Source of the DNA: an uncultured beta proteobacterium
Lineage (GTDB): Bacteria > Pseudomonadota > Gammaproteobacteria > Burkholderiales > SG8-41
NCBI GenBank assembly: GCA_903889565.1
Contig: CAISYC010000059.1
Coordinates: forward strand, 124,001 to 188,000
Direction: 5' to 3'
DNA: 64,000 nucleotides
The notes under the pieces: model-generated
The model's input: only the letters and a program-made list of their open reading frames with translations
Database searches by the model: none
What the model was told of the DNA's origin: nothing
Program-made: the position numbers and the translations under genes
Shown: in pieces, positions 1 to 64,000 of the stretch
Layout: the number at the start of each line of letters is the position of its first letter
Numbering within the stretch: position 1 is the first letter of the stretch

Positions 1-403
1 TGTTATCGACTTCGCGCCAGCGTTGCGCGATGTTGTTGATGACCAGCGTGCCATCGGCGGAGACGGTGCCGCCGGCGATGGGCGCCATGGTGATGGTGAA
101 GGTCGGCGGCGACACCGCATTGTTCACTATGAATACCGGCGCCTGATACTTGGACGAGACCTGGGTCGGGATGCTCATGTTGATCTGACCGGCGGCGACG
201 CCGAGGCCGGTTGCATATTGGCGCGCATCGAGAAAATACTGTTCCTCGCGCTGGGCGAGGTCGCTCATGAACTGCTGACCGGTCGAGCGCGCCGCCTTCG
301 CCATCTGCTTTTGGTAAGACGGAAACGCAACGGCGACCAGAATGCCCACAATGGCCATCGTTACCATCAGTTCGATCAGGGTAAAGCCGGATGCGCGTCG
401 CAT
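1..403 (-). CDS. Type IV pilin-like (PilE/PilA family) prepilin, 3' end cut by window edge
   Basis: Reading the minus strand from an ATG at 403 gives a protein that begins MRRASGFTLIELMVTMAIVG. This is the prepilin pattern: a short basic leader, Gly before the cleavage site, a methylated Phe, Glu at mature position 5 and a hydrophobic helix. Such proteins are processed by the prepilin peptidase PilD and assembled into type IV pili or related fibres. A GGGGAG ribosome-binding site lies 7 bases upstream of the ATG. About 134 codons are visible and the C-terminus is outside the window, so the disulfide loop cannot be judged. It points away from the flagellar island. It could be a minor pilin rather than the major subunit. 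Confidence 0.85.
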   Translation of the reverse strand, partial: MRRASGFTLIELMVTMAIVGILVAVAFPSYQKQMAKAARSTGQQFMSDLAQREEQYFLDARQYATGLGVAAGQINMSIPTQVSSKYQAPVFIVNNAVSPPTFTITMAPIAGGTVSADGTLVINNIAQRWREVDN

Positions 404-730
404 TTGATTACTCCCCAGTGATTGGCATCTTAATGATGCCGCTTGACCAGTTCCATGCATAACCGATAAGCGGTCAGTCTGTTGGAACGAACGGAAAACG
501 CACTAAAGTGTGCCAGCTTCCAAAATAAAAACAATGGGTTGAATTGCCTGCCGGCGTCGCTTGCCGGCGCCGGAATTCTAGCATCGGGGGGCATGGCCAC
601 ATGGTTGTCGCCGGCCGCGTTAAATAAGTCACGGAACGGCAATTTTCGATGCCGGGGTTCGGAGCGACGGAATCGGGCTACGGATTAGACAGAGTCCAGA
701 CCTTGGCCTAGAATCAAGCCGCCCCCGACC
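404..730. other. Non-coding stretch between the pilin and the Fur-family gene
   Basis: No credible gene is seen in these 327 bases. The stretch holds the upstream regions of two divergent genes. On the minus strand there is a TGGCAC box followed by a GC 11 bases after the GG, which resembles but does not meet sigma-54 spacing. On the plus strand there is a possible sigma-70 promoter near 685-714. Confidence 0.6.
685..714 (+). promoter_or_regulatory. Possible sigma-70 promoter of the Fur-family gene
   Basis: TTAGAC (685-690) and TAGAAT (709-714) are separated by 18 bases. Transcription would begin near 721, leaving about nine bases before the ATG at 731. No Shine-Dalgarno sequence is present, so the mRNA may be nearly leaderless. 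Confidence 0.35.
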
Positions 731-1153
731 ATGCACACCACAACTCATACCCGCGAAAGTTTGCCCGCATTGCTGCGTGCCCATGGCATTGCGCCGACGC
801 ATCAGCGGATCGAGATCGCGCATGCGATTTTTTCGCGTGGCGAGCACGTGTCGGCCGACCGCATACTCGCGCTGACCAACGATCGCGCGACCGAAACTTC
901 GAAGGCGACCGTATACAACACGCTGAAATTATTCGTCGCGCGCAAGTTGATTCGTGAAGTGATCGCCGATCCGGGCAAGGTGTTTTACGATCCGAACACC
1001 GAACCGCATCATCACTTCTACAACGTCGATTCGGGCGAGTTGACCGACATCGATGCGCGCGAAATCCGCGTCACCGGTCTGCCGCCGTTGCCGCAGGGCG
1101 CGCTCGCCGAGGGCATCGACGTCATCGTGCGCGTGCGTTCGCGCGTCAGTTGA
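731..1153 (+). CDS. Fur-family transcriptional regulator
   Basis: The 140-residue protein has the Fur layout: an N-terminal winged helix (about residues 10-85, with a segment like ATVYNTLKLFV) followed by the metal-binding dimerisation part with PHHHFYNVDSGEL. It would repress target genes in response to metal, peroxide or haem status. It contains no cysteine, so the CxxC structural zinc site of classical Fur is absent. This brings it closer to the Irr-like or cysteine-poor branch. The start codon has no visible Shine-Dalgarno. It converges on and overlaps the 3' end of the ParA-family gene by 8 bases. The family call is firm; the metal specificity is not. Confidence 0.85.
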   Translation: MHTTTHTRESLPALLRAHGIAPTHQRIEIAHAIFSRGEHVSADRILALTNDRATETSKATVYNTLKLFVARKLIREVIADPGKVFYDPNTEPHHHFYNVDSGELTDIDAREIRVTGLPPLPQGALAEGIDVIVRVRSRVS

Positions 1154-1910
1154 AAAAGCCGCTGCCGCCGAGCTCCTGCATCAGCGCGCCGTAATCGCGC
1201 GCGCCCGGACTGGCCGGGGAAAACGCAAAAATATCCTTGCTGCGCATCGGGCTCTCGGCGAGCGCGACGTTTTCGACGATGCGCGTTTCGCACACGGCAT
1301 CACCGTAGCGGCGCTTGAGTTCGGCATGAATGTCCGACGACAGCCGGCGGCGCCCGTCGTAGCGCGTGACCAGCACGCGCCGTTCGATGCGGCGTTTGAG
1401 TTTGATCTCCAGCGCATTGAGCGCACGGTCGAGACGGTCAACGCCCTGCAGTGATAGAAAATCCGCCGATACCGGTATCAGCACGCGATCGGCGGCGATC
1501 AGCGCATTGAGCGTGAGCACGCCGAGCATCGGACAGCAATCGATGATGACGGGGGCCGAGGGCGCGCCAAGCGCGGCGCGGATGCCGTCGCGCAGCCGCG
1601 TCGAAATGTTGGCGTCGCCGCCGCACAGCGCGTCGATCTTGCTCAGATCCAGCGTGGCCGGCACGATGCGGCGGCCCGACGGCAGACGGTGCACCACCTG
1701 ATCGAGTGGCACGCCGCGCTGGAAAAACGCATAGGCGCCGGCGTCCGCGGTGAATGCCGATGCGCCGCTGGCCAGCGTCAAATGGCCCTGCGGATCGAGG
1801 TCAATCGCGATCGGGTCGAGCTTCAGCATGGCGAGTCCGGCCGCGATATTGAGCGCGGTCGTGGTTTTGCCGACGCCGCCTTTCTGATTGAATACCGCGA
1901 TCACCGTCAT
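1146..1910 (-). CDS. ParA/MinD-family ATPase
   Basis: The 254-residue protein begins MTVIAVFNQKGGVGKTT, an intact deviant Walker A with both the signature and the P-loop lysine. Next come IDLDPQGHLT (Walker A' and switch I) and VIIDCCPML (Walker B). This is the ParA-type deviant Walker family used for partitioning or positioning of DNA and protein complexes. The ATG at 1910 was chosen because the P-loop must lie near the N-terminus; an upstream in-frame ATG at 2039 would add 43 unconserved residues. No ParB-like partner is adjacent, so it is probably an orphan positioning ATPase. Its link to the flagellar genes next door is unproven. Confidence 0.85.
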   Translation of the reverse strand: MTVIAVFNQKGGVGKTTTALNIAAGLAMLKLDPIAIDLDPQGHLTLASGASAFTADAGAYAFFQRGVPLDQVVHRLPSGRRIVPATLDLSKIDALCGGDANISTRLRDGIRAALGAPSAPVIIDCCPMLGVLTLNALIAADRVLIPVSADFLSLQGVDRLDRALNALEIKLKRRIERRVLVTRYDGRRRLSSDIHAELKRRYGDAVCETRIVENVALAESPMRSKDIFAFSPASPGARDYGALMQELGGSGFFN

Positions 1911-2232
1911 GATGTTTTCTAAGCGCCCGTTTCGACCCGGTGCAGGATACGTCGGCGCCGCCGCGCGCGACCGCGGGAACAGCCGCCGAAAACAACCGGT
2001 ATTCATGACTTGCCGGTTGCATCCTCGGATTTGCTTCAAGCGCCGCCGGCAAGTCTTCGCGCCATAAGGAATTAATTTTTTTCATAGGCCGCGGTGTAGG
2101 AAATCTTCCTACAGACCGCAGGTCGCATACGCCACGGACATTCATCGAATCTGTCCGATTAAGTTTTCCCCGCCTTGCGTTCATGATGCGTTCCATCAAC
2201 AACCGTTCACGCAAACAACAAGGAGTGCAGTC
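1911..2232. other. Intergenic region upstream of flhD and parA
   Basis: No gene is seen in these 322 bases. The region must carry the promoters of the divergent ParA-family gene and flhDC. Its most striking element is the perfect dyad at 2095-2113. An AT-rich patch (about 2065-2085) lies upstream of the dyad. An AAGGAG Shine-Dalgarno sequence precedes flhD. Confidence 0.6.
2095..2113. promoter_or_regulatory. Perfect 8-bp dyad upstream of flhDC, candidate operator
   Basis: TGTAGGAA-atc-TTCCTACA is a perfect inverted repeat with a 3-base spacer, about 120 bases before flhD. Short AGGA/TCCT dyads of this size are typical of NarL/FixJ-family response regulators such as RcsB and relatives. A NarL-type regulator is encoded at 55373-56005. 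That this protein binds here is inference. Confidence 0.5.
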
Positions 2233-2550
2233 ATGAGCAAAGACCAACTGTTGGGCGAAATCCGCGAAACCAATCTGGCTTATCTGTTGCTGGCGCAGCA
2301 GATGATCCGCATGGATCTGGCGAGCGCGATGTTCCGTCTCGGCATCAGCCAGGATGTGGCGGAAATCCTCGAGCGTTTGTCGCCGGGCCAGATCATGAAG
2401 ATGGCCGCCTCCAACATGTTGATGTGCCGTTTCCGTTGCGACGACCGCACCATCCTCGGCCTGCTGACCGATCACAACACCAGCAAGCCGATGAGCGCCT
2501 CGCATGCCGCTGTCCTGATGGCCGGCCAGGCTGCCGCCGGACTCGCTTGA
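2233..2550 (+). CDS. flhD: Flagellar master regulator subunit FlhD
   Basis: The 105-residue protein matches FlhD in length and sequence (LAYLLLAQQMIRMDLASAMFRLGIS, read in two parts). FlhD forms the FlhD4C2 complex with FlhC and activates sigma-70 promoters of class II flagellar genes. An AAGGAG Shine-Dalgarno lies 8 bases before the ATG. flhC follows after 38 bases, so the two form an operon. Candidate FlhD4C2 operators are found at eight places in this window. A dyad 120 bases upstream is a possible regulatory site for this operon. Confidence 0.97.
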   Translation: MSKDQLLGEIRETNLAYLLLAQQMIRMDLASAMFRLGISQDVAEILERLSPGQIMKMAASNMLMCRFRCDDRTILGLLTDHNTSKPMSASHAAVLMAGQAAAGLA

Positions 2551-2588
2551 TCATCGCCCGCAATCCAACCGCTGCAAGGAGCAGAATC

Positions 2589-3203
2589 ATGCGCAACAAA
2601 AGCGTCGTCACCGAAGCCAGGCAGATTCAACTCGCGATCGATCTGGTCAATCTCGGCGCGCGTCTGCAGGTGCTCGAAGCCGAGACTAGTCTCAGCCGCG
2701 AGCGTCTGCTCAAGCTGTATAAAGAGGTCAAGGGCGTGTCGCCGCCCAAGGGCATGCTGCCGTTTTCGACCGACTGGTTCATGAGCTGGCAGCCGAACAT
2801 CCATTCCTCGCTGTTCATCGACATCTACCGCTTTTTCGGCCGCAACGCCCGTTTGACCGGGATCGAAGCGATCGTGCGCGCCTACCGCCTTTATCTCGAG
2901 CACGTCGAGGTCAACCAGCTCGAATGCGTGCTGAGCCTGACGCGCGCGTGGAGCCTGATCCGATTTCTCGATGCCAAGATGCTGACCACGGTGCCGTGCA
3001 CCGAATGCGGCGGACATTTTGTGGTGCATGCGATGGATCTGCATCGCGGTTATGTCTGCGGCCTGTGCAACGTGCCTTCGCGCGCCGGCAAGACGCGCCA
3101 GGCCGCCGCCAATGCGGCTGCCGAATCGCTGCACATGCCCGCCGCGCTTGTCACCGCGGCACGCGTCGCGGCCAAACCGCTGCGCATCCACCAGCCGGCC
3201 TGA
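2589..3203 (+). CDS. flhC: Flagellar master regulator subunit FlhC
   Basis: The 204-residue protein begins MRNKSVVTEARQIQLAIDLV and has four cysteines, C137, C140, C157 and C160, spaced as in the zinc site of FlhC. FlhC supplies most of the DNA contact in the FlhD4C2 activator. The ATG at 2589 has an AAGGAG 7-8 bases upstream. The frame stays open further upstream, but that part overlaps flhD and is unconserved. A tail of about 35 residues after the zinc site is Ala/Arg-rich and poorly conserved. Confidence 0.97.
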   Translation: MRNKSVVTEARQIQLAIDLVNLGARLQVLEAETSLSRERLLKLYKEVKGVSPPKGMLPFSTDWFMSWQPNIHSSLFIDIYRFFGRNARLTGIEAIVRAYRLYLEHVEVNQLECVLSLTRAWSLIRFLDAKMLTTVPCTECGGHFVVHAMDLHRGYVCGLCNVPSRAGKTRQAAANAAAESLHMPAALVTAARVAAKPLRIHQPA

Positions 3204-3276
3204 AGCCGGCTGCGCGCACGGCGCGCCGGCGCCGCTGCGCCGTCGTGCGCGCGGCGGGTTACCCCCGCCACGACTT

Positions 3277-3338
3277 CAAACAAGGCCGGGTTTCGCCCCC
3301 TATTTGCCAATTCGCATTGCGGCGCCCGGTGCTATTTT
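3277..3338 (+). promoter_or_regulatory. FlhDC operator and -10 box for motA
   Basis: Inverted halves CAAACAAGGCC (3277-3287) and CCCCTATTTGCC (3297-3308) are separated by 9 bases. A -10-like TATTTT (3333-3338) lies 28 bases beyond the core of the right half. The geometry matches the other seven operators in this window. Confidence 0.65.
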
Positions 3339-3414
3339 TCACTTGCACGGAAACCTGCGCACGAGGCGCGGTGAAGCGACTGTGCCAACGTGATGACGGA
3401 GAAGGGGCGGCGCC

Positions 3415-4266
3415 GTGCTGGTAATTGTCGGATATGTGTTGGTGATGGCATCGGTCTTCGGCGGTTTCGCCCTCGCCGGCGGCCATCTCGGGGCGCTGTT
3501 TCAGCCGCTTGAACTGCTGATGATCGGCGGCGCCGCGGCCGGCGCCTTTCTGGTCGGCAACAACGGCAAGGCGATCAAGGCCACGCTGAAGGCGTTGCCT
3601 TCGGTGCTGAAGGGCTCGAAATATTCGAAACAACTCTATATGGATCTGATGGCGTTGCTCTACGACATTCTGGCCAAGGTGCGCAAAGAGGGCCTGATGA
3701 CCATCGAGGGCGACGTCGAAAATCCCGGCCAGAGTCCGCTGTTCGCGAAATATCCGACGGTCGTCGCCGATCACCACGTGACCGAATTCATGACCGACTA
3801 TCTGCGCCTGATGGTCGGCGGCAATCTGAATGCGATGGAAATCGAAAACCTGATGGACAACGAAATCGGCACTCACCATCAGGAGGGCGAGGTGCCGGTG
3901 CATTGCGTGGCGAAGCTCGGCGACGGTCTGCCGGCCTTCGGCATCGTCGCCGCGGTGATGGGTGTCGTGCACACCATGGAATCGGTCGGCATCCCGCCGT
4001 CGGAACTCGGCATGCTGATCGCGCACGCGCTGGTCGGTACCTTCCTCGGCATTCTATTGGCCTACGGATTCGTCGGTCCGCTGTCGAGCCTGCTCGAACA
4101 GAAACTTATCGAGTCGTCCAAGATGTTCGAATGCGTCAAGGTCACGCTGCTGGCCAGCCTCAACGGTTATTCGCCGGCGCTGGCGGTGGAATTCGGGCGC
4201 AAGGTTCTGTTCTCCACCGAGCGTCCGTCCTTCCTCGAACTCGAAGCACACGTAAAACGAAAATAA
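3415..4266 (+). CDS. motA: Flagellar motor stator protein MotA
   Basis: The 283-residue protein has the MotA layout: two N-terminal membrane helices, a cytoplasmic domain of about 120 residues, then two C-terminal helices (FGIVAAVMGVVHTMESVG and the HALVGTFLGILLAYGFVGPL region). MotA forms a proton channel with MotB and drives rotor FliG. The start is GTG at 3415, preceded by GGAGAAGGGG; no ATG is better placed. motB follows after 38 bases. The gene sits behind a candidate FlhDC operator, which would make motAB class II here rather than class III as in E. coli. Confidence 0.96.
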   Translation: MLVIVGYVLVMASVFGGFALAGGHLGALFQPLELLMIGGAAAGAFLVGNNGKAIKATLKALPSVLKGSKYSKQLYMDLMALLYDILAKVRKEGLMTIEGDVENPGQSPLFAKYPTVVADHHVTEFMTDYLRLMVGGNLNAMEIENLMDNEIGTHHQEGEVPVHCVAKLGDGLPAFGIVAAVMGVVHTMESVGIPPSELGMLIAHALVGTFLGILLAYGFVGPLSSLLEQKLIESSKMFECVKVTLLASLNGYSPALAVEFGRKVLFSTERPSFLELEAHVKRK

Positions 4267-4304
4267 CCGCTGCGTGACGCACGCAAGCGTCGCGCGGACC
4301 CGAT

Positions 4305-5249
4305 ATGGCAGACGATACCCAGCGCCCGATAGTCATCAAGCGCATCAAGAAAACCGCCGCCGGCCACCACGGCGGCGCGTGGAAGATCGCCTATGCCGAC
4401 TTCGTGACGGCGATGATGGCGTTCTTTCTGTTGATGTGGCTGCTGGGCTCCACCACCAAGGGCGAACTGCAGGGCATATCCGATTACTTCCGCACACCGC
4501 TCAAGGTCGCATTGTCGGGCGGCAGCGGCAGCGGCGACAGCACCAGCCCGATTTCCGCCGGCGGCCGCGATCTCACGCGCAGCGACAGTCTGCAGATGAA
4601 ACGCGGCACGCTGCCCGAGCAGAAAAAGGCGATCAGCCCGAAAGAGGCGCAGGAGGTGATCGCGCGCCAGGAAAACGCCAAGATGAAGGCGCTGAAAATG
4701 CATCTCGACGCGGTGATCGACGCGAGCCCGCTGCTGCGCCAGTACCGCCAGCAGTTGCTGATCGACATCACCAACGAGGGCCTGCGCGTGCAGATCATCG
4801 ACGAGCAGAACCGCCCCATGTTCGATCTCGGCAGCGCGCATCTCAAACCTTATGCGCAGGACATCCTGCTCGCCTTGAGCAAAACGCTCAATGAAGTCGA
4901 CAACAGTCTCAGTCTCACCGGTCACACCGACGCCAAGCCCTATGCGCAGGGCGAAAAGGCCTACAGCAACTGGGAACTCTCGGCCGATCGCGCCAACACC
5001 TCGCGCCGCGTGCTGGTTGCCGGCGGCATCGCGGAGGGCAAGATCAAGCGCGTCGTCGGCATGTCGTCGGCGGTGCCGTTCGATCCGGTCGATCCGTTCA
5101 ATCCGGCCAACCGCCGTATTTCGATCATCGTGCTGAACCGGCAAACCGAAGAGTCGCTCAATCAGACCAGCGGCGGCATCCTGCCTGCCACGACAGACGC
5201 CGCCCCTGCACCCGCTGCCGCGGAGGTTCCCAATGCGCCTGCTCGCTGA
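4305..5249 (+). CDS. motB: Flagellar motor stator protein MotB
   Basis: The 314-residue protein has a basic cytoplasmic N-terminus, one membrane helix with the proton-carrying Asp32 (YADFVTAMMAFFLLMWLLG), a plug/linker region and a C-terminal OmpA-like peptidoglycan-binding domain (LTGHTDAKPY, SNWELSADRAN, NRRISIIVL). It anchors the stator to the cell wall. The last 16 bases overlap the next gene, suggesting translational coupling. The tail after the OmpA domain is Ala/Pro-rich. Confidence 0.96.
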   Translation: MADDTQRPIVIKRIKKTAAGHHGGAWKIAYADFVTAMMAFFLLMWLLGSTTKGELQGISDYFRTPLKVALSGGSGSGDSTSPISAGGRDLTRSDSLQMKRGTLPEQKKAISPKEAQEVIARQENAKMKALKMHLDAVIDASPLLRQYRQQLLIDITNEGLRVQIIDEQNRPMFDLGSAHLKPYAQDILLALSKTLNEVDNSLSLTGHTDAKPYAQGEKAYSNWELSADRANTSRRVLVAGGIAEGKIKRVVGMSSAVPFDPVDPFNPANRRISIIVLNRQTEESLNQTSGGILPATTDAAPAPAAAEVPNAPAR

Positions 5250-6003
5250 CCACGCCCCGATCCCGTTGCGCAATCCGCTGACGGCGGCCTGCGCCATCCA
5301 CGCCCTCAGTGCGGCGATTTGTTTTGCCCTGATGGCGGCACCCGCGCCGGCATTGCCGACGCTACTGTGGCCGTGGTGCGAAGGGCTGTGCGCAGCGGCG
5401 TTGGGTGCGGCGTGGAAGCTGCCGCGCTGGTGGCTGCCGATCAATCTGTTGTTTTTTCCGGCGGCGTTCGCGCTGATGGCGTTGAATGTGCCGCCGGTAT
5501 TCTGGCTGGCCGGATTCGGCGCGCTGGTGCTGCTCAACTTCGCCAGCGCCGCCGGCCGCGTGCCGCTGTTTCTGTCGACCACGCAGGCCGCCGCGGTGCT
5601 GACCACGCTGTTGCCGCAGCGCGCCGGCTGCCGCGTGCTCGACCTGGGCAGCGGCACAGGATCACTGCTGTCCGACCTTACACGCGTGCGGCCGGATGCC
5701 GTCTGCACCGGCATTGAAGTTGCGCCGCTGCCTTATCTGCTCGGCCGCCTGCGCGCCCGCTTCAATCCGATGCTGCGCATGCAGTGGGGCGATTTCTGGC
5801 AGGCCGATTTGTCGCAATACGACGTCGTCTATGCCTATCTGTCGCCGGCGCCGATGGCGCGGCTGTGGCAGAAGGCGCGCGCCGAGATGCGCCCCGGCAG
5901 CTTGCTGGTCAGCAACGATTTCTGCGTGCCCGGTGTGGCGCCCGCCGAAACCATCCCGGTCGGCGATCGCATGCGTTCGACGCTCTACATCTGGCGGATG
6001 TGA
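5233..6003 (+). CDS. Membrane-attached class I SAM-dependent methyltransferase
   Basis: The 256-residue protein has an N-terminal half with two to four hydrophobic segments (about residues 15-105). The C-terminal half is a methyltransferase with a clear motif I, VLDLGSGTGSLL (about 135-146), an acidic residue after strand 2 (TGIEVAPLP) and YDVVYAYLSP as motif IV. It should transfer a methyl group from S-adenosylmethionine; the substrate is unknown. It overlaps motB by 16 bases and stops one base before the HDOD gene, so all four probably share the motA promoter. It is not one of the standard flagellar genes. Confidence 0.8.
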   Translation: MRLLADHAPIPLRNPLTAACAIHALSAAICFALMAAPAPALPTLLWPWCEGLCAAALGAAWKLPRWWLPINLLFFPAAFALMALNVPPVFWLAGFGALVLLNFASAAGRVPLFLSTTQAAAVLTTLLPQRAGCRVLDLGSGTGSLLSDLTRVRPDAVCTGIEVAPLPYLLGRLRARFNPMLRMQWGDFWQADLSQYDVVYAYLSPAPMARLWQKARAEMRPGSLLVSNDFCVPGVAPAETIPVGDRMRSTLYIWRM

Positions 6004-6004
6004 A

Positions 6005-6943
6005 ATGAAAGCGGTGCCGAGCACGATGCAGGGCTGGGTCGAGATGCTGCGCTACGCCGAACTGCCGGTGCTGTCGCGCACGGTGACCGAACTGCAGCGG
6101 CTGCAGGAAGACGACGACCGCGCGACGCCGAAAAACGTCGCCCAGATCGTGATGCACGATCCGATGATGACGGTCAAGGTGCTGCAGTATCTGCAACGCC
6201 ATCGCAACCAGCGTCACAGCACCGAGATCACCACCATCGCGCACGCGCTGATGATGCTGGGCCTGACGCCGTTTTTCAATCATTTCAGCGTGCAGGCGGC
6301 GATCGAGGACAATCTGTCAGAAGACGCCGCGGCGCTGGAAGGTACGCGCTCGGTGATCAGCCGCGCGCGCCACGCCGCGCTCTACGCGTCGGACTGGGCC
6401 AATCTGCGCCACGACATCGATCCCGAGGAAGTCATGGTGGCGGCCCTGCTGCATGACATGGCCGAAATCCTGCTGTGGTGCTTTGCGCCGGAACTGGCGC
6501 TGGAGATCGCTGCGCAGAAGCGCCGCGACCGCACGCTGCGCAGCGACACCGCGCAGCTGCACGTGCTGGGCTTTCGCCTGATCGATCTGCAGCTCGCGAT
6601 GGTGAAGGCCTGGCATCTGCCGGATCTGCTGCGCGAACTGATCGACGAGCATCACGCGCGCAATCCGCGCGTGACCAACGTCGCCTTCGCGGCGGCGGTG
6701 GCGCGGCATACCGCGCACGGCTGGGACGACGCCGCGCTGCCCTACGATTACGCCGAGGTCGGCAAGCTGCTCGGCCTCACGCCCGGCGAGGTTGAGGCGC
6801 GCATCGTCAATGTCGCCGTGCGCGCCGCCGCCGACGCGGCATGGTACGGCGTCACGCCGCCCGCCGCGCTGCTGCCGGTCGCGGAGCCGGCCGATGACAC
6901 CGCTGCCGCCATCATCAACGGTCTAACGACCCCCCGTCCGTAA
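6005..6943 (+). CDS. HDOD-domain signalling protein
   Basis: The 312-residue protein starts MKAVPSTMQGWVEMLRYAEL and contains an HDOD domain from about residue 15 to 220: an N-terminal helical part (NVAQIVMHDPMMTVKVLQYL) and a degenerate HD core including MVAALLHDMAEILLW. HDOD proteins lack the full metal-binding set of HD phosphohydrolases and usually act as signalling scaffolds linked to c-di-GMP, motility or chemotaxis. It is the last gene of the motA-motB-methyltransferase run. The ATG at 6005 overlaps the previous stop region. The tail is Ala/Pro-rich. Confidence 0.82.
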   Translation: MKAVPSTMQGWVEMLRYAELPVLSRTVTELQRLQEDDDRATPKNVAQIVMHDPMMTVKVLQYLQRHRNQRHSTEITTIAHALMMLGLTPFFNHFSVQAAIEDNLSEDAAALEGTRSVISRARHAALYASDWANLRHDIDPEEVMVAALLHDMAEILLWCFAPELALEIAAQKRRDRTLRSDTAQLHVLGFRLIDLQLAMVKAWHLPDLLRELIDEHHARNPRVTNVAFAAAVARHTAHGWDDAALPYDYAEVGKLLGLTPGEVEARIVNVAVRAAADAAWYGVTPPAALLPVAEPADDTAAAIINGLTTPRP

Positions 6944-6969
6944 GCCGCCGCGGTTCGCGCAATTGCGCG

Positions 6970-7029
6970 AATAACCGCGCTTAAGCCCGCCTGTTTGGAG
7001 CATCGTCAGCCGCCCTCAGCCGCGATACT
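6970..7029 (+). promoter_or_regulatory. FlhDC operator and -10 box for flhB
   Basis: Half-sites AATAACCG (6970-6977) and CGCCTGTT (6988-6995) flank a 10-base spacer. GATACT (7024-7029) lies 28 bases downstream. The left half is the weaker one and overlaps a GC-rich palindrome, CGCGCAATTGCGCG, just upstream. Confidence 0.6.
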
Positions 7030-7083
7030 GCAGGGGTATTGAAACGGGGCGCGTGCCCGATTGATTCCCGCACACCGAGGCTG

Positions 7084-7158
7084 ATGAAAATGTTCAACGC
7101 TGCAGTGGTTTCTCCGCCGGCCGGTGTCTGCTCACCAGTGATTAACGGCAATGTCTGA
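7084..7158 (+). CDS. Possible 24-codon leader ORF coupled to flhB
   Basis: An ATG at 7084, preceded by GAGG, opens a frame reading MKMFNAAVVSPPAGVCSPVI and ending at a TGA (7156-7158) that overlaps the flhB start by 8 bases. flhB itself has no clear Shine-Dalgarno (the bases before its ATG read attaacggca). Translational coupling from this small ORF would explain how flhB is translated. Whether the peptide matters is unknown. Confidence 0.35.
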   Translation: MKMFNAAVVSPPAGVCSPVINGNV

Positions 7159-8290
7159 AGAAAACGCATCCGAACGGACAGAAGACGCAAGTCCACGGCG
7201 CCTGGAACAGGCGCGCGAGGAAGGCCACGTTCCGCGCTCGCATGAACTGACCACGTTCGCGATGATGGCGGCCTCCGGTGCCGGTCTGTGGTGGATGGGC
7301 GGACAGTTGTTCGCCAGGCTGCAGGCGATGGTGCAGGGCGCGCTGCAATTCGACGCCACCGGCGCCTTCGATTCCTCGCAGATGATGATCCGCATGCACA
7401 CCCAGTCGATCGAGGCCCTGCTGGCGCTCGCACCCCTGCTGCTGCTGCTGCTGCTGGTGGCGATTGCCGCCCCCCAGTTGCTGAGCGGCTGGCTGTTCAG
7501 TGCAGACGCGCTGCGCTTCGATCTGCAGCGCATCGATCCGCTGGCCGGCATTTCGCGCCTCGCTTCATGGCGCGGCATCGGCGAACTCGTCAAGGCCATC
7601 ATCAAGGCGACGCTGCTCGCCGTGGTCGGCGCGCTGACCGTCTGGCACTACCGCCAGTCGCTGGTGCAGCTGACCGCGCTGCCGCTGGAAGCCGGCATCG
7701 CCGAACTCGCGCGCATCGTCGGCAGCAGTTTTTTCATGCTCGCCGGCGCGCTCGCGGTGGTGGCTGCAGCCGATGTGCCGTTCCAGTTGTGGCGCCATGC
7801 CGACGAATTGAAGATGTCGCGCCAGGAACTGCGTCAGGAAGCCAAGGAAAACGACGGCGACCCGCAGATCAAGGCGGCGATCCGCGCCCAGCAACGCCAA
7901 ATGGCCAAGCGGCGCATGATGGCCGAAGTGCCGAAGGCCAGCGTGATCGTCACCAACCCGACGCATTTTGCGGTCGCCCTGCGTTACGACGAAACCATGC
8001 GCGCGCCGCGCGTGATCGCCAAGGGCGCCGACCTGGTGGCGGCGAAAATCCGCGAACTCGGCATGCAGCACAACGTGCCGGTACTCGAAGCGCCGGCGCT
8101 GGCGCGCGCGATTTTCCGTCACGCCGACATCAATGACGAGATACCGGGGCAGCTCTACACCGCAGTGGCCGAAGTGCTGGCCTATGTGTTCCAGCTGAGG
8201 AGTTACCGCGAACACGGCGGCATGGCGCCGCGCCCGCTGCCGGAAATCGTCGTGCCCGCCGGGCTTGATCCGAACGAGGCCAAATCATGA
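7151..8290 (+). CDS. flhB: Flagellar export switch protein FlhB
   Basis: The 379-residue protein has four membrane segments (about 30-215) followed by a cytoplasmic domain with the self-cleaving NPTH motif at residues 269-272. FlhB belongs to the flagellar type III export gate and switches export from rod/hook to filament substrates. The ATG at 7151 lacks a good Shine-Dalgarno and is probably coupled to the small ORF ending at 7158. flhA overlaps its end by 4 bases. A separate truncated FlhB-like protein lies at 45300-45608. Confidence 0.97.
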   Translation: MSEENASERTEDASPRRLEQAREEGHVPRSHELTTFAMMAASGAGLWWMGGQLFARLQAMVQGALQFDATGAFDSSQMMIRMHTQSIEALLALAPLLLLLLLVAIAAPQLLSGWLFSADALRFDLQRIDPLAGISRLASWRGIGELVKAIIKATLLAVVGALTVWHYRQSLVQLTALPLEAGIAELARIVGSSFFMLAGALAVVAAADVPFQLWRHADELKMSRQELRQEAKENDGDPQIKAAIRAQQRQMAKRRMMAEVPKASVIVTNPTHFAVALRYDETMRAPRVIAKGADLVAAKIRELGMQHNVPVLEAPALARAIFRHADINDEIPGQLYTAVAEVLAYVFQLRSYREHGGMAPRPLPEIVVPAGLDPNEAKS

Positions 8291-10392
8291 GCGCGGTGCT
8301 GGGAATGCCGGCACCGAGGGCCGCCGCCATCGCGCGCGGGCTTGCCGGGCCGATGCTGATCGTGATGCTGCTGGCGATGATGGTGCTGCCGCTGCCGCCG
8401 TTCATGCTCGACATGTTTTTCACCTTCAACATTGCGTTCTCGATCATGGTGCTGCTGGTCGGCATGAACACCGTCAAGCCGCTCGACTTCGCGGTGTTTC
8501 CGACGGTATTGCTGGTGACAACACTGCTGCGTCTGTCGCTCAACGTCGCCTCGACCCGCGTCGTGCTGCTTGAAGGCCACACCGGTCCGGATGCGGCCGG
8601 CAAGGTGATCGAATCCTTCGGCCACTTCCTCGTCGGCGACAACTACGCGGTCGGGCTGGTCGTCTTCGTCATCATGGTGGTGATCAACTTCGTCGTCATC
8701 ACCAAGGGTGCCGGCCGCATCGCCGAAGTCGGCGCGCGCTTCACCCTCGACGCGATGCCCGGCAAGCAGATGGCAATCGACGCCGAACTCAATGCCGGCC
8801 TGATCGCCGAGGACGAGGCGCGGCGTCGCCGCGCGGTGATTGCGCAGGAAGCGGATTTCTTCGGTTCGATGGACGGTGCGAGCAAATTCGTGCGCGGCGA
8901 CGCGGTGGCCGGCATCATCATTCTGTTCATCAACATCATCGGCGGGCTGGTCGTCGGCGTGCTCCAGCACGACATGGACATTGCGGCGGCGGCCAAGAAC
9001 TACACGCTGCTGACCATCGGCGACGGCCTCGTTGCGCAGATTCCGGCGCTGATCATCTCGACCGCCGCCGGTCTGGTGGTGAGCCGTGTCAGCACCGAGG
9101 AAAACACCGGCCAGCAGATCGTGTCGCAAATCCTCGCCAAGCCCGCGGCACTGGCGGTGACCGGCGCGATCATCGGCATCATGGGCATGGTGCCCGGCAT
9201 GCCGCATTTCGCCTTCCTGCTGCTCGCGGCTTGCTTCGGCGGCGGCGCCTGGTACATCCACAAACGCGGTCTCTTCGACGCGGCGCAGCCGGCGGCGCCT
9301 GCGGCCGCAGCTGCTGCTGCGGCTGCCGCGGCGGCAGGCACCGAAACGCATGAGGTCGGCTGGAGCGATGTCACGCCCGTCGATACGCTCGGACTCGAAG
9401 TCGGCTACCGCCTGATCCCGCTGGTTGACAAATCGCAGGACGCCGAACTGCTGCGCCGGATCAAGGCGATCCGCCGCAAATTCGCGCACGACGTCGGCTT
9501 TCTGCCGCCGGCGATTCATATTCGCGACAACCTCGAACTGCGTCCGGCCGGTTATCGCATCACCTTGAAGGGCGTCGAAATCGGCCAGCACGAAGCGCAT
9601 CCGGGCATGTTCCTCGCGATCAACCCGGGTCGCGTCAGCGGACCGCTGCCCGGGACGCAGACGCAGGACCCCGCGTTCGGTCTGCCGGCGGTGTGGATCG
9701 ACGCCGCGCAGCGCGAACTTGCCCAGCAGTACGGCTACACCGTGGTCGATGCCAGCACTGTCGTCGCCACCCATATCAGCCATCTGATCCACGCGCATGC
9801 AGCCGACCTGCTCGGTCGCCAGGAATTGCAGCAGCTGATCGATCACCTGTCGCGCGATACGCCGAAATTCATCGAGGACGTGGTGCCGAAGCTGCTGCCG
9901 ATGAGCACGCTGCAGCGCGTGCTGCAGAACCTGCTCGAGGAAGGCGTGCATATCCGCGACATGCGCACCATCGTCGAGGTGCTCGCCGCGCACGCGCCGC
10001 GCACCCAGGATCCGGGCGAATTGACGGCGCTGACGCGCGTCGCGCTTGGCCGCGCCATCGTGCAGCAGCTCGCGCCCGGCAAGTCGGAACTGCAGGTGCT
10101 CGCCCTCGATCCGGGTCTCGAGCGCCTGCTGATGCAGACGGTGCAGGGCGGCGGCGAGAGCAGCGTGATCGAACCCGATCTCGCCGAAACATTGTTGAAA
10201 AGCGCGCAGGCCGCCGCACGCCATCAGGAGCAGCTCGGCCTGCCGCCGGTGCTGCTGGTACCGGCACCGCTGCGCGTGCTGCTGTCGCGTTTTCTGCGGC
10301 GGGCGATTTCGCATCTCAAGGTTCTCGCGCACGCTGAAGTGCCGGATTCGCGCGCGATCAAAGTCACATCCGTTGTCGGGAGCAGGGCATGA
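8287..10392 (+). CDS. flhA: Flagellar export gate protein FlhA
   Basis: The 701-residue protein has an N-terminal membrane half of about eight helices (to about residue 330), with the conserved FHIPEP-type region between helices. The cytoplasmic C-terminal half forms the export ring that docks chaperone-substrate complexes. A low-complexity poly-alanine linker (residues about 338-352) joins the halves. FlhA is the largest component of the export gate and is essential for secretion. It overlaps flhB and flhF by 4 bases each. A 733-codon open frame on the opposite strand is a base-composition shadow. Confidence 0.97.
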   Translation: MSAVLGMPAPRAAAIARGLAGPMLIVMLLAMMVLPLPPFMLDMFFTFNIAFSIMVLLVGMNTVKPLDFAVFPTVLLVTTLLRLSLNVASTRVVLLEGHTGPDAAGKVIESFGHFLVGDNYAVGLVVFVIMVVINFVVITKGAGRIAEVGARFTLDAMPGKQMAIDAELNAGLIAEDEARRRRAVIAQEADFFGSMDGASKFVRGDAVAGIIILFINIIGGLVVGVLQHDMDIAAAAKNYTLLTIGDGLVAQIPALIISTAAGLVVSRVSTEENTGQQIVSQILAKPAALAVTGAIIGIMGMVPGMPHFAFLLLAACFGGGAWYIHKRGLFDAAQPAAPAAAAAAAAAAAAGTETHEVGWSDVTPVDTLGLEVGYRLIPLVDKSQDAELLRRIKAIRRKFAHDVGFLPPAIHIRDNLELRPAGYRITLKGVEIGQHEAHPGMFLAINPGRVSGPLPGTQTQDPAFGLPAVWIDAAQRELAQQYGYTVVDASTVVATHISHLIHAHAADLLGRQELQQLIDHLSRDTPKFIEDVVPKLLPMSTLQRVLQNLLEEGVHIRDMRTIVEVLAAHAPRTQDPGELTALTRVALGRAIVQQLAPGKSELQVLALDPGLERLLMQTVQGGGESSVIEPDLAETLLKSAQAAARHQEQLGLPPVLLVPAPLRVLLSRFLRRAISHLKVLAHAEVPDSRAIKVTSVVGSRA

Positions 10393-11504
10393 CGCCAAAA
10401 ACATTTTTCGGAACCACCTCGCGTGAAGTGCTGCGCAAGGTCCGCGAGTCGCTCGGCGACGAAGCGATGATCATTTCCAACCGGCCGGTCGACGGCGGCA
10501 TCGAAATCACCGCGATGGCGGCGAGCGACATGCCGGGCGCGGCCGTGCCGGCCGCCGTCGCCAGCGACGGTCTGGTGCAGCAGTTGATGCGCGAACTCGC
10601 CTCGATGAAATCGCTGATGCAGCGCGAACTCGCCGGCATGGCGTGGTCTGGCCTGAAGGAGCGCGCGCCGGCGCGCGCGGCGATGATGCAGCTGCTGCTC
10701 GATTGCGGTTTCTCGCCGGCCCTTGCGCGCGAACTGGTGGGCGCCGTGCAGGAAGATGCCAGCGGTGCCGCCGCGCGCAAAACTGTCAGCGACGAAATCC
10801 AGCGCCGCCTGCCGGTGACCACGCATGAAGCGCTGGTCGAACAGGGCGGCGTGTTCGCGCTGATCGGACCAACCGGTGTCGGCAAGACCACCACGGTGGC
10901 CAAGCTTGCCGCACGCTGCGTGGTGCGCCACGGCGCCAACAGCCTGGCGCTGCTGACCACCGACAGCTACCGGATCGCCGCGCATGATCAACTGCGCATC
11001 TACGGCCGCATACTCAATGTGCCGGTGCACACGGTAAAAGACGGCGAAGACATGAAGGCGACGTTGTCGCAGCTGCGCGACAAGCGCGCCGTGCTGATCG
11101 ACACCGTCGGCATGAGTCAGCGCGACAAGCTGGTCGCCGAACAGGCCGCGATGCTGGGCGCCGGCAACGGCCAGATCCGGCGCCTGCTGCTGCTCAATGC
11201 GACAACCAATGCGGCCACGCTCGACGAGGTGATCCACGCCTATGCCGGCGGCGGCGTGCATGGCTGCATCATCACCAAGATCGACGAGTCGGCCAGCGTG
11301 GCCGCCGCGATCGACAGCGCAATCCGCCACAAGCTGCGCGTGCACTACGTGACCAACGGCCAGCGCGTGCCGGAGGACGTGCATGTGCCCAACGCTACTT
11401 ACTTGACCCACCGCGCGTTGCGTTTCACTGCCGATGCCGCGGTGCATGGTCTGCGTCCGGAAGAGTTTCCGTTTGCATTGAATGCGGGGGCGGCCCATGG
11501 TTAA
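10389..11504 (+). CDS. flhF: SRP-type GTPase FlhF
   Basis: The 371-residue protein has a natively variable N-terminus, an N domain and an SRP-like G domain. Visible motifs are G1 GPTGVGKTT (residues about 159-167), TTDSYRIAAHDQLRIYG, G3 DTVGM and G4 TKIDES. FlhF recruits the first flagellar components and sets flagellar position, usually polar, together with FlhG. It overlaps flhA by 4 bases and flhG by 8 bases. Confidence 0.96.
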   Translation: MTPKTFFGTTSREVLRKVRESLGDEAMIISNRPVDGGIEITAMAASDMPGAAVPAAVASDGLVQQLMRELASMKSLMQRELAGMAWSGLKERAPARAAMMQLLLDCGFSPALARELVGAVQEDASGAAARKTVSDEIQRRLPVTTHEALVEQGGVFALIGPTGVGKTTTVAKLAARCVVRHGANSLALLTTDSYRIAAHDQLRIYGRILNVPVHTVKDGEDMKATLSQLRDKRAVLIDTVGMSQRDKLVAEQAAMLGAGNGQIRRLLLLNATTNAATLDEVIHAYAGGGVHGCIITKIDESASVAAAIDSAIRHKLRVHYVTNGQRVPEDVHVPNATYLTHRALRFTADAAVHGLRPEEFPFALNAGAAHG

Positions 11505-12381
11505 CGCTGATGCGGCGGGTCTGCAGGCGACGCGCACCGATCAGGCCGAGGGCCTGCGTCGGCTGCTCGGCCGCAACAATGCGCGCGTCATTGTGCTCGA
11601 GGCCGCCGCTGCGGGCGTCGGCAAGACCAGCATTGCGATCAACACCGCCGCGGCGCTGGCCACACGCGGGTTGCAGGTGCTGCTGCTCGACGGCAATGCC
11701 GGTGCTGCCAACATCAGCGCGCTGCTCGGCCTGCGTCCGCGATTTGATCTGGATGACGCGATCGGCGGCGCCTGCGCCATCGACGACGTTTTGCTGCACG
11801 GTCCGGCCGGCGTGATGGTGCTGCCCGCGGGCGGCGCGCTGCGCCACGGCCACAGCGCGCGCGAACGCGAGCGCCTCGACGCCAAAGTCATGCAACTGGC
11901 ACCGCGTTTCGATTACGTGCTGATCGACGCCGGCGCCGAGACCGCGGCGCTGCGCGATTTGTCGGCGGAGTCCATCGTCGTATTGCCGGCTGCGCCGGCG
12001 GCGGTGACCGGCGCCTATGCGCTGATCAAGCAGCTGAGCGCGCAGCGGCCGCAACAGCGCCTGCACGTGCTGCTCAACCGCGTGTCGAACGAGCGCAACG
12101 CGCGCCAGATTTTCGACAACCTGCGGCGCGTCGCTGCCGCCCATTTGCAGGCCAACCTCGAATCGCTCGGTCATGTGCCGGGCGACACGCAGTTGCAGCG
12201 CGCGGCCGAAGCGCGCCAGCCGGTGACCGAGCATGCGCCGGCGTCGCCGGCCGCCGCCGGATTTCACCGTATCGCCGCCGCGGTCGCCGCCTGGTCGCAG
12301 CCGGCGCGCGCGCGCAGCGTTCGCGCGACGCCCCGTTCAGTCGATTTTCCCTCTTACGCAATTGCCCACGCCGGAGTCTGA
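11497..12381 (+). CDS. flhG: FlhG/FleN-type MinD-like protein with degenerate nucleotide motifs
   Basis: The 294-residue protein starts at the ATG at 11497 (GGGGGCGG upstream), overlapping flhF. It has the MinD/FlhG fold pattern, but its P-loop reads AAAAGVGKTS: K43 is kept while the signature lysine position (residue 38) is alanine. The Walker A' segment reads LLLDGNAGAANISALLG. FlhG normally restrains flagellar number together with FlhF. The loss of the signature lysine suggests altered ATP-dependent dimerisation. From memory, betaproteobacterial FlhG proteins are often degenerate, so this is probably a clade trait. An ATG at 11482 is a less likely start. Confidence 0.88.
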   Translation: MVNADAAGLQATRTDQAEGLRRLLGRNNARVIVLEAAAAGVGKTSIAINTAAALATRGLQVLLLDGNAGAANISALLGLRPRFDLDDAIGGACAIDDVLLHGPAGVMVLPAGGALRHGHSARERERLDAKVMQLAPRFDYVLIDAGAETAALRDLSAESIVVLPAAPAAVTGAYALIKQLSAQRPQQRLHVLLNRVSNERNARQIFDNLRRVAAAHLQANLESLGHVPGDTQLQRAAEARQPVTEHAPASPAAAGFHRIAAAVAAWSQPARARSVRATPRSVDFPSYAIAHAGV

Positions 12382-12382
12382 C

Positions 12383-13111
12383 ATGAGCTACGCACATACC
12401 ACCGAAGTCGCCGTCGAGCAGTGCATCGTGAAGTTTGCACCGCTCGTCAAACGCCTCGCCCACTACATGATGGCGTCACTGCCGCCGAGCGTCGAACTCG
12501 ACGACGTCATCCAGTCCGGCATGCTCGGCCTGCTCGACGCCGCGCGGCGATTCCAGGACAGTTACGGCGCGCAGTTCGAAACCTACGCCGTGCAGCGCAT
12601 CCGCGGCGCCATGCTCGACGGGCTGCGCAAGTCCGACTGGCTGCCGCGCGGCCTGCGCAAGAGCCTGCGCCAGGTCGAGGCGATGGTGAGCAAGTTGGAG
12701 CAGCAGCACAAGCGCCCGCCGACCGAGCAGGAGCTGGCCGACGCGATGGGCCTCTCGCTCACCGATTACCAGCAATTGCTGCAGGACGCGCGCGGCTACC
12801 AGCTGGTTTCCGCGGAAGACCTGCAAAGCCACGGCGAGGAGAGTTTCCTCGATCACTATTATCCCGACGAGCGGCCCGATCCCCTGAAATCGCTGCTCGA
12901 TGAAGACGAACGCCGCACCCTGATCGAGGCGATCGAGGATCTGCCCGATCGCGAGCAGAAGGTCATGGGCCTTTACTACGAGCAGGAAATGAATCTGCGC
13001 GAAATCGGCGAAGTGCTCGGGGTCAGCGAATCGCGCATTTGCCAGTTGCACAGCCAGGCGATCGCGCGCCTGCGCGCGCGGCTGCGCAAGGAGCAGGTCG
13101 AACACGCTTGA
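12383..13111 (+). CDS. fliA: Flagellar sigma factor FliA (sigma-28)
   Basis: The 242-residue protein has sigma-70 family region 2 (VELDDVIQSGMLGLLDAARRF and YAVQRIRGAMLD, in parts), region 3, and region 4 ending EIGEVLGVSESRICQLHSQA. It directs RNA polymerase to late flagellar and chemotaxis promoters and is held inactive by FlgM until the hook is finished. The ATG at 12383 follows the flhG stop by one base, so it is the last gene of flhBAFG-fliA. Six candidate FliA promoters are found in this window. A terminator follows. Confidence 0.97.
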   Translation: MSYAHTTEVAVEQCIVKFAPLVKRLAHYMMASLPPSVELDDVIQSGMLGLLDAARRFQDSYGAQFETYAVQRIRGAMLDGLRKSDWLPRGLRKSLRQVEAMVSKLEQQHKRPPTEQELADAMGLSLTDYQQLLQDARGYQLVSAEDLQSHGEESFLDHYYPDERPDPLKSLLDEDERRTLIEAIEDLPDREQKVMGLYYEQEMNLREIGEVLGVSESRICQLHSQAIARLRARLRKEQVEHA

Positions 13112-13138
13112 AGCTTTACGAGGTAGTGGCTGTCATTG

Positions 13139-13176
13139 GCCGGCTGCGGAGAAATCTGCCGCCGGTTTTGTTTTTT
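13139..13176 (+). terminator. Intrinsic terminator after fliA
   Basis: An imperfect GC-rich stem (GGCCGGCTGCGG ... CTGCCGCCGG) is followed by TTTTGTTTTTT. It lies 27 bases after the fliA stop and would end the flhB-fliA transcript. Confidence 0.75.
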
Positions 13177-13546
13177 GTGGCGCAGGCGCCTCGCCTGCGA
13201 ACAATCTTCGCTGTGCCTCAAGCACTTCGCAGGGCGAAAAGCGAAGCGCCTCCCGCCGTATAGGCTTTGTTGTTACTTCTCCAATTGCTTGGAGACTGAA
13301 TTCGCCGGGGGTCGCCCGGCCGCTACTTGCTTTCTCTCGCTCAGCCAAACGAAGCAAGCAACGAGAAGGGGCACCCCGACGCGGTATCGCGAAGCAGCGG
13401 TGCGGGAGGGTCGCCGCAGCTGTGAATACAAATGTTGAACGGGCGCCGGCAGCGGTTCCCGCGAAGGAGGGGCCTGCGGCTTGCGGGGCGCAGCTGCTTC
13501 TGGGTCACCAGTCCTTCGAACGTTACGCGGGCTCCCGCCAGACGTA
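13177..13546. repeat. Non-coding stretch resembling a degraded dispersed intergenic repeat
   Basis: No convincing gene is seen. The stretch has internal dyads such as GCGCAGGCGCCTCGCCTGCG (near 13181) and a GCCGGGGGTCGCCCGGC block (near 13302). A pyrimidine/purine pair, CTTGCTTTCTCTCG ... CGAAGCAAGCAACGAG, lies near 13327-13364. The order (CGGGGGTCGCCCGG, then CTTTCT..., then AAGCAA... and GGGGCACCCCGACGCGGT) recalls a dispersed non-coding element I remember from betaproteobacterial and xanthomonad genomes. Codon usage in the short frames here is not gene-like. The repeat assignment is from memory and needs a genome-wide comparison. Confidence 0.4.
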
Positions 13547-13581
13547 CAAAAACGCGACGCAGCCGCATGTGCCGCGTCGCC
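13547..13581 (-). terminator. Intrinsic terminator after flgN
   Basis: Read on the minus strand, GGCGACGCGGC-acatgcg-GCTGCGTCGC forms a strong stem followed by GTTTTTG. It lies about 20 bases after the flgN stop and would end the flgAMN transcripts. Confidence 0.75.
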
Positions 13582-13600
13582 AAACAACTACAGAGGATTA

Positions 13601-14080
13601 TTAAGCGACGGCGAGCTGCTGCGCGGTGCGCATGCTGACTGTGCTGCCGTCCGCGGCATAGGCGCCGGGCAGGCGTGCCGCTGAAAACAGCGCGCCCAAT
13701 GCGCGCTGCGTAACCTGCAGGCGGGAGTCGATCAGCTTGCCGTTCGTTTCGTTGAGCAGGCGCGCGGTTTGCGCCAGCTTGAGCAGATTTTGCCAGGCGG
13801 TCAATGCCGGCGATGCGGTGCCGGTTCGTTCGCGCAGCAAACGGGTCATGCCGGCGCGATCGCTGCCGTAGCCGAGGCTGCGCAACAGGCTTGTGCGCCG
13901 GTCGGCGTAGCCGGCCAGTTCCAGCGCGCAGCGCGACTTCGGTTCGATAAACGCGGCGACGCCGTCGGTGTCGCCGCGCACCAGACATTCCTGTTCGCGG
14001 CGCAACAAATCGATGAAGCTGCCGACGGCGGCGCTCTCGCCGTCAAGCATGGTTTGCAGCTTTGCGGCGTCGAAAGTCAT
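13601..14080 (-). CDS. flgN: Export chaperone FlgN for FlgK and FlgL
   Basis: The 159-residue, mostly helical protein begins MTFDAAKLQTMLDGESAAVG and carries the FlgN pattern LLxxEQECLxxGDxxGVAAF...K (residues about 22-60), with LLNETNGKLIDSRL nearer the C-terminus. FlgN keeps the hook-filament junction proteins FlgK and FlgL in an export-ready state in the cytoplasm. It follows flgM by 10 bases and would be transcribed from the flgA and flgM promoters. Its sequence is weakly conserved, as usual for the family; position and pattern together make the call. Confidence 0.88.
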   Translation of the reverse strand: MTFDAAKLQTMLDGESAAVGSFIDLLRREQECLVRGDTDGVAAFIEPKSRCALELAGYADRRTSLLRSLGYGSDRAGMTRLLRERTGTASPALTAWQNLLKLAQTARLLNETNGKLIDSRLQVTQRALGALFSAARLPGAYAADGSTVSMRTAQQLAVA

Positions 14081-14090
14081 GACCCGACGC

Positions 14091-14399
14091 TTACGCCTTG
14101 TGCGCCATGATCAAATCCTGCGCGGTCTGCAGCAGGCGGTCGGCCACTTTGCCGGCATCGACCTTGAACTGGCCGCTGGCGATCGCCTGTTTGATGGCGG
14201 CGACATGCGCGGGGTCCACCACCGGTGTGCTGGAAAAGCCCTGCTCGATCGATTGCAGACTCGAGGACAGCGGGCTGAGCTGCACGCTGTCGCCGGTTGT
14301 GCTGCTGCTCGTCGTGGCGGCGGTTTTCCGGCTGGTACGGCCGGCATCGTCCACCGCAGAGCCCCCTGCGACAGAACCCAAGCTGCTGTTGATTTTCAT
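14091..14399 (-). CDS. flgM: Anti-sigma-28 factor FlgM
   Basis: The 102-residue protein begins MKINSSLGSVAGGSAVDDAG and has the FlgM pattern of a disordered N-terminal export part and a helical C-terminus (VAAIKQAIASGQFKVDAGKV, then ADRLLQTAQDLI). It binds FliA until it is exported through the finished hook-basal body. It has its own candidate FliA promoter 32 bases upstream, which creates the usual feedback loop. The upstream sequence AAAGGTGCCAAC serves as a weak Shine-Dalgarno. Confidence 0.95.
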   Translation of the reverse strand: MKINSSLGSVAGGSAVDDAGRTSRKTAATTSSSTTGDSVQLSPLSSSLQSIEQGFSSTPVVDPAHVAAIKQAIASGQFKVDAGKVADRLLQTAQDLIMAHKA

Positions 14400-14431
14400 G
14401 TTGGCACCTTTGCGATTGCAGTATGCCTGTA

Positions 14432-14459
14432 TTAACGGAAGGCTTCGGACGAAACTTTA
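14432..14459 (-). promoter_or_regulatory. Sigma-28 promoter for flgMN
   Basis: On the minus strand the sequence reads TAAAGTTT-N12-TCCGTTAA, which is a perfect -35 and a 6/8 -10 against the enterobacterial FliA consensus. It lies in the flgA-flgM gap. Confidence 0.75.
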
Positions 14460-14544
14460 GGCCTTTGCCGGAATCCTGCCGACGACCCCGCGCCGACCGT
14501 GGATCTGCAATCGCAGTGCTTTTTAACAACATGATTGGTAAGGA

Positions 14545-15249
14545 CTAAAAAGTGATGTCAACGGTTCCGCCGGCGCGCGCGACACCGCTGACAGTCTGTC
14601 CGGAGAGGGTTCTGACCTGGGTAATCTGCCCGTCCTGGGCATTGTTGAGGGCGCGGCCCTCGGCGCTGACCTTGAAGCCGTTGCCCGACGATAGCAGTTT
14701 CACCGACTGGCCCTGCTGCACAACCAGCGGGGCGCGCAGCAGATCCTGACGCAGGGGCTGGCCGGGTGCGAGCGCGGCCGTCGGGATTTTGCCGATCGCC
14801 TGCTCGGCGCTGGTCAGCACGCCGGCGGGCAATTGCGTCAAGTCGCCCGTTTGCGGCGCGAAATCGGCCGGGGTCAGCGGCTGGCCGGGTGCCAGGGTCC
14901 GCGTGGTGACGAGGTAATTGCCGGTCACGCTGATTTCGGCCGTCACATAGATCGTCCACGGCGTGCTGCCGTTGCAGCGGACGCCGACGGTGGTCGCGCC
15001 CCACAGGCGCGCTCCCGGTGGCAGAAAACTTTCCAGCGACGGGCAGGCCGGCAATGCCACGCGCGGATCGATCGCGCCCACGGTGTAGCGCACCGTGCCC
15101 GGCAGCCCTGTCGTTTGCGCGTGCAGAAAGCCGTCGACGCTGCGCTGAATCGCGGCCGCACCCTGCGTGGCGGGCGCCTGCGCGCCTGATTCGCCGGCGG
15201 GCAGTGCGACCCATGCGAAAAACAAAACGCAGCGAATCAGGGTTGGCAT
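14545..15249 (-). CDS. flgA: P-ring assembly chaperone FlgA
   Basis: The 234-residue protein has a signal peptide (MPTLIRCVLFFAWVALPAGE, cleavage after about residue 24) and a C-terminal SAF-like domain (LVTTRTLAPGQPLTPADF; LRQDLLRAPLVVQQGQSVKL in part). FlgA acts in the periplasm to help FlgI assemble into the P-ring. It is divergent from flgB and shares with it a FlhDC operator. A further candidate FliA promoter lies at 15483-15510. Confidence 0.94.
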   Translation of the reverse strand: MPTLIRCVLFFAWVALPAGESGAQAPATQGAAAIQRSVDGFLHAQTTGLPGTVRYTVGAIDPRVALPACPSLESFLPPGARLWGATTVGVRCNGSTPWTIYVTAEISVTGNYLVTTRTLAPGQPLTPADFAPQTGDLTQLPAGVLTSAEQAIGKIPTAALAPGQPLRQDLLRAPLVVQQGQSVKLLSSGNGFKVSAEGRALNNAQDGQITQVRTLSGQTVSGVARAGGTVDITF

Positions 15250-15321
15250 GGCTGAAATTCCTTTTCAAGGGTGCATTCGGCAGGCGCGTCGTGCCCGCGG
15301 GCTGCTTGATCGATGCGTGAC

Positions 15322-15415
15322 ATTGTGCCGCCCCGGCAGGCGTCCGCAGCAGTGGAATTGAACTTGTTTTCGCCGCCTGATCACCCGATGAGCAGCGGCC
15401 GGCGCTAATTATTAT
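15322..15415. promoter_or_regulatory. Bidirectional FlhDC operator for flgA and flgB
   Basis: Halves AATTGAAC (15356-15363) and CGCCTGAT (15374-15381) flank 10 bases. Going right, TATTAT (15410-15415) lies 28 bases from the operator core and serves flgB. Going left, CACAAT on the minus strand (15322-15327) also lies 28 bases away and serves flgA. The left half-site is weak, but the two-way spacing is exact. Confidence 0.65.
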
Positions 15416-15482
15416 TGTGGCCGTGAAGTGCGGGAAGCCGGGACAGGGTTACACAGCAACACCGGCGTTCCTGCCGTTGAGT

Positions 15483-15510
15483 TTTACGGCAACGGTCGTG
15501 CAGGGCTTGA
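15483..15510 (-). promoter_or_regulatory. Candidate sigma-28 promoter reading toward flgA
   Basis: On the minus strand the sequence reads TCAAGCCC-N12-GCCGTAAA, matching the other FliA-type sites. It would give flgA-flgM-flgN a late promoter with a leader of about 225 bases. The transcript would run across the FlhDC operator and antisense to the flgB leader. Confidence 0.55.
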
Positions 15511-15567
15511 GGCAATCGCGGCGCCACCGGACTCGCAGTCAGACGGATACCACGGATCGAACGAAAA

Positions 15568-15975
15568 ATGGCCAATCAAATCGACAATGAACTGCAGTTT
15601 CACGCCACCGCGCTCAGCCTGCGCGCGATGCGGCAGCAATTGCTCGCCTCGAATATCGCCAACGCCGATACGCCGGGCTACAAGGCGCGTGACATCGATT
15701 TCGGCAAGGCGCTGCAGGCGGCGCTTGCGGACGGTGCCGGCAGCAACGCCACCGCTCTGGCGCGCACTGACGACGGCCATCTGGCCGGCAGCGCCGGCGC
15801 ACAGGGCGCGGCGGGGGCGCAATACCGCACCGCGGTGCAGCCGTCGATCGACAACAACACGGTCGACATGGATGTCGAGCGCGCGAAATTCGCCGAGAAC
15901 GCGATTCACTACGAAGCCAGTCTGATGTTCCTCGGCGGCCAGCTGAAGGAAATGCTGGCAGCCCTGCAAGGATAA
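15568..15975 (+). CDS. flgB: Proximal rod protein FlgB
   Basis: The 135-residue protein has the rod-protein N-terminal motif [21 protein letters not shown] (residues about 29-49, in part) and the C-terminal helix ending EMLAALQG. FlgB forms the base of the rod that crosses the periplasm. The ATG at 15568 has only a weak GGAT upstream. It opens the operon flgBCDEFGHIJKL, and flgC follows after 5 bases. Confidence 0.95.
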
Positions 15976-15980
15976 TCCAA

Positions 15981-16385
15981 ATGTCATTATTCAGCGTATT
16001 CGACATCGCCAGCAGCGCCATGACGGCGCAGGCCCAGCGCCTGAACACCGTGGCCAGCAATCTTGCCAACGCGGACAGCGCGACCGGCCCCGACGGCCAG
16101 CCTTATCGCGCCAAGCAGGTCGTCTTCAGCAGCGTGCCGCTGGCCGGCGAAGACGCCAGCACGGTGCGCGTGACCGGTGTCATCAACGATCCCTCGCCGA
16201 TGAAGCAGAGCTTCGACCCGAAAAACCCGCTGGCCGATGCGCAAGGTTACGTCACCATGCCCAACGTCGACGTCGTCGGCGAAATGGTGAACATGATTTC
16301 CGCATCGCGCTCGTACCAGAACAATGTCGAGGTCATGAATACCGCCAAGACCATGTTGTTGAAAACGCTGCAGCTCGGCTCATAA
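15981..16385 (+). CDS. flgC: Proximal rod protein FlgC
   Basis: The 134-residue protein begins [20 protein letters not shown] and has the rod motif [20 protein letters not shown] near the N-terminus and [20 protein letters not shown] near the C-terminus. It is a rod subunit exported without cleavage. Its length matches the family. Confidence 0.96.
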
Positions 16386-16403
16386 CAGACCAGGAGAATT
16401 CCG

Positions 16404-17081
16404 ATGACCACCAGTTCCATACTGAATACCACGCCGACGCCCGCCAGCGCGAGCAGTGCCGCCGCCAGTCTCTCGGCGTCGAGCGCCAGCGCTGCCAGCA
16501 TTCAGAACACTTTTCTCACGCTGCTGGTCACGCAATTGAAAAATCAGGATCCGACCAATCCGATGGACAACTCGCAGATCACCAACCAGCTCGCGCAGAT
16601 CAGCAGCGTTGGCGGCATCCAGCAGCTGAACACGACCATGCAAAGTCTCGCCACGTCGTTCGCGACCGGTCAATCGCTGCAGGCCGCATCGATGATCGGC
16701 CAGACCGTATTGACCGGTGGCAATTCGCTGGCGCTGTCGAGCGGACCCGTGTCCGCCGGCGTTCAGCTCACCGGCAGCGCGAGCGACGTTTCGGTGCAGG
16801 TCATGGATCCGACCGGTGCGGTTGTCTCGACCATCGATCTCGGTGCGCAGAGCAGCGGCGTGGTTCCGTTTCAATGGAATGGAACGACCAACAGCGGCGC
16901 CCTGGCGGCCGCCGGCAATTACACCTTTTCCGTGAAAGCGGTCAGCGGCACCCAGTCGGTCGGCGCAACGCCGCTGGCGGCCGGCGCGGTCAACAGCATC
17001 ACGCTGAACAACGGCAGCGTCGTCGCCAATGTCAGCGGGCTCGGCAACGTGCCGCTGTCGCAAATCGTCAGCATTTATTAA
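16404..17081 (+). CDS. flgD: Hook cap / hook assembly protein FlgD
   Basis: The 225-residue protein has the FlgD core FLTLLVTQLKNQDPTNPMDN (residues about 38-57) and a C-terminal FlgD Ig-like/tudor part (VVPFQWNGTTNSGALAAAGN). FlgD caps the growing hook and is lost once the hook is complete. The Ser/Ala-rich N-terminal stretch is unstructured, typical of an export signal region. A good AGGAG precedes the ATG. Confidence 0.95.
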   Translation: MTTSSILNTTPTPASASSAAASLSASSASAASIQNTFLTLLVTQLKNQDPTNPMDNSQITNQLAQISSVGGIQQLNTTMQSLATSFATGQSLQAASMIGQTVLTGGNSLALSSGPVSAGVQLTGSASDVSVQVMDPTGAVVSTIDLGAQSSGVVPFQWNGTTNSGALAAAGNYTFSVKAVSGTQSVGATPLAAGAVNSITLNNGSVVANVSGLGNVPLSQIVSIY

Positions 17082-17096
17082 TTTCAGGAGACCACC

Positions 17097-18338
17097 ATGG
17101 GATTTCAAACCGGCCTCAGCGGACTCGACTCCGCATCGCAAAGCCTGGACATCATCGGCAACAATATTTCCAACGCCGGCACCGTCGGCTTCAAAAGCTC
17201 GACCGCGATCTTTTCCGACGTCTACGCGAATTCCCTGAGCGGCGCGGGCACCGGTCCGATCGGCATCGGCAGCAAGGTGGCGGAAGTGCAGCAGCAATTC
17301 ACGCAGGGCAATATCAACACCACCAATAATCCGCTCGACATCGCGATCAACGGCAACGGGTTTTTCGAGGTGCAGAACAACGGCTCGACTTATTACACGC
17401 GCAACGGGCAGTTTCAGCAGAACAGCACCGGCAGCATCGTGACGGCGGACAACATGCAGTTGCTCGGCTATCCGGCCAACGCCAGCGGCAGCATCGTCGG
17501 TTCCACACCGGTGCCGCTGCAGATTTCAAACGCCCAGCTCGCGCCCAGCGTCACCAGCACGCTCACCGCCAACCTCAACCTCAGTTCTTCGGCCACGGTA
17601 CCGGCGACCGGCGTATTCAATCCGGCCGATCCGACCAGCTATAACAATTCGACCTCCGCCGACATTTACGACAGCCTCGGCAATGCGCACCCGGTTACTT
17701 TCTTCTTCATCAAGACCGCGGTCGCCGGAAAATGGGCAGTGCAGGCGACGGTCGATGGCACCGCAGCAACCAACGTCAATCTAGGTGCCGGCGCCGGCAA
17801 TCCGATCAATCTGCAGTTCAACAGCAGCGGCGCGATGACGACCGCGATGCCGATCAGCCCGGTTCAGTTCACCATCGGCGGCGGTGCGGCGAGTCCGCTT
17901 TCGCTGTCGATGGATCTGACCGGCAGTACCCAGTTCGGCGCGCCCTTCGGCGTCAATTCGCTGTCGCAAAACGGCTTTGCTTCTGGACAATTGTCCGGCT
18001 TCAACATCGGCGGCGACGGCCTCATCGTCGGCACCTATACCAACGGCCAGACCAAGAATCTCGGGCAGATCGCGCTCGCCACGTTCGCCAATCCGCAGGG
18101 TTTGCAACCGCAGGGCGGCAGCAACTGGGCGGCGACATCGGCGTCGGGGCTGGCCGTGGTCGGCGCGCCCGGCAGCGGCAGTTCGGGCGTGTTGCAATCC
18201 TCGGCGCTGGAACAGTCCAACGTCGATCTCACCTCGGAACTCGTCAATCTGATCACCGCGCAGCGCAACTACCAGGCAAACGCGCAGACGATCAAGGCAC
18301 AGGACACCGTGCTGCAGACGCTCGTCAACATCAACTGA
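17097..18338 (+). CDS. flgE: Hook protein FlgE
   Basis: The 413-residue protein begins MGFQTGLSGLDSASQSLDII and has NISNAGTVGFKSSTAIFSDV and the C-terminal SNVDLTSELVNLITAQRNYQ motif. FlgE polymerises into the flexible hook. The middle (residues about 130-330) is the variable surface domain, rich in Ser, Thr, Gly and Ala. Its length is close to the E. coli protein. AGGAG lies 7 bases before the ATG. Confidence 0.96.
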   Translation: MGFQTGLSGLDSASQSLDIIGNNISNAGTVGFKSSTAIFSDVYANSLSGAGTGPIGIGSKVAEVQQQFTQGNINTTNNPLDIAINGNGFFEVQNNGSTYYTRNGQFQQNSTGSIVTADNMQLLGYPANASGSIVGSTPVPLQISNAQLAPSVTSTLTANLNLSSSATVPATGVFNPADPTSYNNSTSADIYDSLGNAHPVTFFFIKTAVAGKWAVQATVDGTAATNVNLGAGAGNPINLQFNSSGAMTTAMPISPVQFTIGGGAASPLSLSMDLTGSTQFGAPFGVNSLSQNGFASGQLSGFNIGGDGLIVGTYTNGQTKNLGQIALATFANPQGLQPQGGSNWAATSASGLAVVGAPGSGSSGVLQSSALEQSNVDLTSELVNLITAQRNYQANAQTIKAQDTVLQTLVNIN

Positions 18339-18372
18339 TGTTGCCCACGCGGACGACAACGGAGACTGACTG

Positions 18373-19116
18373 ATGGACCGGCTGATCTATGTCGCAATGT
18401 CGGCGGCCAACCACACGCTCACCCAGCAGGCGACGGTGGCGCAGAATCTCGCCAACATCAGCACCAACGGTTATCGCGCGCAAACCAATGTGTTTCGCGC
18501 GGTGCCGGTGGTCGGCGACGGCACGCCGACGCGCAGCTTCGTGATCGATTCGACGCCGGGCGCCGACTTTACGCCGGGCGCCATCCAGACCACCGGCCGC
18601 GATCTCGATGTTGCGATCCAGGGCAAGGGCTGGATCGCGGTGCAGGCGGCCGACGGCAGCGAAGCGTATACGCGCGACGGCGGACTGCAGACGAACCAGA
18701 ACGGCATGCTGATCACGCATTCCGGTCAGCCTGTCCTCGGTGACGGCGGACCGATCTCGATCCCGGCCGATACCCGCGTCACAGTCGCCGGCGACGGCAC
18801 CGTTTCGACGGTGCCCAACACCACGCTGCTGACCAGTTCTTCGGTCGTCGGCCGCATCAAGCTGGTCAATCCGCCCGAGGCGAGTCTCACGCGCGGCGCC
18901 GACGGGCTGTTCCGCGTCAGCGGCGGCGTGCCGGCGCCGGCCGACGCCAGCGTTCAACTGGTGTCGGGCGCGGTGGAGTCGAGCAACGTCAATCCGGTCG
19001 ACGGCATGATCAACATGATCGCGCTGGCGCGCCAGTTCGACATGCAGATGAAGATGCTGCAAAGCGCCGAATCGAATGCGCAGCAGGCGACGCAACTGCT
19101 GGCGATGCCGGCATGA
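18373..19116 (+). CDS. flgF: Proximal rod protein FlgF
   Basis: The 247-residue protein begins MDRLIYVAMSAANHTLTQQA and has NLANISTNGYRAQTNVFRAV and the C-terminal SSNVNPVDGMINMIALARQF. It is a rod subunit between FlgC and FlgG. It lacks the longer N-terminal repeat pattern of FlgG, which separates the two paralogues. Confidence 0.95.
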   Translation: MDRLIYVAMSAANHTLTQQATVAQNLANISTNGYRAQTNVFRAVPVVGDGTPTRSFVIDSTPGADFTPGAIQTTGRDLDVAIQGKGWIAVQAADGSEAYTRDGGLQTNQNGMLITHSGQPVLGDGGPISIPADTRVTVAGDGTVSTVPNTTLLTSSSVVGRIKLVNPPEASLTRGADGLFRVSGGVPAPADASVQLVSGAVESSNVNPVDGMINMIALARQFDMQMKMLQSAESNAQQATQLLAMPA

Positions 19117-19218
19117 CGGGGCTCGACATGCGCACAGGCGAATGCAAGGCGTCCGATATTTTTGCGGCGTGCCGGCAAGGGCGCGCAGCGGTAACAACCT
19201 AGGACTGGAACCATCACA

Positions 19219-20001
19219 ATGATACGTTCACTCTGGATTTCGAAAACCGGTCTCGATGCGCAGCAGACCAATATGGACGTCACGGCGAACAATCTCGCCA
19301 ACGTCAGCACCAACGGTTTCAAGGCCTCGCGCGCCGTATTCGAGGATCTGCTTTACCAGACGCTGCGCCAGCCCGGTGCCAGTTCCTCGCAGCAGACGCA
19401 GTTGCCGTCGGGGTTGCAGCTCGGCACCGGCGTGCGCCCGGTCGCCAGCGAACGCATTTTTACGCAGGGCAATCTGCAGCAGACCGGCAATTCGCTCGAC
19501 GTTGCGGTCAACGGCCAGGGCTTCTTCCAGGTGCTGATGCCCGACGGCACCACCGCCTACACGCGCGACGGTTCGTTTCAGACCAACGCCCAGGGCCAGC
19601 TGGTGACTTCAAGCGGTTTTCCGGTGCAGCCGGCGATCACCATCCCGGCCAACACGCAGACGATCACGATCGGTCAGGACGGCACCGTGTCGGTGACCCG
19701 CTCCGGTTCATCGACGCCGAGCCAAATCGGCTCGCTGCAACTGGCGAACTTCATCAATCCGGCGGGTTTGCAGGGCATGGGTCAGAACCTGCTGCTCGAA
19801 ACCGCCGCTTCCGGCAATCCGAGCACGGGCACCGCCGGCACCAACGGTCTTGGCATGATCAGCCAGGGCTATGTCGAAACCTCCAACGTCAATGTGGTGT
19901 CGGAACTGGTCAACATGATTCAGACCCAGCGCGCCTATGAAATCAATTCGAAGGCGATTACCACCTCCGACCAGATGCTGCAGAAACTGAGCCAGATGTA
20001 A
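19219..20001 (+). CDS. flgG: Distal rod protein FlgG
   Basis: The 260-residue protein begins [20 protein letters not shown] and carries [20 protein letters not shown] and [20 protein letters not shown]. It forms the distal rod that passes through the P- and L-rings. The 102-base gap before it is the largest inside the flg operon. It contains a weak operator-like sequence that was not accepted (see rejected items). Confidence 0.96.
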
Positions 20002-20011
20002 GGAACGATTC

Positions 20012-20698
20012 ATGAAGATAAACACCACGATGCTGAAAACCCTCGCCGGCGGCGCCTTGTGCGGAGCGCTGGCCGGGTGCGGCAGTCTTGCGATGACCCC
20101 GCCGACGACCGTGCATCAGCCGATGACGGCAAGGCCGGCGGCGTTGTCGCTGCCGCCGGCGAACGGCTCGATTTATCAGGCCGGATACGGCAATCAGCCG
20201 CTGTTCGAAGACCGCCGCGCGCGCAACGTCGGCGACACGCTGACCGTGAACATCATCGAGAACAACAACGCCGACAAGAAATCCAACAACACCGTCGATC
20301 GTTCGAGCGACAACAATTTCGCGGTCAACAACGTGGCCGGCCTGCCCGGCAAGGGACTGGTTGGCGCGGCGCTGGGCGCAACCTCGGGCTTCAAATTCGC
20401 GGGCGACGGCGAGAGTGCGAGCAATCACGTGTTTACCGGCACCATCACCGTCACCGTGATCGAGGTTTATCCGAACGGCAACCTGCTGGTCAGCGGCGAG
20501 AAACAGGTCGGCATCGGACAGGGTTCGGAATTCATCCGCCTGTCGGGCATCGTCAACCCGCTCTACATCGCGTCCAATGCGGTCAACTCGGTGCAGGTGG
20601 CCGATGCGCGCATCGAATACCGCGGCAACGGACAGATCGACAACGCGCAGCAGATGGGCTGGCTGTCGCGCTTTTTCATGAACGTCCTGCCGTTCTGA
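20012..20698 (+). CDS. flgH: L-ring lipoprotein FlgH
   Basis: The 228-residue protein has a lipoprotein signal peptide with lipobox LAGC (lipidated Cys at about residue 23) and the FlgH core SIYQAGYGNQPLFEDRRARN, VGDTLTVNIIENNNADKKSN and LSRFFMNVLPF at the C-terminus. It forms the outer-membrane L-ring bushing. flgI follows almost at once. Confidence 0.96.
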   Translation: MKINTTMLKTLAGGALCGALAGCGSLAMTPPTTVHQPMTARPAALSLPPANGSIYQAGYGNQPLFEDRRARNVGDTLTVNIIENNNADKKSNNTVDRSSDNNFAVNNVAGLPGKGLVGAALGATSGFKFAGDGESASNHVFTGTITVTVIEVYPNGNLLVSGEKQVGIGQGSEFIRLSGIVNPLYIASNAVNSVQVADARIEYRGNGQIDNAQQMGWLSRFFMNVLPF

Positions 20699-20715
20699 TG
20701 TTACCGGAGCAACGC

Positions 20716-21849
20716 ATGCATCATCACAGAATACTGACGCAAACCGGACTCGCGCTGATGGCGGCGGCATTGTTCGCCGCGCTGCTTTTTGCGCTGCCGG
20801 CGCACGCCGATCGCATCAAGGACATCGCCAGCGTGCAGGGCGTGCGCAGCAACCAGTTGATCGGTTACGGCCTCGTCGTCGGCCTCGACGGCAGCGGCGA
20901 CCAGACCACGCAGACGCCGTTCACGGTGCAGAGCATCACGGCGATGCTGGGCCAGTTGGGCGTCAATCTGCCGCCCGGCACCAGCCTGCAGCTGAAAAAC
21001 GTCGCCGCAGTCATGGTGACGGCGGTGCTGCCGGCGTTCGCGCAGCCGGGCCAGACTATCGATGTCACCGTCTCCTCGATGGGCAACGCCAAATCGTTGC
21101 GCGGCGGCACCCTGGTGCTGACGCCGCTGAAGGGTGCGGATGGCGCCGTCTATGCGATGGCGCAGGGCAATCTGCTGGTGGCCGGCGCCGGCGCGAGTTC
21201 GCCCAACGGCTCGAGCGTGCAGATCAACCAGTTGAGCGTCGGGCGCATCAGCGCGGGCGCGACGGTCGAGCGCGCGGTGCGCACACCGCTGGGGCAGGAC
21301 GGTTATATTTTTCTCGGGCTGAACACCACCGATTTCACGACCACGCGGCGGGTCGTCGATGTCATCAACAGCAATTTCGGCGAAGGCACTGCCACCGCGG
21401 TCGACGGCCGACTGATTCAGGTCGCCGCGCCGTCCGAGCCGGACCGCCGCGTGGATTTTCTGTCGCGCGTCGAAGGTCTCGAGGTGCGGCCCGCCGATGC
21501 GATGGCCAAGGTCATTATCAACGCGCGCACCGGCTCGGTCGTAATGAACCAGACGGTGACGATCGAAAACTGCGCGATCGCGCACGGCAATCTGTCGGTG
21601 GTGATCACAAGCGAACCGGTGGTCAGTCAGCCGTCGCCGTTTTCGACCGGCGGACAAACGGTGCAGACCTCGCGCGACCAGATTGAAATTCGCGCCGACA
21701 AGGGCGGGCTGACCATGGTCAAGGGGGTGAACCTGTCGGAAGTCGTCAAGGCGCTTAATGCGATCGGCGCGACGCCGCAGGACCTGCTGGCGATCCTGCA
21801 GGCGATGAAAGCCGCGGGCGCCCTGCGCGCAGAACTGGAAATCATATGA
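20716..21849 (+). CDS. flgI: P-ring protein FlgI
   Basis: The 377-residue protein has a signal peptide (ending ALPAHA, cleavage before DRIKDIASVQGVRSNQLIGY) and the conserved FlgI body through the C-terminal LNAIGATPQDLLAILQAMKA. It builds the periplasmic P-ring with help from FlgA. The ATG at 20716 was chosen because GGAG lies 6 bases upstream; an ATG at 20698 overlapping the flgH stop is possible. flgJ overlaps its end by 4 bases. Confidence 0.96.
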   Translation: MHHHRILTQTGLALMAAALFAALLFALPAHADRIKDIASVQGVRSNQLIGYGLVVGLDGSGDQTTQTPFTVQSITAMLGQLGVNLPPGTSLQLKNVAAVMVTAVLPAFAQPGQTIDVTVSSMGNAKSLRGGTLVLTPLKGADGAVYAMAQGNLLVAGAGASSPNGSSVQINQLSVGRISAGATVERAVRTPLGQDGYIFLGLNTTDFTTTRRVVDVINSNFGEGTATAVDGRLIQVAAPSEPDRRVDFLSRVEGLEVRPADAMAKVIINARTGSVVMNQTVTIENCAIAHGNLSVVITSEPVVSQPSPFSTGGQTVQTSRDQIEIRADKGGLTMVKGVNLSEVVKALNAIGATPQDLLAILQAMKAAGALRAELEII

Positions 21850-23027
21850 ACGCAAATCAGGCCGTCAATGTTTCCGGCACGCTGGCGATCGATGCGCAGG
21901 GCCTCGACAAGCTCAAGCTGCAGGCCAAGCTCGATCCGAAGAGCGCGATCGGTGCCGCCTCCAAACAGTTCGAGGCCGTGTTCCTGAACATGGTGCTGAA
22001 AAGCATGCGCGAGGCGACGCCGCAGGACACGCTGATGGGCAGCGAGCAGACGCGTTTCTACACCTCGATGTTCGATCAGCAGCTGTCGCAAACCCTGTCG
22101 AACCGGGGCACCGGACTCGCCGCGGCGATGGCGCGCCAGTTGTCGGCCGGCATCAGCACGCCGGCCACCGACGCAACGGGGCAAACGCCCGCGGCCACGC
22201 CCGCCACCGGCGGCGCGGCCAAATCGCTCAAGCTGCCGGCCTCGCTGTCACAGGCAGCAGGCGCGACCGACCCGGCCCTGGCAAAAGTGTTCAGCGATCT
22301 GCGCGCGCAGGCGGCGGCAATGCCCGATGCGGTCACGGCATCGGCGCCGGCGGTGAAGGCGCGCCAGGACGCGTTGCGCGCAGCACTTGCCGCACTCGAC
22401 GGCAGCGACAGTAGCGGCATTGCGTTGACGCCGGCCGCTTCGTCCCCGGCCGATGCGCCGGCCGCCGCGAAAAGCGCCGCCGACGGCGGCACCTCGCTGG
22501 TTTCGAAAACGCGCGATTTCGTCAGCCGCATGTGGTCGCACGCAGTCGATGCGGCGCGTTCGATCGGCGTGCGCCCTCAGTTCATGGTCGGGCAGGCCGC
22601 GCTCGAAACGGGTTGGGGCAAACACGAAATCCGCAACGCGGACGGCAGCTCGACGCACAACCTGTTCGGCATCAAGGCCGGGTCCGACTGGACCGGTCCG
22701 GTCGCGGAGAAAACGACCACCGAATACGTCAATGGCGTGGCGCAGAAGACGACCGCGAAATTCCGCGTCTACGGCTCGTACGCAGAGAGCTTCGCCGATT
22801 ACGCGAAGCTGCTGCAGGGCAGCCCGCGTTACTCGAATGTGCTCAGCCAGGCGCAGAACGCCACCGGATTCGCGCGCGGCCTGCAAAAGGCCGGCTATGC
22901 GACCGACCCCGCTTATGCGGACAAGCTGATTCGCGTCATCAACGGCCCGAGCATGCAGCAGGCAATGATGCAGGCGTCGCCGACGCAGGCTGCCCAGGCC
23001 GTGGTCAACATCGATACCAGCGCCTGA
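21846..23027 (+). CDS. flgJ: Rod cap / peptidoglycan hydrolase FlgJ
   Basis: The 393-residue protein combines an N-terminal rod-cap domain (AASKQFEAVFLNMVLKSMRE, residues about 38-57) with a C-terminal glucosaminidase domain (about 230-385) containing GQAALETGWGKHEI, whose Glu is the likely catalytic residue, and THNLFGIKA. The enzyme opens peptidoglycan for the rod. The linker between the domains (about 100-225) is long and Ala-rich, making the protein longer than E. coli FlgJ (about 313). Confidence 0.95.
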   Translation: MNANQAVNVSGTLAIDAQGLDKLKLQAKLDPKSAIGAASKQFEAVFLNMVLKSMREATPQDTLMGSEQTRFYTSMFDQQLSQTLSNRGTGLAAAMARQLSAGISTPATDATGQTPAATPATGGAAKSLKLPASLSQAAGATDPALAKVFSDLRAQAAAMPDAVTASAPAVKARQDALRAALAALDGSDSSGIALTPAASSPADAPAAAKSAADGGTSLVSKTRDFVSRMWSHAVDAARSIGVRPQFMVGQAALETGWGKHEIRNADGSSTHNLFGIKAGSDWTGPVAEKTTTEYVNGVAQKTTAKFRVYGSYAESFADYAKLLQGSPRYSNVLSQAQNATGFARGLQKAGYATDPAYADKLIRVINGPSMQQAMMQASPTQAAQAVVNIDTSA

Positions 23028-23054
23028 ACGGCCGCGCATTAAAGGACTCCCGGC

Positions 23055-24950
23055 ATGAGCGACATTTACAGTATCGGCATCAGTGCGCTGGCCGCCGCGC
23101 AGGCCGGTCTGGTCACGACCGGCCAGAACATCTCGAACGCCAATACGGCCGGCTATCACCGTCAGCAGATCGTGCAAAGCGCGTCGACGCCTTTGCAGAC
23201 GGGCAGCGGTTTTCTCGGGCAGGGCGTGCAGGTCGACACGGTCAAGCGCGTCTACAGCCAGTTTCTCGATCAGCAGGTCAATCAGGCGCAGGGGCAGGCC
23301 AGCTACTACACAACTTACCAGACGCAGCTGTCGCAAATCGACAATCTGCTCGGCAGCAGCGGCAGCGGCGTGGCGCCGGCATTGCAGAATTTTTTCCAGT
23401 CGGTCAGCGCGGTTTCCGCCAATGCGTCGGACATGCCGACGCGGCAGTCGATGGTGTCGTCGGCGTCCGCGCTGGTGACGCAGTTCAACTCGATGGCGGC
23501 GCAGCTCACCAGCATGCGCGGCGGCGTCAATTCGCAAATCGCCAGCACGGTGAGCCAGGTCAACACCTGCGCGCAGCAGATCGCGGCCATCAACGGACAG
23601 ATACTTGCCGCGCAACAGAACCCGGGCCAGCCGCCGAACGATCTGCTCGACCAGCAGGGCGCGCTGGTCAGCCAGCTTAACCAGCTGGTCGGTGCAAACG
23701 TCGTCAACAACAGCGACGGCACGATCAATGTCTCGATCGGCAACGGCCAGAGTCTCGTCACCGGTTCGCAGGTCATGAAGCTGACGGCGGCGGCATCAAC
23801 CGCCGATCCGCAGAATATGGCGGTGGGGGTGGCAACCGGCGGCGCCACCGTGTGGCTTGACTCGAGCACATTGCAGGGCGGCAGCCTTGGCGGCTTGATG
23901 ACCTTCCGCGACAAGGATCTGACGCAGGCGCAGAATTCCCTCGGCCTCGTTGCCACCGGGCTCGCGCAAACGCTCAACAACCAGCAGCAGCTCGGTCAGG
24001 ATCTCAACGGCGCGCCCGGCGTCAATCTGTTCACGCTGCCTTCCCCAGTGGTGCTTGGCAACACAAACAACAGCGGCACCGCCGTGGTGACCGCCAGCGT
24101 GTCGGCGGCCGGCGCTTTGAGCGGCAGCGACTACCGCCTAACCTACACCGGTGCCAACTACACGCTGACGCGCTTGTCCGACAACACGACCACGACCTAT
24201 GCGAGCCTGCCGCAGACGGTGGATGGTCTGACGATTTCATCCACCGCCGGCGCTGCGGCCGGCGACAGTTACATGATCGAGCCGACGCGCAACGCCGCCG
24301 CCGGCATCGCCATGAACGTCACCAACCCGGCGCAGATCGCCGCCGCCGCGCCGATCATCGGCGGCGCCGCCAATGCGAACACCGGCAGCGGCGTCATCAG
24401 TGCCGGCAGCGTGAACGCGCCGCCGCCGCCCAATGCCAACCTGCTGCAGCCGGTGACGATTACCTTCACCAGTCCGACCACCTTCAACGTGACCGGCACC
24501 GGTACCGGCAATCCCGGCGGCGTCAGCTATACCGCCGGCGCCAACATTACGTACAACGGCTGGACGGTAAAAATCTCCGGCGCTCCGGCCGTTGGTGACA
24601 GCTTTACGGTCAGCGCGAACAGCAGCGGTACCGCCGATGGCCGCAATGCCCTGCTGATGTCGGGACTGCAGACGCAGAACACACTGGCCAACGGCACCAC
24701 GACTTTTCAGGGCGCCTATGCCCAGATGGTGAGCGCGGTGGGCAACCAGGCGCAACAGGTCAATACGACGGCGACTGCGCAGACCGCGCTGGTGTCGCAG
24801 GCGACGCAGGCGCAGCAGTCGTTGTCGGGCGTCAATCTCGACGAGGAGGCGGCCAATCTGTTGCAGTACCAGAACGCCTATCAGGCTGCGGCCAAGATGA
24901 TCGCTACCGCCCAGACGCTGTTTCAGACCATATTGACTGCGATGAACTAG
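23055..24950 (+). CDS. flgK: Hook-filament junction protein FlgK
   Basis: The 631-residue protein begins MSDIYSIGISALAAAQAGLV, has NISNANTAGYHRQQIVQSAS, and ends with the FlgK C-terminal pattern SLSGVNLDEEAANLLQYQNA. It is the first hook-associated protein joining hook and filament and is exported with FlgN. It is about 85 residues longer than E. coli FlgK. Part of the excess (residues about 440-525) is a module resembling one in FlgL (GSGVIS ... ISGAPxxGDxFxVxA). Confidence 0.95.
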   Translation: MSDIYSIGISALAAAQAGLVTTGQNISNANTAGYHRQQIVQSASTPLQTGSGFLGQGVQVDTVKRVYSQFLDQQVNQAQGQASYYTTYQTQLSQIDNLLGSSGSGVAPALQNFFQSVSAVSANASDMPTRQSMVSSASALVTQFNSMAAQLTSMRGGVNSQIASTVSQVNTCAQQIAAINGQILAAQQNPGQPPNDLLDQQGALVSQLNQLVGANVVNNSDGTINVSIGNGQSLVTGSQVMKLTAAASTADPQNMAVGVATGGATVWLDSSTLQGGSLGGLMTFRDKDLTQAQNSLGLVATGLAQTLNNQQQLGQDLNGAPGVNLFTLPSPVVLGNTNNSGTAVVTASVSAAGALSGSDYRLTYTGANYTLTRLSDNTTTTYASLPQTVDGLTISSTAGAAAGDSYMIEPTRNAAAGIAMNVTNPAQIAAAAPIIGGAANANTGSGVISAGSVNAPPPPNANLLQPVTITFTSPTTFNVTGTGTGNPGGVSYTAGANITYNGWTVKISGAPAVGDSFTVSANSSGTADGRNALLMSGLQTQNTLANGTTTFQGAYAQMVSAVGNQAQQVNTTATAQTALVSQATQAQQSLSGVNLDEEAANLLQYQNAYQAAAKMIATAQTLFQTILTAMN

Positions 24951-24959
24951 GGAGTCCCC

Positions 24960-26267
24960 ATGCGTGTGAGCAGCAGCATGATTTACAATCAGGGCGTGGC
25001 CGGGATCGAGCAGACCCAGCAGAGCCAGGCTCAATTGCAGCAGCAGATTTCGAGCGGCTTGCGCGTGAATGCGCCGTCGGTCGATCCGGTCGCTGCCGCA
25101 GCAGTGCTGAATCTGCAGCAGTCGCAGTCGATCAATACGCAGTACACCACGAACGCCGGCACTGCGCAGGCGCAGCTCGGCTTCGAAGACAATGCGCTGT
25201 CGAACCTTACGACCTTGCTGCAGACCGTCAATACCCAGGCGGTATCGGCAGGCAACGGGGTGATGTCGAATTCCGACCGCACCAGCCTCGCCGCACAGCT
25301 GCAGCAAAGTTACCAGCAGTTGCTGAGCATCGCCAACAGCACCGACGGCAATGGCCAGTATCTGTTCGCCGGCTACAACGCGACGGCCGCGCCGTTCAAT
25401 GAAACCGCGCCCGGCAGCGTTGCCTATTCCGGCGACGCCGGTCAGCGCCAGGTGCAGATCGGCACCGCGAGCGCGGTCACCATCGGTGATTCGGGTAACG
25501 CGGTATTCCGCGATATCAAGAACGGCAACGGCAGCTTCGTCGCGGCCGCCGGCGGCGGCAACACCGGCAGCGGCGTGATCAGTCCGGGCACGGTGACGGC
25601 GCCGGCCAAATGGAATGTGCCGGGCAATTCGCAGAATTTCAGCATCAAGTTCTACGTCGACAACACGCAAACGCCGCCGGTGACGAGTTACGACATTGTC
25701 GATAACGCCAGCAGCAAGTCGCTGCTCACCGGTGCGGCAGCCGGCGGCGGGCCGTACCTGCGCACCTATACGCCGGGCGCTGCGATCTCATTGGCGACGC
25801 AGTCGCCGCCCGACACCAATCCGACGCCGTTCGATTACGGCGCCTCGGTGTCGATCAGCGGCGCGCCGTCAAGCGGCGATACGTTCAGCGTCAACGCCAG
25901 CAGCAATCAGGATATTTTTTCGACGCTGCACGGACTTATCACAACCCTGCAAAACGGCAGCAGCGGCACCGCCACCTCCAACGCCAACTATCAGAATTCG
26001 CTGAATGCGGCGATGTCAAACATCGGCAATGCGCTCAACAGCGTGCTGACGACCCGCGCGAGCGTCGGCGCGCGCATGAACCAGGTGACCGCCGCACAGA
26101 CCACGGCGCAGAACCTCGGTCTGCAATACACGCAAAACATTTCCGGTTTGCAGGACGTCAACATCACGCAGGCGATCAGCAGTCTCAACCAGCAGCAGAT
26201 CACGCTGCAGGCCGCCGAGCAGTCGTTCGTCAAGATCACCTCGCTCAATCTGTTCAGCCTGCTGTGA
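24960..26267 (+). CDS. flgL: Hook-filament junction protein FlgL
   Basis: The 435-residue protein begins MRVSSSMIYNQGVAGIEQTQ and has the flagellin-like D0/D1 termini (ISSGLRVNAPSVDPVAAAAV; C-terminal INLFSLL-like end NLFSLL). It is the second junction protein between hook and filament. It is more than 100 residues longer than E. coli FlgL. The extra part (about 200-318) carries a module also seen in FlgK. GGGAG precedes the ATG. Confidence 0.94.
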   Translation: MRVSSSMIYNQGVAGIEQTQQSQAQLQQQISSGLRVNAPSVDPVAAAAVLNLQQSQSINTQYTTNAGTAQAQLGFEDNALSNLTTLLQTVNTQAVSAGNGVMSNSDRTSLAAQLQQSYQQLLSIANSTDGNGQYLFAGYNATAAPFNETAPGSVAYSGDAGQRQVQIGTASAVTIGDSGNAVFRDIKNGNGSFVAAAGGGNTGSGVISPGTVTAPAKWNVPGNSQNFSIKFYVDNTQTPPVTSYDIVDNASSKSLLTGAAAGGGPYLRTYTPGAAISLATQSPPDTNPTPFDYGASVSISGAPSSGDTFSVNASSNQDIFSTLHGLITTLQNGSSGTATSNANYQNSLNAAMSNIGNALNSVLTTRASVGARMNQVTAAQTTAQNLGLQYTQNISGLQDVNITQAISSLNQQQITLQAAEQSFVKITSLNLFSLL

Positions 26268-26278
26268 GGAATTCCGCC

Positions 26279-26710
26279 ATGCATCCGTTGCCGCGCTTCA
26301 TCCTCGTTGGCCTGCTTGCCGCCGTCTGCGGCTGCACCGGCATCGACGGTCTGCCCTCGAGCAATGTGCTCGTGCCCAACGAGACGCTCAATATCAGCAA
26401 ATCGCTGAGCCTGTCGTTCGAAAGCATCGCCGCCGGCGCGGCGATCTATCTGATCGTCGATCCGCTGGCGCCGAACTGGCAGATCGAGCAAAGCAAGCTC
26501 GGCGAAGACCGTTATCGCATCGCCTTGCGCAAGAAGCGTTTCAACACCGGCGGCGACGGCGAGGTGATGCCGGCGTTTTACCGGCGCGCCGAGCAGCTGG
26601 TGCGCGACAACGGCGCGGCGCGTTACCGCGTGATCGAATTCACCGAGGGCATTGATTCGGGCTTCGTCGCCCAGCGGGTGGCGCAGGGCGTGGTCGAACT
26701 GCAGCGCTGA
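26279..26710 (+). CDS. Small lipoprotein of unknown function
   Basis: The 143-residue protein starts MHPLPRFILVGLLAAVCGCT and has a lipobox-like VCGC with Cys19 as the likely lipidated residue. The mature part (INISKSLSLSFESIAAG-like opening, then NWQIEQSKLGEDRYRIALRK) looks like a compact alpha/beta domain; no named family was recognised. It starts 11 bases after flgL with GAGG upstream, so it is probably the last gene of the flg operon. An in-frame GTG at 26264 overlapping the flgL stop is an alternative start. Confidence 0.7.
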   Translation: MHPLPRFILVGLLAAVCGCTGIDGLPSSNVLVPNETLNISKSLSLSFESIAAGAAIYLIVDPLAPNWQIEQSKLGEDRYRIALRKKRFNTGGDGEVMPAFYRRAEQLVRDNGAARYRVIEFTEGIDSGFVAQRVAQGVVELQR

Positions 26711-26739
26711 TGCCGGCGGATTACCCGCGGCCCGACTTC

Positions 26740-26763
26740 ATTTCGTGAAATAAGTTACGAAAT
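26740..26763. promoter_or_regulatory. Palindrome upstream of the CHASE kinase, candidate operator
   Basis: ATTTCGT-N10-ACGAAAT is a perfect 7-base inverted repeat about 80 bases before the kinase start. The arms do not match the FlhDC or FliA sites of this window. Its binding protein is unknown. Confidence 0.3.
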
Positions 26764-26841
26764 CCGGCGTTTCGATTCCGGAAAACGGTTTGCACTGAAT
26801 GGCTTGGCGCCACGAACGGTGCCGAAAGCCTACAATGCTGC

Positions 26842-29070
26842 ATGTTCAAATCCGGCATTGTTCGGGGGTTGGCGCGCGGCTGGGTGGCGTGGCTGCTGCT
26901 GCAGACCGGCGTGCTGGCGACCGCGGTCGTCACCGTGCTGGTCGTGCGCGACGCGCAGACCACGCAGATCATGGCTGCCGAAAACGCCGCCGATGAAATC
27001 GTCACCGCGATCGAAGCGCGCATGCGCGCCTATGTCGAAGTGGTGTACGGCGTGCGCGGAATGTTTATCGGCACCGGCACCGTGACCCCGGACGAGTTCA
27101 GCCGTTTCGTCGCCAGTCTCGAATTGCCGCAACGCTATCCGGGATTGCAGACTGTCGCCTTTGCCCCGCGCGTTGCCGGCGCCGAGCGCGATTCCTTCGA
27201 GCGCAGCGTGCGCGCCTTCGGCGGCGATTACGGCGATTTCGCGATTTTGCCGGCGGGCCTGCGCGACGAATATTTTCCGACGGTGCATCGCGTGCGTTTC
27301 GGCAGCGGCCAGACGCCGCTGGGCAGCGACCTGCTGGCCGAGCCGCGGCGGCGCGCCGCCATCGAATCCGCGCGCGACAGCGGCACACTGGCCGCGTTCG
27401 GTCCGATGCCGCAGATGTACCAGCAGGGCCAGGAGGCGTTTTTTCTGTTCCTGCCGGTCTATCGCGGCGGCGCCGTGCCCGACACCGTCGAAGCGCGTCG
27501 CGCCAATCTGGTCGGCGTCGTCAGGGCGATGCTGCGCGTCGATGAACTTGCCGCCAGCGTTACGCGCGGCGCGCATCTGCCGTCGCGCCACTTCGCATTG
27601 TTCGACGTCGGCAGCGGCGCGCCGGGCGACCCGGTGAAGCTGCTCTACGACAGCGCCGGCCGCCTCAAGGCCGGCGCCGATTATGCGGCCTTCGGCGCCG
27701 AGGGCTCGCTGCGCATGCTGCGTTTCGGCGGACACGCCTGGCGCGTCGTGCTCGAGCCGCCGCCCGCCGTCGGTTATGCGGTGTGGGCGCCGCCGCTGTG
27801 CGCCGGTCTTGCCATCAGCCTGTTGCTGTTCGCGCTGGTGCTGTCGCAGACGCGCGCGTCGCAGCGCGCGCGCGCGCTGGTCGCGCAGACCGTGCGTAAA
27901 CTGAGCGCGACTGAAATGCGCATTGCCAAGACCGAGGAATTCTCATCGGTCATGGTATTGCATGCCGGACTCGACGGCCGCATGCTGAGGGTGCCGCCGA
28001 ACTTCTGCCGCCTGATGGGCTACAGCGAAGCGGATCTGCTCAAGCGCCGCATCGACGACCTGATTCATCCGCAGCAGGGTCTCGCCTGGAAGCGCCAGCT
28101 GCGCGTGCTCACGGCGGGTCGCATCAAGTCGGCCGATTGCGAAAAGCGCTGCATGTGCGGCGACGGCCGCGAAGTATGGGTGGCGCTGAGCTGTCTGCTG
28201 GTGACCGACGACGATGGCGTGCCGCTGCATTTGCTGGTGTATGCGCGCGACATTACGGCGCGGGTGCTCGCCGATACCGAACTGCGCAGGTTGCACGCCG
28301 ATCTCGAGCGGCTGGTCGAACAGCGCACCGCGCAGCTGCAGGCGGCCAACCGCGAGCTCGAGTCGTTCAGCTACTCGGTGTCGCATGATTTGCGCGCCTC
28401 GGTGCGTCACATCTCGGGCTTCGCGCGCATGCTCGAGACCGAGTTGTCGGCGGCGCCGGGCAGCGACGCGCGCCGCCATCTCGAACGCATCGCCGCCGCC
28501 GCCGCACGCATGGGCGAACTGATCGACGACCTGTTGTTTTTCGCGCGCGCGACGCGCGCCGAACTGCGCTTAAGCTCGCTCGACATGAACATCGCCGCGC
28601 AGCGCGCGCTCGACGAACTCGCCCCCGAACTGGCAGGCCGGCAGATCGCATTGACGGTCGGCGCCTTGCCGCCGGTGCAGGCTGATCGCGGTTTGCTGCA
28701 CCAGGTATGGGTCAATCTGCTGTCGAATGCGATCAAATACAGCACGCCGCGCGCCGAGGCCCGCATCGAAATCGGCAGCCAGCCGGCGGCCGGCGGCGAA
28801 CTGGTTTATTTTGTGCGCGACAACGGCGTCGGTTTCGATCCCGCCAGCGCGCACCGTCTGTTCGGCGTGTTCCAGCGCCTGCATACGCGCGAGGAATTCG
28901 AGGGCACCGGCATCGGGCTCGCCACCGTACAGCGCATCCTGCATCGCCACGGCGGCCGCATCTGGGCCGAGGGCGCGGTCGGCGAGGGCGCGACCTTCTA
29001 TTTCGCCCTGCCGGTCGAGCCGGTCGAGGCGTTGCCCGACGAAGCGCCGCGCGTCGCCGCCTCGGCCTGA
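26842..29070 (+). CDS. CHASE-PAS sensor histidine kinase
   Basis: The 742-residue protein has an N-terminal membrane helix (about 12-35), a periplasmic CHASE domain (about 70-240, with YPGLQTVAFAPRV), a second membrane helix (about 312-335) and a PAS domain (about 365-475). A HisKA domain with the phospho-accepting His in FSYSVSHDLRAS follows, then an HATPase (NLLSNAIKYS; DNGVGFDP; GTGIGLATVQRI). It should phosphorylate an unknown response regulator after sensing a small ligand outside the membrane. No regulator is adjacent. The ATG at 26842 lacks a clear Shine-Dalgarno. It converges on fliR with 10 bases between. Confidence 0.88.
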   Translation: MFKSGIVRGLARGWVAWLLLQTGVLATAVVTVLVVRDAQTTQIMAAENAADEIVTAIEARMRAYVEVVYGVRGMFIGTGTVTPDEFSRFVASLELPQRYPGLQTVAFAPRVAGAERDSFERSVRAFGGDYGDFAILPAGLRDEYFPTVHRVRFGSGQTPLGSDLLAEPRRRAAIESARDSGTLAAFGPMPQMYQQGQEAFFLFLPVYRGGAVPDTVEARRANLVGVVRAMLRVDELAASVTRGAHLPSRHFALFDVGSGAPGDPVKLLYDSAGRLKAGADYAAFGAEGSLRMLRFGGHAWRVVLEPPPAVGYAVWAPPLCAGLAISLLLFALVLSQTRASQRARALVAQTVRKLSATEMRIAKTEEFSSVMVLHAGLDGRMLRVPPNFCRLMGYSEADLLKRRIDDLIHPQQGLAWKRQLRVLTAGRIKSADCEKRCMCGDGREVWVALSCLLVTDDDGVPLHLLVYARDITARVLADTELRRLHADLERLVEQRTAQLQAANRELESFSYSVSHDLRASVRHISGFARMLETELSAAPGSDARRHLERIAAAAARMGELIDDLLFFARATRAELRLSSLDMNIAAQRALDELAPELAGRQIALTVGALPPVQADRGLLHQVWVNLLSNAIKYSTPRAEARIEIGSQPAAGGELVYFVRDNGVGFDPASAHRLFGVFQRLHTREEFEGTGIGLATVQRILHRHGGRIWAEGAVGEGATFYFALPVEPVEALPDEAPRVAASA

Positions 29071-29080
29071 AGCGCCGCCG

Positions 29081-29845
29081 TCAGCGCGCGACCTGCAGCA
29101 TCAGGCCGAAGCCGGATTCGAACAGCTTTTCCATCGCCGGCATGCAATAGGGCAGCGCCAGCATCAGCGCCGCGAAGCCGACGATCATGGTGATCGGAAA
29201 GCCGATCGCGAAAATATTCAGTTGCGGCGCCGAGCGCGTCAGCACGCCGAGCGCGGCGTTGATCACCAGCAGCGTGGCGATCAGCGGCAGCGACAGCCAC
29301 AGTGCGGCGCGCACCACCATGCCGCCGGATTGCGCGAGCAGCAGCCACTGGCCGCCGTCGGCCGCAGCGACCGGCACTGCCTGAAACGATTCGATCAGCG
29401 TCGAGATCATCACCAGATGTCCGTTGAGCGAAAGAAAGGTCAGGGTGGCCAGCAGATTCAGATACTGACCGATCACCGCCTCCTGGCTGTTGCTCTGCGG
29501 ATCGTAGAACTGCGCGAAGGCCAATCCCATCTGCAGGCCGATGACGTCGCCGGCCATGGTGATGCCGGCGAAGACGATGCGCATGGCGAGTCCCATGGCG
29601 ATGCCGATGGCGGTTTCGCGCGCGAGCAGCAGCAGGCCGGCGCCCGAGCCGGGATCGACCGCCGGCAGCGGCAGGGTCGGCGCCACCACGGCGGTGATGA
29701 TGACGGCGAGCCCGATCTTGGACATCGCCGGAAACTGCGTGTCGCCGGTAATCGGCGCGCTCGCCAGCAGGGCGAGAATGCGCGCGAACGGCCACAGCAT
29801 GAGAGCGAGCCAGGCGTCGAGCTGGGCCGAGGTAAAGGCAAGCAC
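29081..29845 (-). CDS. fliR: Flagellar export gate protein FliR
   Basis: The 254-residue membrane protein has about six hydrophobic helices and the FliR core MRIVFAGITMAGDVIGLQMG and GFAALMLALPYCMP. With FliP and FliQ it forms the export channel. The start is GTG at 29845 (codons read as MLAFTSAQLDAW), preceded by GAGG overlapping the fliQ stop. It is the last gene of fliLMNOPQR. Confidence 0.95.
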   Translation of the reverse strand: MLAFTSAQLDAWLALMLWPFARILALLASAPITGDTQFPAMSKIGLAVIITAVVAPTLPLPAVDPGSGAGLLLLARETAIGIAMGLAMRIVFAGITMAGDVIGLQMGLAFAQFYDPQSNSQEAVIGQYLNLLATLTFLSLNGHLVMISTLIESFQAVPVAAADGGQWLLLAQSGGMVVRAALWLSLPLIATLLVINAALGVLTRSAPQLNIFAIGFPITMIVGFAALMLALPYCMPAMEKLFESGFGLMLQVAR

Positions 29846-29852
29846 GGAGGCC

Positions 29853-30122
29853 TCAGCCGATCAGGCCGGGAATCTGCGTGTAGAGCCGGCGGATGTAATC
29901 GATCAGCGTCGACATGATCCACGGCCCGGCCACCACCATGGTCAGAAACACCGTGACCAGTTTCGGTATGAATGACAGAGTCATCTCGTTGATCTGCGTC
30001 GCCGCCTGGAAAATGCTCACCAGCAGGCCGACCGCGAGTGCCGCGAGCAGCATGGGCGCCGACACCATCAGCAGCACCAGCAGCGCCTGCTGGCCGATGT
30101 TTACTATGCTGTCGGGCGTCAT
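29853..30122 (-). CDS. fliQ: Flagellar export gate protein FliQ
   Basis: The 89-residue protein has two membrane helices and the FliQ pattern [20 protein letters not shown] ... [18 protein letters not shown]. It is a small channel subunit of the export gate. Its ATG overlaps the fliP stop by 4 bases. Confidence 0.96.
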
Positions 30123-30877
30123 GTCGCGAAACTCTGCGCCAGCGAGCCGATCAACAGCGCCCAGCCATCGACCAGCACGAAGATCATCAGCTTGAAGGGC
30201 AGCGACACCATCGCCGGCGACACCATCATCATGCCCATCGACATCAGCACGCTGGCCACCGCCATGTCGATGATGAGAAAGGGGATGAACACCAGAAAGC
30301 CGATCTGGAAGGCGGTTTTCAGCTCGCTTGTGACGTAGGCGGGGATCAGCGTCTTCATCGGCGTTTCGGCCGGCGCCACCGCAGCCTGCCCCGACAACCG
30401 GGTGAACAGCGCGAGGTCGCCCTGGCGCGTCTGCTTCAACATGAATTCGCGCAGCGGCACACTGCCTTTTTCGAGCGCGGCGGTGAAGGTCATCTTGTTT
30501 TCGGAAAACGGCTGGTAGGCGTCGGCGTAGACGCGATCGAGCACCGGCGACATCACGAACAGCGTGAGAAACAGCGACAGTCCGATCAGCACCTGGTTGG
30601 GCGGCGAACTCGGCGTGCCGAGCGCTTGGCGCAGCAGCGAGAGCACGATGACGATGCGCGTGAAGCCGGTCATCATCAGCAGCAATGCGGGCAGAAAGGT
30701 CAGCGAAGTCAGCAGCAGAAGGGTTTGCAGGCTCAGACTGTAATTCTGGCCGCCGCCGGGCGCGGGCGTGCTGGTCAGCGCCGGCAGCGCGTTCTGCGCG
30801 AACGCCGGCGCCGCAAGCAGCGCGGCGGCGAGCGCGAGCAGGCCCGCGCAGGTCGTCAAGCGGGCGTTAGCTGCCAT
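30119..30877 (-). CDS. fliP: Flagellar export gate protein FliP
   Basis: The 252-residue protein has a cleavable signal peptide ([20 protein letters not shown], ending APAFA) and the highly conserved FliP body ([59 protein letters not shown]). It forms the core of the export channel. The ATG at 30877 overlaps the end of fliO by 11 bases; the open frame upstream is not protein-like. Confidence 0.97.
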
Positions 30878-31334
30878 TGCGTTTTTCCATGATCTGTTTG
30901 AGCCACGCCGCAAACGCGGTCGACGGCGCGGCAACCGCGTCGGCGGCGCCGGCGGTTTCGATGCGCGGCATCTGCTGCAGCAGGTTGACGCTGCCCGGCG
31001 TGACGCCGACCACCAGCCACGACGAACCGATTTCAACCACCACCACGCGTTCGCGCTGACCGACTGCGGTGCCGGCGACCACGCGCAACACGCCGCCCGC
31101 GCCGTAACCGCGCGGCGCAATGCGTTTCAACAGCCAGGCAATGCCGGCGATCACCGTCAGCACGAACAGCGTGCCGGCGAACAGACTGAAAATCTGGCTG
31201 CCGCCGATCACCGACGGCACCGGGGGCGGCGTCGTCGCCGGCGCGACGGCGTTTTGCGCCAGCGCCAGCATCGATGCAAATGTCATGACGACCGCCGCGA
31301 GGCCGGCGGCAATTCCGCTGCTGCGCGTTCTCAT
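30867..31334 (-). CDS. fliO: Flagellar assembly membrane protein FliO
   Basis: The 155-residue protein has an N-terminal signal-like helix, one membrane helix (about 48-70, [20 protein letters not shown]) and a cytoplasmic domain with [20 protein letters not shown], the FliO signature. It helps FliP assemble. Its ATG overlaps the fliN stop by 4 bases. Confidence 0.92.
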
Positions 31335-31753
31335 CGTTTGAGTTTCCGCAGCCGTTCGGAGGGCGTGATGATGTCGGTCAGACGGATGCCGAACTTGTCA
31401 TTCACGACCACGACCTCGCCCTGCGCGATCAGGCAGCCGTTAACCAGCACGTCCATCGGTTCGCCGGCGAGGCCTTCGAGCTCGACTACCGAACCCTGCG
31501 CGAGCTGCAGCAGATTCTTGATCGCGATCTTGGTGCGCCCGAGTTCCACCGTCAGCTGCACCGGGATATCGAGGATCATGTCGATATCGTTGTGCGCGCT
31601 GCCGGGCGCGCCGCCGGCCGAAAACTGCTCGAAGATGGGGGCGGCCGCAACCTGCGTCGAGGCGCCGCCGCCGGCGGGGGCCGGCGCCTGTTCTGCCATG
31701 GCTGCCGCCCAATCGTCGGCGGAGACCTGTTCCGGGGTTGCCGTTTCGCTCAT
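31331..31753 (-). CDS. fliN: Rotor switch protein FliN
   Basis: The 140-residue protein has a variable Ala-rich N-terminus and the SpoA/FliN domain (about 58-135: ILDIPVQLTVELGRTKIAIK, VNDKFGIRLTDIITPSERL). It forms the lower C-ring with FliM and takes part in rotation switching and in docking FliH. It lies 12 bases after fliM. Confidence 0.96.
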   Translation of the reverse strand: MSETATPEQVSADDWAAAMAEQAPAPAGGGASTQVAAAPIFEQFSAGGAPGSAHNDIDMILDIPVQLTVELGRTKIAIKNLLQLAQGSVVELEGLAGEPMDVLVNGCLIAQGEVVVVNDKFGIRLTDIITPSERLRKLKR

Positions 31754-31765
31754 GATGTTCTCCTG

Positions 31766-32743
31766 TCAATTCTGTTGCGCGCTCGAGATCAGGCGTTCGA
31801 CCTTGAGCGCGTACTGCCCGTTGAGAATGCCGCACTTGCACTCCATGACGGGCACATGGTCGATCTCGGCGATCATCGGTTGCGGAATGTCGAGCGCGAT
31901 GACGTCGCCGACCTGCATCGCCAGCAGCTGTTCGAAATTGAGCCGCGCCTGGCCGAGATTGACCACCAGCTCGACCTCGGCGCTCTGCACCTGTTTCGAC
32001 AGCATCTGCACCCAGCGCTTGTCGGCTTCCATGTGATCGCCCTGCATGCTGCTGCACAGGAGGTCGCGGATCGGCTCGATCTGCGCGTAGGGCATGCAGA
32101 TGTGGAACTCGCCGCCGGCGGCGCCGAATTCGATGTTGAAGGTCGTCACCACCACCACCTCGTTCGGTGTGGCGATGTTGGCGAACTGCGTGTTGACTTC
32201 GGAGCGCATGTATTCGAACTTGATCTCGTGCACCGGCGCCCACGATTTTTCGAGGTCGCCGAAAATGATTTCGAGCAGGCGCTGGATGATGCGCTGCTCG
32301 GTCGGCGTGAAATCGCGGCCCTCGACGCGGGTGTGGAACTGGCCGTTGCCGCCGAACAGGTTGTCGACGATCAGAAACACCAGATTCGGATCGATGATGA
32401 ACAGCGCGGTGCCGCGCAGCGGCTTGATCTGCACCAGATTCAGATTGGTCGGCACCACCAGGTTGCGGATGAAATCGCTGTACTTGGTGGCGCGCACCGG
32501 GCCCACCGAAATCTCGGCGCTGCGGCGGACGAAGTTGAACAAGCCGATGCGCAGCAGGCGCGCGAAGCGCTCGTTGATCAGCTCGAGCGTGGGCATGCGC
32601 CCGCGCACGATGCGTTCCTGGGTGGCGAGGTTGTACGGCCGCACGCCGGAGTCGTCGGTCTCCTCCTTGGCGTCGTCGGCTTCGCCGCTGACACCCTTCA
32701 GCAGATCGTCGACTTCTTCCTGCGACAGGAAATCCTTGCTCAT
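31766..32743 (-). CDS. fliM: Rotor switch protein FliM
   Basis: The 325-residue protein starts MSKDFLSQEEVDDLLKGVSG, the N-terminal CheY-P binding helix, followed by the middle CheC-like domain (about 45-230) and the C-terminal SpoA domain. It links FliG and FliN and receives the CheY-P signal from the chemotaxis genes at 59 kb. The ATG at 32743 follows fliL by 7 bases. Confidence 0.97.
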   Translation of the reverse strand: MSKDFLSQEEVDDLLKGVSGEADDAKEETDDSGVRPYNLATQERIVRGRMPTLELINERFARLLRIGLFNFVRRSAEISVGPVRATKYSDFIRNLVVPTNLNLVQIKPLRGTALFIIDPNLVFLIVDNLFGGNGQFHTRVEGRDFTPTEQRIIQRLLEIIFGDLEKSWAPVHEIKFEYMRSEVNTQFANIATPNEVVVVTTFNIEFGAAGGEFHICMPYAQIEPIRDLLCSSMQGDHMEADKRWVQMLSKQVQSAEVELVVNLGQARLNFEQLLAMQVGDVIALDIPQPMIAEIDHVPVMECKCGILNGQYALKVERLISSAQQN

Positions 32744-32750
32744 CGCGCGT

Positions 32751-33425
32751 TCACTGAATGATGAATGAGGTAAACAGCACGGCCTGCACCGGCCGCTCGG
32801 CGCCGTCGTCGGCTTTTTCGGCGGGCGCCTTGGCGTCCTTCGTGTCCTTCGCGGCGTCTTTCGCGTCGGCGGCGTCTTTGTCGTCCGCCGCGTCGGCGCC
32901 CTTCGCGTCCTTCGTATCCTTCGCGTCTTTCGCGTCGGCGTCCTTGGCGTCCTCCGGCGCGGCCTTGCCCGCGGCCTGGGCGAGTATGGCGTTGACGCTG
33001 GCGACGATGTCATCGCCGAGCTGGCGCTTGCCCTCGACAGTCAGCAGATCGGCCGACTTGCGGCTCGACATCAGAATCAGGATGCGATCGCGCACCACCG
33101 GCATCTGCAGTTTGATTTCCTCGACCACCGCGTCGCTGGCCACTTTGAGCGTGATGCCGGTTTGCAGAAATTGCGGGTTGTCGACGAGTTGCAGGTTGAC
33201 CGTGAAGGTTTCGAGCGGCATGAATACCGGCGGTTTGGGCGCCTCTTTTTTGGCTTCGCTTGGCGCCTCGTGGGCGCGGTGCGACCAGTACCAGTAGCCG
33301 CCGCCGGCGGCGCCGAGCACCAGCACGCCGATCAGCGCGAGTTTGATCAGGCCCTTCTTGCCCGACGGTTTGGGCGCCGCTTCGGCGTCGGCGGCGGGTT
33401 CCGATTTGACGGCGCTTACTGCCAT
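32751..33425 (-). CDS. fliL: Stator-associated protein FliL with an Ala/Asp/Lys-rich insertion
   Basis: The 224-residue protein has an N-terminal cytoplasmic part, one membrane helix (about 26-47) and the periplasmic FliL domain (PLETFTVNL ... LMSSRKSADLLTVEGKRQL ... SVNAILAQ). It ends in the family C-terminus VLFTSFIIQ. FliL supports the stator. Residues about 151-210, between SVNAILAQ and VLFTSFIIQ, are a low-complexity insertion made of KDAKD-type repeats. In usual FliL these two segments are about 15 residues apart. An FhlDC-type operator (33473-33534) lies upstream, so fliL opens its operon. Confidence 0.93.
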   Translation of the reverse strand: MAVSAVKSEPAADAEAAPKPSGKKGLIKLALIGVLVLGAAGGGYWYWSHRAHEAPSEAKKEAPKPPVFMPLETFTVNLQLVDNPQFLQTGITLKVASDAVVEEIKLQMPVVRDRILILMSSRKSADLLTVEGKRQLGDDIVASVNAILAQAAGKAAPEDAKDADAKDAKDTKDAKGADAADDKDAADAKDAAKDTKDAKAPAEKADDGAERPVQAVLFTSFIIQ

Positions 33426-33472
33426 GGTCGCTTCCCTTGCATGCGTGTTGGAAAACCGGTGTGATGCGTGGA

Positions 33473-33534
33473 ATTATCGCGGGCGCCCCGCCTGCCCGAT
33501 GAGTTGAACAGGCGGCTTTATGCCCGCCTTATTC
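33473..33534 (-). promoter_or_regulatory. FlhDC operator and -10 box for fliLMNOPQR
   Basis: Plus-strand halves GAACAGGCG (33506-33514) and CGCCTTATTC (33525-33534) flank 10 bases. On the minus strand GATAAT (33473-33478) lies 27 bases beyond the operator. It gives fliL its own class II promoter, separate from the fliF operon. Confidence 0.7.
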
Positions 33535-33542
33535 GCGCTTCG

Positions 33543-34697
33543 TCAGGCGAACAGATCGACCATGCCGCGCGTGCTGCGCAGCGGTCGCGGCGCTGCCGGC
33601 AATGCCGCGCTGTCGGCCGGCGGGCCGTCCGGCAGGCGGGTGGTCTGGCGCTGGCCGGCGAAGGCCTGGTTGTCGCGCGGCGTGTCGGCGGTGACGCTGG
33701 CATTGCCGAGCGTGATGCCGCTGTCGGCGAGCACCTCGCGCAGCCGCGGCAGCGCCGATTCGACCGCGTCGCGCACCGCGCCGTGCGGCGAGGTGAACAC
33801 GGCCGAGGTCTGCCCGCCGTCCACCGTCAGCTTGATGTCGAGCGGACCGAGTTCCGGCGGATTGACGTGCAGTTCGGCGACATGCTGCTTGTCGCCGATC
33901 ATCCAGACGATTTTCTGCCCAAGCTCGTTGTTCCAGTCGGCGCTGCCGACCGGCGCCTGGAGCGCCTGCACGGCCTGCGCTGCGGCCGGGGCCGCCGGTG
34001 CTGTGGCCGGTGCCGCCATCGCCATTGCGTTGGCGTCGGCAAGCTGCGTTGGCCGTTCGGGCGCGCGCGCGGCAATCGCCGTCACGGCGGCGGCAGTCTC
34101 GGGTTGTGCCGCAACTGCGGGTTTGGCCGCTGTTGTCGATGCCGTCGCGCGCGCATCGATCGCATTGTCGATGCCTGCGCGCGCCGGGTTCGCCGCGACG
34201 GCCGTGTCGGAACGGCCGGTTGCGGGCGGCGGTGCGGATGTTTCGACCGCGGGCGTTTTGGCGCCGGCGCTCGGGACGAGGCCCGGATCGAGCGTTAGTG
34301 CATTGCTCCCGCTGTGTGCGCTTTGCGCCGGCGACGGCGGCGCGGCCGGCGCCGGGGTCATGCCCGGCGGCAGCCAGCCGGGCAACACGAGTCCGGCAAG
34401 CGGGTCGGTGGCGGCAGCGGTGGTATCCGGCGTATCGGATTTTTTGGCATCGGCTGCCTTCGTATCGGTCGCCGCAGCCGGCAGCGCCTTCGCGCCGGTG
34501 GTCACGGTGGAGCCGATCTGCTGGGCGAGCAGTGCGCTGAACGGCGGCGGCGTTGCTGCGTCGTTCGCCGGCGCGCTGTTGTCGCCGGCCGCCGTGCCGG
34601 TAGCAGCGCTCGCGCTGCCAGCCGCGCCTGCGTTTGCAGAGGCAGTGCCGGCGGCGGCAGGCGCCGCGACGATGTTTTGCACAGGCAGCGTATCCAT
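33543..34697 (-). CDS. fliK: Hook-length control protein FliK
   Basis: The 384-residue protein has a long disordered Ala/Pro-rich N-terminal part (to about 260) and the C-terminal Flg_hook domain (NELGQKIVWMIGDKQHVAEL; HVNPPELGPLDIKLTVDGGQ). It measures the hook and triggers the FlhB export switch. It follows fliJ by 37 bases and ends the fliFGHIJK run. A second protein of this family is encoded at 45595-46581. Confidence 0.92.
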   Translation of the reverse strand: MDTLPVQNIVAAPAAAGTASANAGAAGSASAATGTAAGDNSAPANDAATPPPFSALLAQQIGSTVTTGAKALPAAATDTKAADAKKSDTPDTTAAATDPLAGLVLPGWLPPGMTPAPAAPPSPAQSAHSGSNALTLDPGLVPSAGAKTPAVETSAPPPATGRSDTAVAANPARAGIDNAIDARATASTTAAKPAVAAQPETAAAVTAIAARAPERPTQLADANAMAMAAPATAPAAPAAAQAVQALQAPVGSADWNNELGQKIVWMIGDKQHVAELHVNPPELGPLDIKLTVDGGQTSAVFTSPHGAVRDAVESALPRLREVLADSGITLGNASVTADTPRDNQAFAGQRQTTRLPDGPPADSAALPAAPRPLRSTRGMVDLFA

Positions 34698-34734
34698 GGA
34701 TTCTCCGTCAGGTGAGTGGTGGCAGGGCGGCGTA

Positions 34735-35187
34735 TCAGCGTGTGTGTTTGGCGTGGCGGTGCGCGCCGCGTTGCGCCATTTCGTCCTGCGTTTTCTGCTC
34801 GCGGGTCGCCTCGTCGCGCAGCATCTTGAGTTCGAAGCGCCGCGACAGCGAATCGAAAGCCATCGATTTGCGGCGGCTGTTCTGCCATTCGAGCTTGCCG
34901 TGTTCGACGCGCGTGCGCGCCTCCACCACCTGCGCGTGCTGCTGCATGATGGCGGTTTCCAGGCGCTGCAGAAATTCGTGGTAATTGCGCATCGCCGCGC
35001 CGTCGAGGCCCTCGGCCGCCGCGCGGTGCAGGCGTTCGTGATATTCGGTGCGGTATTTGAACAGCAGCATCAGGCGCGCTTCCTGCTCGTTCAGTTCGCG
35101 GTTGAGGTTGCCCAGTGCCGCCGCTGCGACGTCGGTCTGGTTGTCGGTGATTTCCTGCACGCGCTCGAGCGCGAATTTTTGTGCCAT
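34735..35187 (-). CDS. fliJ: Flagellar export chaperone FliJ
   Basis: The 150-residue protein is a helical coiled coil with the FliJ pattern MAQKFALERVQEITDNQTDV ... QQHAQVVEARTRVEHGKLEW. FliJ sits in the FliI hexamer and links the ATPase to the export gate. The C-terminus is short and basic (HRHAKHTR). It starts 23 bases after fliI. Confidence 0.93.
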   Translation of the reverse strand: MAQKFALERVQEITDNQTDVAAAALGNLNRELNEQEARLMLLFKYRTEYHERLHRAAAEGLDGAAMRNYHEFLQRLETAIMQQHAQVVEARTRVEHGKLEWQNSRRKSMAFDSLSRRFELKMLRDEATREQKTQDEMAQRGAHRHAKHTR

Positions 35188-35210
35188 GGTCTGCTCCGTT
35201 TAAAACCTGT

Positions 35211-36641
35211 TCACGCCGCCACCGGCGTTTTCGCGGCGAAGGCGCCGAGGCCCCTGACGCTGTCGGCGTAGGGCGCGCGCTCGCGCATGTTCTGCTGCAG
35301 AAACGCCTCCATCTGCGGGAAGCGCGCCAGCGCTTCGTCGAGCAGCGCATCGCTGCCCGCAGCGTAGGCGCCGACGCTGATGAGGTCGCGATTGCGCTGG
35401 TAGCGCGAATAGAGCTGGCGGAAGCGGCGCACCGACTCGAATTGCTGCGTGTCGATCAGACTGGTCATCGCGCGGCTGATCGAGGCTTCAATATCGATCG
35501 CCGGATAATGGCCCTGATCGGACAGTGCGCGCGACAGCACGATGTGACCGTCGAGAATCGCGCGCGCGCAGTCGGCCACCGGATCCTGCTGGTCGTCGCC
35601 CTCGGCCAGCACCGTGTAAAAGCCGGTGATCGAGCCGCCGCCCTCGCCGGCATTGCCGGCGCGCTCGACGAGCTGCGGCAGTTTGGCGAATACCGACGGC
35701 GGATAACCTTTGGTCACCGGCGGCTCGCCGATGGCGAGTGCGATTTCGCGCTGTGCCATGGCGAAGCGCGTCAGCGAATCCATGATCAAAAGCACATGCC
35801 GGCCCTGATCGCGGAAATGTTCGGCGATTGCGGTCGCATAGGCGGCGCCCTGCAGTCGCATCAGCGGGCTGGTGTCGGCCGGTGCGGCCACCACCACCGA
35901 GCGCGCGAGTCCCTCCGCGCCGAGAATGTTTTCGATGAACTCCTTGACTTCGCGGCCGCGCTCGCCGATCAGACCGACGACGATCACGTCGGCCGCGGTG
36001 TAACGCGCCATCATGCCGAGCAGCACGCTCTTGCCGATGCCGCTGCCGGCGAACAGGCCCATGCGCTGGCCGCGGCCAACGGTAAGCAGGCCGTTGATCG
36101 CGCGCACGCCGACATCGAGCACCTGGCTGATCGGCGCGCGGTCGAGCGGATTGAGCGGCCGGTTGTGCAGCGAAACACTCTGATTGCAGTTGAGCGGTCC
36201 GAGCTGATCGAGCGGCTGGCCGGCGCTGTCGAGCACGCGGCCGAGCAGTGCGTTGCCGACCGGCACGTGTTTGGCCTGATCGGCGACGCGGCGGCGCGGG
36301 TGCAGCGGCGCGCCGACGCGCGGGCGTTCGGGCTGCGCTTCCACCGGCACTACCAGCGCGCCCGGTGTCACGCCGTGCACGTCGTTGATCGGCATCAGGA
36401 ACAAGCGGTCTTCCGAAAAGCCGACCACTTCGGCTTCGACCGTATTGCCGTGCGGCAGCAGCACGCGGCAGCAGCTGCCGACCGCGAGGCGCAGGCCGGA
36501 GGCTTCGAGCACGAGGCCGGTCACGCGCGTCAGTTTTCCCGACAGCATCAGCGGGTCGGTATTGGCGACGAGGTCGCGGCAGTTGCGCAGAAAGGTCGCC
36601 GCCTGCGCGTTGAGGGTGCCCGCTTCGATCACGCCAACCAT
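35211..36641 (-). CDS. fliI: Flagellar export ATPase FliI
   Basis: The 476-residue protein resembles the F1 beta subunit: Walker [14 protein letters not shown], Walker [21 protein letters not shown] and [19 protein letters not shown]. It energises substrate unfolding and release from chaperones at the export gate. Its start overlaps the fliH end by 13 bases. The length is close to the family norm. Confidence 0.97.
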
Positions 36642-37267
36642 GGTGTCTCCTGTCCGAGTGCGGCGGCAATGCGGCGCCAGCGCGTGGCGACAGTGGCGTC
36701 GAGTTCGCTCGCCAGCGTGCGCAGCGTGCAGCCGCCGCGTGCCATGTTGTGATCCTCGACGATGCGCCAGCCGCCAGTGGTGAGCGTTTCACCGAGCTGC
36801 GCCTGCACGATCGCGGCGTCGGCCGGGTTCAGCGTGAGGGTTGCCTGCGCCGCCGGTTGCAGCACGCGCGTCAATGCGTCCTGCACGACGGCGACGATGG
36901 CTTCCGGCCGCGCCGTCAGCACCTGACCGGTCATCTGGCGCGCGATTTCGAGCGCGACGCCGAGTATTTCGTCGGCCAGCACCTGGCTGGATTCGAGATG
37001 ATGCGTGCGCAGGCTGTTGGCGAGCGCGGCGAATTGCTGCGCTTCGAACACGCTTTTGGCGGCGCCTTCGCGCAGGCCGTCGGCACGGCCGGCTTCGTAG
37101 GCGAGCTGGTGGACCTTGCGCGTTTTCGCCGCCTCGTCGTCAACCGCGCGCGCCGGGCCGCCGCCGGCCGTGGGCGGCGCGCTGCCGCCGGGCGGGTCGA
37201 AGGAATGCAGTTCCCAGCGCTGGTAGGCGGTGAGTTTTTCTTTCGGAATGACGGTGCTGTTAGACAA
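36629..37267 (-). CDS. fliH: Export ATPase regulator FliH
   Basis: The 212-residue protein has a Pro/Gly/Ala-rich N-terminus with [10 protein letters not shown], which fits the family's FliN/FlhA-binding Trp region. An elongated helical middle and a C-terminal domain ([34 protein letters not shown]) that binds FliI follow. The start is a TTG at 37267 inside the fliG stop region, supported by GGGGAGGAAG 6-10 bases upstream; no ATG is available near the N-terminus. Confidence 0.92.
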
Positions 37268-38255
37268 AGGCTTCCTCCCCTGCGCCGCCCATCACGATCT
37301 GGCCTTCGTCGGCCAGCTTGCGCACGAGCTTCAAAATTTCCTTCTGCTGGGCTTCGACGTCGGAGACGCGCACCATGCCCTTCGCTTCGAGATCCTCGCG
37401 CAGCATTTCGCCGGCGCGCTGCGACATGTTGGCAAACACTTTTTCGCGCAGTTCCTGCGAAGAGCCCTTGAGGGCGAGGATCAGCGACTCCGACTGGATT
37501 TCCTTCAGCATGACCTGGATCGAGCGGTCGTCGAGTGTCAGCAGGTTTTCCCAGACGAACATTTCGTCGACGATCTTCTGCGCCAGATCGGCGTCGAAGG
37601 TCTTGACGTTTTCGATGATCGCGGTTTCCGCCGCACCCGGCATGAAGTTGAGGATTTCGGCCGCCGCGCGCACGCCGCCCATCGCCGCGCGCTTGAGATT
37701 CTTGCTGCCCGAGAGCAGCGCAGTCAGCACGTCGTTCAGTTCCTTCAGTGCGGCGGGCTGGATGCCGTCGAGCGTCGCAATGCGCAGCAGCACGTCGTTG
37801 CGCGTGCGGTCGGAGAGTTTGGCGAGAATTTCGGAGGCCTGGTCGCGCTCGAGGTGAACGAGAATGGTGGCGATGATCTGCGGGTGTTCGTTCTTGATCA
37901 GTTCGGCCACCGCGTCGCTGCCCATCCACTTCAGGCCCTCGATGCCGCTGGTGTCGCCGCCCTGCAGAATGCGGTCGATCAGCGCCGCCGACTTGTCGTC
38001 GCCGAGCGCTTTTTTCAGCACGTTCTTGATGTAGTCGCTCGACGAACCGCCAAGCGGGCTGCCGTCGCCGGCCTGCTCGCAGAATTCGCTGATCACGTCC
38101 TTGACGCTGTCGCGGGTGACGCCTTTGAGCGTGGCCATCGCCGCGCTGATCTTCTGCACGTCGCGCGGCCCGAGATGCTTGAACACCTCGGCCGCCTCGT
38201 CCTCGCCGAGCGACATCAGCAGGATGGCGCTCTTGGTGATGCCCTCATTTTCCAT
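37260..38255 (-). CDS. fliG: Rotor protein FliG
   Basis: The 331-residue protein has the FliG layout: N-terminal FliF-binding domain, middle ARM domain with EHPQIIATILVHLERDQASE, and C-terminal domain with the charged torque helix (ALKGSSQELREKVFANMSQR). It couples MS-ring, C-ring and the MotA stator. Its start overlaps fliF by 11 bases. Confidence 0.97.
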   Translation of the reverse strand: MENEGITKSAILLMSLGEDEAAEVFKHLGPRDVQKISAAMATLKGVTRDSVKDVISEFCEQAGDGSPLGGSSSDYIKNVLKKALGDDKSAALIDRILQGGDTSGIEGLKWMGSDAVAELIKNEHPQIIATILVHLERDQASEILAKLSDRTRNDVLLRIATLDGIQPAALKELNDVLTALLSGSKNLKRAAMGGVRAAAEILNFMPGAAETAIIENVKTFDADLAQKIVDEMFVWENLLTLDDRSIQVMLKEIQSESLILALKGSSQELREKVFANMSQRAGEMLREDLEAKGMVRVSDVEAQQKEILKLVRKLADEGQIVMGGAGEEAFV

Positions 38256-39864
38256 TGCCGCCGACCCATTCCTTGACTACGTTGGCCACCGCCTTCGGAT
38301 CTTCGCGCGCGATTTTCTTCGCGCGGTCGACATGCGACTCGAGGCTTTCGACCTGCGGCGCGCCCTCGCCCGGCGACGGCAGGTACTGCGGCGCCGGCGG
38401 CGTGGTGACGGCGGTAGCGAACGATTTCAGCATCGGACGCAGCACGCGCAGCACGACGAACAGCAGGATCGCCGCAATCAACAGGTTCTTGCCGACCATC
38501 TTCGCGTTCTCGATGATCTCCGGCTGCTGCCACAGCGGCACCTCCGGCAGCACTTCCTTGTCCGGCACGTTGAACGGACTGTTGGCCACGCTCAGCGTGT
38601 CGCCGCGGTCCTTGTCGTAGGCCATCACTTCCTTGATGAGGTCGGTGACCTGGGTCATTTCCGCTTCCGACAGCGGCGTGTACGAGATCTTGCCCGCCTT
38701 GCTGACGTTCTTTTTGTGATTGACCACCACCGCCACCGCCAGCCGTTTGATGCGGCCGACTTCCTGGCGCGTGTGCCGGATCGTCTTGTCGACTTCGTAA
38801 TTGACGGTCGAATCCTTGCGCGTGTCGGGCGGCGTTTGCGCGCCGGCCGCGGCGCCGGCGCCGGCGGCGGGTGCCGTCAGCGGTGCGCTGGCGGCGGCCG
38901 GGGGCTGGTTGCTCAGCGCGCCGGGCACGCCGGAGGCGCCGCTGCTGCTGCCGGCGGACGCATGCTGGGTCGTCGATTCGCTGATCTGCTGGCTGCGGAT
39001 GACTGCAGCCGTGGCATCCTGATTCGGCTTGTGGATCTCCTCGGCGTTTTCCGATTCGGTGAAGTCCAGTTCGGCGGTGACCTGCGCGCGCACGTTGGCG
39101 GCGCCGATCAGCGGTGCGAGGATGGATTCGATGCGCGCGCTGTAGACCTGTTCGAGGCTCTGGCGGTATTTAAGCTGGTTCGGGTCGAGTGTCGGGCGGT
39201 CGCCGGCGTTGCCGTCCGGGCTCAGCAGATTGCCGTTCTGATCGACAATGCTGACGTTTTTCGGATTCAGGTCCGGCACGCTGTTCGACACGAGATGAAT
39301 GACGGCGCTGACCTGGGTGCTGTCGAGCGTGAGGCCGGGCGCCAGATTGAGCAGCACCGAGGCGCTCGACTTCGACTGCTCGCGCATGAAGGCCGACGGT
39401 TTGGCCAGCGCGAGATGCACGCGCGCCGCCTGCACCGAGGACAGTGATTGAATGGTGCGGCCGAGTTCGCCTTCGAGCGCGCGCTGGTAGTTGATCTGCT
39501 CGGCAAACTGGCTGACGCCGAATTTCTGCGTCTCCATCAGTTCGAAGCCGAGCGGTCCGCCCTTGGGCAGGCCCTGCGCAGCGAGGCGCAGGCGCGTTTC
39601 GTGTATCTGGCTGGCCGGCACCATGAGGGCGCCGCCGTCGGCGAATTTGTACGGCACGTTCATCTGCTGCAACGCCGTCACCACCGCGCCGCCGTCGCGC
39701 TCGGCGAGGTTGCCGTAGAGCACGCGGTAATCGGGCGCCTGGCTCCACAGGTAGCCGGCGACGAGGATTGCAATGATGGTGGCCGCCGTCAGCATGAGGC
39801 CGATATGCTGGGGCGCGATGGAGGGCCATGCGCGCGGTGCCGGAAGTGCTTGTGCTTCTGCCAT
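38245..39864 (-). CDS. fliF: MS-ring protein FliF
   Basis: The 539-residue protein starts MAEAQALPAPRAWPSIAPQH, with a first membrane helix (about 22-44), periplasmic ring-building motifs (DYRVLYGNLAERDGGAVVTA), an Ala/Pro-rich insert (about 305-345) and a second helix (about 455-475). It ends in a FliG-binding C-terminus. FliF is the first ring assembled. The ATG at 39864 has GGAG upstream; a GTG or ATG a few codons earlier (39879) is less likely. Confidence 0.96.
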   Translation of the reverse strand: MAEAQALPAPRAWPSIAPQHIGLMLTAATIIAILVAGYLWSQAPDYRVLYGNLAERDGGAVVTALQQMNVPYKFADGGALMVPASQIHETRLRLAAQGLPKGGPLGFELMETQKFGVSQFAEQINYQRALEGELGRTIQSLSSVQAARVHLALAKPSAFMREQSKSSASVLLNLAPGLTLDSTQVSAVIHLVSNSVPDLNPKNVSIVDQNGNLLSPDGNAGDRPTLDPNQLKYRQSLEQVYSARIESILAPLIGAANVRAQVTAELDFTESENAEEIHKPNQDATAAVIRSQQISESTTQHASAGSSSGASGVPGALSNQPPAAASAPLTAPAAGAGAAAGAQTPPDTRKDSTVNYEVDKTIRHTRQEVGRIKRLAVAVVVNHKKNVSKAGKISYTPLSEAEMTQVTDLIKEVMAYDKDRGDTLSVANSPFNVPDKEVLPEVPLWQQPEIIENAKMVGKNLLIAAILLFVVLRVLRPMLKSFATAVTTPPAPQYLPSPGEGAPQVESLESHVDRAKKIAREDPKAVANVVKEWVGGNGK

Positions 39865-39934
39865 GTGTTCGCTCCGCAAAATCCGGCAGTCCGGTGCACA
39901 CGGGGTGCGCCGCCGAAGGCCGGGTGATGGAGCG

Positions 39935-40027
39935 ATTATGCGGATTCGCCGGCGGCGCCAAGCCGCAAAAAGGGCGGTGTTTCGGCGCCTATTTGCGCCG
40001 CGCTGCGGCGGGGCGCGCTGTTAGGCT
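39935..40027. promoter_or_regulatory. Bidirectional FlhDC operator for fliF and fliE
   Basis: Halves GCAAAAAGGGCG (39965-39976) and CGCCTATTTGC (39986-39996) flank 9 bases. Toward fliF, CATAAT on the minus strand (39935-39940) lies 28 bases from the core. Toward fliE, TAGGCT (40022-40027) lies 28 bases away; it is the weaker -10. Confidence 0.7.
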
Positions 40028-40060
40028 GTCGTCAATCCCTGAAGCGGAAGAGTTAACGAC

Positions 40061-40393
40061 ATGCAAATCACCGGACTTGACCAGATACTCGGCCAGTTGC
40101 GCACCGCGGCGGCGCTCGCCGGCGGCAGCGCCACGCCAGCCGCTACGGCCGGCGTGGCCGAGGCCAAGGGCAGCGATTTCGCGTCGCTGCTGAAAAATTC
40201 GCTCGATCACGTCAATGGCATGCAGCAGGCCGCCGAACAGAAGGCGCGCAGTTTCGAACTCGGTGCCGCCGACGCCAGTTTGCCCGACGTCATGGTCTCA
40301 ATCCAGAAAGCCAACGTGACCTTTCAGGAGGCCGTGCAGGTGCGCAACAAGCTGGTGTCCGCCTACACGACCATCATGAATATGCAGGTCTAG
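40061..40393 (+). CDS. fliE: MS-ring/rod junction protein FliE
   Basis: The 110-residue protein begins MQITGLDQILGQLRTAAALA and has the FliE core FASLLKNSLDHVNGMQQAAE ... LPDVMVSIQKANVTFQEAVQ. FliE joins the MS-ring to the rod. It is transcribed alone, away from fliF, from the shared operator region. GGAAGAG lies upstream of the ATG. Confidence 0.96.
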   Translation: MQITGLDQILGQLRTAAALAGGSATPAATAGVAEAKGSDFASLLKNSLDHVNGMQQAAEQKARSFELGAADASLPDVMVSIQKANVTFQEAVQVRNKLVSAYTTIMNMQV

Positions 40394-40398
40394 CGCAC

Positions 40399-40432
40399 GC
40401 CGGCACCGCTGCGCACTGGCGCAGCCGCCGGC
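40399..40432. terminator. Hairpin between convergent fliE and the receiver-ATPase gene
   Basis: GCCGGC-accg-CTGCGC-actg-GCGCAG-cc-GCCGGC forms a strong two-part stem directly after the fliE stop. It has no U-tract, so it may act as a two-way or Rho-assisted terminator. Confidence 0.5.
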
Positions 40433-40458
40433 CGTCGCCGTCCGCGCTCAGCCGCTGT

Positions 40459-41439
40459 TCAGGCCGCCTGCGAAACCGTGGCGTTTTCCGCCGTAGTCGG
40501 CGCCGGCTCTGCAAGGGCATCACCGGCCGTACCGTTCACCGTGACCTCGACCTTGTTGCCGCGGCCGTGGTATTCGATGGTGTCGAAACTTGTCATGCGA
40601 CTCATCGCGATGCCGCGGCCGTGCAGATCGAACACGCGTTCGGGCTGGATTTCGAGGTACGGCCTCCAGTCGAAGCCGTCGCCCTCGTCGGTCACCGTCA
40701 GCCGCGTGCAATCCGGCAGTTTTTTCAGGTCGACCCGCACGCGGCGTTCGCGATATTCGGGCAGTTCGAGCCGGCGTAACACTTCGCTTTCCCACGCGCC
40801 GCTGCGCAGCAGCTTCGACTTGTCGCCGTAGTCGAGGGCGAGGTTGCCGTGTTCGACCGCGTTGACCAGCAGCTCGATGATGCCGAACACCGCGCGCCCC
40901 GGCTGCGGGAAAAACTGCGACAGGTGGGTGGCGAGCAGGCGCGCCTCCTGCAGCGTGCGCAGTTCATACTGTGCCGATGTGACGAGCTTCAGGCTGTGCG
41001 AAAACTCCGAAGTCGAATCGCGCAACTCGCACATGCGGCGGTAGTCATCGACGGCAGCGCGCACCATCGACACCAGCAGTTCGCCGGTGAAAGGCTTGGC
41101 CAGATAGTAGCGCGCGCCGCGCGCGATGCCGAAGGCGATTTGTTCGGGATCGGCCAGCCCCGTCTGCATGATCACCGGGATGTCGCGGAAGTCGGGGTCG
41201 GCGGCGAGCACTTCCATCACTTCGATGCCGCTCATCTCCGGCATCATGCGGTCGAGCAGGATCGCTTCGGGCAGGTCGTGCCGGCACTGTTCGAGGATTT
41301 TCAGCGCATGCGCGCCGCTATTGGCGCGCGTGACCTGGAAGCCGGAGCGTGACAGGTAACGGTCGATCAGCAGGAGATCGAACGGTTCGTCGTCCACCGC
41401 GAGTATTTTTGCGTTCAGCGTTGCGTCAGCGTCGTGCAT
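40459..41439 (-). CDS. Response regulator with receiver and HATPase output domain
   Basis: The 326-residue protein has an N-terminal receiver domain (KILAVDDEPFDLLLIDRYLS; LLDRMMPEMSG; LAKPF) and a C-terminal HATPase of the RsbW/SpoIIAB anti-sigma kinase type (FGIIELLVNAVEHGNLALDY; VTDEGDGFDWRPYL; HGRGIAMSRMTSFD). Such proteins may phosphorylate an anti-sigma antagonist in response to a signal. No STAS partner is adjacent. It starts 29 bases after the hybrid kinase gene and is probably co-transcribed with it from the FliA-type promoter at 44413-44440. Confidence 0.85.
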   Translation of the reverse strand: MHDADATLNAKILAVDDEPFDLLLIDRYLSRSGFQVTRANSGAHALKILEQCRHDLPEAILLDRMMPEMSGIEVMEVLAADPDFRDIPVIMQTGLADPEQIAFGIARGARYYLAKPFTGELLVSMVRAAVDDYRRMCELRDSTSEFSHSLKLVTSAQYELRTLQEARLLATHLSQFFPQPGRAVFGIIELLVNAVEHGNLALDYGDKSKLLRSGAWESEVLRRLELPEYRERRVRVDLKKLPDCTRLTVTDEGDGFDWRPYLEIQPERVFDLHGRGIAMSRMTSFDTIEYHGRGNKVEVTVNGTAGDALAEPAPTTAENATVSQAA

Positions 41440-41468
41440 GATGAAAGTCCTCCGGGTGGTTGTCGTGT

Positions 41469-44375
41469 TCAGGCGGCGGCCTGTTGCGCCGGCGGCGCGC
41501 CGGCAGCGGGTTTGTCGTCGAGCGCCGCGCGCAGCGCCCGTTGCAAATCGGTTTTGGTAAACGGTTTGTCGAGCAGCCGGTAGTGCCCGGTATCGCTGCC
41601 CGGCAGCGCATCGGTGAAACCCGATACCAGCAGCACCGCAATATCGCGCCGCGCCGCAGCGGCAGCGAGCGCAAAACCGTCGATGCCGCCGGGCATCACG
41701 ACATCGCTGACCAGTGCATCGAAGCGCTCGTTTTCGAGCAGATCGAGGGCGCGCGCCGGATTGTTTTCAGCGACGACGGCATAGCCCGCCGCCGTCAGCC
41801 ATTGCCGTGCCACGCGCAGCAGGTCGGTCTCGTCGTCGATCAGCAGCACGCGCTCGCCGCGACCGCCCGCAATCGGCAGCACGTTCGCGCTGGCCACCGG
41901 CGCGGCAACCGCGTTGACGGCGGGCAGGCGCAGTTCGACCACGGTGCCTTCGCCGGGCGTGCTCGACAGCGAGACGCTGCCGCCCGATTGGCGGGCGAAG
42001 CCATAGACCATGGCCAGCCCGAGCCCGATGCCCTTGCCGCGGACCTTGGTCGTGAAGAAGGGGTCGAAGGCGCGCGTCGCCACTTCGCGCGACATGCCGC
42101 AGCCGTTGTCGCTGACGCGGATGACGATGCAGCGCGCGGCGTCTTCGGCGGCAACCCCGATCGCCTCTGACGGCATCGCGCTGATGACGAGTCTGCCGCC
42201 GTCGGGCATGGCGTCGCGCGCGTTGATGACGAGATTGATCAGCGCGTTGTTGAACCCGCCGGCATCGATATTGACGATGGCGCCGCCGCTTTGCGCCTCG
42301 ATCGCGATGTCGATCGACTTGCCCGCAGTATGCCGCAGCAGCGGTGCCAGTTCGCGCAGCAGCGCATCGATCTCGACATTGCGCGGCGTCAGCTTTTGCT
42401 GGCGTGCCACGCCGAGCAGGGATTTGGTGACCTCGGCGCCGCGTCGCGCCGCCGACATCGCGGCGTCGAGCAGTTCGCGGTCGCCGGCGAAATCCTCGTT
42501 GATCAGATCGAGGCTGCCGATGATGATGCCGAGCAGGTTGTTGAAATCGTGCGCGAGCCCGCCGGTCAGCTGGCCGATGGCGTCGAACTTCTGCGACTGC
42601 GCAATCTGCTCTTCTTCGAGCAGGCGCGCCGAAATATCGCGCACAAAACTCGTGTACTGCCAGCGCTCGCCCATGCGGAAGCCGCTGATCTGGATTTCGG
42701 CCGGGAATTCGCGACCGTCGGCGCGGCGCCCGCTGATGCGCCGTACTGCGCGCGCGCCGGCACTGTTGCCGGATTGCAGCGCCGTCATCATCTGTTGCAG
42801 CGGGCCCGCCCCGGTGCCGGCCTGCGGGAGGATGGTGGCGTCAAGTGGCCGGCCCAGTGCGTCGTGTTCGGCGAGGCCGAAGATCTGCGTCGCGCGCTCG
42901 CTCCATGCGGTGATACGCAACTCGTCGTCGAAGGCGACGAAGGCGTCGGCCGACGATTCGATGATGCTGCGGTACAGGCGCAGCGTGCGTTTGCTTTCGG
43001 TGATGTCGTGGAAGGACCACACGCGGCCCTCGACCTCGCCGTTATGCAGCAGCAGGCTGACGCAGGTTTCGATGCGGCGGCCGTCGTTGAGTTCGATCGG
43101 GCGCAGGCGGATCACGTCGGGGCTTTGCGGCAACGGCGTCGCCAGCGGCAGCGTATTGGCATTGACCAGTTGCGTCGCCAGTTGCGCGTGCAGTTCCGCG
43201 CGGCTCGCCGTGAGCGCGCTGCCCGTGGCGATTTTCCACATCAGCTCGAAGCGGCGGTTGACCGCGCGCGTGCGGCCGTCGCGATCCTCGACCAGAATGC
43301 CGTCGGAGGCCGATTCGATGACGTCGCGCAGGAATTGTTCGTTGGCACGCAGCGCCGCCTCGCCCGCCTTGAGCCGTCTGGCCAGCAGCGCCAGCCGCGT
43401 TTCGTTGCGGATGCGGCTCATCACGAACGCCGTCATCGCGATCACCAGCGCCAGTGCCGCCAGCGCCGAGAACAGCGCGGTGCGCCGCCACTGCGCGAGG
43501 TAGTTGGCCGGTGCGAGACCGACCGTGACATAAAACGGAAAATCGTCTAGACGGCGGAAGGCGATCGCGCGTTCGAGTCCGTCGAGCGATGACGTCGCCA
43601 TGTATTGCCCCGATTTTTCGCCGGCCTGGATGCGGGCGTTGACTTCGCTGCTGCCGGGCGTGTTAATTTTTTCCGGCACCGGCGGCTGTCGCAGCACTAG
43701 TTTGTTGGTGTCGGCACGGCGCACCGCGATGATGCCCTGGGTGCCGATGTCGAGCGAGGCGATCAGGTGATTGAGTGCTTCAAGGTTGATCGTGGCGTTG
43801 ACGGTGCCGCGCAGGCGTCCGCCGGCATCGCGGATCGCACGCGAAAAAACGACGGTCGGCCGGCCGTCGATGCGCGCCGGGATGACGTCGGAGATCACCG
43901 CCTGCAGGCGCGGATCGTCGCGCAGCGCGATGAACCAGGCGCGGTCGCTGTAGTTTTTCATCGGCGATGGAATGCCGACGCGATAGAGGCTGTCGCCTTG
44001 CGCATCGATTACGTTGCGGCTGTTGATTTCGGGGAAATGCGCCAGCGCGATGCCGAGCTGCGTTTCGATGCGCGCGCGGTAACGCGGCGCGGCCGCAGCG
44101 TCAAGCGCATCGGCCGGCAGGAACTCGACCAGTTGCCGCAGGTCGCTGTCGGTGCGTCGCAGCGTGCCGTCGAGCCGTTCGGCGAATACGCGCGCCAGAT
44201 TGGCCGCGTTGGCCAGCGCCGCCTGCGTCTCGCGCATGCGCGAGTCGTAGAGCACGTAGCTGCCCAGCGCGACCAGCGCAAAGACGACCGCGGCATAGAC
44301 GGCGAACACCGGCCGGAACAGGCAGCGCAAGGGAAATGCCGGCGGCGAAGCGCGCGGCAGGGATTCGACGGACAT
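41469..44375 (-). CDS. Hybrid sensor histidine kinase (Cache-PAS-PAS-HisKA-HATPase-REC)
   Basis: The 968-residue protein has a membrane helix (about 23-45) and a periplasmic double-Cache-like sensor (about 60-290, with NYSDRAWFIALRDDPRLQAV). A second helix (about 300-320) and two PAS domains (about 345-470 and 480-605) follow. Then come HisKA (QLTGGLAHDFNNLLGIIIGS), HATPase (LVINARDAMPDGG; GKGIGLGLAMVYGF) and a C-terminal receiver (VLLIDDETDLL; LVSDVVMPGGIDGF). It should sense an external solute and relay phosphate. The promoter just upstream fits FliA, which ties it to the motility programme. Confidence 0.88.
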   Translation of the reverse strand: MSVESLPRASPPAFPLRCLFRPVFAVYAAVVFALVALGSYVLYDSRMRETQAALANAANLARVFAERLDGTLRRTDSDLRQLVEFLPADALDAAAAPRYRARIETQLGIALAHFPEINSRNVIDAQGDSLYRVGIPSPMKNYSDRAWFIALRDDPRLQAVISDVIPARIDGRPTVVFSRAIRDAGGRLRGTVNATINLEALNHLIASLDIGTQGIIAVRRADTNKLVLRQPPVPEKINTPGSSEVNARIQAGEKSGQYMATSSLDGLERAIAFRRLDDFPFYVTVGLAPANYLAQWRRTALFSALAALALVIAMTAFVMSRIRNETRLALLARRLKAGEAALRANEQFLRDVIESASDGILVEDRDGRTRAVNRRFELMWKIATGSALTASRAELHAQLATQLVNANTLPLATPLPQSPDVIRLRPIELNDGRRIETCVSLLLHNGEVEGRVWSFHDITESKRTLRLYRSIIESSADAFVAFDDELRITAWSERATQIFGLAEHDALGRPLDATILPQAGTGAGPLQQMMTALQSGNSAGARAVRRISGRRADGREFPAEIQISGFRMGERWQYTSFVRDISARLLEEEQIAQSQKFDAIGQLTGGLAHDFNNLLGIIIGSLDLINEDFAGDRELLDAAMSAARRGAEVTKSLLGVARQQKLTPRNVEIDALLRELAPLLRHTAGKSIDIAIEAQSGGAIVNIDAGGFNNALINLVINARDAMPDGGRLVISAMPSEAIGVAAEDAARCIVIRVSDNGCGMSREVATRAFDPFFTTKVRGKGIGLGLAMVYGFARQSGGSVSLSSTPGEGTVVELRLPAVNAVAAPVASANVLPIAGGRGERVLLIDDETDLLRVARQWLTAAGYAVVAENNPARALDLLENERFDALVSDVVMPGGIDGFALAAAAARRDIAVLLVSGFTDALPGSDTGHYRLLDKPFTKTDLQRALRAALDDKPAAGAPPAQQAAA

Positions 44376-44412
44376 GGGCGGCGGTCGGCGACAAAGGGTT
44401 GTGTACCGTTGT

Positions 44413-44440
44413 TAAACGGCACGTTGCGGGGTTTTCTTGA
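44413..44440 (-). promoter_or_regulatory. Sigma-28 promoter for the hybrid kinase
   Basis: On the minus strand the sequence reads TCAAGAAA-N12-GCCGTTTA. It lies between the ycgR stop and the kinase start, with about 30 bases of leader. Confidence 0.6.
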
Positions 44441-44462
44441 GGCGCCCGCCGGGGCCTCGGCG

Positions 44463-45221
44463 TCAGCGGCCCGTGCTGTTCAGGCGGCGCACGCGCTCCA
44501 GATTCATGATGTAGCGCTGAATGGTTGCCAGCAGGCTTTCGGCCGGCCGCACGAAGGCGAAGCCGGAGCGCTGGCTGGTCTTGCCGTTGGCGAGCGTGAT
44601 CATGAAGGCGTTGCGCGCCTGCACCACGGCGCGCACGCCGGCGGTGCCGGGCAGGGCGATGACGCAGTTGTACTTGACGCCCAGATCCGGCGTGAACAGC
44701 GACGGCGGCGTGATCACCGCCAACCCGCCGCAGCTGATGTCGTGCAGCGTGAGTTCGACGCTCGCCGACCCGGGATTGGGACCATCGATCGCGCTCAGTG
44801 TGCATTTGACCGGCGTGCCCAGCGGGACCGGAATGCGGAAGTGTTCGCGGCGCTGCAGGCGCAGCAATTCGCGCGGCAGCGGCGTGCGGAAGGCCGGTTC
44901 GCTGTCGTTGCCGGCCATTTCGAGGCCTTCGCAGGTGAATTCGATGCGCACCTTGTCGAGCGTGGTCGCGCAATGCAGGCGCTGCTTCTTCAGCACGTTC
45001 TGCACCTGCTGCTGCTGGCGGCCGCATTCGAGCGTGACGCAGCCGCGCTTGTCGTCGATGGCGACGATGGAGGTCAGGAAAAAATCGTCGCCGCCCGGCG
45101 AAGCGGTAATCAGCGCCTTCTGCCGCATGATGCCGTTGAGAATCTGCGAAATCTCGAGGCGGGCGGACACCGTGTACTGGTTTTCATCGAGCGGCTGGGT
45201 GGCGACGGCGGCGGCAAGCAT
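44463..45221 (-). CDS. YcgR-like flagellar brake protein (PilZ domain)
   Basis: The 252-residue protein has an N-terminal YcgR-type domain (about 10-118) and a C-terminal PilZ domain with the c-di-GMP motif RREHFR (R124-R129) and DISCGG (161-166). On binding c-di-GMP, YcgR slows the motor through FliG or MotA. The ATG at 45221 has AAAGGGGA upstream; an ATG at 45251 is less likely. A FlhDC operator upstream, inside the end of fhlB, makes it part of the class II tier. Confidence 0.9.
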   Translation of the reverse strand: MLAAAVATQPLDENQYTVSARLEISQILNGIMRQKALITASPGGDDFFLTSIVAIDDKRGCVTLECGRQQQQVQNVLKKQRLHCATTLDKVRIEFTCEGLEMAGNDSEPAFRTPLPRELLRLQRREHFRIPVPLGTPVKCTLSAIDGPNPGSASVELTLHDISCGGLAVITPPSLFTPDLGVKYNCVIALPGTAGVRAVVQARNAFMITLANGKTSQRSGFAFVRPAESLLATIQRYIMNLERVRRLNSTGR

Positions 45222-45250
45222 GACGGTGTTCCCCTTTATTGTTTCAATCA

Positions 45251-45310
45251 AGTCTAGCCGCGTGCGCCGCGCGCCAAATCTGCGAACAGGCGGCGTTTTC
45301 TACGCCTGTT
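45251..45310 (-). promoter_or_regulatory. FlhDC operator and -10 box for ycgR-like gene
   Basis: AACAGGCG-N10-CGCCTGTT (45285-45310) is a perfect inverted repeat. On the minus strand TAGACT (45251-45256) lies 28 bases beyond it. The operator overlaps the last codons and stop of fhlB. Confidence 0.75.
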
Positions 45311-45608
45311 TTGCCTGCAATGGCTTTACCGGCATGCCGGCGTCGGCGCTGTTTTCGAGGCGGTAGAGCCATGCCAGCAGCTCGGCCACTGCGAGGTAGA
45401 GTTCTTCCGGAATGTGCGAATCGAGGTCGACCTGCATCAGCAGCGCGACCAGTTGCGGCGATTCGTGCACGTAGACGCCGGCCTCGCGCGCCTTCGCAAT
45501 AATCGCTTCGGCGACAAGGCCGCGGCCCTTGGCGGCGACGCGCGGCGCACTCTCGCCGTCGTCGTAGGCGAGAGCGACGGCCGTCTGGCGCGGATCAGGC
45601 GCCGGCAT
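45300..45608 (-). CDS. FhlB-like protein (isolated FlhB C-terminal domain)
   Basis: The 102-residue protein (start MPAPDPRQTAVALAYDDGES at 45608, GGAG upstream) matches only the cytoplasmic C-terminal domain of FlhB after the cleavage site: VAAKGRGLVAEAIIAKAREA and VPLLM-like LVALLMQVDLDSHIPEELYL. It has DPRQT where FlhB has NPTH, so it cannot self-cleave. In other bacteria FhlB can substitute for the FlhB C-terminal fragment. It overlaps the upstream fliK-like gene by 14 bases. An ATG at 45644 is a possible longer start. Confidence 0.88.
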   Translation of the reverse strand: MPAPDPRQTAVALAYDDGESAPRVAAKGRGLVAEAIIAKAREAGVYVHESPQLVALLMQVDLDSHIPEELYLAVAELLAWLYRLENSADAGMPVKPLQAKQA

Positions 45609-46581
45609 GAACGACTCCGATACCCAGCGCTGCAATGCCGGCATCCTTCAGTGCGGCGCGCAGAGCGGGGCGGTTCGCTTCGAGCATGCTCGCGCCGTCT
45701 GCGCTGTCCGCGCGCAGATTGATGCGCACGCCGCGCGACGACACCAGCAGCGTCGCGTCGATGCCGCCCAGACGGGGCAGCGTCAGGCGCAGCTGCGAGC
45801 TCCATTCGCGCTCGGCGTCGTTGGCGGCCGGTGCCGACGGGTCGCCGCCGACCTGCCATTCGATGGTCTGTCCGGGCCACAAGGTGCCCTGCCACACGAC
45901 CTGTTGCGTTTCCAGCGTCTGCAATTGCTGGCGCACCATGGTCAGCGCATCGCGGTGCACCGGCAGCTCCTTCAGTTGCGGCTCGGTCTGTGCGGAGGTC
46001 GCGGTGTTGCCGCCATCGACCGTGAGCGGTTGCAGGCGCGTTTGCGGCTCGCGCAGCAGCGCGTCCAGCGGCCGCCTGTCGGCGGCCCATTGCGCCTGAT
46101 GCGATTCGTAGAACATGCCGCTGTCGGCCAGCGCAAGTTGCAATGCGCGGGCGATTTCGCGGCTGTCGTTCGGCGGACCGCTGAGCAGCGGCACGCCGGC
46201 GGCGGCGAGTTTCGCCACCGGCAGTTTTTCGCTTTCCGCCAGCAATGCGGTGATGAAGCGCGCCGTCTCGCTGAGGCTCGGCGCCTGCGGCGCGGCCTGC
46301 GCATCGAGCTCGACCATGAAACGCGGTTGCGGCGCCGCTTCGACGACGCGCAGCGCAACGGTGTCGCCCGCGCGCGCGTTGAACGGCAGGCGCAGATCGA
46401 AAGTCTGTCCGTCGATGGTGGCGCGCGTGGTGCCGTCGGCGCGCGCGAGATCGATGTAGGCATTGACCAGCGTGCCGACGGTCAGATCGCGCAGGCTGGC
46501 CATCGCGACGCGCCCGACCGGCTGCACCAGCAGATCGGAATAGGCGCGCAGACGAACCAGATCGGCGAGGCGGCTGAGCAT
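45595..46581 (-). CDS. Second FliK-like hook-length control family protein
   Basis: The 328-residue protein begins MLSRLADLVRLRAYSDLLVQ and ends with a Flg_hook-like domain (WQVGGDPSAPAANDAEREWS; LRLTLPRLGGIDATLLVSSR; NRPALRAALKDAGIAALGIG). It lacks the disordered ruler of FliK at 33543-34697. It is paired with fhlB by overlap, a pairing that suggests joint action on export specificity. It lies 42 bases after fliT. The function is inferred from family and neighbours. Confidence 0.75.
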   Translation of the reverse strand: MLSRLADLVRLRAYSDLLVQPVGRVAMASLRDLTVGTLVNAYIDLARADGTTRATIDGQTFDLRLPFNARAGDTVALRVVEAAPQPRFMVELDAQAAPQAPSLSETARFITALLAESEKLPVAKLAAAGVPLLSGPPNDSREIARALQLALADSGMFYESHQAQWAADRRPLDALLREPQTRLQPLTVDGGNTATSAQTEPQLKELPVHRDALTMVRQQLQTLETQQVVWQGTLWPGQTIEWQVGGDPSAPAANDAEREWSSQLRLTLPRLGGIDATLLVSSRGVRINLRADSADGASMLEANRPALRAALKDAGIAALGIGVVHAGA

Positions 46582-46623
46582 GGGCGGTTGTCGGTGCGCT
46601 GTCGGATCGCGTGCCGGACGCGC

Positions 46624-46950
46624 TTATTCCAATGAGCCGTAGGCGCGGTGCAGACGGGCCTGCTGCTGGGTGTGTCCGATCAGTTGCGACAGGGTGGCGA
46701 GCCACGGCTCGACCAGCAGGCGGATCGCTGCATCGTCGGCGAGAATGCCGTGGATCAACGCCGCTTTGCGCCGCTGATAGGCGGCGTCTCCAGGCGCGTG
46801 GTCGCTGCTTTGCAGTTGCGCAATCTGCGCGCTGCAGGCTTTTTCAAGCGCGGTCAGGCGCGCCCACTCGCTGCTGCGGGCGGCGGCCAGCATCTGCCGC
46901 GTGTATTGCGCGACCGTTTCGTAGATCGCGAGGACCTGTTCGCCGTTCAT
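46624..46950 (-). CDS. fliT: FliD export chaperone FliT
   Basis: The 108-residue helical protein begins MNGEQVLAIYETVAQYTRQM and matches FliT in size and place (after fliS). FliT holds the cap protein FliD for export and in enterobacteria also binds FlhDC to damp class II expression. The ATG at 46950 lies 5 bases after the fliS stop; a TTG at 46959 is an alternative. Sequence similarity in this family is low, so order carries much of the call. Confidence 0.8.
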   Translation of the reverse strand: MNGEQVLAIYETVAQYTRQMLAAARSSEWARLTALEKACSAQIAQLQSSDHAPGDAAYQRRKAALIHGILADDAAIRLLVEPWLATLSQLIGHTQQQARLHRAYGSLE

Positions 46951-46955
46951 TCTGC

Positions 46956-47411
46956 TCAAACCCTGCGCAAGGCCGCGGCCGCCAGCGCCTCGGGCGTCAG
47001 CGCCGGCTCATTGGTGGCGACCGCCGGCCGGATTTGCGCCCACGCGCCGCGCAATTCACCGAGCAGGCGGCTGACTTCGTCGATGTGTTCCGGCGTGTTG
47101 CGCAGATTCGCCTCCAGCAGGCGCGTGCACATGTAGTCGTAGAGCGCCGCCAGCCGTTCGCCCAGTGCACCGCCGGCCTTGATATCGAGGCTCGCGCGCA
47201 GACCGCTTTCGATGATCGCGATCGCCTTCGAGATGGCCTGCCCCTTGGCGGCGATGTTGCGCTGGGCAATCTGCCGCTTGGCGTCGATCAACGCGCAAAG
47301 TGCGCCATCGTAGAGCATGAGTATCAGCTTGTGCGGATCGGCGTTGGCGACATCGGTTTCAATGCCGATGTTGGAGTAGGCGTTGATGCCGCGGCGTGCG
47401 GTTGCAAACAT
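46956..47411 (-). CDS. fliS: Flagellin export chaperone FliS
   Basis: The 151-residue protein has the FliS signature INAYSNIGIETDVANADPHK and LILMLYDGALCALIDAKRQI. It binds the C-terminus of flagellin and keeps it unpolymerised before export. The last part (about 125-151) is an Ala-rich tail. It starts 5 bases after fliD. Confidence 0.95.
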   Translation of the reverse strand: MFATARRGINAYSNIGIETDVANADPHKLILMLYDGALCALIDAKRQIAQRNIAAKGQAISKAIAIIESGLRASLDIKAGGALGERLAALYDYMCTRLLEANLRNTPEHIDEVSRLLGELRGAWAQIRPAVATNEPALTPEALAAAALRRV

Positions 47412-47416
47412 TATGG

Positions 47417-49429
47417 TCAGCCCGATTTGCTGGTGGATGTCGATTGGGTCAGCGGCAGATTGGCCAGCTGCGTGGTCAGGTAGGAACTGGTCTGGTTCAT
47501 GCTCGCCATCAAGGTGTCGAGCGAGTTGAATTCAGCCATGTAATTCGCCTGCACCTGGGTCAGCTGCGCGTTAAGCGCGGTGATCTGGTTGCCAATACTG
47601 GCGATCGTCTGGTTGAGTCCGTCGGTTTCGCTGCTGATCGATCCGGTGCTGGACAGCGCGCTGGTCGTGTAGTTGTAGAGCTGGGTGGCGAAGCCCTGCG
47701 AAAAATTGAGCGTCGCGTTGACGCCGGCACTGACCTGTGCCGGGCTGCCGATGTACTGAACCTTAAGGCTGTCGGCGGCGGTGCCTGTGGTGCCGCTCAG
47801 AATCTGGCCCGAACCGTTCGCCGCAATGACCTGCCCGTTGAGCACAAAGTTGCCGGCGACGTTGCTGCCGGCGCCGTTCTCGGTGCCGTCGAAGCCGAGT
47901 GCGGTGGCGGCGCTGCCGCTCGCGTTGGAGACGGTCGATGCAGTGCCGTAGTCCCCGGCGGTGATCACCAGATTGCCGCTACCGTTGAGTGTCGCTGTCG
48001 CGGAAACGCCAGCGGAGCTGAATGCGGCTGAACTGCCAAGGGCCGACTGCACTGCGGCGGCCATCTGGGTCGGCGTGTAACTGCCGTGCGCCAGTGTCAC
48101 TGTGCCGCTGGCAATGCCGTCGATGGTGACGGCGAAGCCGTCGTTGGTGGAATCGATGGTCGTCGTCGTGGCCGGCGCATTGTTGCCGGTCGCGCTGCCC
48201 TGGGTCGCTGCGGCCGTGATATTGACCTGGTAGTTTCCCGGCTGGCTGTTCGGGCCCGAGCTGACATAGCTTAGCAGCGAATTGCTGCTGGTTCCCTGCA
48301 CGCCGAAGAGGCCGGCGAGACTCGAAAAATTATTCGTGATGACGTTGCTGAGCGTCGAGCTGTTGAGCGCGAGCGAACCGTCGGACTGGAAGGTGACGCC
48401 GATCTGTGTCAGCGAATTCGGCCCGCTGCCGGTGCCGCTGATTGATTGCGACAGGATCGAACGTACCCGGGACAGCAGGTTTTGCGTGGCGAAATCGCCG
48501 GTCAGCGGACTGCCGGTCTTGGTTGTTGCGTTGTAGGCGGTGAGGCCGCTGATCGTGCTGTTCAGCGCGTTGTAGGCATTGACGAAATTGCCGATATTGG
48601 TTTGTATGGCGGAACTGTTGGCCGCCACCGCCAGCGTGCTGCTGCCGGTGGCCGCGACGTTCAGCGTCACTCCTGGAATTGCGCCGGTGACGGTATTTGA
48701 CGGACTGCTGATTGCAACGCCGTTGACCGTCAGTGTCGCATTGGACGGCGCGACCGACTGCGCGAGCCCTGCGATCGCGGTCTGCAATTCGCCTGCCGAC
48801 AGGGTGTTGGTCACGCTGATGGTGTTGGCGCTGCCGCTGTTGTTGGCCGTCAGTGCGAGGCGGTAGGGCGTTGCGCTGCCGTCGTTTACGATGGTGGCGG
48901 TGACGCCTGCATTGGCGCTATTGATCGCGCTGGCCAGTCCCGCCAGCGTATTGTTCGAAGAGTCGATGGTCACGGTGGTGGCTGGACCGCTGCCGACCTG
49001 GATCGTGAGCGTGCCGGTGGAGCTCGGGTTGTTCTGGCTGGTGAGTCCGCTGGCGACGAGGGTTTGGGCTTTCGCCAGGGTGCCGACCGTGATCGCATAG
49101 TTGCCCGGTGAGGCGCCGCTCGCCGCAGTGGCGGACAGCACCGCCGTATTACCCGGCGTTGCGCTCAGTGCCTGGAAAGTCGCCGGGTCGGCCAGCGTTT
49201 GCATCGCGCTTTGCAGGGTGCCCACCGCGCTTTGCAGCGTGCCCAGCGCGGAAACCTGCGTCTGGACGCTCGACTGCCGCTGTTGCAGCAGCGTGACCGG
49301 TTGCTGCGCCACCGCCATCAGTGAGCTGACGATGCCGTTAACGTCGAGACCCGAGCCGATGCCGGCGGACGTCAGCAGCGCCGAGGTGTTGATCGTCGGG
49401 GTGGACGACGTTGTGGACGAGATGGTCAT
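47417..49429 (-). CDS. fliD: Filament cap protein FliD
   Basis: The 670-residue protein has the FliD N-terminus (SAGIGSGLDVNGIVSSLMAV) and a C-terminal coiled coil (QTIASIGNQITALNAQLTQV; YMAEFNSLDTLMASMNQTSS). It caps the filament and guides flagellin insertion. It is about 200 residues longer than E. coli FliD because of a Ser/Thr/Gly-rich middle, which is the variable surface part. No FliA-type promoter with correct spacing was found directly upstream, so it may be read from fliC. Confidence 0.95.
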   Translation of the reverse strand: MTISSTTSSTPTINTSALLTSAGIGSGLDVNGIVSSLMAVAQQPVTLLQQRQSSVQTQVSALGTLQSAVGTLQSAMQTLADPATFQALSATPGNTAVLSATAASGASPGNYAITVGTLAKAQTLVASGLTSQNNPSSTGTLTIQVGSGPATTVTIDSSNNTLAGLASAINSANAGVTATIVNDGSATPYRLALTANNSGSANTISVTNTLSAGELQTAIAGLAQSVAPSNATLTVNGVAISSPSNTVTGAIPGVTLNVAATGSSTLAVAANSSAIQTNIGNFVNAYNALNSTISGLTAYNATTKTGSPLTGDFATQNLLSRVRSILSQSISGTGSGPNSLTQIGVTFQSDGSLALNSSTLSNVITNNFSSLAGLFGVQGTSSNSLLSYVSSGPNSQPGNYQVNITAAATQGSATGNNAPATTTTIDSTNDGFAVTIDGIASGTVTLAHGSYTPTQMAAAVQSALGSSAAFSSAGVSATATLNGSGNLVITAGDYGTASTVSNASGSAATALGFDGTENGAGSNVAGNFVLNGQVIAANGSGQILSGTTGTAADSLKVQYIGSPAQVSAGVNATLNFSQGFATQLYNYTTSALSSTGSISSETDGLNQTIASIGNQITALNAQLTQVQANYMAEFNSLDTLMASMNQTSSYLTTQLANLPLTQSTSTSKSG

Positions 49430-49499
49430 GTTGTGGAGAGTGTCGCTGGTTTTTGGTTCCGCTTGCGTTCAGCCAGTGTCAGGACCGGCTGTCGAGGGA

Positions 49500-49544
49500 G
49501 TTTCTGACGCGGAACAACGCTGTGCATTGTTCCGCGTCAGAAAC
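49500..49544. repeat. 18-bp perfect hairpin between fliC and fliD
   Basis: GTTTCTGACGCGGAACAA (49500-49517), a 9-base loop and its exact complement (49527-49544) form a long perfect stem. The 12-mer GACCGGCTGTCG stands on both sides (49483-49494 and 49558-49569). There is no U-tract on either strand. It could stabilise the fliC mRNA 3' end, reduce read-through into fliD, or be a small mobile palindrome. Confidence 0.8.
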
Positions 49545-49603
49545 CACCAATTGCCGCGACCGGCTGTCGCCGGCCGCAGCAATGGGGCTTGACGCAATTA
49601 CAA

Positions 49604-51022
49604 TTAACCCAACAGTTTCAGAACGGTGTTCGGCAGCGAGTTGGCTTGCGCTAGCATCGCGATACCGGCCTGCTGCAACACTTCGTTGCGCGTCAGGTTG
49701 GCGGTTTCCGACGCGAAGTTCGTGTCCTGGATCGCACTGCGCGAGGCCGTCAGATTCTGTGTGGTCTCCTGCAGTGATGCGACCACCGACGTAAACCGGT
49801 TTTGCACCGCACCGAGGGTCGCCTGCGTGGTGTTGATCTGGTTGATTGCGGCGTCGATCGAGGTGATTGCGGCATTGGCACCGTTTACACTCGAAATGTC
49901 GGTATTCAGAACCGACACACCGGTCTGGGCCGCAGCCACCGTGCCGTTTACGCCATCCGTCGTTGCCGACGCGCCTGCGATCGTCATGCCGGCGGAGTTG
50001 GTCGAGGTGACGGTGTAGGTCGACTTGGTCGTCGCCGCGATGCCGCCGCCCATCGCCGTGTCGCCGGCGACCAGGGTGCCGCCCAGTGCGATGGTGACAT
50101 TGCGGCCGTCCACTGCGGCCAATTTGAGGGCGCCGCCAGCGTTGCTGGCGGTGACACCCGTTGCGCCGCTGATCAGGTTGATGGCGCTGATCGAGTTCGC
50201 GAGGTCGGTCGCCGCGACGCCGGTTGCGGTTACGGTGGCAGTCTGTACGCCGTTGATCGTGATCTTGCCGGCATGAGCTGCGGTGGACGCCGCCGCGGCA
50301 GCGGTCACTGAGGTGGCAGCTGCAGTCGCGGAGACACCGGTAATTCCGCGCGCATTTATTGCGTTTGCGATCGACTGCGCGTCCGCGGCGATGGTGGTGC
50401 CTTGATACACGTCCTGCGCATTGCCGTTCGCATCGGTAATCGTAAATTGGCCGCCTGCGGTGATGGTGGTTGCGGTGCCGGTGCTGGTTGCGGAAGCCGA
50501 GTAGCTCTGGCCCAGAGTCGCCGCGCGAGCGCTGGCGATGGAACCGACGGTAATCGTCTGTCCGGAATTCGCACCGACCTGGAACTGCGCACCCTGGAAG
50601 GTGCCGTCGAGCAGGTTGACGCCGTTGAACGAAGCCTGCGTCGCAACGCGGTCGATTTCCGCGATCAGTTGCGAAGCCTGCGTTTGCAGGGCCGCGCGGT
50701 CGCTCGAGCTGTTGGTGGCGTTGGCCGATTGCACAGCCAGCGTGCGCAGGCTTTGCAGGTCGTTGGTGATCTGCGAAAGATTGCCACCGGCGGTTTGCGC
50801 GAGGTTGATACCATCGCTGGCGTTTTGCGAGGCGCGGGTGTCGCCGTTGATCTGCGCGGTAAAGCGGTTGCTGATGGCCAGACCGGCCGCGTCATCCGCC
50901 GCGCTGTTGATACGCATGCCCGAAGACAGACGCTGGATCGAGGTGGCGAGCGACGATTGCGAATTCGACACGTTGTTTTGTGCGATCAGCGAAGCGATAT
51001 TGGTATTGATGCTTAATCCCAT
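49604..51022 (-). CDS. fliC: Flagellin FliC
   Basis: The 472-residue protein has conserved D0/D1 termini: MGLSINTNIASLIAQNNVSN, QRLSSGMRINSAADDAAGLA and, at the C-terminus, ETANLTRNEVLQQAGIAMLA with ANSLPNTVLKLLG. It is the filament subunit. The middle (about 175-380) is a Thr/Ala-rich variable domain. It has a strong FliA-type promoter and a structured leader. Only one flagellin gene is in view. AGGAG lies 7 bases upstream of the ATG. Confidence 0.97.
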   Translation of the reverse strand: MGLSINTNIASLIAQNNVSNSQSSLATSIQRLSSGMRINSAADDAAGLAISNRFTAQINGDTRASQNASDGINLAQTAGGNLSQITNDLQSLRTLAVQSANATNSSSDRAALQTQASQLIAEIDRVATQASFNGVNLLDGTFQGAQFQVGANSGQTITVGSIASARAATLGQSYSASATSTGTATTITAGGQFTITDANGNAQDVYQGTTIAADAQSIANAINARGITGVSATAAATSVTAAAAASTAAHAGKITINGVQTATVTATGVAATDLANSISAINLISGATGVTASNAGGALKLAAVDGRNVTIALGGTLVAGDTAMGGGIAATTKSTYTVTSTNSAGMTIAGASATTDGVNGTVAAAQTGVSVLNTDISSVNGANAAITSIDAAINQINTTQATLGAVQNRFTSVVASLQETTQNLTASRSAIQDTNFASETANLTRNEVLQQAGIAMLAQANSLPNTVLKLLG

Positions 51023-51049
51023 GATGTGCTCCTAGTTAAGTTTGTCAAA

Positions 51050-51102
51050 GCGGCTCATCGCCGTGACGTTGAGCTGGTGCCCCCTTGTGGGGTGTGAGCC
51101 GC
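51050..51102 (-). promoter_or_regulatory. Structured 5' leader of fliC
   Basis: The predicted fliC leader contains GCGGCTCA ... TGAGCCGC (51050-51057 with 51095-51102) enclosing a CCCC/GGGG hairpin. The Shine-Dalgarno AGGAG lies outside the stem, so it stays free. CTTTGACGG and CCGCTTTGAC sequences also repeat at the two edges. Confidence 0.5.
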
Positions 51103-51113
51103 CGTCAAAGGCA

Positions 51114-51141
51114 GTTACGGCAGGGTCGGGGGACGACTTTA
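51114..51141 (-). promoter_or_regulatory. Sigma-28 promoter for fliC
   Basis: On the minus strand the sequence reads TAAAGTCG-N12-GCCGTAAC. Transcription would start near 51106, giving a leader of about 85 bases. Confidence 0.8.
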
Positions 51142-51145
51142 ATCC

Positions 51146-51178
51146 GGCACCCTCGCCGCCCGGCCGCGGCGGGGTGCC
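51146..51178 (-). terminator. Strong hairpin after the first diguanylate cyclase gene
   Basis: GGCACCC-CGCCGC-ggccgg-GCGGCG-a-GGGTGCC on the minus strand is a 13-pair stem with one bulge. It lies 14 bases after the stop at 51192 and just before the fliC promoter. No U-tract follows. Confidence 0.55.
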
Positions 51179-51191
51179 GTCGTGAGTTCAA

Positions 51192-52004
51192 TCAGTTGCA
51201 ATCGGCGGTGACCACGCGCTGCTTGCCGGCGCGTTTGGCGGCGTAGAGCGCGCTGTCGGCAGCCGAGATCACCGCATCGCGGGCCTGTCCCTGGCGGCGC
51301 GCGGCAACCCCGGCGCTGAAGCTCAGCGGAATCTCGACGCCGCGGTAAACCAGCGGATGGCGGTTGAGGTCGTATTGCAGGCGGTGCAGCACGCGCGCGG
51401 CCTGCGCGGTGGCCGAATCGGGCAGCAGGAACAGGAACTCCTCGCCGCCGAAGCGCACCACCACATCGCTGGGCCGCACGGTGCGGCGGATGACGTCGGC
51501 CAGATGCACTAGTGCGGCGTCGCCGGCAGGGTGGCCGTGGTGATCGTTGAGGCGCTTGAAATCGTCGATGTCGAGCAATGCCACGCCGAGCGGCGAGTTG
51601 GTGCGGTCGGCGCGCGCGGCTTCGCGCTTGTAGCTCAAATCGAGCCCGCTGCGGTTGAGCGTGCCGGTGAGGTGATCGACATGCACGAGGCCGCGCAACT
51701 GGCGCAGCTCGATCTGCAGTGCCTCGATTTCGCGTTCGGTGCGCTGCACGCGGTCCGGCGCGGTGCGGCTGCGCGGGTGGGCGCCGAGCGCGCGCGTGTC
51801 GGTCAGCGCTTCATCGAGAATGTTGATGATGGTGTTGATGTCCTCGCTGCCGCGGATGCGGTGCGCGTAGGCCTCGATGCGCCGGTAGTATTCGCTGGTG
51901 CGCGGCGAAATCGCCGCCGCCGCCGCCGCGGCGATGGTTGCCGCGGGTGCGGCTGCCGGCGATTTGACCAGACGCAGACGGTGCTTCGGTTTGGCGGTAA
52001 GCAT
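51192..52004 (-). CDS. GGDEF diguanylate cyclase (FlhDC-tier)
   Basis: The 270-residue soluble protein has an Ala-rich N-terminus, a helical part (about 38-100) and a GGDEF domain (about 108-268) with active site RFGGEEF and inhibitory site RPSD five residues before it. It should make c-di-GMP from two GTP and be feedback-inhibited. There is no membrane or sensor domain. An FlhDC operator upstream gives it its own class II promoter, so c-di-GMP synthesis rises together with the hook-basal-body genes. It lies next to fliC but is transcribed separately. Confidence 0.9.
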   Translation of the reverse strand: MLTAKPKHRLRLVKSPAAAPAATIAAAAAAAISPRTSEYYRRIEAYAHRIRGSEDINTIINILDEALTDTRALGAHPRSRTAPDRVQRTEREIEALQIELRQLRGLVHVDHLTGTLNRSGLDLSYKREAARADRTNSPLGVALLDIDDFKRLNDHHGHPAGDAALVHLADVIRRTVRPSDVVVRFGGEEFLFLLPDSATAQAARVLHRLQYDLNRHPLVYRGVEIPLSFSAGVAARRQGQARDAVISAADSALYAAKRAGKQRVVTADCN

Positions 52005-52045
52005 GCTGGGCCCCTCGTGGCTGAACGGTGAATCCCGTGTGCATC

Positions 52046-52104
52046 ACATTAGCAAGCCTGCTGCAATCCGGTGCTCGGAACAGGCGGCAAACCCGGCCGC
52101 AATT
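52046..52104 (-). promoter_or_regulatory. FlhDC operator and -10 box for the first diguanylate cyclase
   Basis: AACAGGCG (52079-52086) and CCGCAATT (52097-52104) flank 10 bases. On the minus strand TAATGT (52046-52051) lies 27 bases beyond the operator. Confidence 0.65.
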
Positions 52105-52122
52105 CCGGCTTTTGCCCTGCGC

Positions 52123-53742
52123 TCAGCGTGCCGCGGCAAGCCCGCCCGCGGATGCGCTTTCGGCGGCAGCAGGGGCGGCCGGCGCCAGCGCGAAGACGCG
52201 GTTCTTGCCGCTGCGCTTGGCCTCGTAGAGCGCACCGTCGGCGCGCGCGATGGTCGCGGTCTGCGTTTCGCCCGCGGTGTAGCGGGTAACACCGGCACTG
52301 AAGGTGATCAGGATCTTGGCGTTGTCGTGCAGGAAAAAGCGCTTGGTCAGCTCGCGCTGCGCGCGCGCCATTACTGCGAGCGCCGCGTCGATATCGGAGT
52401 CGGGCAGCAGGACGAGAAATTCCTCGCCGCCGAAACGCGCCACGCTGTCGCCGGGGCGCACGGTTTCGCGGATGACTTTGGCGAGATGGGTCAGCGCGTC
52501 ATCGCCGACGGCATGCCCGAAATGGTCATTCAGTTCCTTGAAATTGTCGACGTCAAGCAGCGCCACCGACAGCGTCTGCTGCTTGCGCTCGGCGACCGCG
52601 ATTTCGCGCGTGAAGGCGTCGGCGAGGCCGCGCCGGTTGAGCGTGCCGGTAAGGCTGTCGATGCGCACCTGTTCGCTTGCCTGCACCAGTTCGGCTTCGA
52701 GTTCGGCGACACGGCGTTCGGCCGCATCGACTTTTTGCCGCGAGGCCAGCACCTCTTCGCGCGCGCGCAGCGTGCGCGCCTGCACGTCGTGCGTTTCGCG
52801 CAGCACTTCGCCGAGCAGGCGGTTCAACTGGTCGACGTCGTTGCTCTGCCTTATCTGCTGCGAGAGGTTTTCCAGCGTATCGTGATAGTCGCCGGTGGTT
52901 GTCGACAGGTGGCCGAGTTCGTCGATGAACGCGGCGACCATCTGCTTGAGGCTGTTCTTGACCTCGCCGAGGCCGCGCTTGAGCAGGGCCTGGCGTACGA
53001 TCAGATCCTGCAGGCCGGTCTTGGCCGCCTCGATCGCGGCCATGTCGAGCGGGTTCGAGATGGCGCGCAGCACCGCGGCGATCTGGCCGCGCAGCCACTG
53101 GTCGTCTTCGACCAGTTCGCCGACGTTTTCGATCAGGAGGCGCAGCAGTTCGAGGAGCCCCGTCTGCAGCTGGTTTTGCGTGTTGCCATGCGCTGTGATG
53201 CGGCGCCACAGCGCCGTCAGCTGGCTGCGCAGCGCCAGCACCTCGACCGGTTTGCCGTTGCGCAGGCTGGCGGCGATGGCGTTTGCCTCGGCCGCGAGTT
53301 CCGGCGCGTCGAGCAGGCGCGCGGACACGCCGGCCTCCAGCGTCTGCGCCAGCAGTTCGCACAGTTCCAGCGGCGGCTGTTCGGGCCGCGCGTCGCTGGC
53401 GCGCACGCGCGGCGAGGTGATCGAGAATATCGGTGTCGCCGGCGGCGGCGCCGTCTTGTGCGTGAGTTCAAGCAGGTAATGATGGGCGCGCGCCCACTGG
53501 CCGCAGGCGGTCGCGTTGCTGAACGCATTGACGGCGGCGACCTGTTCCGGCGTTTCGCGCGGCAGGTCGAGTGCAATCCGCTGCAGCATTTTTTCCGCGG
53601 TCAGACCCACGTCCTCGCCGCCGTGCCCGGAAATCTCACAGTAGAGCTTGCGATAATTGTCGGGCGTCGGCGTGATCTTGCGCGTCACCAGCAGGCGCAG
53701 CGTTTCGCGCGCGATCTCGTTGGGCTTGTTCAGTACCGTCAT
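52123..53742 (-). CDS. GGDEF diguanylate cyclase with long N-terminal helical region (FliA-tier)
   Basis: The 539-residue protein begins MTVLNKPNEIARETLRLLVT, followed by a helical region (about 40-360) containing PTPDNYRKLYCEISG and a coiled coil (about 325-365). A C-terminal GGDEF domain (about 370-525) has RFGGEEF and the RPGD inhibitory site. It should make c-di-GMP. The same N-terminal PTPxNYxxLYxEI motif is common in betaproteobacterial cyclases. The ATG at 53742 has AGGAG upstream; a longer open frame to 53901 has no support. A FliA-type promoter lies at 53794-53821. Confidence 0.9.
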   Translation of the reverse strand: MTVLNKPNEIARETLRLLVTRKITPTPDNYRKLYCEISGHGGEDVGLTAEKMLQRIALDLPRETPEQVAAVNAFSNATACGQWARAHHYLLELTHKTAPPPATPIFSITSPRVRASDARPEQPPLELCELLAQTLEAGVSARLLDAPELAAEANAIAASLRNGKPVEVLALRSQLTALWRRITAHGNTQNQLQTGLLELLRLLIENVGELVEDDQWLRGQIAAVLRAISNPLDMAAIEAAKTGLQDLIVRQALLKRGLGEVKNSLKQMVAAFIDELGHLSTTTGDYHDTLENLSQQIRQSNDVDQLNRLLGEVLRETHDVQARTLRAREEVLASRQKVDAAERRVAELEAELVQASEQVRIDSLTGTLNRRGLADAFTREIAVAERKQQTLSVALLDVDNFKELNDHFGHAVGDDALTHLAKVIRETVRPGDSVARFGGEEFLVLLPDSDIDAALAVMARAQRELTKRFFLHDNAKILITFSAGVTRYTAGETQTATIARADGALYEAKRSGKNRVFALAPAAPAAAESASAGGLAAAR

Positions 53743-53793
53743 TTTTGCTCCTGCCGTGCCGCGCACACTGCGCATAGGGCTGCATCGCAGGAA

Positions 53794-53821
53794 ATTACGG
53801 CGGATTGTCGCCAGGACTTGA
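53794..53821 (-). promoter_or_regulatory. Sigma-28 promoter for the second diguanylate cyclase
   Basis: On the minus strand the sequence reads TCAAGTCC-N12-GCCGTAAT, about 50 bases before the start codon. Confidence 0.65.
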
Positions 53822-53954
53822 GCGCCGGCGGCGGCGCTTTGATGCGAAGCGCGTGCCTGCGCGGCCACGGCAATCAAGGACTTGGCCGCGCTCGCCGCCA
53901 TGTTGGCGGGCGTTTACATACGCGGCGGCGCTGGCGCGCGCTGCCGGGGCCTGC

Positions 53955-55229
53955 TCAGGACGACACCGCCTTGGCGTAAAAATAGGCGGTACGCGCGCGC
54001 GGATTGAGAAAGTCGCGGACTTCCGCTTCGAGGTCGCTGGCGCGCAGCGAGCGCTCGATTTTGATTTCCGGTTCGACCGCCAGATCGATTACCGGCGCAT
54101 CCTCGGGTTTGCAGCCATCCTGCCAGATCGTCACCAGCGGGCGCAGCGAGTTGTCGCGGTTGACGCTGGTGACGAGGCCGACCGCGCCGTTCGACAGTTC
54201 GACCAGCGAGCCCGGCGGGTAGACGCCGAGGCATTTGATCAGGCAGGCCAGCACCGCGGGGTCGAAATGTTTGCCCTCGAGTTTGAACATGCGCGACAGC
54301 GCCAGCGACGGCGGCATGCTGTCCTGAATGCGCTGCGGATTGCACAGTTCGTCGTAGCGGTCGGCCACCGCCACGTAGCGCACGAACGGCGGGATTTTTT
54401 CGCCGGTCAGCTTGAACGGGTAGCCGCTGCCGTCCCAGCGCTCGTGGTGCATTGCCACGATCGCGCGCGCGAGCGCGCTGAATTCCGGCAGATTGAGCGT
54501 CATCTTGGCGCCGAGGTCGGTGTGTTTCTGCATGTAATCGTGGTCGGCGCGCGTCCATTCGGCTTCCGGCTTCATGCGCACGGCGTCGGGCACGCGCAGC
54601 ATGCCGATATCGTGAAACAGCGCGCCGATGCCGATTTCGTTGAGGCCCTGGCCTTCGACGCCCTGCGCTTTGGCAATCAGCAACGACAGCAGCATGACGT
54701 TGATCGAATGGCTGTGAATATTGCTGCCGGCAAGACGGTCGGAGAGCAGGACGATGCTGACTTCCTGATCCGAATTGAAAGCGTTGGCCACTTCGTTGAC
54801 GATGCCCATGGCCCTGGCGACCGCCGCTTTCGGCGCGGAATAGGCCTGCGCGAAGGCGCCGCGCAATTCGCTGTTGGCGATGGCATAGGCCTTGGCCGCG
54901 GCGGCGGTGCGGCTTTTCGATTCATCGGTCTTGATGCGGCGTTCTTCACGCAGCGCGCGCGCTTTTTCGACCAGGTCTTTCCAGCCCGCCGCGCGCGGGC
55001 GCTCGATGTCGACTTCGCGCGGGCCCTTGTCCGAGTGCTCGCGGCACCACAGCACGCTGGTCATGCCGAGGCCGATGATGATGCGGATCTGCTCTTCGCT
55101 CTCGAGCGTGAATTCGTTGAGCAGGAACGGATGGTCGAGCCAGCGCTCGGCCAGCGAGACGTGCATGCCCGGTTGCAGTGCTTCAACCGGCACGCGTTCG
55201 AAATGTTTCTTTTTTCCCCAGATACTCAT
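53955..55229 (-). CDS. HD-GYP c-di-GMP phosphodiesterase with DUF3391-type N-terminus
   Basis: The 424-residue protein has an N-terminal DUF3391-like domain (about 10-120: VPVEALQPGMHVSLAERWLD) and an HD-GYP domain (about 145-330) with HSHSINVMLLS, ALFHDIGMLRVPD and HHERWDGSGYP, so the catalytic residues and GYP motif are intact. It should break down c-di-GMP. An FlhDC operator upstream places it in the class II tier. No membrane segment is seen. Confidence 0.9.
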   Translation of the reverse strand: MSIWGKKKHFERVPVEALQPGMHVSLAERWLDHPFLLNEFTLESEEQIRIIIGLGMTSVLWCREHSDKGPREVDIERPRAAGWKDLVEKARALREERRIKTDESKSRTAAAAKAYAIANSELRGAFAQAYSAPKAAVARAMGIVNEVANAFNSDQEVSIVLLSDRLAGSNIHSHSINVMLLSLLIAKAQGVEGQGLNEIGIGALFHDIGMLRVPDAVRMKPEAEWTRADHDYMQKHTDLGAKMTLNLPEFSALARAIVAMHHERWDGSGYPFKLTGEKIPPFVRYVAVADRYDELCNPQRIQDSMPPSLALSRMFKLEGKHFDPAVLACLIKCLGVYPPGSLVELSNGAVGLVTSVNRDNSLRPLVTIWQDGCKPEDAPVIDLAVEPEIKIERSLRASDLEAEVRDFLNPRARTAYFYAKAVSS

Positions 55230-55277
55230 GGCAGCGCAATTCGATGGCCGTCCCGCAGAGGGACTTCCGGCGACTAA

Positions 55278-55336
55278 AGCATAATCCGATTGATCGGCGT
55301 CAAATTCGCGAACAGCGGCGGTTCATGGCCGCTAAT
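55278..55336 (-). promoter_or_regulatory. FlhDC operator and -10 box for the HD-GYP gene
   Basis: AACAGCGG (55311-55318) and CCGCTAAT (55329-55336) flank 10 bases. On the minus strand TATGCT (55278-55283) lies 27 bases beyond the operator. Confidence 0.65.
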
Positions 55337-55372
55337 CAGTATTTACGGCCGTGCCCGCTTGCAACTGGAGGC

Positions 55373-56005
55373 TTATTCCACCAGCTGATTCTTGATCGCG
55401 TAGTGGGTGATCTCGGCGTTGTTCTTGAGATGCATCTTTTCGAGCACGCGCGCGCGGTAGACGCTTACCGTTTTGACGCTCAACGACATCTGCGCGGCCA
55501 TCTCGGTCAGCGACTTGCCCGAGGCGATCATGCACATCGTCTGGTATTCGCGCATCGACAGCAGTTCGTGCGCCGGCCGCTCGTTGTCGCGGTCGAAGGA
55601 ATTGGCGAGTTCCTCGGCCACCGCCGGCGTGACGTATTTGCGGCCGCTGTTGACCTGGCGGATCGCGCTGACCAGCTGCGCCGCCGCGCTTTGTTTGGTC
55701 AGATAGCCGGCCGCCCCCGCCTTGAGGGCGCGCAGCGCATACTGGTTCTCCGGGTGCATCGACAGCATCAGCACCTGCAGTTTCGGCATTTCCTTGCGCA
55801 CCAGCTTGAGCGTTTCGATGCCGTTGCGGTCGGGCAGCGTGATGTCGAGCAGCATGACGTCGCAGGGCGTTTCGCGGATCAGGCGCAGCGCCTGTGCGCT
55901 GGTTTCGGCCTCGCCGACGACTTTCATGTCGCCGGATTCGCTGATGATCTGCGACAGGCCGCGGCGCAGAATGGCGTGATCATCGACGATGACGATGTTG
56001 ATCAT
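55373..56005 (-). CDS. NarL/FixJ-family response regulator
   Basis: The 210-residue protein has a receiver domain (MINIVIVDDHAILRRGLSQI, phosphorylation site D54 in LLDITLPD) and a C-terminal LuxR-type helix-turn-helix (LSMREYQTMCMIASGKSLTE; MSLSVKTVSVYRARVLEKMH). It should bind short dyads on phosphorylation by the kinase encoded just upstream, with which it overlaps by 4 bases. The dyad before flhDC (2095-2113) is a possible target; this is inference. Confidence 0.93.
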   Translation of the reverse strand: MINIVIVDDHAILRRGLSQIISESGDMKVVGEAETSAQALRLIRETPCDVMLLDITLPDRNGIETLKLVRKEMPKLQVLMLSMHPENQYALRALKAGAAGYLTKQSAAAQLVSAIRQVNSGRKYVTPAVAEELANSFDRDNERPAHELLSMREYQTMCMIASGKSLTEMAAQMSLSVKTVSVYRARVLEKMHLKNNAEITHYAIKNQLVE

Positions 56006-57510
56006 GTATTGCCAACTCCAATCAGACCGGGTGTTGCGGCGGCCGCCAGCTCGACCGGCAGCGTGGCGACGATGGTGGTGCCGCTGCCGGGGTTGCCGTC
56101 GAAACGGATTTCGCCGCCGAGATTGCGCGCGCGCTCGAGCATGCCGCGCAGGCCGAACGAGCCCGCCTTGAGCAAATCGGTGCGCGTGATGCCGCGGCCG
56201 TTGTCGTGCACGGTGAGCCGCAGCGTGCAGTCGATGGTTTCGATGTCCACCTGCACCGCGGTGGCGCCGGCGTGTTTCGACACGTTGGTGAGAATTTCGC
56301 GGAACAGGCTGAATACCGCGGTGCCCATTTCGGGGGCGACCGCGACGTCCTCGCTTGGGCAGCTCACCACACACGGGATTTCCATGCGTTTCTCGAACTC
56401 GGCGGCCTCCCATTCGATCGCCGCCAGCAGGCCGAGTTCGAGCAGCGGCGGGCGCAGGTCGTGCGCGATCCTGGAGGTGATTTCCATGGTGCGGTCGACC
56501 GAACCTTCGAGGGCGCGCACTTTTTCGAGCAGTTCGGTGCGCTGGCGGTCGATGCGGTTGCCCAGCCACAAAAGGTCGATCTTGATCGCCGTGAGATTGC
56601 CGCCGATGTCGTCGTGCACCTCGCGCGCGATGCGCGTGCGCTCGATTTCCTTGGCCTGCTGCAGGTGGGCGGACAGCGCCGACAGCTGGCGCCGCGATTC
56701 GAGGAGCTCGATCTCGGCCTGCTTGCGGCGCGTGATGTTCTCCATGATGCCGTCCCACTGGATGCGGTTGTTGTCGAGCGGGCGCGGCCCCATGCGCAGC
56801 TCGATCCATTTGAGGATGTCGCCGGAGGCGACGCGGATGCGGCCCTCCCAGCTGAGCGGGCGCAGGGTCTGCGCCGATTCGCCGATGCGCGCGCGCAGTT
56901 CGGCGCGGTCGGCCTCCAGCAGCAGATCGAAAAACAGCGCGCCGTCGTCCTGCAGCTGTTCCGGTGTCAGTTCGAGCAGCGCGAGACTGCCTTCGCTGAC
57001 ATAGGTGAAGCTGCAGCCGCCGTGCCACTCGCGCAGCATGCGGAAGACCACGCCGGGCACGTTGGACACGATGGCGCGAAAGCGCGCCTCGTTTTCGAGC
57101 AGTTCGCGCTGGGCGCGGCGGCCCTCGCGGCGCAGCACCGCCTCGCGCAATTCGCGCTCGATCGCCGGCACCAGCCGCGACAGGTTGCTTTTCATCACGT
57201 AATCATGGGCGCCCGCGTGCATCGCCTCGACCGCGATGTCTTCGCCGATATTGCCGGAATTGATGATGAAAGGCATGTCCGGATCGAACTGGTGGACGAT
57301 CTTCAGCGCGTCGAGTCCGCCGAACTGCGGCATCGTGTAATCCGAAATCACCACGTCCCATTCTTCGCGCGCCAGCGCCTCCCGCAGCGCGGTCGCCGCA
57401 TAAACGCGGGTGTGAAAGGGTTCGTAGCCGCCGCTGCGGATTTCAAACAGCAGCAGTTCGGCGTCCTCCTCGGAGTCCTCGATCAGCAGCAGACGCAGGG
57501 GACGGTTCAT
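56002..57510 (-). CDS. Soluble REC-PAS sensor kinase of the NarX/DesK (HisKA_3) type
   Basis: The 502-residue protein begins MNRPLRLLLIEDSEEDAELL, an N-terminal receiver with DYTMPQFGG. A PAS domain (about 140-275), a HisKA_3 dimerisation domain with REVHDDIGGNLTAIKIDLLW (His phosphorylation site) and an HATPase (REILTNVSKHAGA; DNGRGI; GSFGLRGMLERA) follow. It has no membrane helix, so it reads cytoplasmic signals or another kinase through its receiver. The ATG at 57510 was chosen because the receiver begins there. It is the cognate kinase of the overlapping NarL-type regulator. Confidence 0.9.
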   Translation of the reverse strand: MNRPLRLLLIEDSEEDAELLLFEIRSGGYEPFHTRVYAATALREALAREEWDVVISDYTMPQFGGLDALKIVHQFDPDMPFIINSGNIGEDIAVEAMHAGAHDYVMKSNLSRLVPAIERELREAVLRREGRRAQRELLENEARFRAIVSNVPGVVFRMLREWHGGCSFTYVSEGSLALLELTPEQLQDDGALFFDLLLEADRAELRARIGESAQTLRPLSWEGRIRVASGDILKWIELRMGPRPLDNNRIQWDGIMENITRRKQAEIELLESRRQLSALSAHLQQAKEIERTRIAREVHDDIGGNLTAIKIDLLWLGNRIDRQRTELLEKVRALEGSVDRTMEITSRIAHDLRPPLLELGLLAAIEWEAAEFEKRMEIPCVVSCPSEDVAVAPEMGTAVFSLFREILTNVSKHAGATAVQVDIETIDCTLRLTVHDNGRGITRTDLLKAGSFGLRGMLERARNLGGEIRFDGNPGSGTTIVATLPVELAAAATPGLIGVGNT

Positions 57511-57821
57511 CGATGATGCGGTGCAGGGTTGGCCTTGGGCGCGGACGATTGGCCGCGTGTCCGCATGATAAATCAGTTGCACCGGCGGTGTCATGGCTGG
57601 CGTGCGTATTTCACACCGCGTTCAAGATTTGACGGTGCCGGGCCGATAACAGGCAGTCAGGTGTGGATTTGCCGCGTCGTGACCAATTGCCGCGGATTTG
57701 CATGTCTTTTCCGCGCTTTGCGGCAGATGCCGGCGGTTTAGCCTTACGTCTTATGTACGGGTGGTGCGCCGACCGGTTGTCGTCGCGCCGCAGCGGCCTC
57801 ACGAATGCGGAGGGCAGGAGA
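57511..57821. other. Divergent region between the REC-PAS kinase and the chemotaxis operon
   Basis: It carries the FliA-type promoter at 57622-57649. In-frame GTG (57663) and ATG (57702) codons extend the receptor gene into this region, but they lack Shine-Dalgarno sequences. No separate gene is seen. Confidence 0.55.
57622..57649 (+). promoter_or_regulatory. Sigma-28 promoter for the chemotaxis operon
   Basis: The sequence reads TCAAGATT-N12-GCCGATAA, with a perfect -10 against the enterobacterial FliA consensus. Transcription would start near 57657. Confidence 0.75.
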
Positions 57822-59036
57822 TTGTTTAAAACAGTCAATTTGGCGGCGCTGGGCGCGAGCGGTTTGATCGCGCTGGCGACTGCGGTGTACGCGGATGCAG
57901 CCGTAATTCCGGTGCTGCTGGTGGCAGCCTGCTGGCTGGCGGCGGCGGCTTTGAATGATCACGCGCACCGTCAAGCGGTGGCGGCGCAGGCGCATCTGCT
58001 CGACCGGCGTCTGGATGAACTGGGCGGCCGCCTTGGCGGCGCTTTCGACCAGTGCGCGGGCGAATTCGATGCGCAACTGGCCGCCGCGCACGGCGAGATC
58101 CAGCAGACCCAGGATTTGTTCCGGGATGCGATCGAGAAACTGGTCGCCAGTTTCACCAGCATGAACGAACAGTCGCAGACCCAGCAGTCGCTGGCGCTGA
58201 AGATCACCTCCGGTCATGTCGGCGGAGGCAACGAGACGGCCGAAGGCGGCTTTTCGAAGTTCGTCAACGAAACCTCGACCACGCTGCAGTTCTTCGTCGA
58301 CAACACGGTGCAGGGCAGCCGTGTCGCCGTCGAGCTGGTCGAAAACATGGACAAGATCACCCAGCAGGTCGAGGAAGTGCACGGCATTCTCGGCGAGATC
58401 GAGGGCATTTCCAAACAGACCAACCTGCTTGCGCTCAATGCGGCAATCGAGGCGGCACGCGCCGGCGAGGCCGGTCGCGGCTTTTCGGTGGTGGCCGACG
58501 AGGTGCGCGACCTCTCCGGCCGCACCAGCCAGTTCAGCCAGCAGATCCGCGGCGCCATCGCCAAGGTGCAGGACGCAGTCGGCATCACCGAAAAAGCGAT
58601 CGACCGGCTCGCCTCGCAGGACATGACCTTCGCGCTGACCTCAAAGCAGCATGTCGACGAAATGATGCGCGACGTGCAGGCGGTCAATCGCACGATGTCG
58701 GATTCGGCCGCGCAGCTCTCGACGGTGACGAGCGAAGTCGAGGCCAATGTCAACACGGCGGTGACCACGCTGCAGTTCCAGGACATGGTGCGGCAGCTGC
58801 TTGCCCACGTCATCCAGCGCATGGACGGCCTGAACGCGGTGTCGGCCAAGCTGCGCGAACTCGGCGTGCAACTGGCGGCGCCGCAGCCGCCCGGTGCCGG
58901 CCATGAATCGCAGGTGCGCAGCCTCGAAAAATCCTGCACCGAACTGACGGCACTGCTCGCGCATGTGCGCGAGATGACGGTTCACGGGCCGGTGCGCCAG
59001 GTCTCGATGGCGAGCGGCGACGTCGAATTGTTTTAA
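57822..59036 (+). CDS. Methyl-accepting chemotaxis protein without a periplasmic sensor domain
   Basis: From a TTG at 57822 (GGAGG 8 bases upstream) the protein is 404 residues. It has two closely spaced membrane helices (about 4-22 and 27-44), then a cytoplasmic coiled coil and the signalling tip [20 protein letters not shown] with [20 protein letters not shown]. The two helices leave almost no periplasmic loop, so the signal must be membrane-borne or cytoplasmic. Starts at 57663 (GTG), 57702 or 57753 (ATG) would lengthen it by up to 53 residues. It opens the operon with cheY, cheA and cheW. Confidence 0.85.
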
Positions 59037-59062
59037 CGCATATACGAACGGGAGTTTGCAAA

Positions 59063-59428
59063 ATGGCAAAGACGATACTTGCAGTCGATGATTCGGCGTC
59101 GATCCGCCAGATGGTGGCGTTCACGCTGAAAGGCGCCGGCTACGGCGTGGTCGAGGCGGTCGATGGCGAGGACGCGCTGGCGAAAGCCAAGAGCGGCGAC
59201 ATCAACATGGTGCTCACCGACCAGAACATGCCGAAGATGGACGGCCTCACGCTGATCAAGAATCTGCGCGGCCTGCCCAAGTATGCGGCGACGCCGATAC
59301 TGATGTTGACCACCGAATCGGGCGACGCGATGAAGGCGCAGGGCCGCGCCGCCGGCGCCACCGGCTGGCTGGTCAAGCCCTTCGATCCGCCGAAGCTGCT
59401 GGAGGTCGTCAAGAAGGTCATCGGCTGA
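59063..59428 (+). CDS. cheY: Chemotaxis response regulator CheY
   Basis: The 121-residue single receiver domain has the acidic pair D9-D10 (ILAVDDS), phosphorylation site D53 (LTDQNMPKMDG), the conserved Thr in MLTTES and Lys in LVKPF. Phosphorylated by CheA, it binds FliM and changes rotation. GGGAG lies upstream of the ATG. It lies between the receptor and cheA. Confidence 0.94.
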   Translation: MAKTILAVDDSASIRQMVAFTLKGAGYGVVEAVDGEDALAKAKSGDINMVLTDQNMPKMDGLTLIKNLRGLPKYAATPILMLTTESGDAMKAQGRAAGATGWLVKPFDPPKLLEVVKKVIG

Positions 59429-59471
59429 GTCCGCTACCGCTTGTTACGCCTGACTCCACACGCCTCACGGA

Positions 59472-59479
59472 CCCCCCCC
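59472..59479 (+). repeat. C8 homopolymer just before the cheA start codon
   Basis: Eight consecutive C bases end two bases before the cheA ATG. The nearest purine-rich Shine-Dalgarno candidate, ACGGA, lies directly upstream of the tract, so tract length sets its distance to the start codon. Confidence 0.85.
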
Positions 59480-59480
59480 G

Positions 59481-61583
59481 ATGACTACCGAACTCAGCCA
59501 GTTCTACCAGGTGTTCTTCGACGAAACCGCCGAGCATCTGGCGAGCATGGAGAGCCTTTTGCTCGCGCTCGATGTCGAGGCGCCGGCGATGGAGGAACTG
59601 AATGCGATATTCCGCGCTGCGCACTCGATGAAGGGCGGCAGCGGAACATTCGGTTTCAACGACATGACCGAGGTCACGCACGAACTCGAAACGCTGCTCG
59701 ACCGCCTGCGCAAAGAGGAACTCAAACTGACGCCGGCGATGATCGACGCTTTTCTGCGCGCGGGCGACGTGATCCGCGCACAGCTCTCGGCGCATCGCGG
59801 CGACGGCGCCGCCGATCCGCAGGATGCGGTCGCCATACGCGCCGTGCTCAAAACGCTGGCCGCCGATCCGGCCGAACAAGCGGCCGCGCCGGTGATGCAA
59901 TCGATCGATATCGCGATCGCCGCCGCGTTGACCCGCGCCCGCATGGAGCCGGTGCTGACCGAACTCGCCGCACTGGGAAATTTGCAGGTTGCAAGTGAGC
60001 CGGCGGTTGATGAAGCCGGTCCCTGGCAGCTGACGCTGACCACCGCTGCGGGCGTCGAGCAGGTTCGCGAGCGTTTTGAATTTGTCGCCGCCCCTGAAGA
60101 ACTCACAGTGCACGCGGCGGCGGCAACGCCGGCGCCGGCCGCCGATCCGGGCTACGGATTTTTCACCGCTCCGGCGCCCGCAGCGGATGCCGGGTACGGA
60201 TTTTTTGAGCCGTTGAATGCGCCGGCTGCGGCACCCGTCGCCGACGCCGGCTACGGATTTTTCGAACCCCTGCCGGCGCCCGCAGCGGAAAAACCCGCTG
60301 CGCCGATGCGCAGCAGCGGGCGCCGCGCGTCCGACGATCCGGCCGCACCCGCGGTGGCGACCGGTCGGCGTCCGTCAGACAAGGTAGCGGTTTCCGCGCA
60401 GGCCGAGGCGTCGTCGATTCGCGTGAATACCGAAAAAGTCGATCAGCTGATCAATCTGGTCGGCGAACTCGTCATCACGCAGGCGATGCTGGCGCAGTCG
60501 GCCGCCGCGCTCGATCCGGTGACCTGCGAAAAACTGTTGAACGGCCTGGGTCAGCTCGACCGCAACACCCGCGACCTGCAGGACGCGGTGATGTCGATCC
60601 GCATGATGCCGATGTCCTTCGTGTTCAGCCGTTTCCCGCGCGTGGTGCGCGATATCGCCGCCAAGCTCGGCAAGGAAATCGAACTCAAGACCGAGGGCGA
60701 GACCACCGAACTCGACAAGGGCGTGATCGAAAAAATCGCCGATCCGCTGACCCATCTGGTGCGCAACAGCGTCGATCACGGCATCGAATCGCCTGACATC
60801 CGCATGGCTGCAGGCAAACCGGCGAAGGGCACGCTGACGCTGCGCGCCTCCCATCAGGGCGGCAACATCATCATCGAAGTGGTTGACGATGGCGCCGGCC
60901 TCAATCGCGAAAGAATTCTGGCCAAGGCGCGCGAGCGCGGCATGGCGGTGTCCGACAGCATGGCGGACCAGGACGTCTGGCAGCTCATTTTCGAGGCCGG
61001 TTTCTCGACCGCCGCGGTGGTCACCGATGTGTCGGGCCGCGGCGTCGGCATGGATGTCGTCAAGCGCAACATCCGCGCGCTCGGCGGCCGCGTCGAAATC
61101 GACAGCGCGCTCGGTCACGGCACGCGCATCCGCGTGCGTCTGCCGCTGACGCTGGCAATCCTCGACGGCCTGTCGGTCAATGTCGGCGGCGAGCTTTTCA
61201 TCGTGCCGCTGACCTGCGTGGTCGAATCCATGCAGCCGCGCGCCGAGGATGTGAAAAGCGTCAGCGGCCGCGGCCGCGTGGTGCATGTGCGCGGCGAGTA
61301 TCTGCCGGTGGTGGCGCTCTACGAATTGTTCAATCTCACGCCGAAAACCACCGAGGTCGACCGCGGCATCGTCGTCATCATCGAGGCCGAGGGCCGCAAG
61401 ATTGCGATGTTCGTCGATGCGCTGGTCGGCCAGCACCAGGTCGTGATCAAGAGTCTGGAAACGAATTACCGGCGCGTTCACGGCATTTCCGGCGCCACCA
61501 TCATGGGCGACGGCACCGTCGCGCTGATCCTCGATGCGGTGGCGATCGGCCAGTCGGCGCAACCCATACTGGCCGCGGCCTAG
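59481..61583 (+). CDS. cheA: Chemotaxis histidine kinase CheA
   Basis: The 700-residue protein has an HPt (P1) domain with phospho-accepting H48 (FRAAHSMKGGSGTFGF), dimerisation domain P3 (about 310-375), HATPase P4 (HLVRNSVDHGIESPDIR; DDGAGLN; GRGVGMDVVKRNI) and the CheW-like P5. The region between P1 and P3 has no clear P2 CheY-binding domain. Instead it is a low-complexity linker with three GYGFF repeats at about residues 224, 238 and 257. The Shine-Dalgarno is poor and a C8 tract abuts the start. Confidence 0.95.
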   Translation: MTTELSQFYQVFFDETAEHLASMESLLLALDVEAPAMEELNAIFRAAHSMKGGSGTFGFNDMTEVTHELETLLDRLRKEELKLTPAMIDAFLRAGDVIRAQLSAHRGDGAADPQDAVAIRAVLKTLAADPAEQAAAPVMQSIDIAIAAALTRARMEPVLTELAALGNLQVASEPAVDEAGPWQLTLTTAAGVEQVRERFEFVAAPEELTVHAAAATPAPAADPGYGFFTAPAPAADAGYGFFEPLNAPAAAPVADAGYGFFEPLPAPAAEKPAAPMRSSGRRASDDPAAPAVATGRRPSDKVAVSAQAEASSIRVNTEKVDQLINLVGELVITQAMLAQSAAALDPVTCEKLLNGLGQLDRNTRDLQDAVMSIRMMPMSFVFSRFPRVVRDIAAKLGKEIELKTEGETTELDKGVIEKIADPLTHLVRNSVDHGIESPDIRMAAGKPAKGTLTLRASHQGGNIIIEVVDDGAGLNRERILAKARERGMAVSDSMADQDVWQLIFEAGFSTAAVVTDVSGRGVGMDVVKRNIRALGGRVEIDSALGHGTRIRVRLPLTLAILDGLSVNVGGELFIVPLTCVVESMQPRAEDVKSVSGRGRVVHVRGEYLPVVALYELFNLTPKTTEVDRGIVVIIEAEGRKIAMFVDALVGQHQVVIKSLETNYRRVHGISGATIMGDGTVALILDAVAIGQSAQPILAAA

Positions 61584-61637
61584 GCGCGCGGACGGCAAAC
61601 ACACGGCGACAGCAAACAGTACTTACGGGGTGAATAC

Positions 61638-62147
61638 ATGACACAGGCAACTACGGGCACGGTGCAGGCGGCGGGCGGCGGCCTGGCGGCGCAGGGCGGC
61701 AACGAATTTCTGACCTTCACGCTGGGCAGCGAGGAATACGGCATCGACATCCTCAAGGTGCAGGAAATCCGCGGCTACGAGGCGGTCACCAGGATCGCCA
61801 ATACACCGGCCTTCATCAAGGGGGTGGTCAATCTGCGCGGCACCATCGTGCCGATCGTCGATCTGCGCATCAAATTCAATCTCGGCGACGTCGAATACAA
61901 CCAGTTCACGGTGGTGATCATCCTGAATGTCAGCGGCCGCGTGGTCGGCATCGTCGTCGATTCGGTGTCCGACGTGATTGCACTCACCGACGAACAGATC
62001 CGCCCGGCGCCCGAATTCGCCGGCGAGATCGAATCCGACTACATCACCGGGCTAGGCACCGCCGCCGAACGCATGCTGATTCTGGTCGATATCGAAAAGC
62101 TGATGACCGGGCGCGAGATGGCGCTGGTCGACCAGCAGGTTCACTGA
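61638..62147 (+). CDS. cheW: Chemotaxis coupling protein CheW
   Basis: The 169-residue protein has the CheW fold: [40 protein letters not shown] and [20 protein letters not shown]. It bridges receptors and CheA. A Gly/Ala-rich N-terminus of about 20 residues precedes the domain. It follows cheA by 54 bases and precedes the second receptor by 19 bases. Confidence 0.95.
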
Positions 62148-62166
62148 ACACACGGGACAAGCCGCC

Positions 62167-64000
62167 ATGCGCATCAATCACCCGGTCACCGCGATCGAGC
62201 AGGAACTCGCCGAAGGCACGCAGATCGTTTCCAAGACCGATCCGAAGGGCGTCATTACCTACGTCAACCGCGCCTTCATGCGCGTCAGCGGATTCGCCGA
62301 AAACGAATTGCTCGGTCAGGCGCACAATCTGGTGCGCCATCCGGACATGCCGGCGGCGGCTTTCAAGGATTTGTGGGACACCATCAAGGCGGGCAAGCCG
62401 TGGAACGGCATCGTCAAGAACCGCTGCAAGAACGGCGACTATTACTGGGTCGAAGCCAACGTCACGCCGATCCGCGAGGGCGGCAAGGTTACCGGCTTTT
62501 TGTCGGTGCGCACCAAGCCAAGCCGCGCGCAGATTGATGCAGCCGCGCATTTGTACGCGTTGATGCGCGAGGGCCGCGCGCCGAAGCCGGGTCTGTGGCA
62601 GCGCGCCAGCGCCGTCGTCGGCAACGTGACTTTGCGCGCGCGCGTCAACCTGCTGCTCGGCTTCCTGTGCCTGATGATGGCGGTCGGCGGCGCGCTGGGC
62701 CTCTACGGCCAGTTCACCATCCATGACCGACTCGAAGCGGTCTACAAGAACCGCATGATTCCGGCCGGCTATCTGGCCGGCATCAACGATCTGATGCGCT
62801 CCAACGTGCAGAACCTGCTCGGCGCCACCCTGCACGACCCGAAACTCGAAGCCAGCAAACTGCATGATCATCCGTTGAATGAGCATTTGCAGAAGATCGA
62901 GGCAAACAAGGCGGCCATCAGCAAACTCGCCGAGACCTATATGGCGACGCAACTGTCGCCGGAACAGAAGCAGCTGACCGAACAGTACATCGGCGCGCGC
63001 AAAAATTTCGTCGTCGAGGGCATCAACCCGACACTGGAACTGCTCAAACAGGGCCGCTATGCCGAGGCTTCGGCGCAGCTGCACCGCGTCGCGCTGCCGG
63101 CCTTCGATGTCGCCAAGGGCTACGCCGAAGAATTGATCAAGCTGCAGCAGGATACCGCGCGGCGCGAATTCGACGACGCGGAGAACGGATTTGCACAGTT
63201 GCGCGTGGTCATGGTCGGCGGCACCGTCGCCGGCATCGTGATTGCGCTTCTGGTCGGCATGCTGGTGATGAATGCGGCGGTGCGCCGTCTGCGCGGCGCG
63301 GTCGATGTCTGCGACGAGATCGCGCAGGGCAATTACGGCGTGAAGATCGATCTCGGACATGAAGACGAAGTCGGCCATCTGCTGCAGGCACTGAAGTCGG
63401 TGCAGATCCGCCAGGGCTTCGAAGTCTCCGATGCGCGGCGCACGCGCGACGAGGCGATGCGCGTGAAGAACGCGCTCGACGTGTCGGCAATGCCGGTGCG
63501 CATCGCCGACGCCAATGGCACCGTCATCTACGTCAACAACAAACTGGCCGAAATTCTGCGCCGCGACGAGGCGGCGTTTGCTGCCGAACAGCCGGGTTTC
63601 CGCGCCGACCAGGTGCTGGGCGGCTCGATCGGGATTTTCTACAGCGACCCGCAGGCGGCGATACAGCGGCTGGCCGCGCTCAAACAGACGGTGACGACGA
63701 CGCTCAAGCTGGGCGGCCGCACCTACGACGTGACGACCACACCGGTGTTCGCGGATTCGGGCGAGCAGCTGGGCACCGTCGGCCAGTGGAACGACCGCAC
63801 CGATCAACTCGCGGCGGAAACGGAAGTCGGTGCGATCGTAGGCGCCGCTGCCAACGGCGATTTCAGCAAGCGCATCGAGCTGGAAGGCAAGCAGGGTTTC
63901 TTCCGGCAGCTTGGCGAGCGCATTAACCAGTTGATGGAAACCAGTTCGACCGGTCTCAATGAAGTGGTGCGCGTGCTGGGGGCGCTCGCGAAGGGTGACC
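62167..64000 (+). CDS. PAS-containing methyl-accepting chemotaxis protein, 3' end cut by window edge
   Basis: The visible 611 codons begin MRINHPVTAIEQELAEGTQI. An N-terminal cytoplasmic PAS domain of the Aer type (about 12-118: VSKTDPKGVITYVNRAFMRV; GIVKNRCKNGDYYWVEANVT) comes first. A membrane helix (about 158-180), a four-helix-bundle periplasmic domain (about 185-345), a second helix (about 345-368), a HAMP-like region, a second PAS (about 430-540) and a further HAMP-like segment follow. The signalling tip lies beyond the window. The order PAS-TM-4HB-TM-HAMP-PAS suggests combined redox or energy and external sensing. Confidence 0.88.
   Translation, partial: MRINHPVTAIEQELAEGTQIVSKTDPKGVITYVNRAFMRVSGFAENELLGQAHNLVRHPDMPAAAFKDLWDTIKAGKPWNGIVKNRCKNGDYYWVEANVTPIREGGKVTGFLSVRTKPSRAQIDAAAHLYALMREGRAPKPGLWQRASAVVGNVTLRARVNLLLGFLCLMMAVGGALGLYGQFTIHDRLEAVYKNRMIPAGYLAGINDLMRSNVQNLLGATLHDPKLEASKLHDHPLNEHLQKIEANKAAISKLAETYMATQLSPEQKQLTEQYIGARKNFVVEGINPTLELLKQGRYAEASAQLHRVALPAFDVAKGYAEELIKLQQDTARREFDDAENGFAQLRVVMVGGTVAGIVIALLVGMLVMNAAVRRLRGAVDVCDEIAQGNYGVKIDLGHEDEVGHLLQALKSVQIRQGFEVSDARRTRDEAMRVKNALDVSAMPVRIADANGTVIYVNNKLAEILRRDEAAFAAEQPGFRADQVLGGSIGIFYSDPQAAIQRLAALKQTVTTTLKLGGRTYDVTTTPVFADSGEQLGTVGQWNDRTDQLAAETEVGAIVGAAANGDFSKRIELEGKQGFFRQLGERINQLMETSSTGLNEVVRVLGALAKGD

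Follow-up and report, generated by a model that had tools for sequence, protein, structure and literature searches.

Putative FlhD4C2 operators at a fixed distance from -10 boxes in a betaproteobacterial flagellar gene cluster

Eight 26-bp inverted repeats in the window (the whole 64,000-nt stretch of DNA that was analysed), together with a ninth that the initial annotation had overlooked, lie upstream of flagellar and signalling genes, and a -10-like hexamer is found 27 or 28 bp beyond each repeat. Judged by their sequence and by their recurrence in relatives, they are very likely the operators at which FlhD4C2, the flagellar master activator, binds. The FlhDC operator is degenerate: of 11 sites bound in E. 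coli, 7 contain the motif derived from ChIP sites (PMC4183435). Such an operator becomes searchable once the rigid spacing of 27/28 bp to a -10 box is included: operator and -10 box together set the nine window sites cleanly apart from the rest of the window, and the same combination also works for relatives among the betaproteobacteria and, in hindsight, for E. coli. FlhDC regulons of uncultured organisms can in this way be read simply from their genomes, and testable candidates for direct targets in c-di-GMP signalling come into view. An earlier statement of the 27/28-bp rule was not found in the titles and abstract openings that were searched, and the rule is not claimed here to be unpublished.

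Operators and -10 boxes in the window

The genes for both subunits of the activator lie in the window: flhD at 2233..2550 (+; PF05247 at the matching place in the genome, E 9.1e-40) and flhC at 2589..3203 (+; PF05280, E 4.9e-88), the sequence of which has a readable C-x2-C ... C-x2-C pattern. A matrix scan of the window placed the core starts of the eight repeats, all readable as 8-N10-8, exactly at 3279, 6970, 15356, 33507, 39968, 45285, 52079 and 55311, so that the sites are present where the initial annotation had put them, apart from three (given as 3277, 33506 and 39965) that were off by 2, 1 and 3 positions. The half-site AAYARGCG proposed with them fits loosely, being exact in just 6 of the 16 listed halves.

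The predicted operators upstream of motA (3279..3304, +; TATTTT at 3333..3338, +, 28 bp), flhB (6970..6995, +; GATACT at 7024..7029, +, 28 bp), fliL (33507..33532, -; GATAAT at 33473..33478, -, 28 bp) and the HD-GYP gene at 53955-55229 (55311..55336, -; TATGCT at 55278..55283, -, 27 bp) were assigned by matrix and combined score; a second GGDEF gene comes after the HD-GYP gene. For two more, the -10 test contributed as well: a predicted operator at 15356..15381 is common to the divergent genes flgA (CACAAT at 15322..15327, -, 28 bp) and flgB (TATTAT at 15410..15415, +, 28 bp), and another at 39968..39993 to fliF (CATAAT at 39935..39940, -, 27 bp) and fliE (TAGGCT at 40022..40027, +, 28 bp). 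Relatives provided additional evidence for the predicted operators of a ycgR-like gene encoding PilZN and PilZ domains (45285..45310, -; TAGACT at 45251..45256, -, 28 bp) and of the GGDEF gene at 51192-52004 (52079..52104, -; TAATGT at 52046..52051, -, 27 bp). The -10 box of the ycgR-like gene touches the first possible start of the frame (TTG, 45251), so the real start must lie further down.

A half-site matrix trained on the eight sites, and used to rank 63,975 window positions, recovered seven of them at ranks 1-7 and the flgA/flgB site at rank 9; when each site was left out of the matrix in turn, seven of the eight still ranked 1 to 7 and flgA/flgB fell to rank 29. Rank 8 was taken by the predicted ninth operator (1978..2003, -; combined score 21.0), which is oriented toward a ParA-like gene (1146-1910, -) with TATCCT at 1944..1949 (-), 28 bp from the core. 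All nine sites fit inverted halves 10 bp apart, where 10-12 bp is expected for FlhD4C2 sites; 10 bp was the sole gap scanned, so that this is a fit and does not establish which gap is best. When core and -10 box were scored together, the nine sites gave 21.0-29.5 and the next match in the window 13.8. A weak tenth candidate, likewise overlooked, is found at 57685..57710 (+) upstream of the MCP-cheYAW operon (E 0.037 in the genome scan, combined score 13.8), with TAGCCT at 57739-57744 (+), 28 bp away; the first possible start of the MCP frame (57663) precedes it.

The spacing claimed in the initial annotation was borne out in all ten reading directions, a -10-like hexamer lying 27 bp beyond the core in three and 28 bp in seven. 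Several of the listed hexamers are poor (CACAAT, TAGGCT, TAATGT), as would be expected if the spacing were an artefact of loose hexamers picked by eye. Yet the listed hexamer, scored without choice against 70 offsets beyond the core, is the best in 8 of 10 directions, and second best in the other two (fliE, TAGGCT; HD-GYP, TATGCT). The better of the 27- and 28-bp scores averages 5.9 bits, using assumed base frequencies for the -10 box, while 20,000 random rotations reached at most 2.8 at any spacing, and none of them equalled the observed result. The rotation test thus rejects chance hexamers as the source of the spacing, which was seen again when relatives were searched with nothing but the core, and the probability that it is an artefact is negligible.

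FlhD4C2 would bind a pseudo-palindrome of about 42 bp comprising outer A/T pairs, AAYARGCG-like halves and an A/T-rich centre. If the -10 box occupies -12 to -7, the operator centre would lie about 53.5 bp upstream of the transcription start, and the promoter-side outer arm would cover the place of the -35 element, so that FlhD4C2 would take the part of the missing -35 box and bring sigma70 RNA polymerase to a -10 box at the required spacing. The symmetry of the site would allow a single operator to serve two divergent promoters at equal distances, as at flgA/flgB and fliF/fliE. A profile of 38 promoters has a -10 box of 6.6 bits, a strength partly built in because the -10 box had a share in the choice of rows, and at the -35 place it has the outer arm of the operator, with no TTGACA. 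Sequences, spacing, conservation and association with FlhC are observed directly; binding, activation and polymerase contact at the window sites would follow by analogy with E. coli FlhDC, for which all three are established.

The suggestion that the regulon can be read from one window was too strong, since six more candidate places (one of them doubtful) were found elsewhere in the genome. The genome scan used a 70-position, sequence-only model, and its first look scored 150 of 3,354 candidates. Its training set included eight window promoters of the 28-bp class, which were therefore recovered by construction; the known sites at 52079 and 55311 are missing from its list, so that the genome count is a lower bound. 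A match at C72:25769 (E 0.009), which points at a converging TctC-type gene, is not claimed, and another at C60:77674 (E 0.18), with no -10 box at 27/28 bp, was also set aside.

Recurrence in relatives and association with FlhC

Class II genes were preceded by operator and spacing together in 53 of 90 cases outside the window. For twenty other genes, which were grouped after the scan and scanned as far as the point where the alignment of each gene begins, the count was 1 of 215 with window rows included; the sole match among these precedes a GGDEF2-like gene of genome G048 with a good operator. Outside both groups were flhA (1/15), flhD (1/12), parA (1/2), MCP (1/2) and HD-GYP (1/1). Canonical class II operons, then, tend to have predicted operators before them, and class III or operon-internal genes almost never do. 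Counted over 14 relatives together with the window itself, operator and -10 box accompany fliF in 14/14, flhB in 10/15, flgB and fliE in 8/14 each, flgA and fliL in 7/14 each, and motA in 6/12; no motA site was found in G113, G021, G029 or G031 (scores under 3).

When the relatives were scanned with the window-trained core alone, 71 of 113 regions held a core scoring 8 or more. The best -10 box then lay at 27/28 bp toward the gene for flgB in 13/20, fliF in 18/22, flhB in 12/18 and fliM/fliL in 5/11 (controls: shuffled 6/115, coding 0/14), and was missing from that place in 23 of the 71. On the far side the spacing was frequent where a divergent gene exists (flgA 12/20, fliE 11/22) and otherwise rare (flhB 1/18, fliM 0/11). 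For named fliF loci it was seen on the fliF side in 26/49 and on the fliE side in 19/49; a core of score 8 was missing from 29 of 80 such loci, and the spacing on the fliF side from 23 of the 49. Many of the relatives' putative sites are weak. There are also strong matches elsewhere: among those listed, G079 has one of 22.3 between flhA and flhF, beyond the scanned distance from the estimated flhF start in both gene-start scans, and one of 16.1 near an flgE match, while G031 has one of 26.3 near cheW.

The predicted operators also go with the regulator. A match at E 0.01 was obtained in 10 of 12 FlhC-positive and 2 of 12 FlhC-negative genomes, the other 10 FlhC-negative genomes having none; among FlhC-bearing genomes, G049 gave no match at E 0.05 and G079 a single one, at E 0.026. 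In G048, which has seven rows below E 0.01, FlhC was looked for and not found. A flagellar cluster that carries such operators in a genome where FlhC was not found would suit the view that the repeats bind another flagellar regulator, whether activator or repressor, with FlhDC merely a neighbour. Against this, FlhC is carried by G094 and G176, genus-mates of G048, so that an assembly gap in G048 is likely; with G048 set aside, a match at E < 0.01 occurs in 1 of 11 FlhC-negative genomes versus 6 of 8 FlhC-positive genomes without training sequences. The sites also agree position by position with the base-specific E. coli FlhDC consensus, ANNA-N18-TNWT-N6-WT as quoted in PMC12888815: seven of the nine match all 7 positions in at least one orientation, and the flgA/flgB and GGDEF sites match 6 of 7. 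Full matches to this quoted consensus number 20 in 127,932 positions of the window, and 10 of them fall on the nine sites. The same layout, moreover, is found at E. coli promoters of known FlhDC targets, and a different regulator is very improbable. The reading as an FlhDC regulon is upheld by the FlhD and FlhC genes encoded in the window together with agreement with the consensus, recurrence in relatives and association with FlhC; these lines of evidence, with the near-equal geometry in E. coli K-12, identify the predicted regulon as an ordinary FlhD4C2 class II regulon, whose mechanism is already known.

Cyclic-di-GMP genes and a ParA-like gene as candidate targets

Several genes of cyclic-di-GMP signalling appear to be controlled directly by the FlhDC switch, and the predicted direct control of ycgR, GGDEF and HD-GYP genes is the less expected part of the regulon. 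There is a slightly better than even chance that FlhDC in this genus directly activates ycgR, two or more GGDEF genes, HD-GYP, the ParA-like ATPase and a coiled-coil-like protein of about 990 residues along with the basal body. If this is true, a c-di-GMP-dependent brake (ycgR) and its signal would be built with the motor and not with the filament. Close to its C-terminus the coiled-coil-like protein has a hydrophobic stretch. It is not claimed that flhDC controls itself through the site at 1978, because the flhD-ward hexamer is merely TTGCTT.

It could instead be that only the canonical flagellar sites are functional, and that the matches at ycgR, GGDEF, HD-GYP and parA arose by chance or have decayed. 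Of 9 GGDEF1 cases outside the window, only 2 reached the threshold; the HD-GYP comparison consists of the window gene alone (1/1); for parA a single relative was over the cut and had no site there, and the window parA site scores lowest among the nine; and no ycgR site was found in G021, G047, G048, G040 or G079. However, the four window sites score 21.0, 23.8, 24.3 and 29.5, within or adjoining the flagellar range of 22.6-27.9 and far above the 13.8 of the next window match. Outside the window, 5 of 10 ycgR cases again have a site upstream, all in the same family, G113 representing another genus, and G048, of another family, has a GGDEF gene with an operator scoring 25.2. In G012 a like operator with the same -10 has been kept although parA has decayed. 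Restriction of function to the flagellar sites is accordingly judged unlikely.

Comparison with known systems

E. coli FlhD4C2 class II promoters (flgA/flgB, fliE/fliF, flhB, fliL, fliD and fliA) have the same operator register, A/T centre and outer arms. With the core read as 8-N10-8, 7 of 8 directions in E. coli K-12 have a -10-like hexamer at 27-28 bp, and fliA has one at 26 bp; this spacing was read after the fact, and the hexamers at flgB, flhB and fliE are not the best ones. The fixed spacing is common to E. coli, and is thus no special feature of this organism. The operator halves are AACAGGCG-like here and AAATAGCG in E. coli. The motA and ycgR genes, which have predicted FlhDC sites here, belong to the sigma28 class in E. 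coli. A single operator for divergent flgA/flgB is found in E. coli, as here (PMC12781870).

FlhDC boxes have been predicted in another betaproteobacterium, Acidovorax delafieldii LR140, with an OmpR-family regulator and a hypothetical protein as extra high-confidence targets; in the accessible part of that account (PMC12888815) the boxes listed include no ycgR, GGDEF or HD-GYP gene, and no -10 spacing is given with them. The SetCD boxes of SXT/R391 elements (PMC4344509) differ in being 19 bp long, in belonging to another regulator and in residing on mobile elements. As here, the activator is FlhCD-related, and the SetCD box adjoins or overlaps the -35 place in promoters that have no recognisable -35.

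Predicted operators and promoter spacing in the flagellar cluster

The eight inverted repeats that the initial annotation had taken for FlhDC operators are all present, as 8-N10-8 cores starting at 3279 (motA), 6970 (flhB), 15356 (flgA/flgB), 33507 (fliL), 39968 (fliF/fliE), 45285 (ycgR-like), 52079 (a GGDEF gene, GGDEF1) and 55311 (HD-GYP). When a half-site matrix built from them was run over the 63,975 positions of the window, seven took ranks 1-7 and the flgA/flgB site rank 9; under leave-one-out matrices the seven stayed within ranks 1-7 and flgA/flgB dropped to 29. Rank 8 fell to an extra site at 1978, 67 bp upstream of the start of a ParA-like gene and with TATCCT at exactly 28 bp past the core. 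A like site stands at the same place in the relative G012, again with TATCCT at 28 bp, yet parA there is decayed: the remnant adjoins flhDC (stretch L184, contig 87 of G012, about 64180-65000 of the contig), with the FlhDC-type operator and TATCCT retained. Scored as core plus -10, the nine window sites reach 21.0-29.5, against 13.8 for the next-best match in the window.

The fixed distance proposed at the same time is likewise borne out: a -10-like hexamer starts 27 or 28 bp past the core end in 10 of 10 directions, and in eight of these it tops 70 offsets. With sigma70 -10 frequencies as the scoring scheme, taking the better of the scores at 27 and 28 in each direction gives a mean of 5.9 bits, the maximum across all spacings in 20,000 rotations being 2.8. 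For ycgR, and for a weak candidate operator before the MCP-cheYAW operon (57685-57710, + strand), the earliest available start codon is placed at the promoter or upstream of it; the true start must therefore lie farther downstream.

The genome comprises 5.04 Mb in 74 contigs, the window lying within contig 59; among named loci the closest FliF proteins come mostly from betaproteobacterial metagenome bins, followed by Nitrosovibrio and Nitrosospira. The cluster contains flhDC, motAB, flhB-flhA-flhF-flhG-fliA, flgN-flgM-flgA, flgB onward, the fliL and fliF blocks, fliE, fliD-fliS-fliT and fliC, together with the ycgR-like gene, GGDEF and HD-GYP genes and the MCP-cheYAW operon. Names were assigned with Pfam on 40 frames, FlhC and FlhD by separate searches, and flhA, flhG and others by position. 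Putative sigma28-like elements lie before flgM (14432-14459, - strand) and before MCP-cheYAW (57622-57649, + strand), and would fit the usual third tier of flagellar genes.

Conservation among relatives and presence of FlhC

The window core by itself was used to scan 113 upstream regions, taken from 28 or 29 genomes for each of flgB, fliF, flhB and fliM. In the 71 regions whose core scored at least 8, the best -10 was then located. It lay at 27/28 on the gene side in 13/20 (flgB), 18/22 (fliF), 12/18 (flhB) and 5/11 (fliM). On the far side it did so where a divergent gene is expected (flgA 12/20, fliE 11/22), and in 1/18 (flhB) and 0/11 (fliM) where none is; controls gave 6/115 for shuffled and 0/14 for coding sequence. 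From a partly overlapping set of 80 named fliF loci, two dropped out for insufficient length and 29 for lack of a core scoring 8; among the remaining 49 the -10 lay at 27/28 on the fliF side in 26, on the fliE side in 19 and on both in 15 (shuffled controls, 0/4).

The best operator with -10 before each gene was then sought at a threshold of 14 in 18 sequence sets, namely the window and 14 relatives, some represented by several contigs. Window included, matches were found for fliF (14/14), flhB (10/15), flgB and fliE (8/14 each), flgA and fliL (7/14 each), motA (6/12), ycgR (6/11) and GGDEF1 (3/10); with the window left out, the seven flagellar genes together gave 53/90, ycgR 5/10 and GGDEF1 2/9. 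GGDEF1 of the relative G047 falls just under threshold (13.3), and a 70-position model built on the 28-bp class gives the same place with E 0.005. Smaller counts were obtained for parA and MCP (1/2 each), HD-GYP (1/1), flhD (1/12, the 1978 site in reverse reading) and flhA (1/15, a site between flhB and flhA in the relative G048). Twenty comparison genes (HDOD, flhF, fliA, flgM, flgE, flgK, fliR, fliP, fliM, fliK, fliI, fliK2, fliS, fliD, fliC, GGDEF2, HKRR56, cheY, cheA and cheW) gave 1/215 when the scan extended down to the aligned part and 0/215 without that extension, the sole match, scoring 25.2, lying before a GGDEF2-like gene in G048. Beyond the per-gene scans, strong matches among those listed lie between flhA and flhF (22.3) and near an flgE match (16.1) in G079, and near cheW (26.3) in G031.

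The 70-position model was run across 24 genomes, 12 FlhC-positive and 12 FlhC-negative. A match at E <=0.01 was found in 10/12 FlhC-positive genomes, four of which had supplied training sequences; among the other eight the figure is 6/8. At this cut-off G191 and G048, both FlhC-negative, gave one and seven rows, respectively, and the other ten FlhC-negative genomes none, six of them having one row each at 0.014-0.026. Contig 5 of G048 (L293-L296) carries a flagellar cluster with FlhDC-type operators, and FlhC was not found in searches of that genome; since its genus-mates G094 and G176 have FlhC, an assembly gap is the likely explanation.

Candidate sites elsewhere in the genome

The suggestion that the FlhDC regulon could be read from one window is too strong: six further candidate places at E <=0.01, one of them doubtful, lie outside. 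The scan used the same 70-position model, which includes the -10; its E-values are rough and, with 150 of 3,354 candidates scored in its first look, the count is a lower bound. The best match outside the window is an FlhDC-type operator, with TAGAAT at 28 bp, at a distant GGDEF gene on contig C5 (L251:3829-5466); the gene's 545-aa open frame begins upstream of the operator, so the true start must lie farther downstream. On C25, an FlhDC-type operator and CATAAT lie upstream of a 984-aa coiled-coil-like ORF (L252:4109-7063, + strand), as they do for its G012 counterpart (L181:859-3843, - strand). These Ala/Glu/Arg-rich ORFs (984-994 aa) are 63% identical and have, by eye, a hydrophobic stretch near the C-terminus; the C25 copy had no match in Pfam or NCBIfam. 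Other candidate places concern a 346-aa LysM protein (C68:332713), a TPR-methyltransferase (C68:290980) and, on C60, a protein of 107 aa, rich in Ser/Thr/Asn/Gln, that has a His cluster and no Pfam match (L255:4927-5250) and lies downstream of a candidate FlhDC promoter; one on C72 is directed toward a converging gene. Operators with CATGAT on C12 (L258, about 4678-4745) and in G012 (L301:5605-5671) can be aligned, each followed by a similar frame of about 60 codons with no clear start codon; a small gene or an RNA may be present there.

Comparison with the E. coli system

The base-specific consensus for E. coli FlhDC, as cited in PMC12888815, is ANNAN18TN(A/T)TN6(A/T)T. All seven positions are matched in at least one orientation by 7/9 sites, and six by the other two; the window holds 20 full matches on both strands, 10 of them on the nine sites. 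In a 38-promoter profile the outer arms agree with the motif AAYGSSNNAAATAGCG-N10-12-CGCTATTTNNSSCRTT (PMC9962212), the centre is A/T and a -35 consensus is absent. With cores positioned by the same motif and taken as 8-N10-8, a -10-like hexamer falls at 27/28 for E. coli K-12 flgA, flgB, flhB, fliE, fliF, fliL and fliD, and at 26 for fliA; this is a post hoc reading in which the 27/28 hexamer is not the best for flgB, flhB and fliE and other gaps do equally well or better for several promoters. In E. coli, one FlhD4C2 site is reported to activate both flgA and flgB (PMC12781870).

In the mechanism proposed, FlhD4C2 would be placed at about -53.5, with the promoter-side arm of its operator covering the place of the -35 element, and would direct polymerase carrying sigma70 to a -10 lying at a set distance; the symmetry of the operator would allow one operator to drive two promoters. 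The best reading of operators and spacing, judged from sequence, is that they represent the known E. coli FlhD4C2 system, and what appears new lies in the detail, namely the c-di-GMP genes and the ParA-like gene as predicted FlhDC targets.
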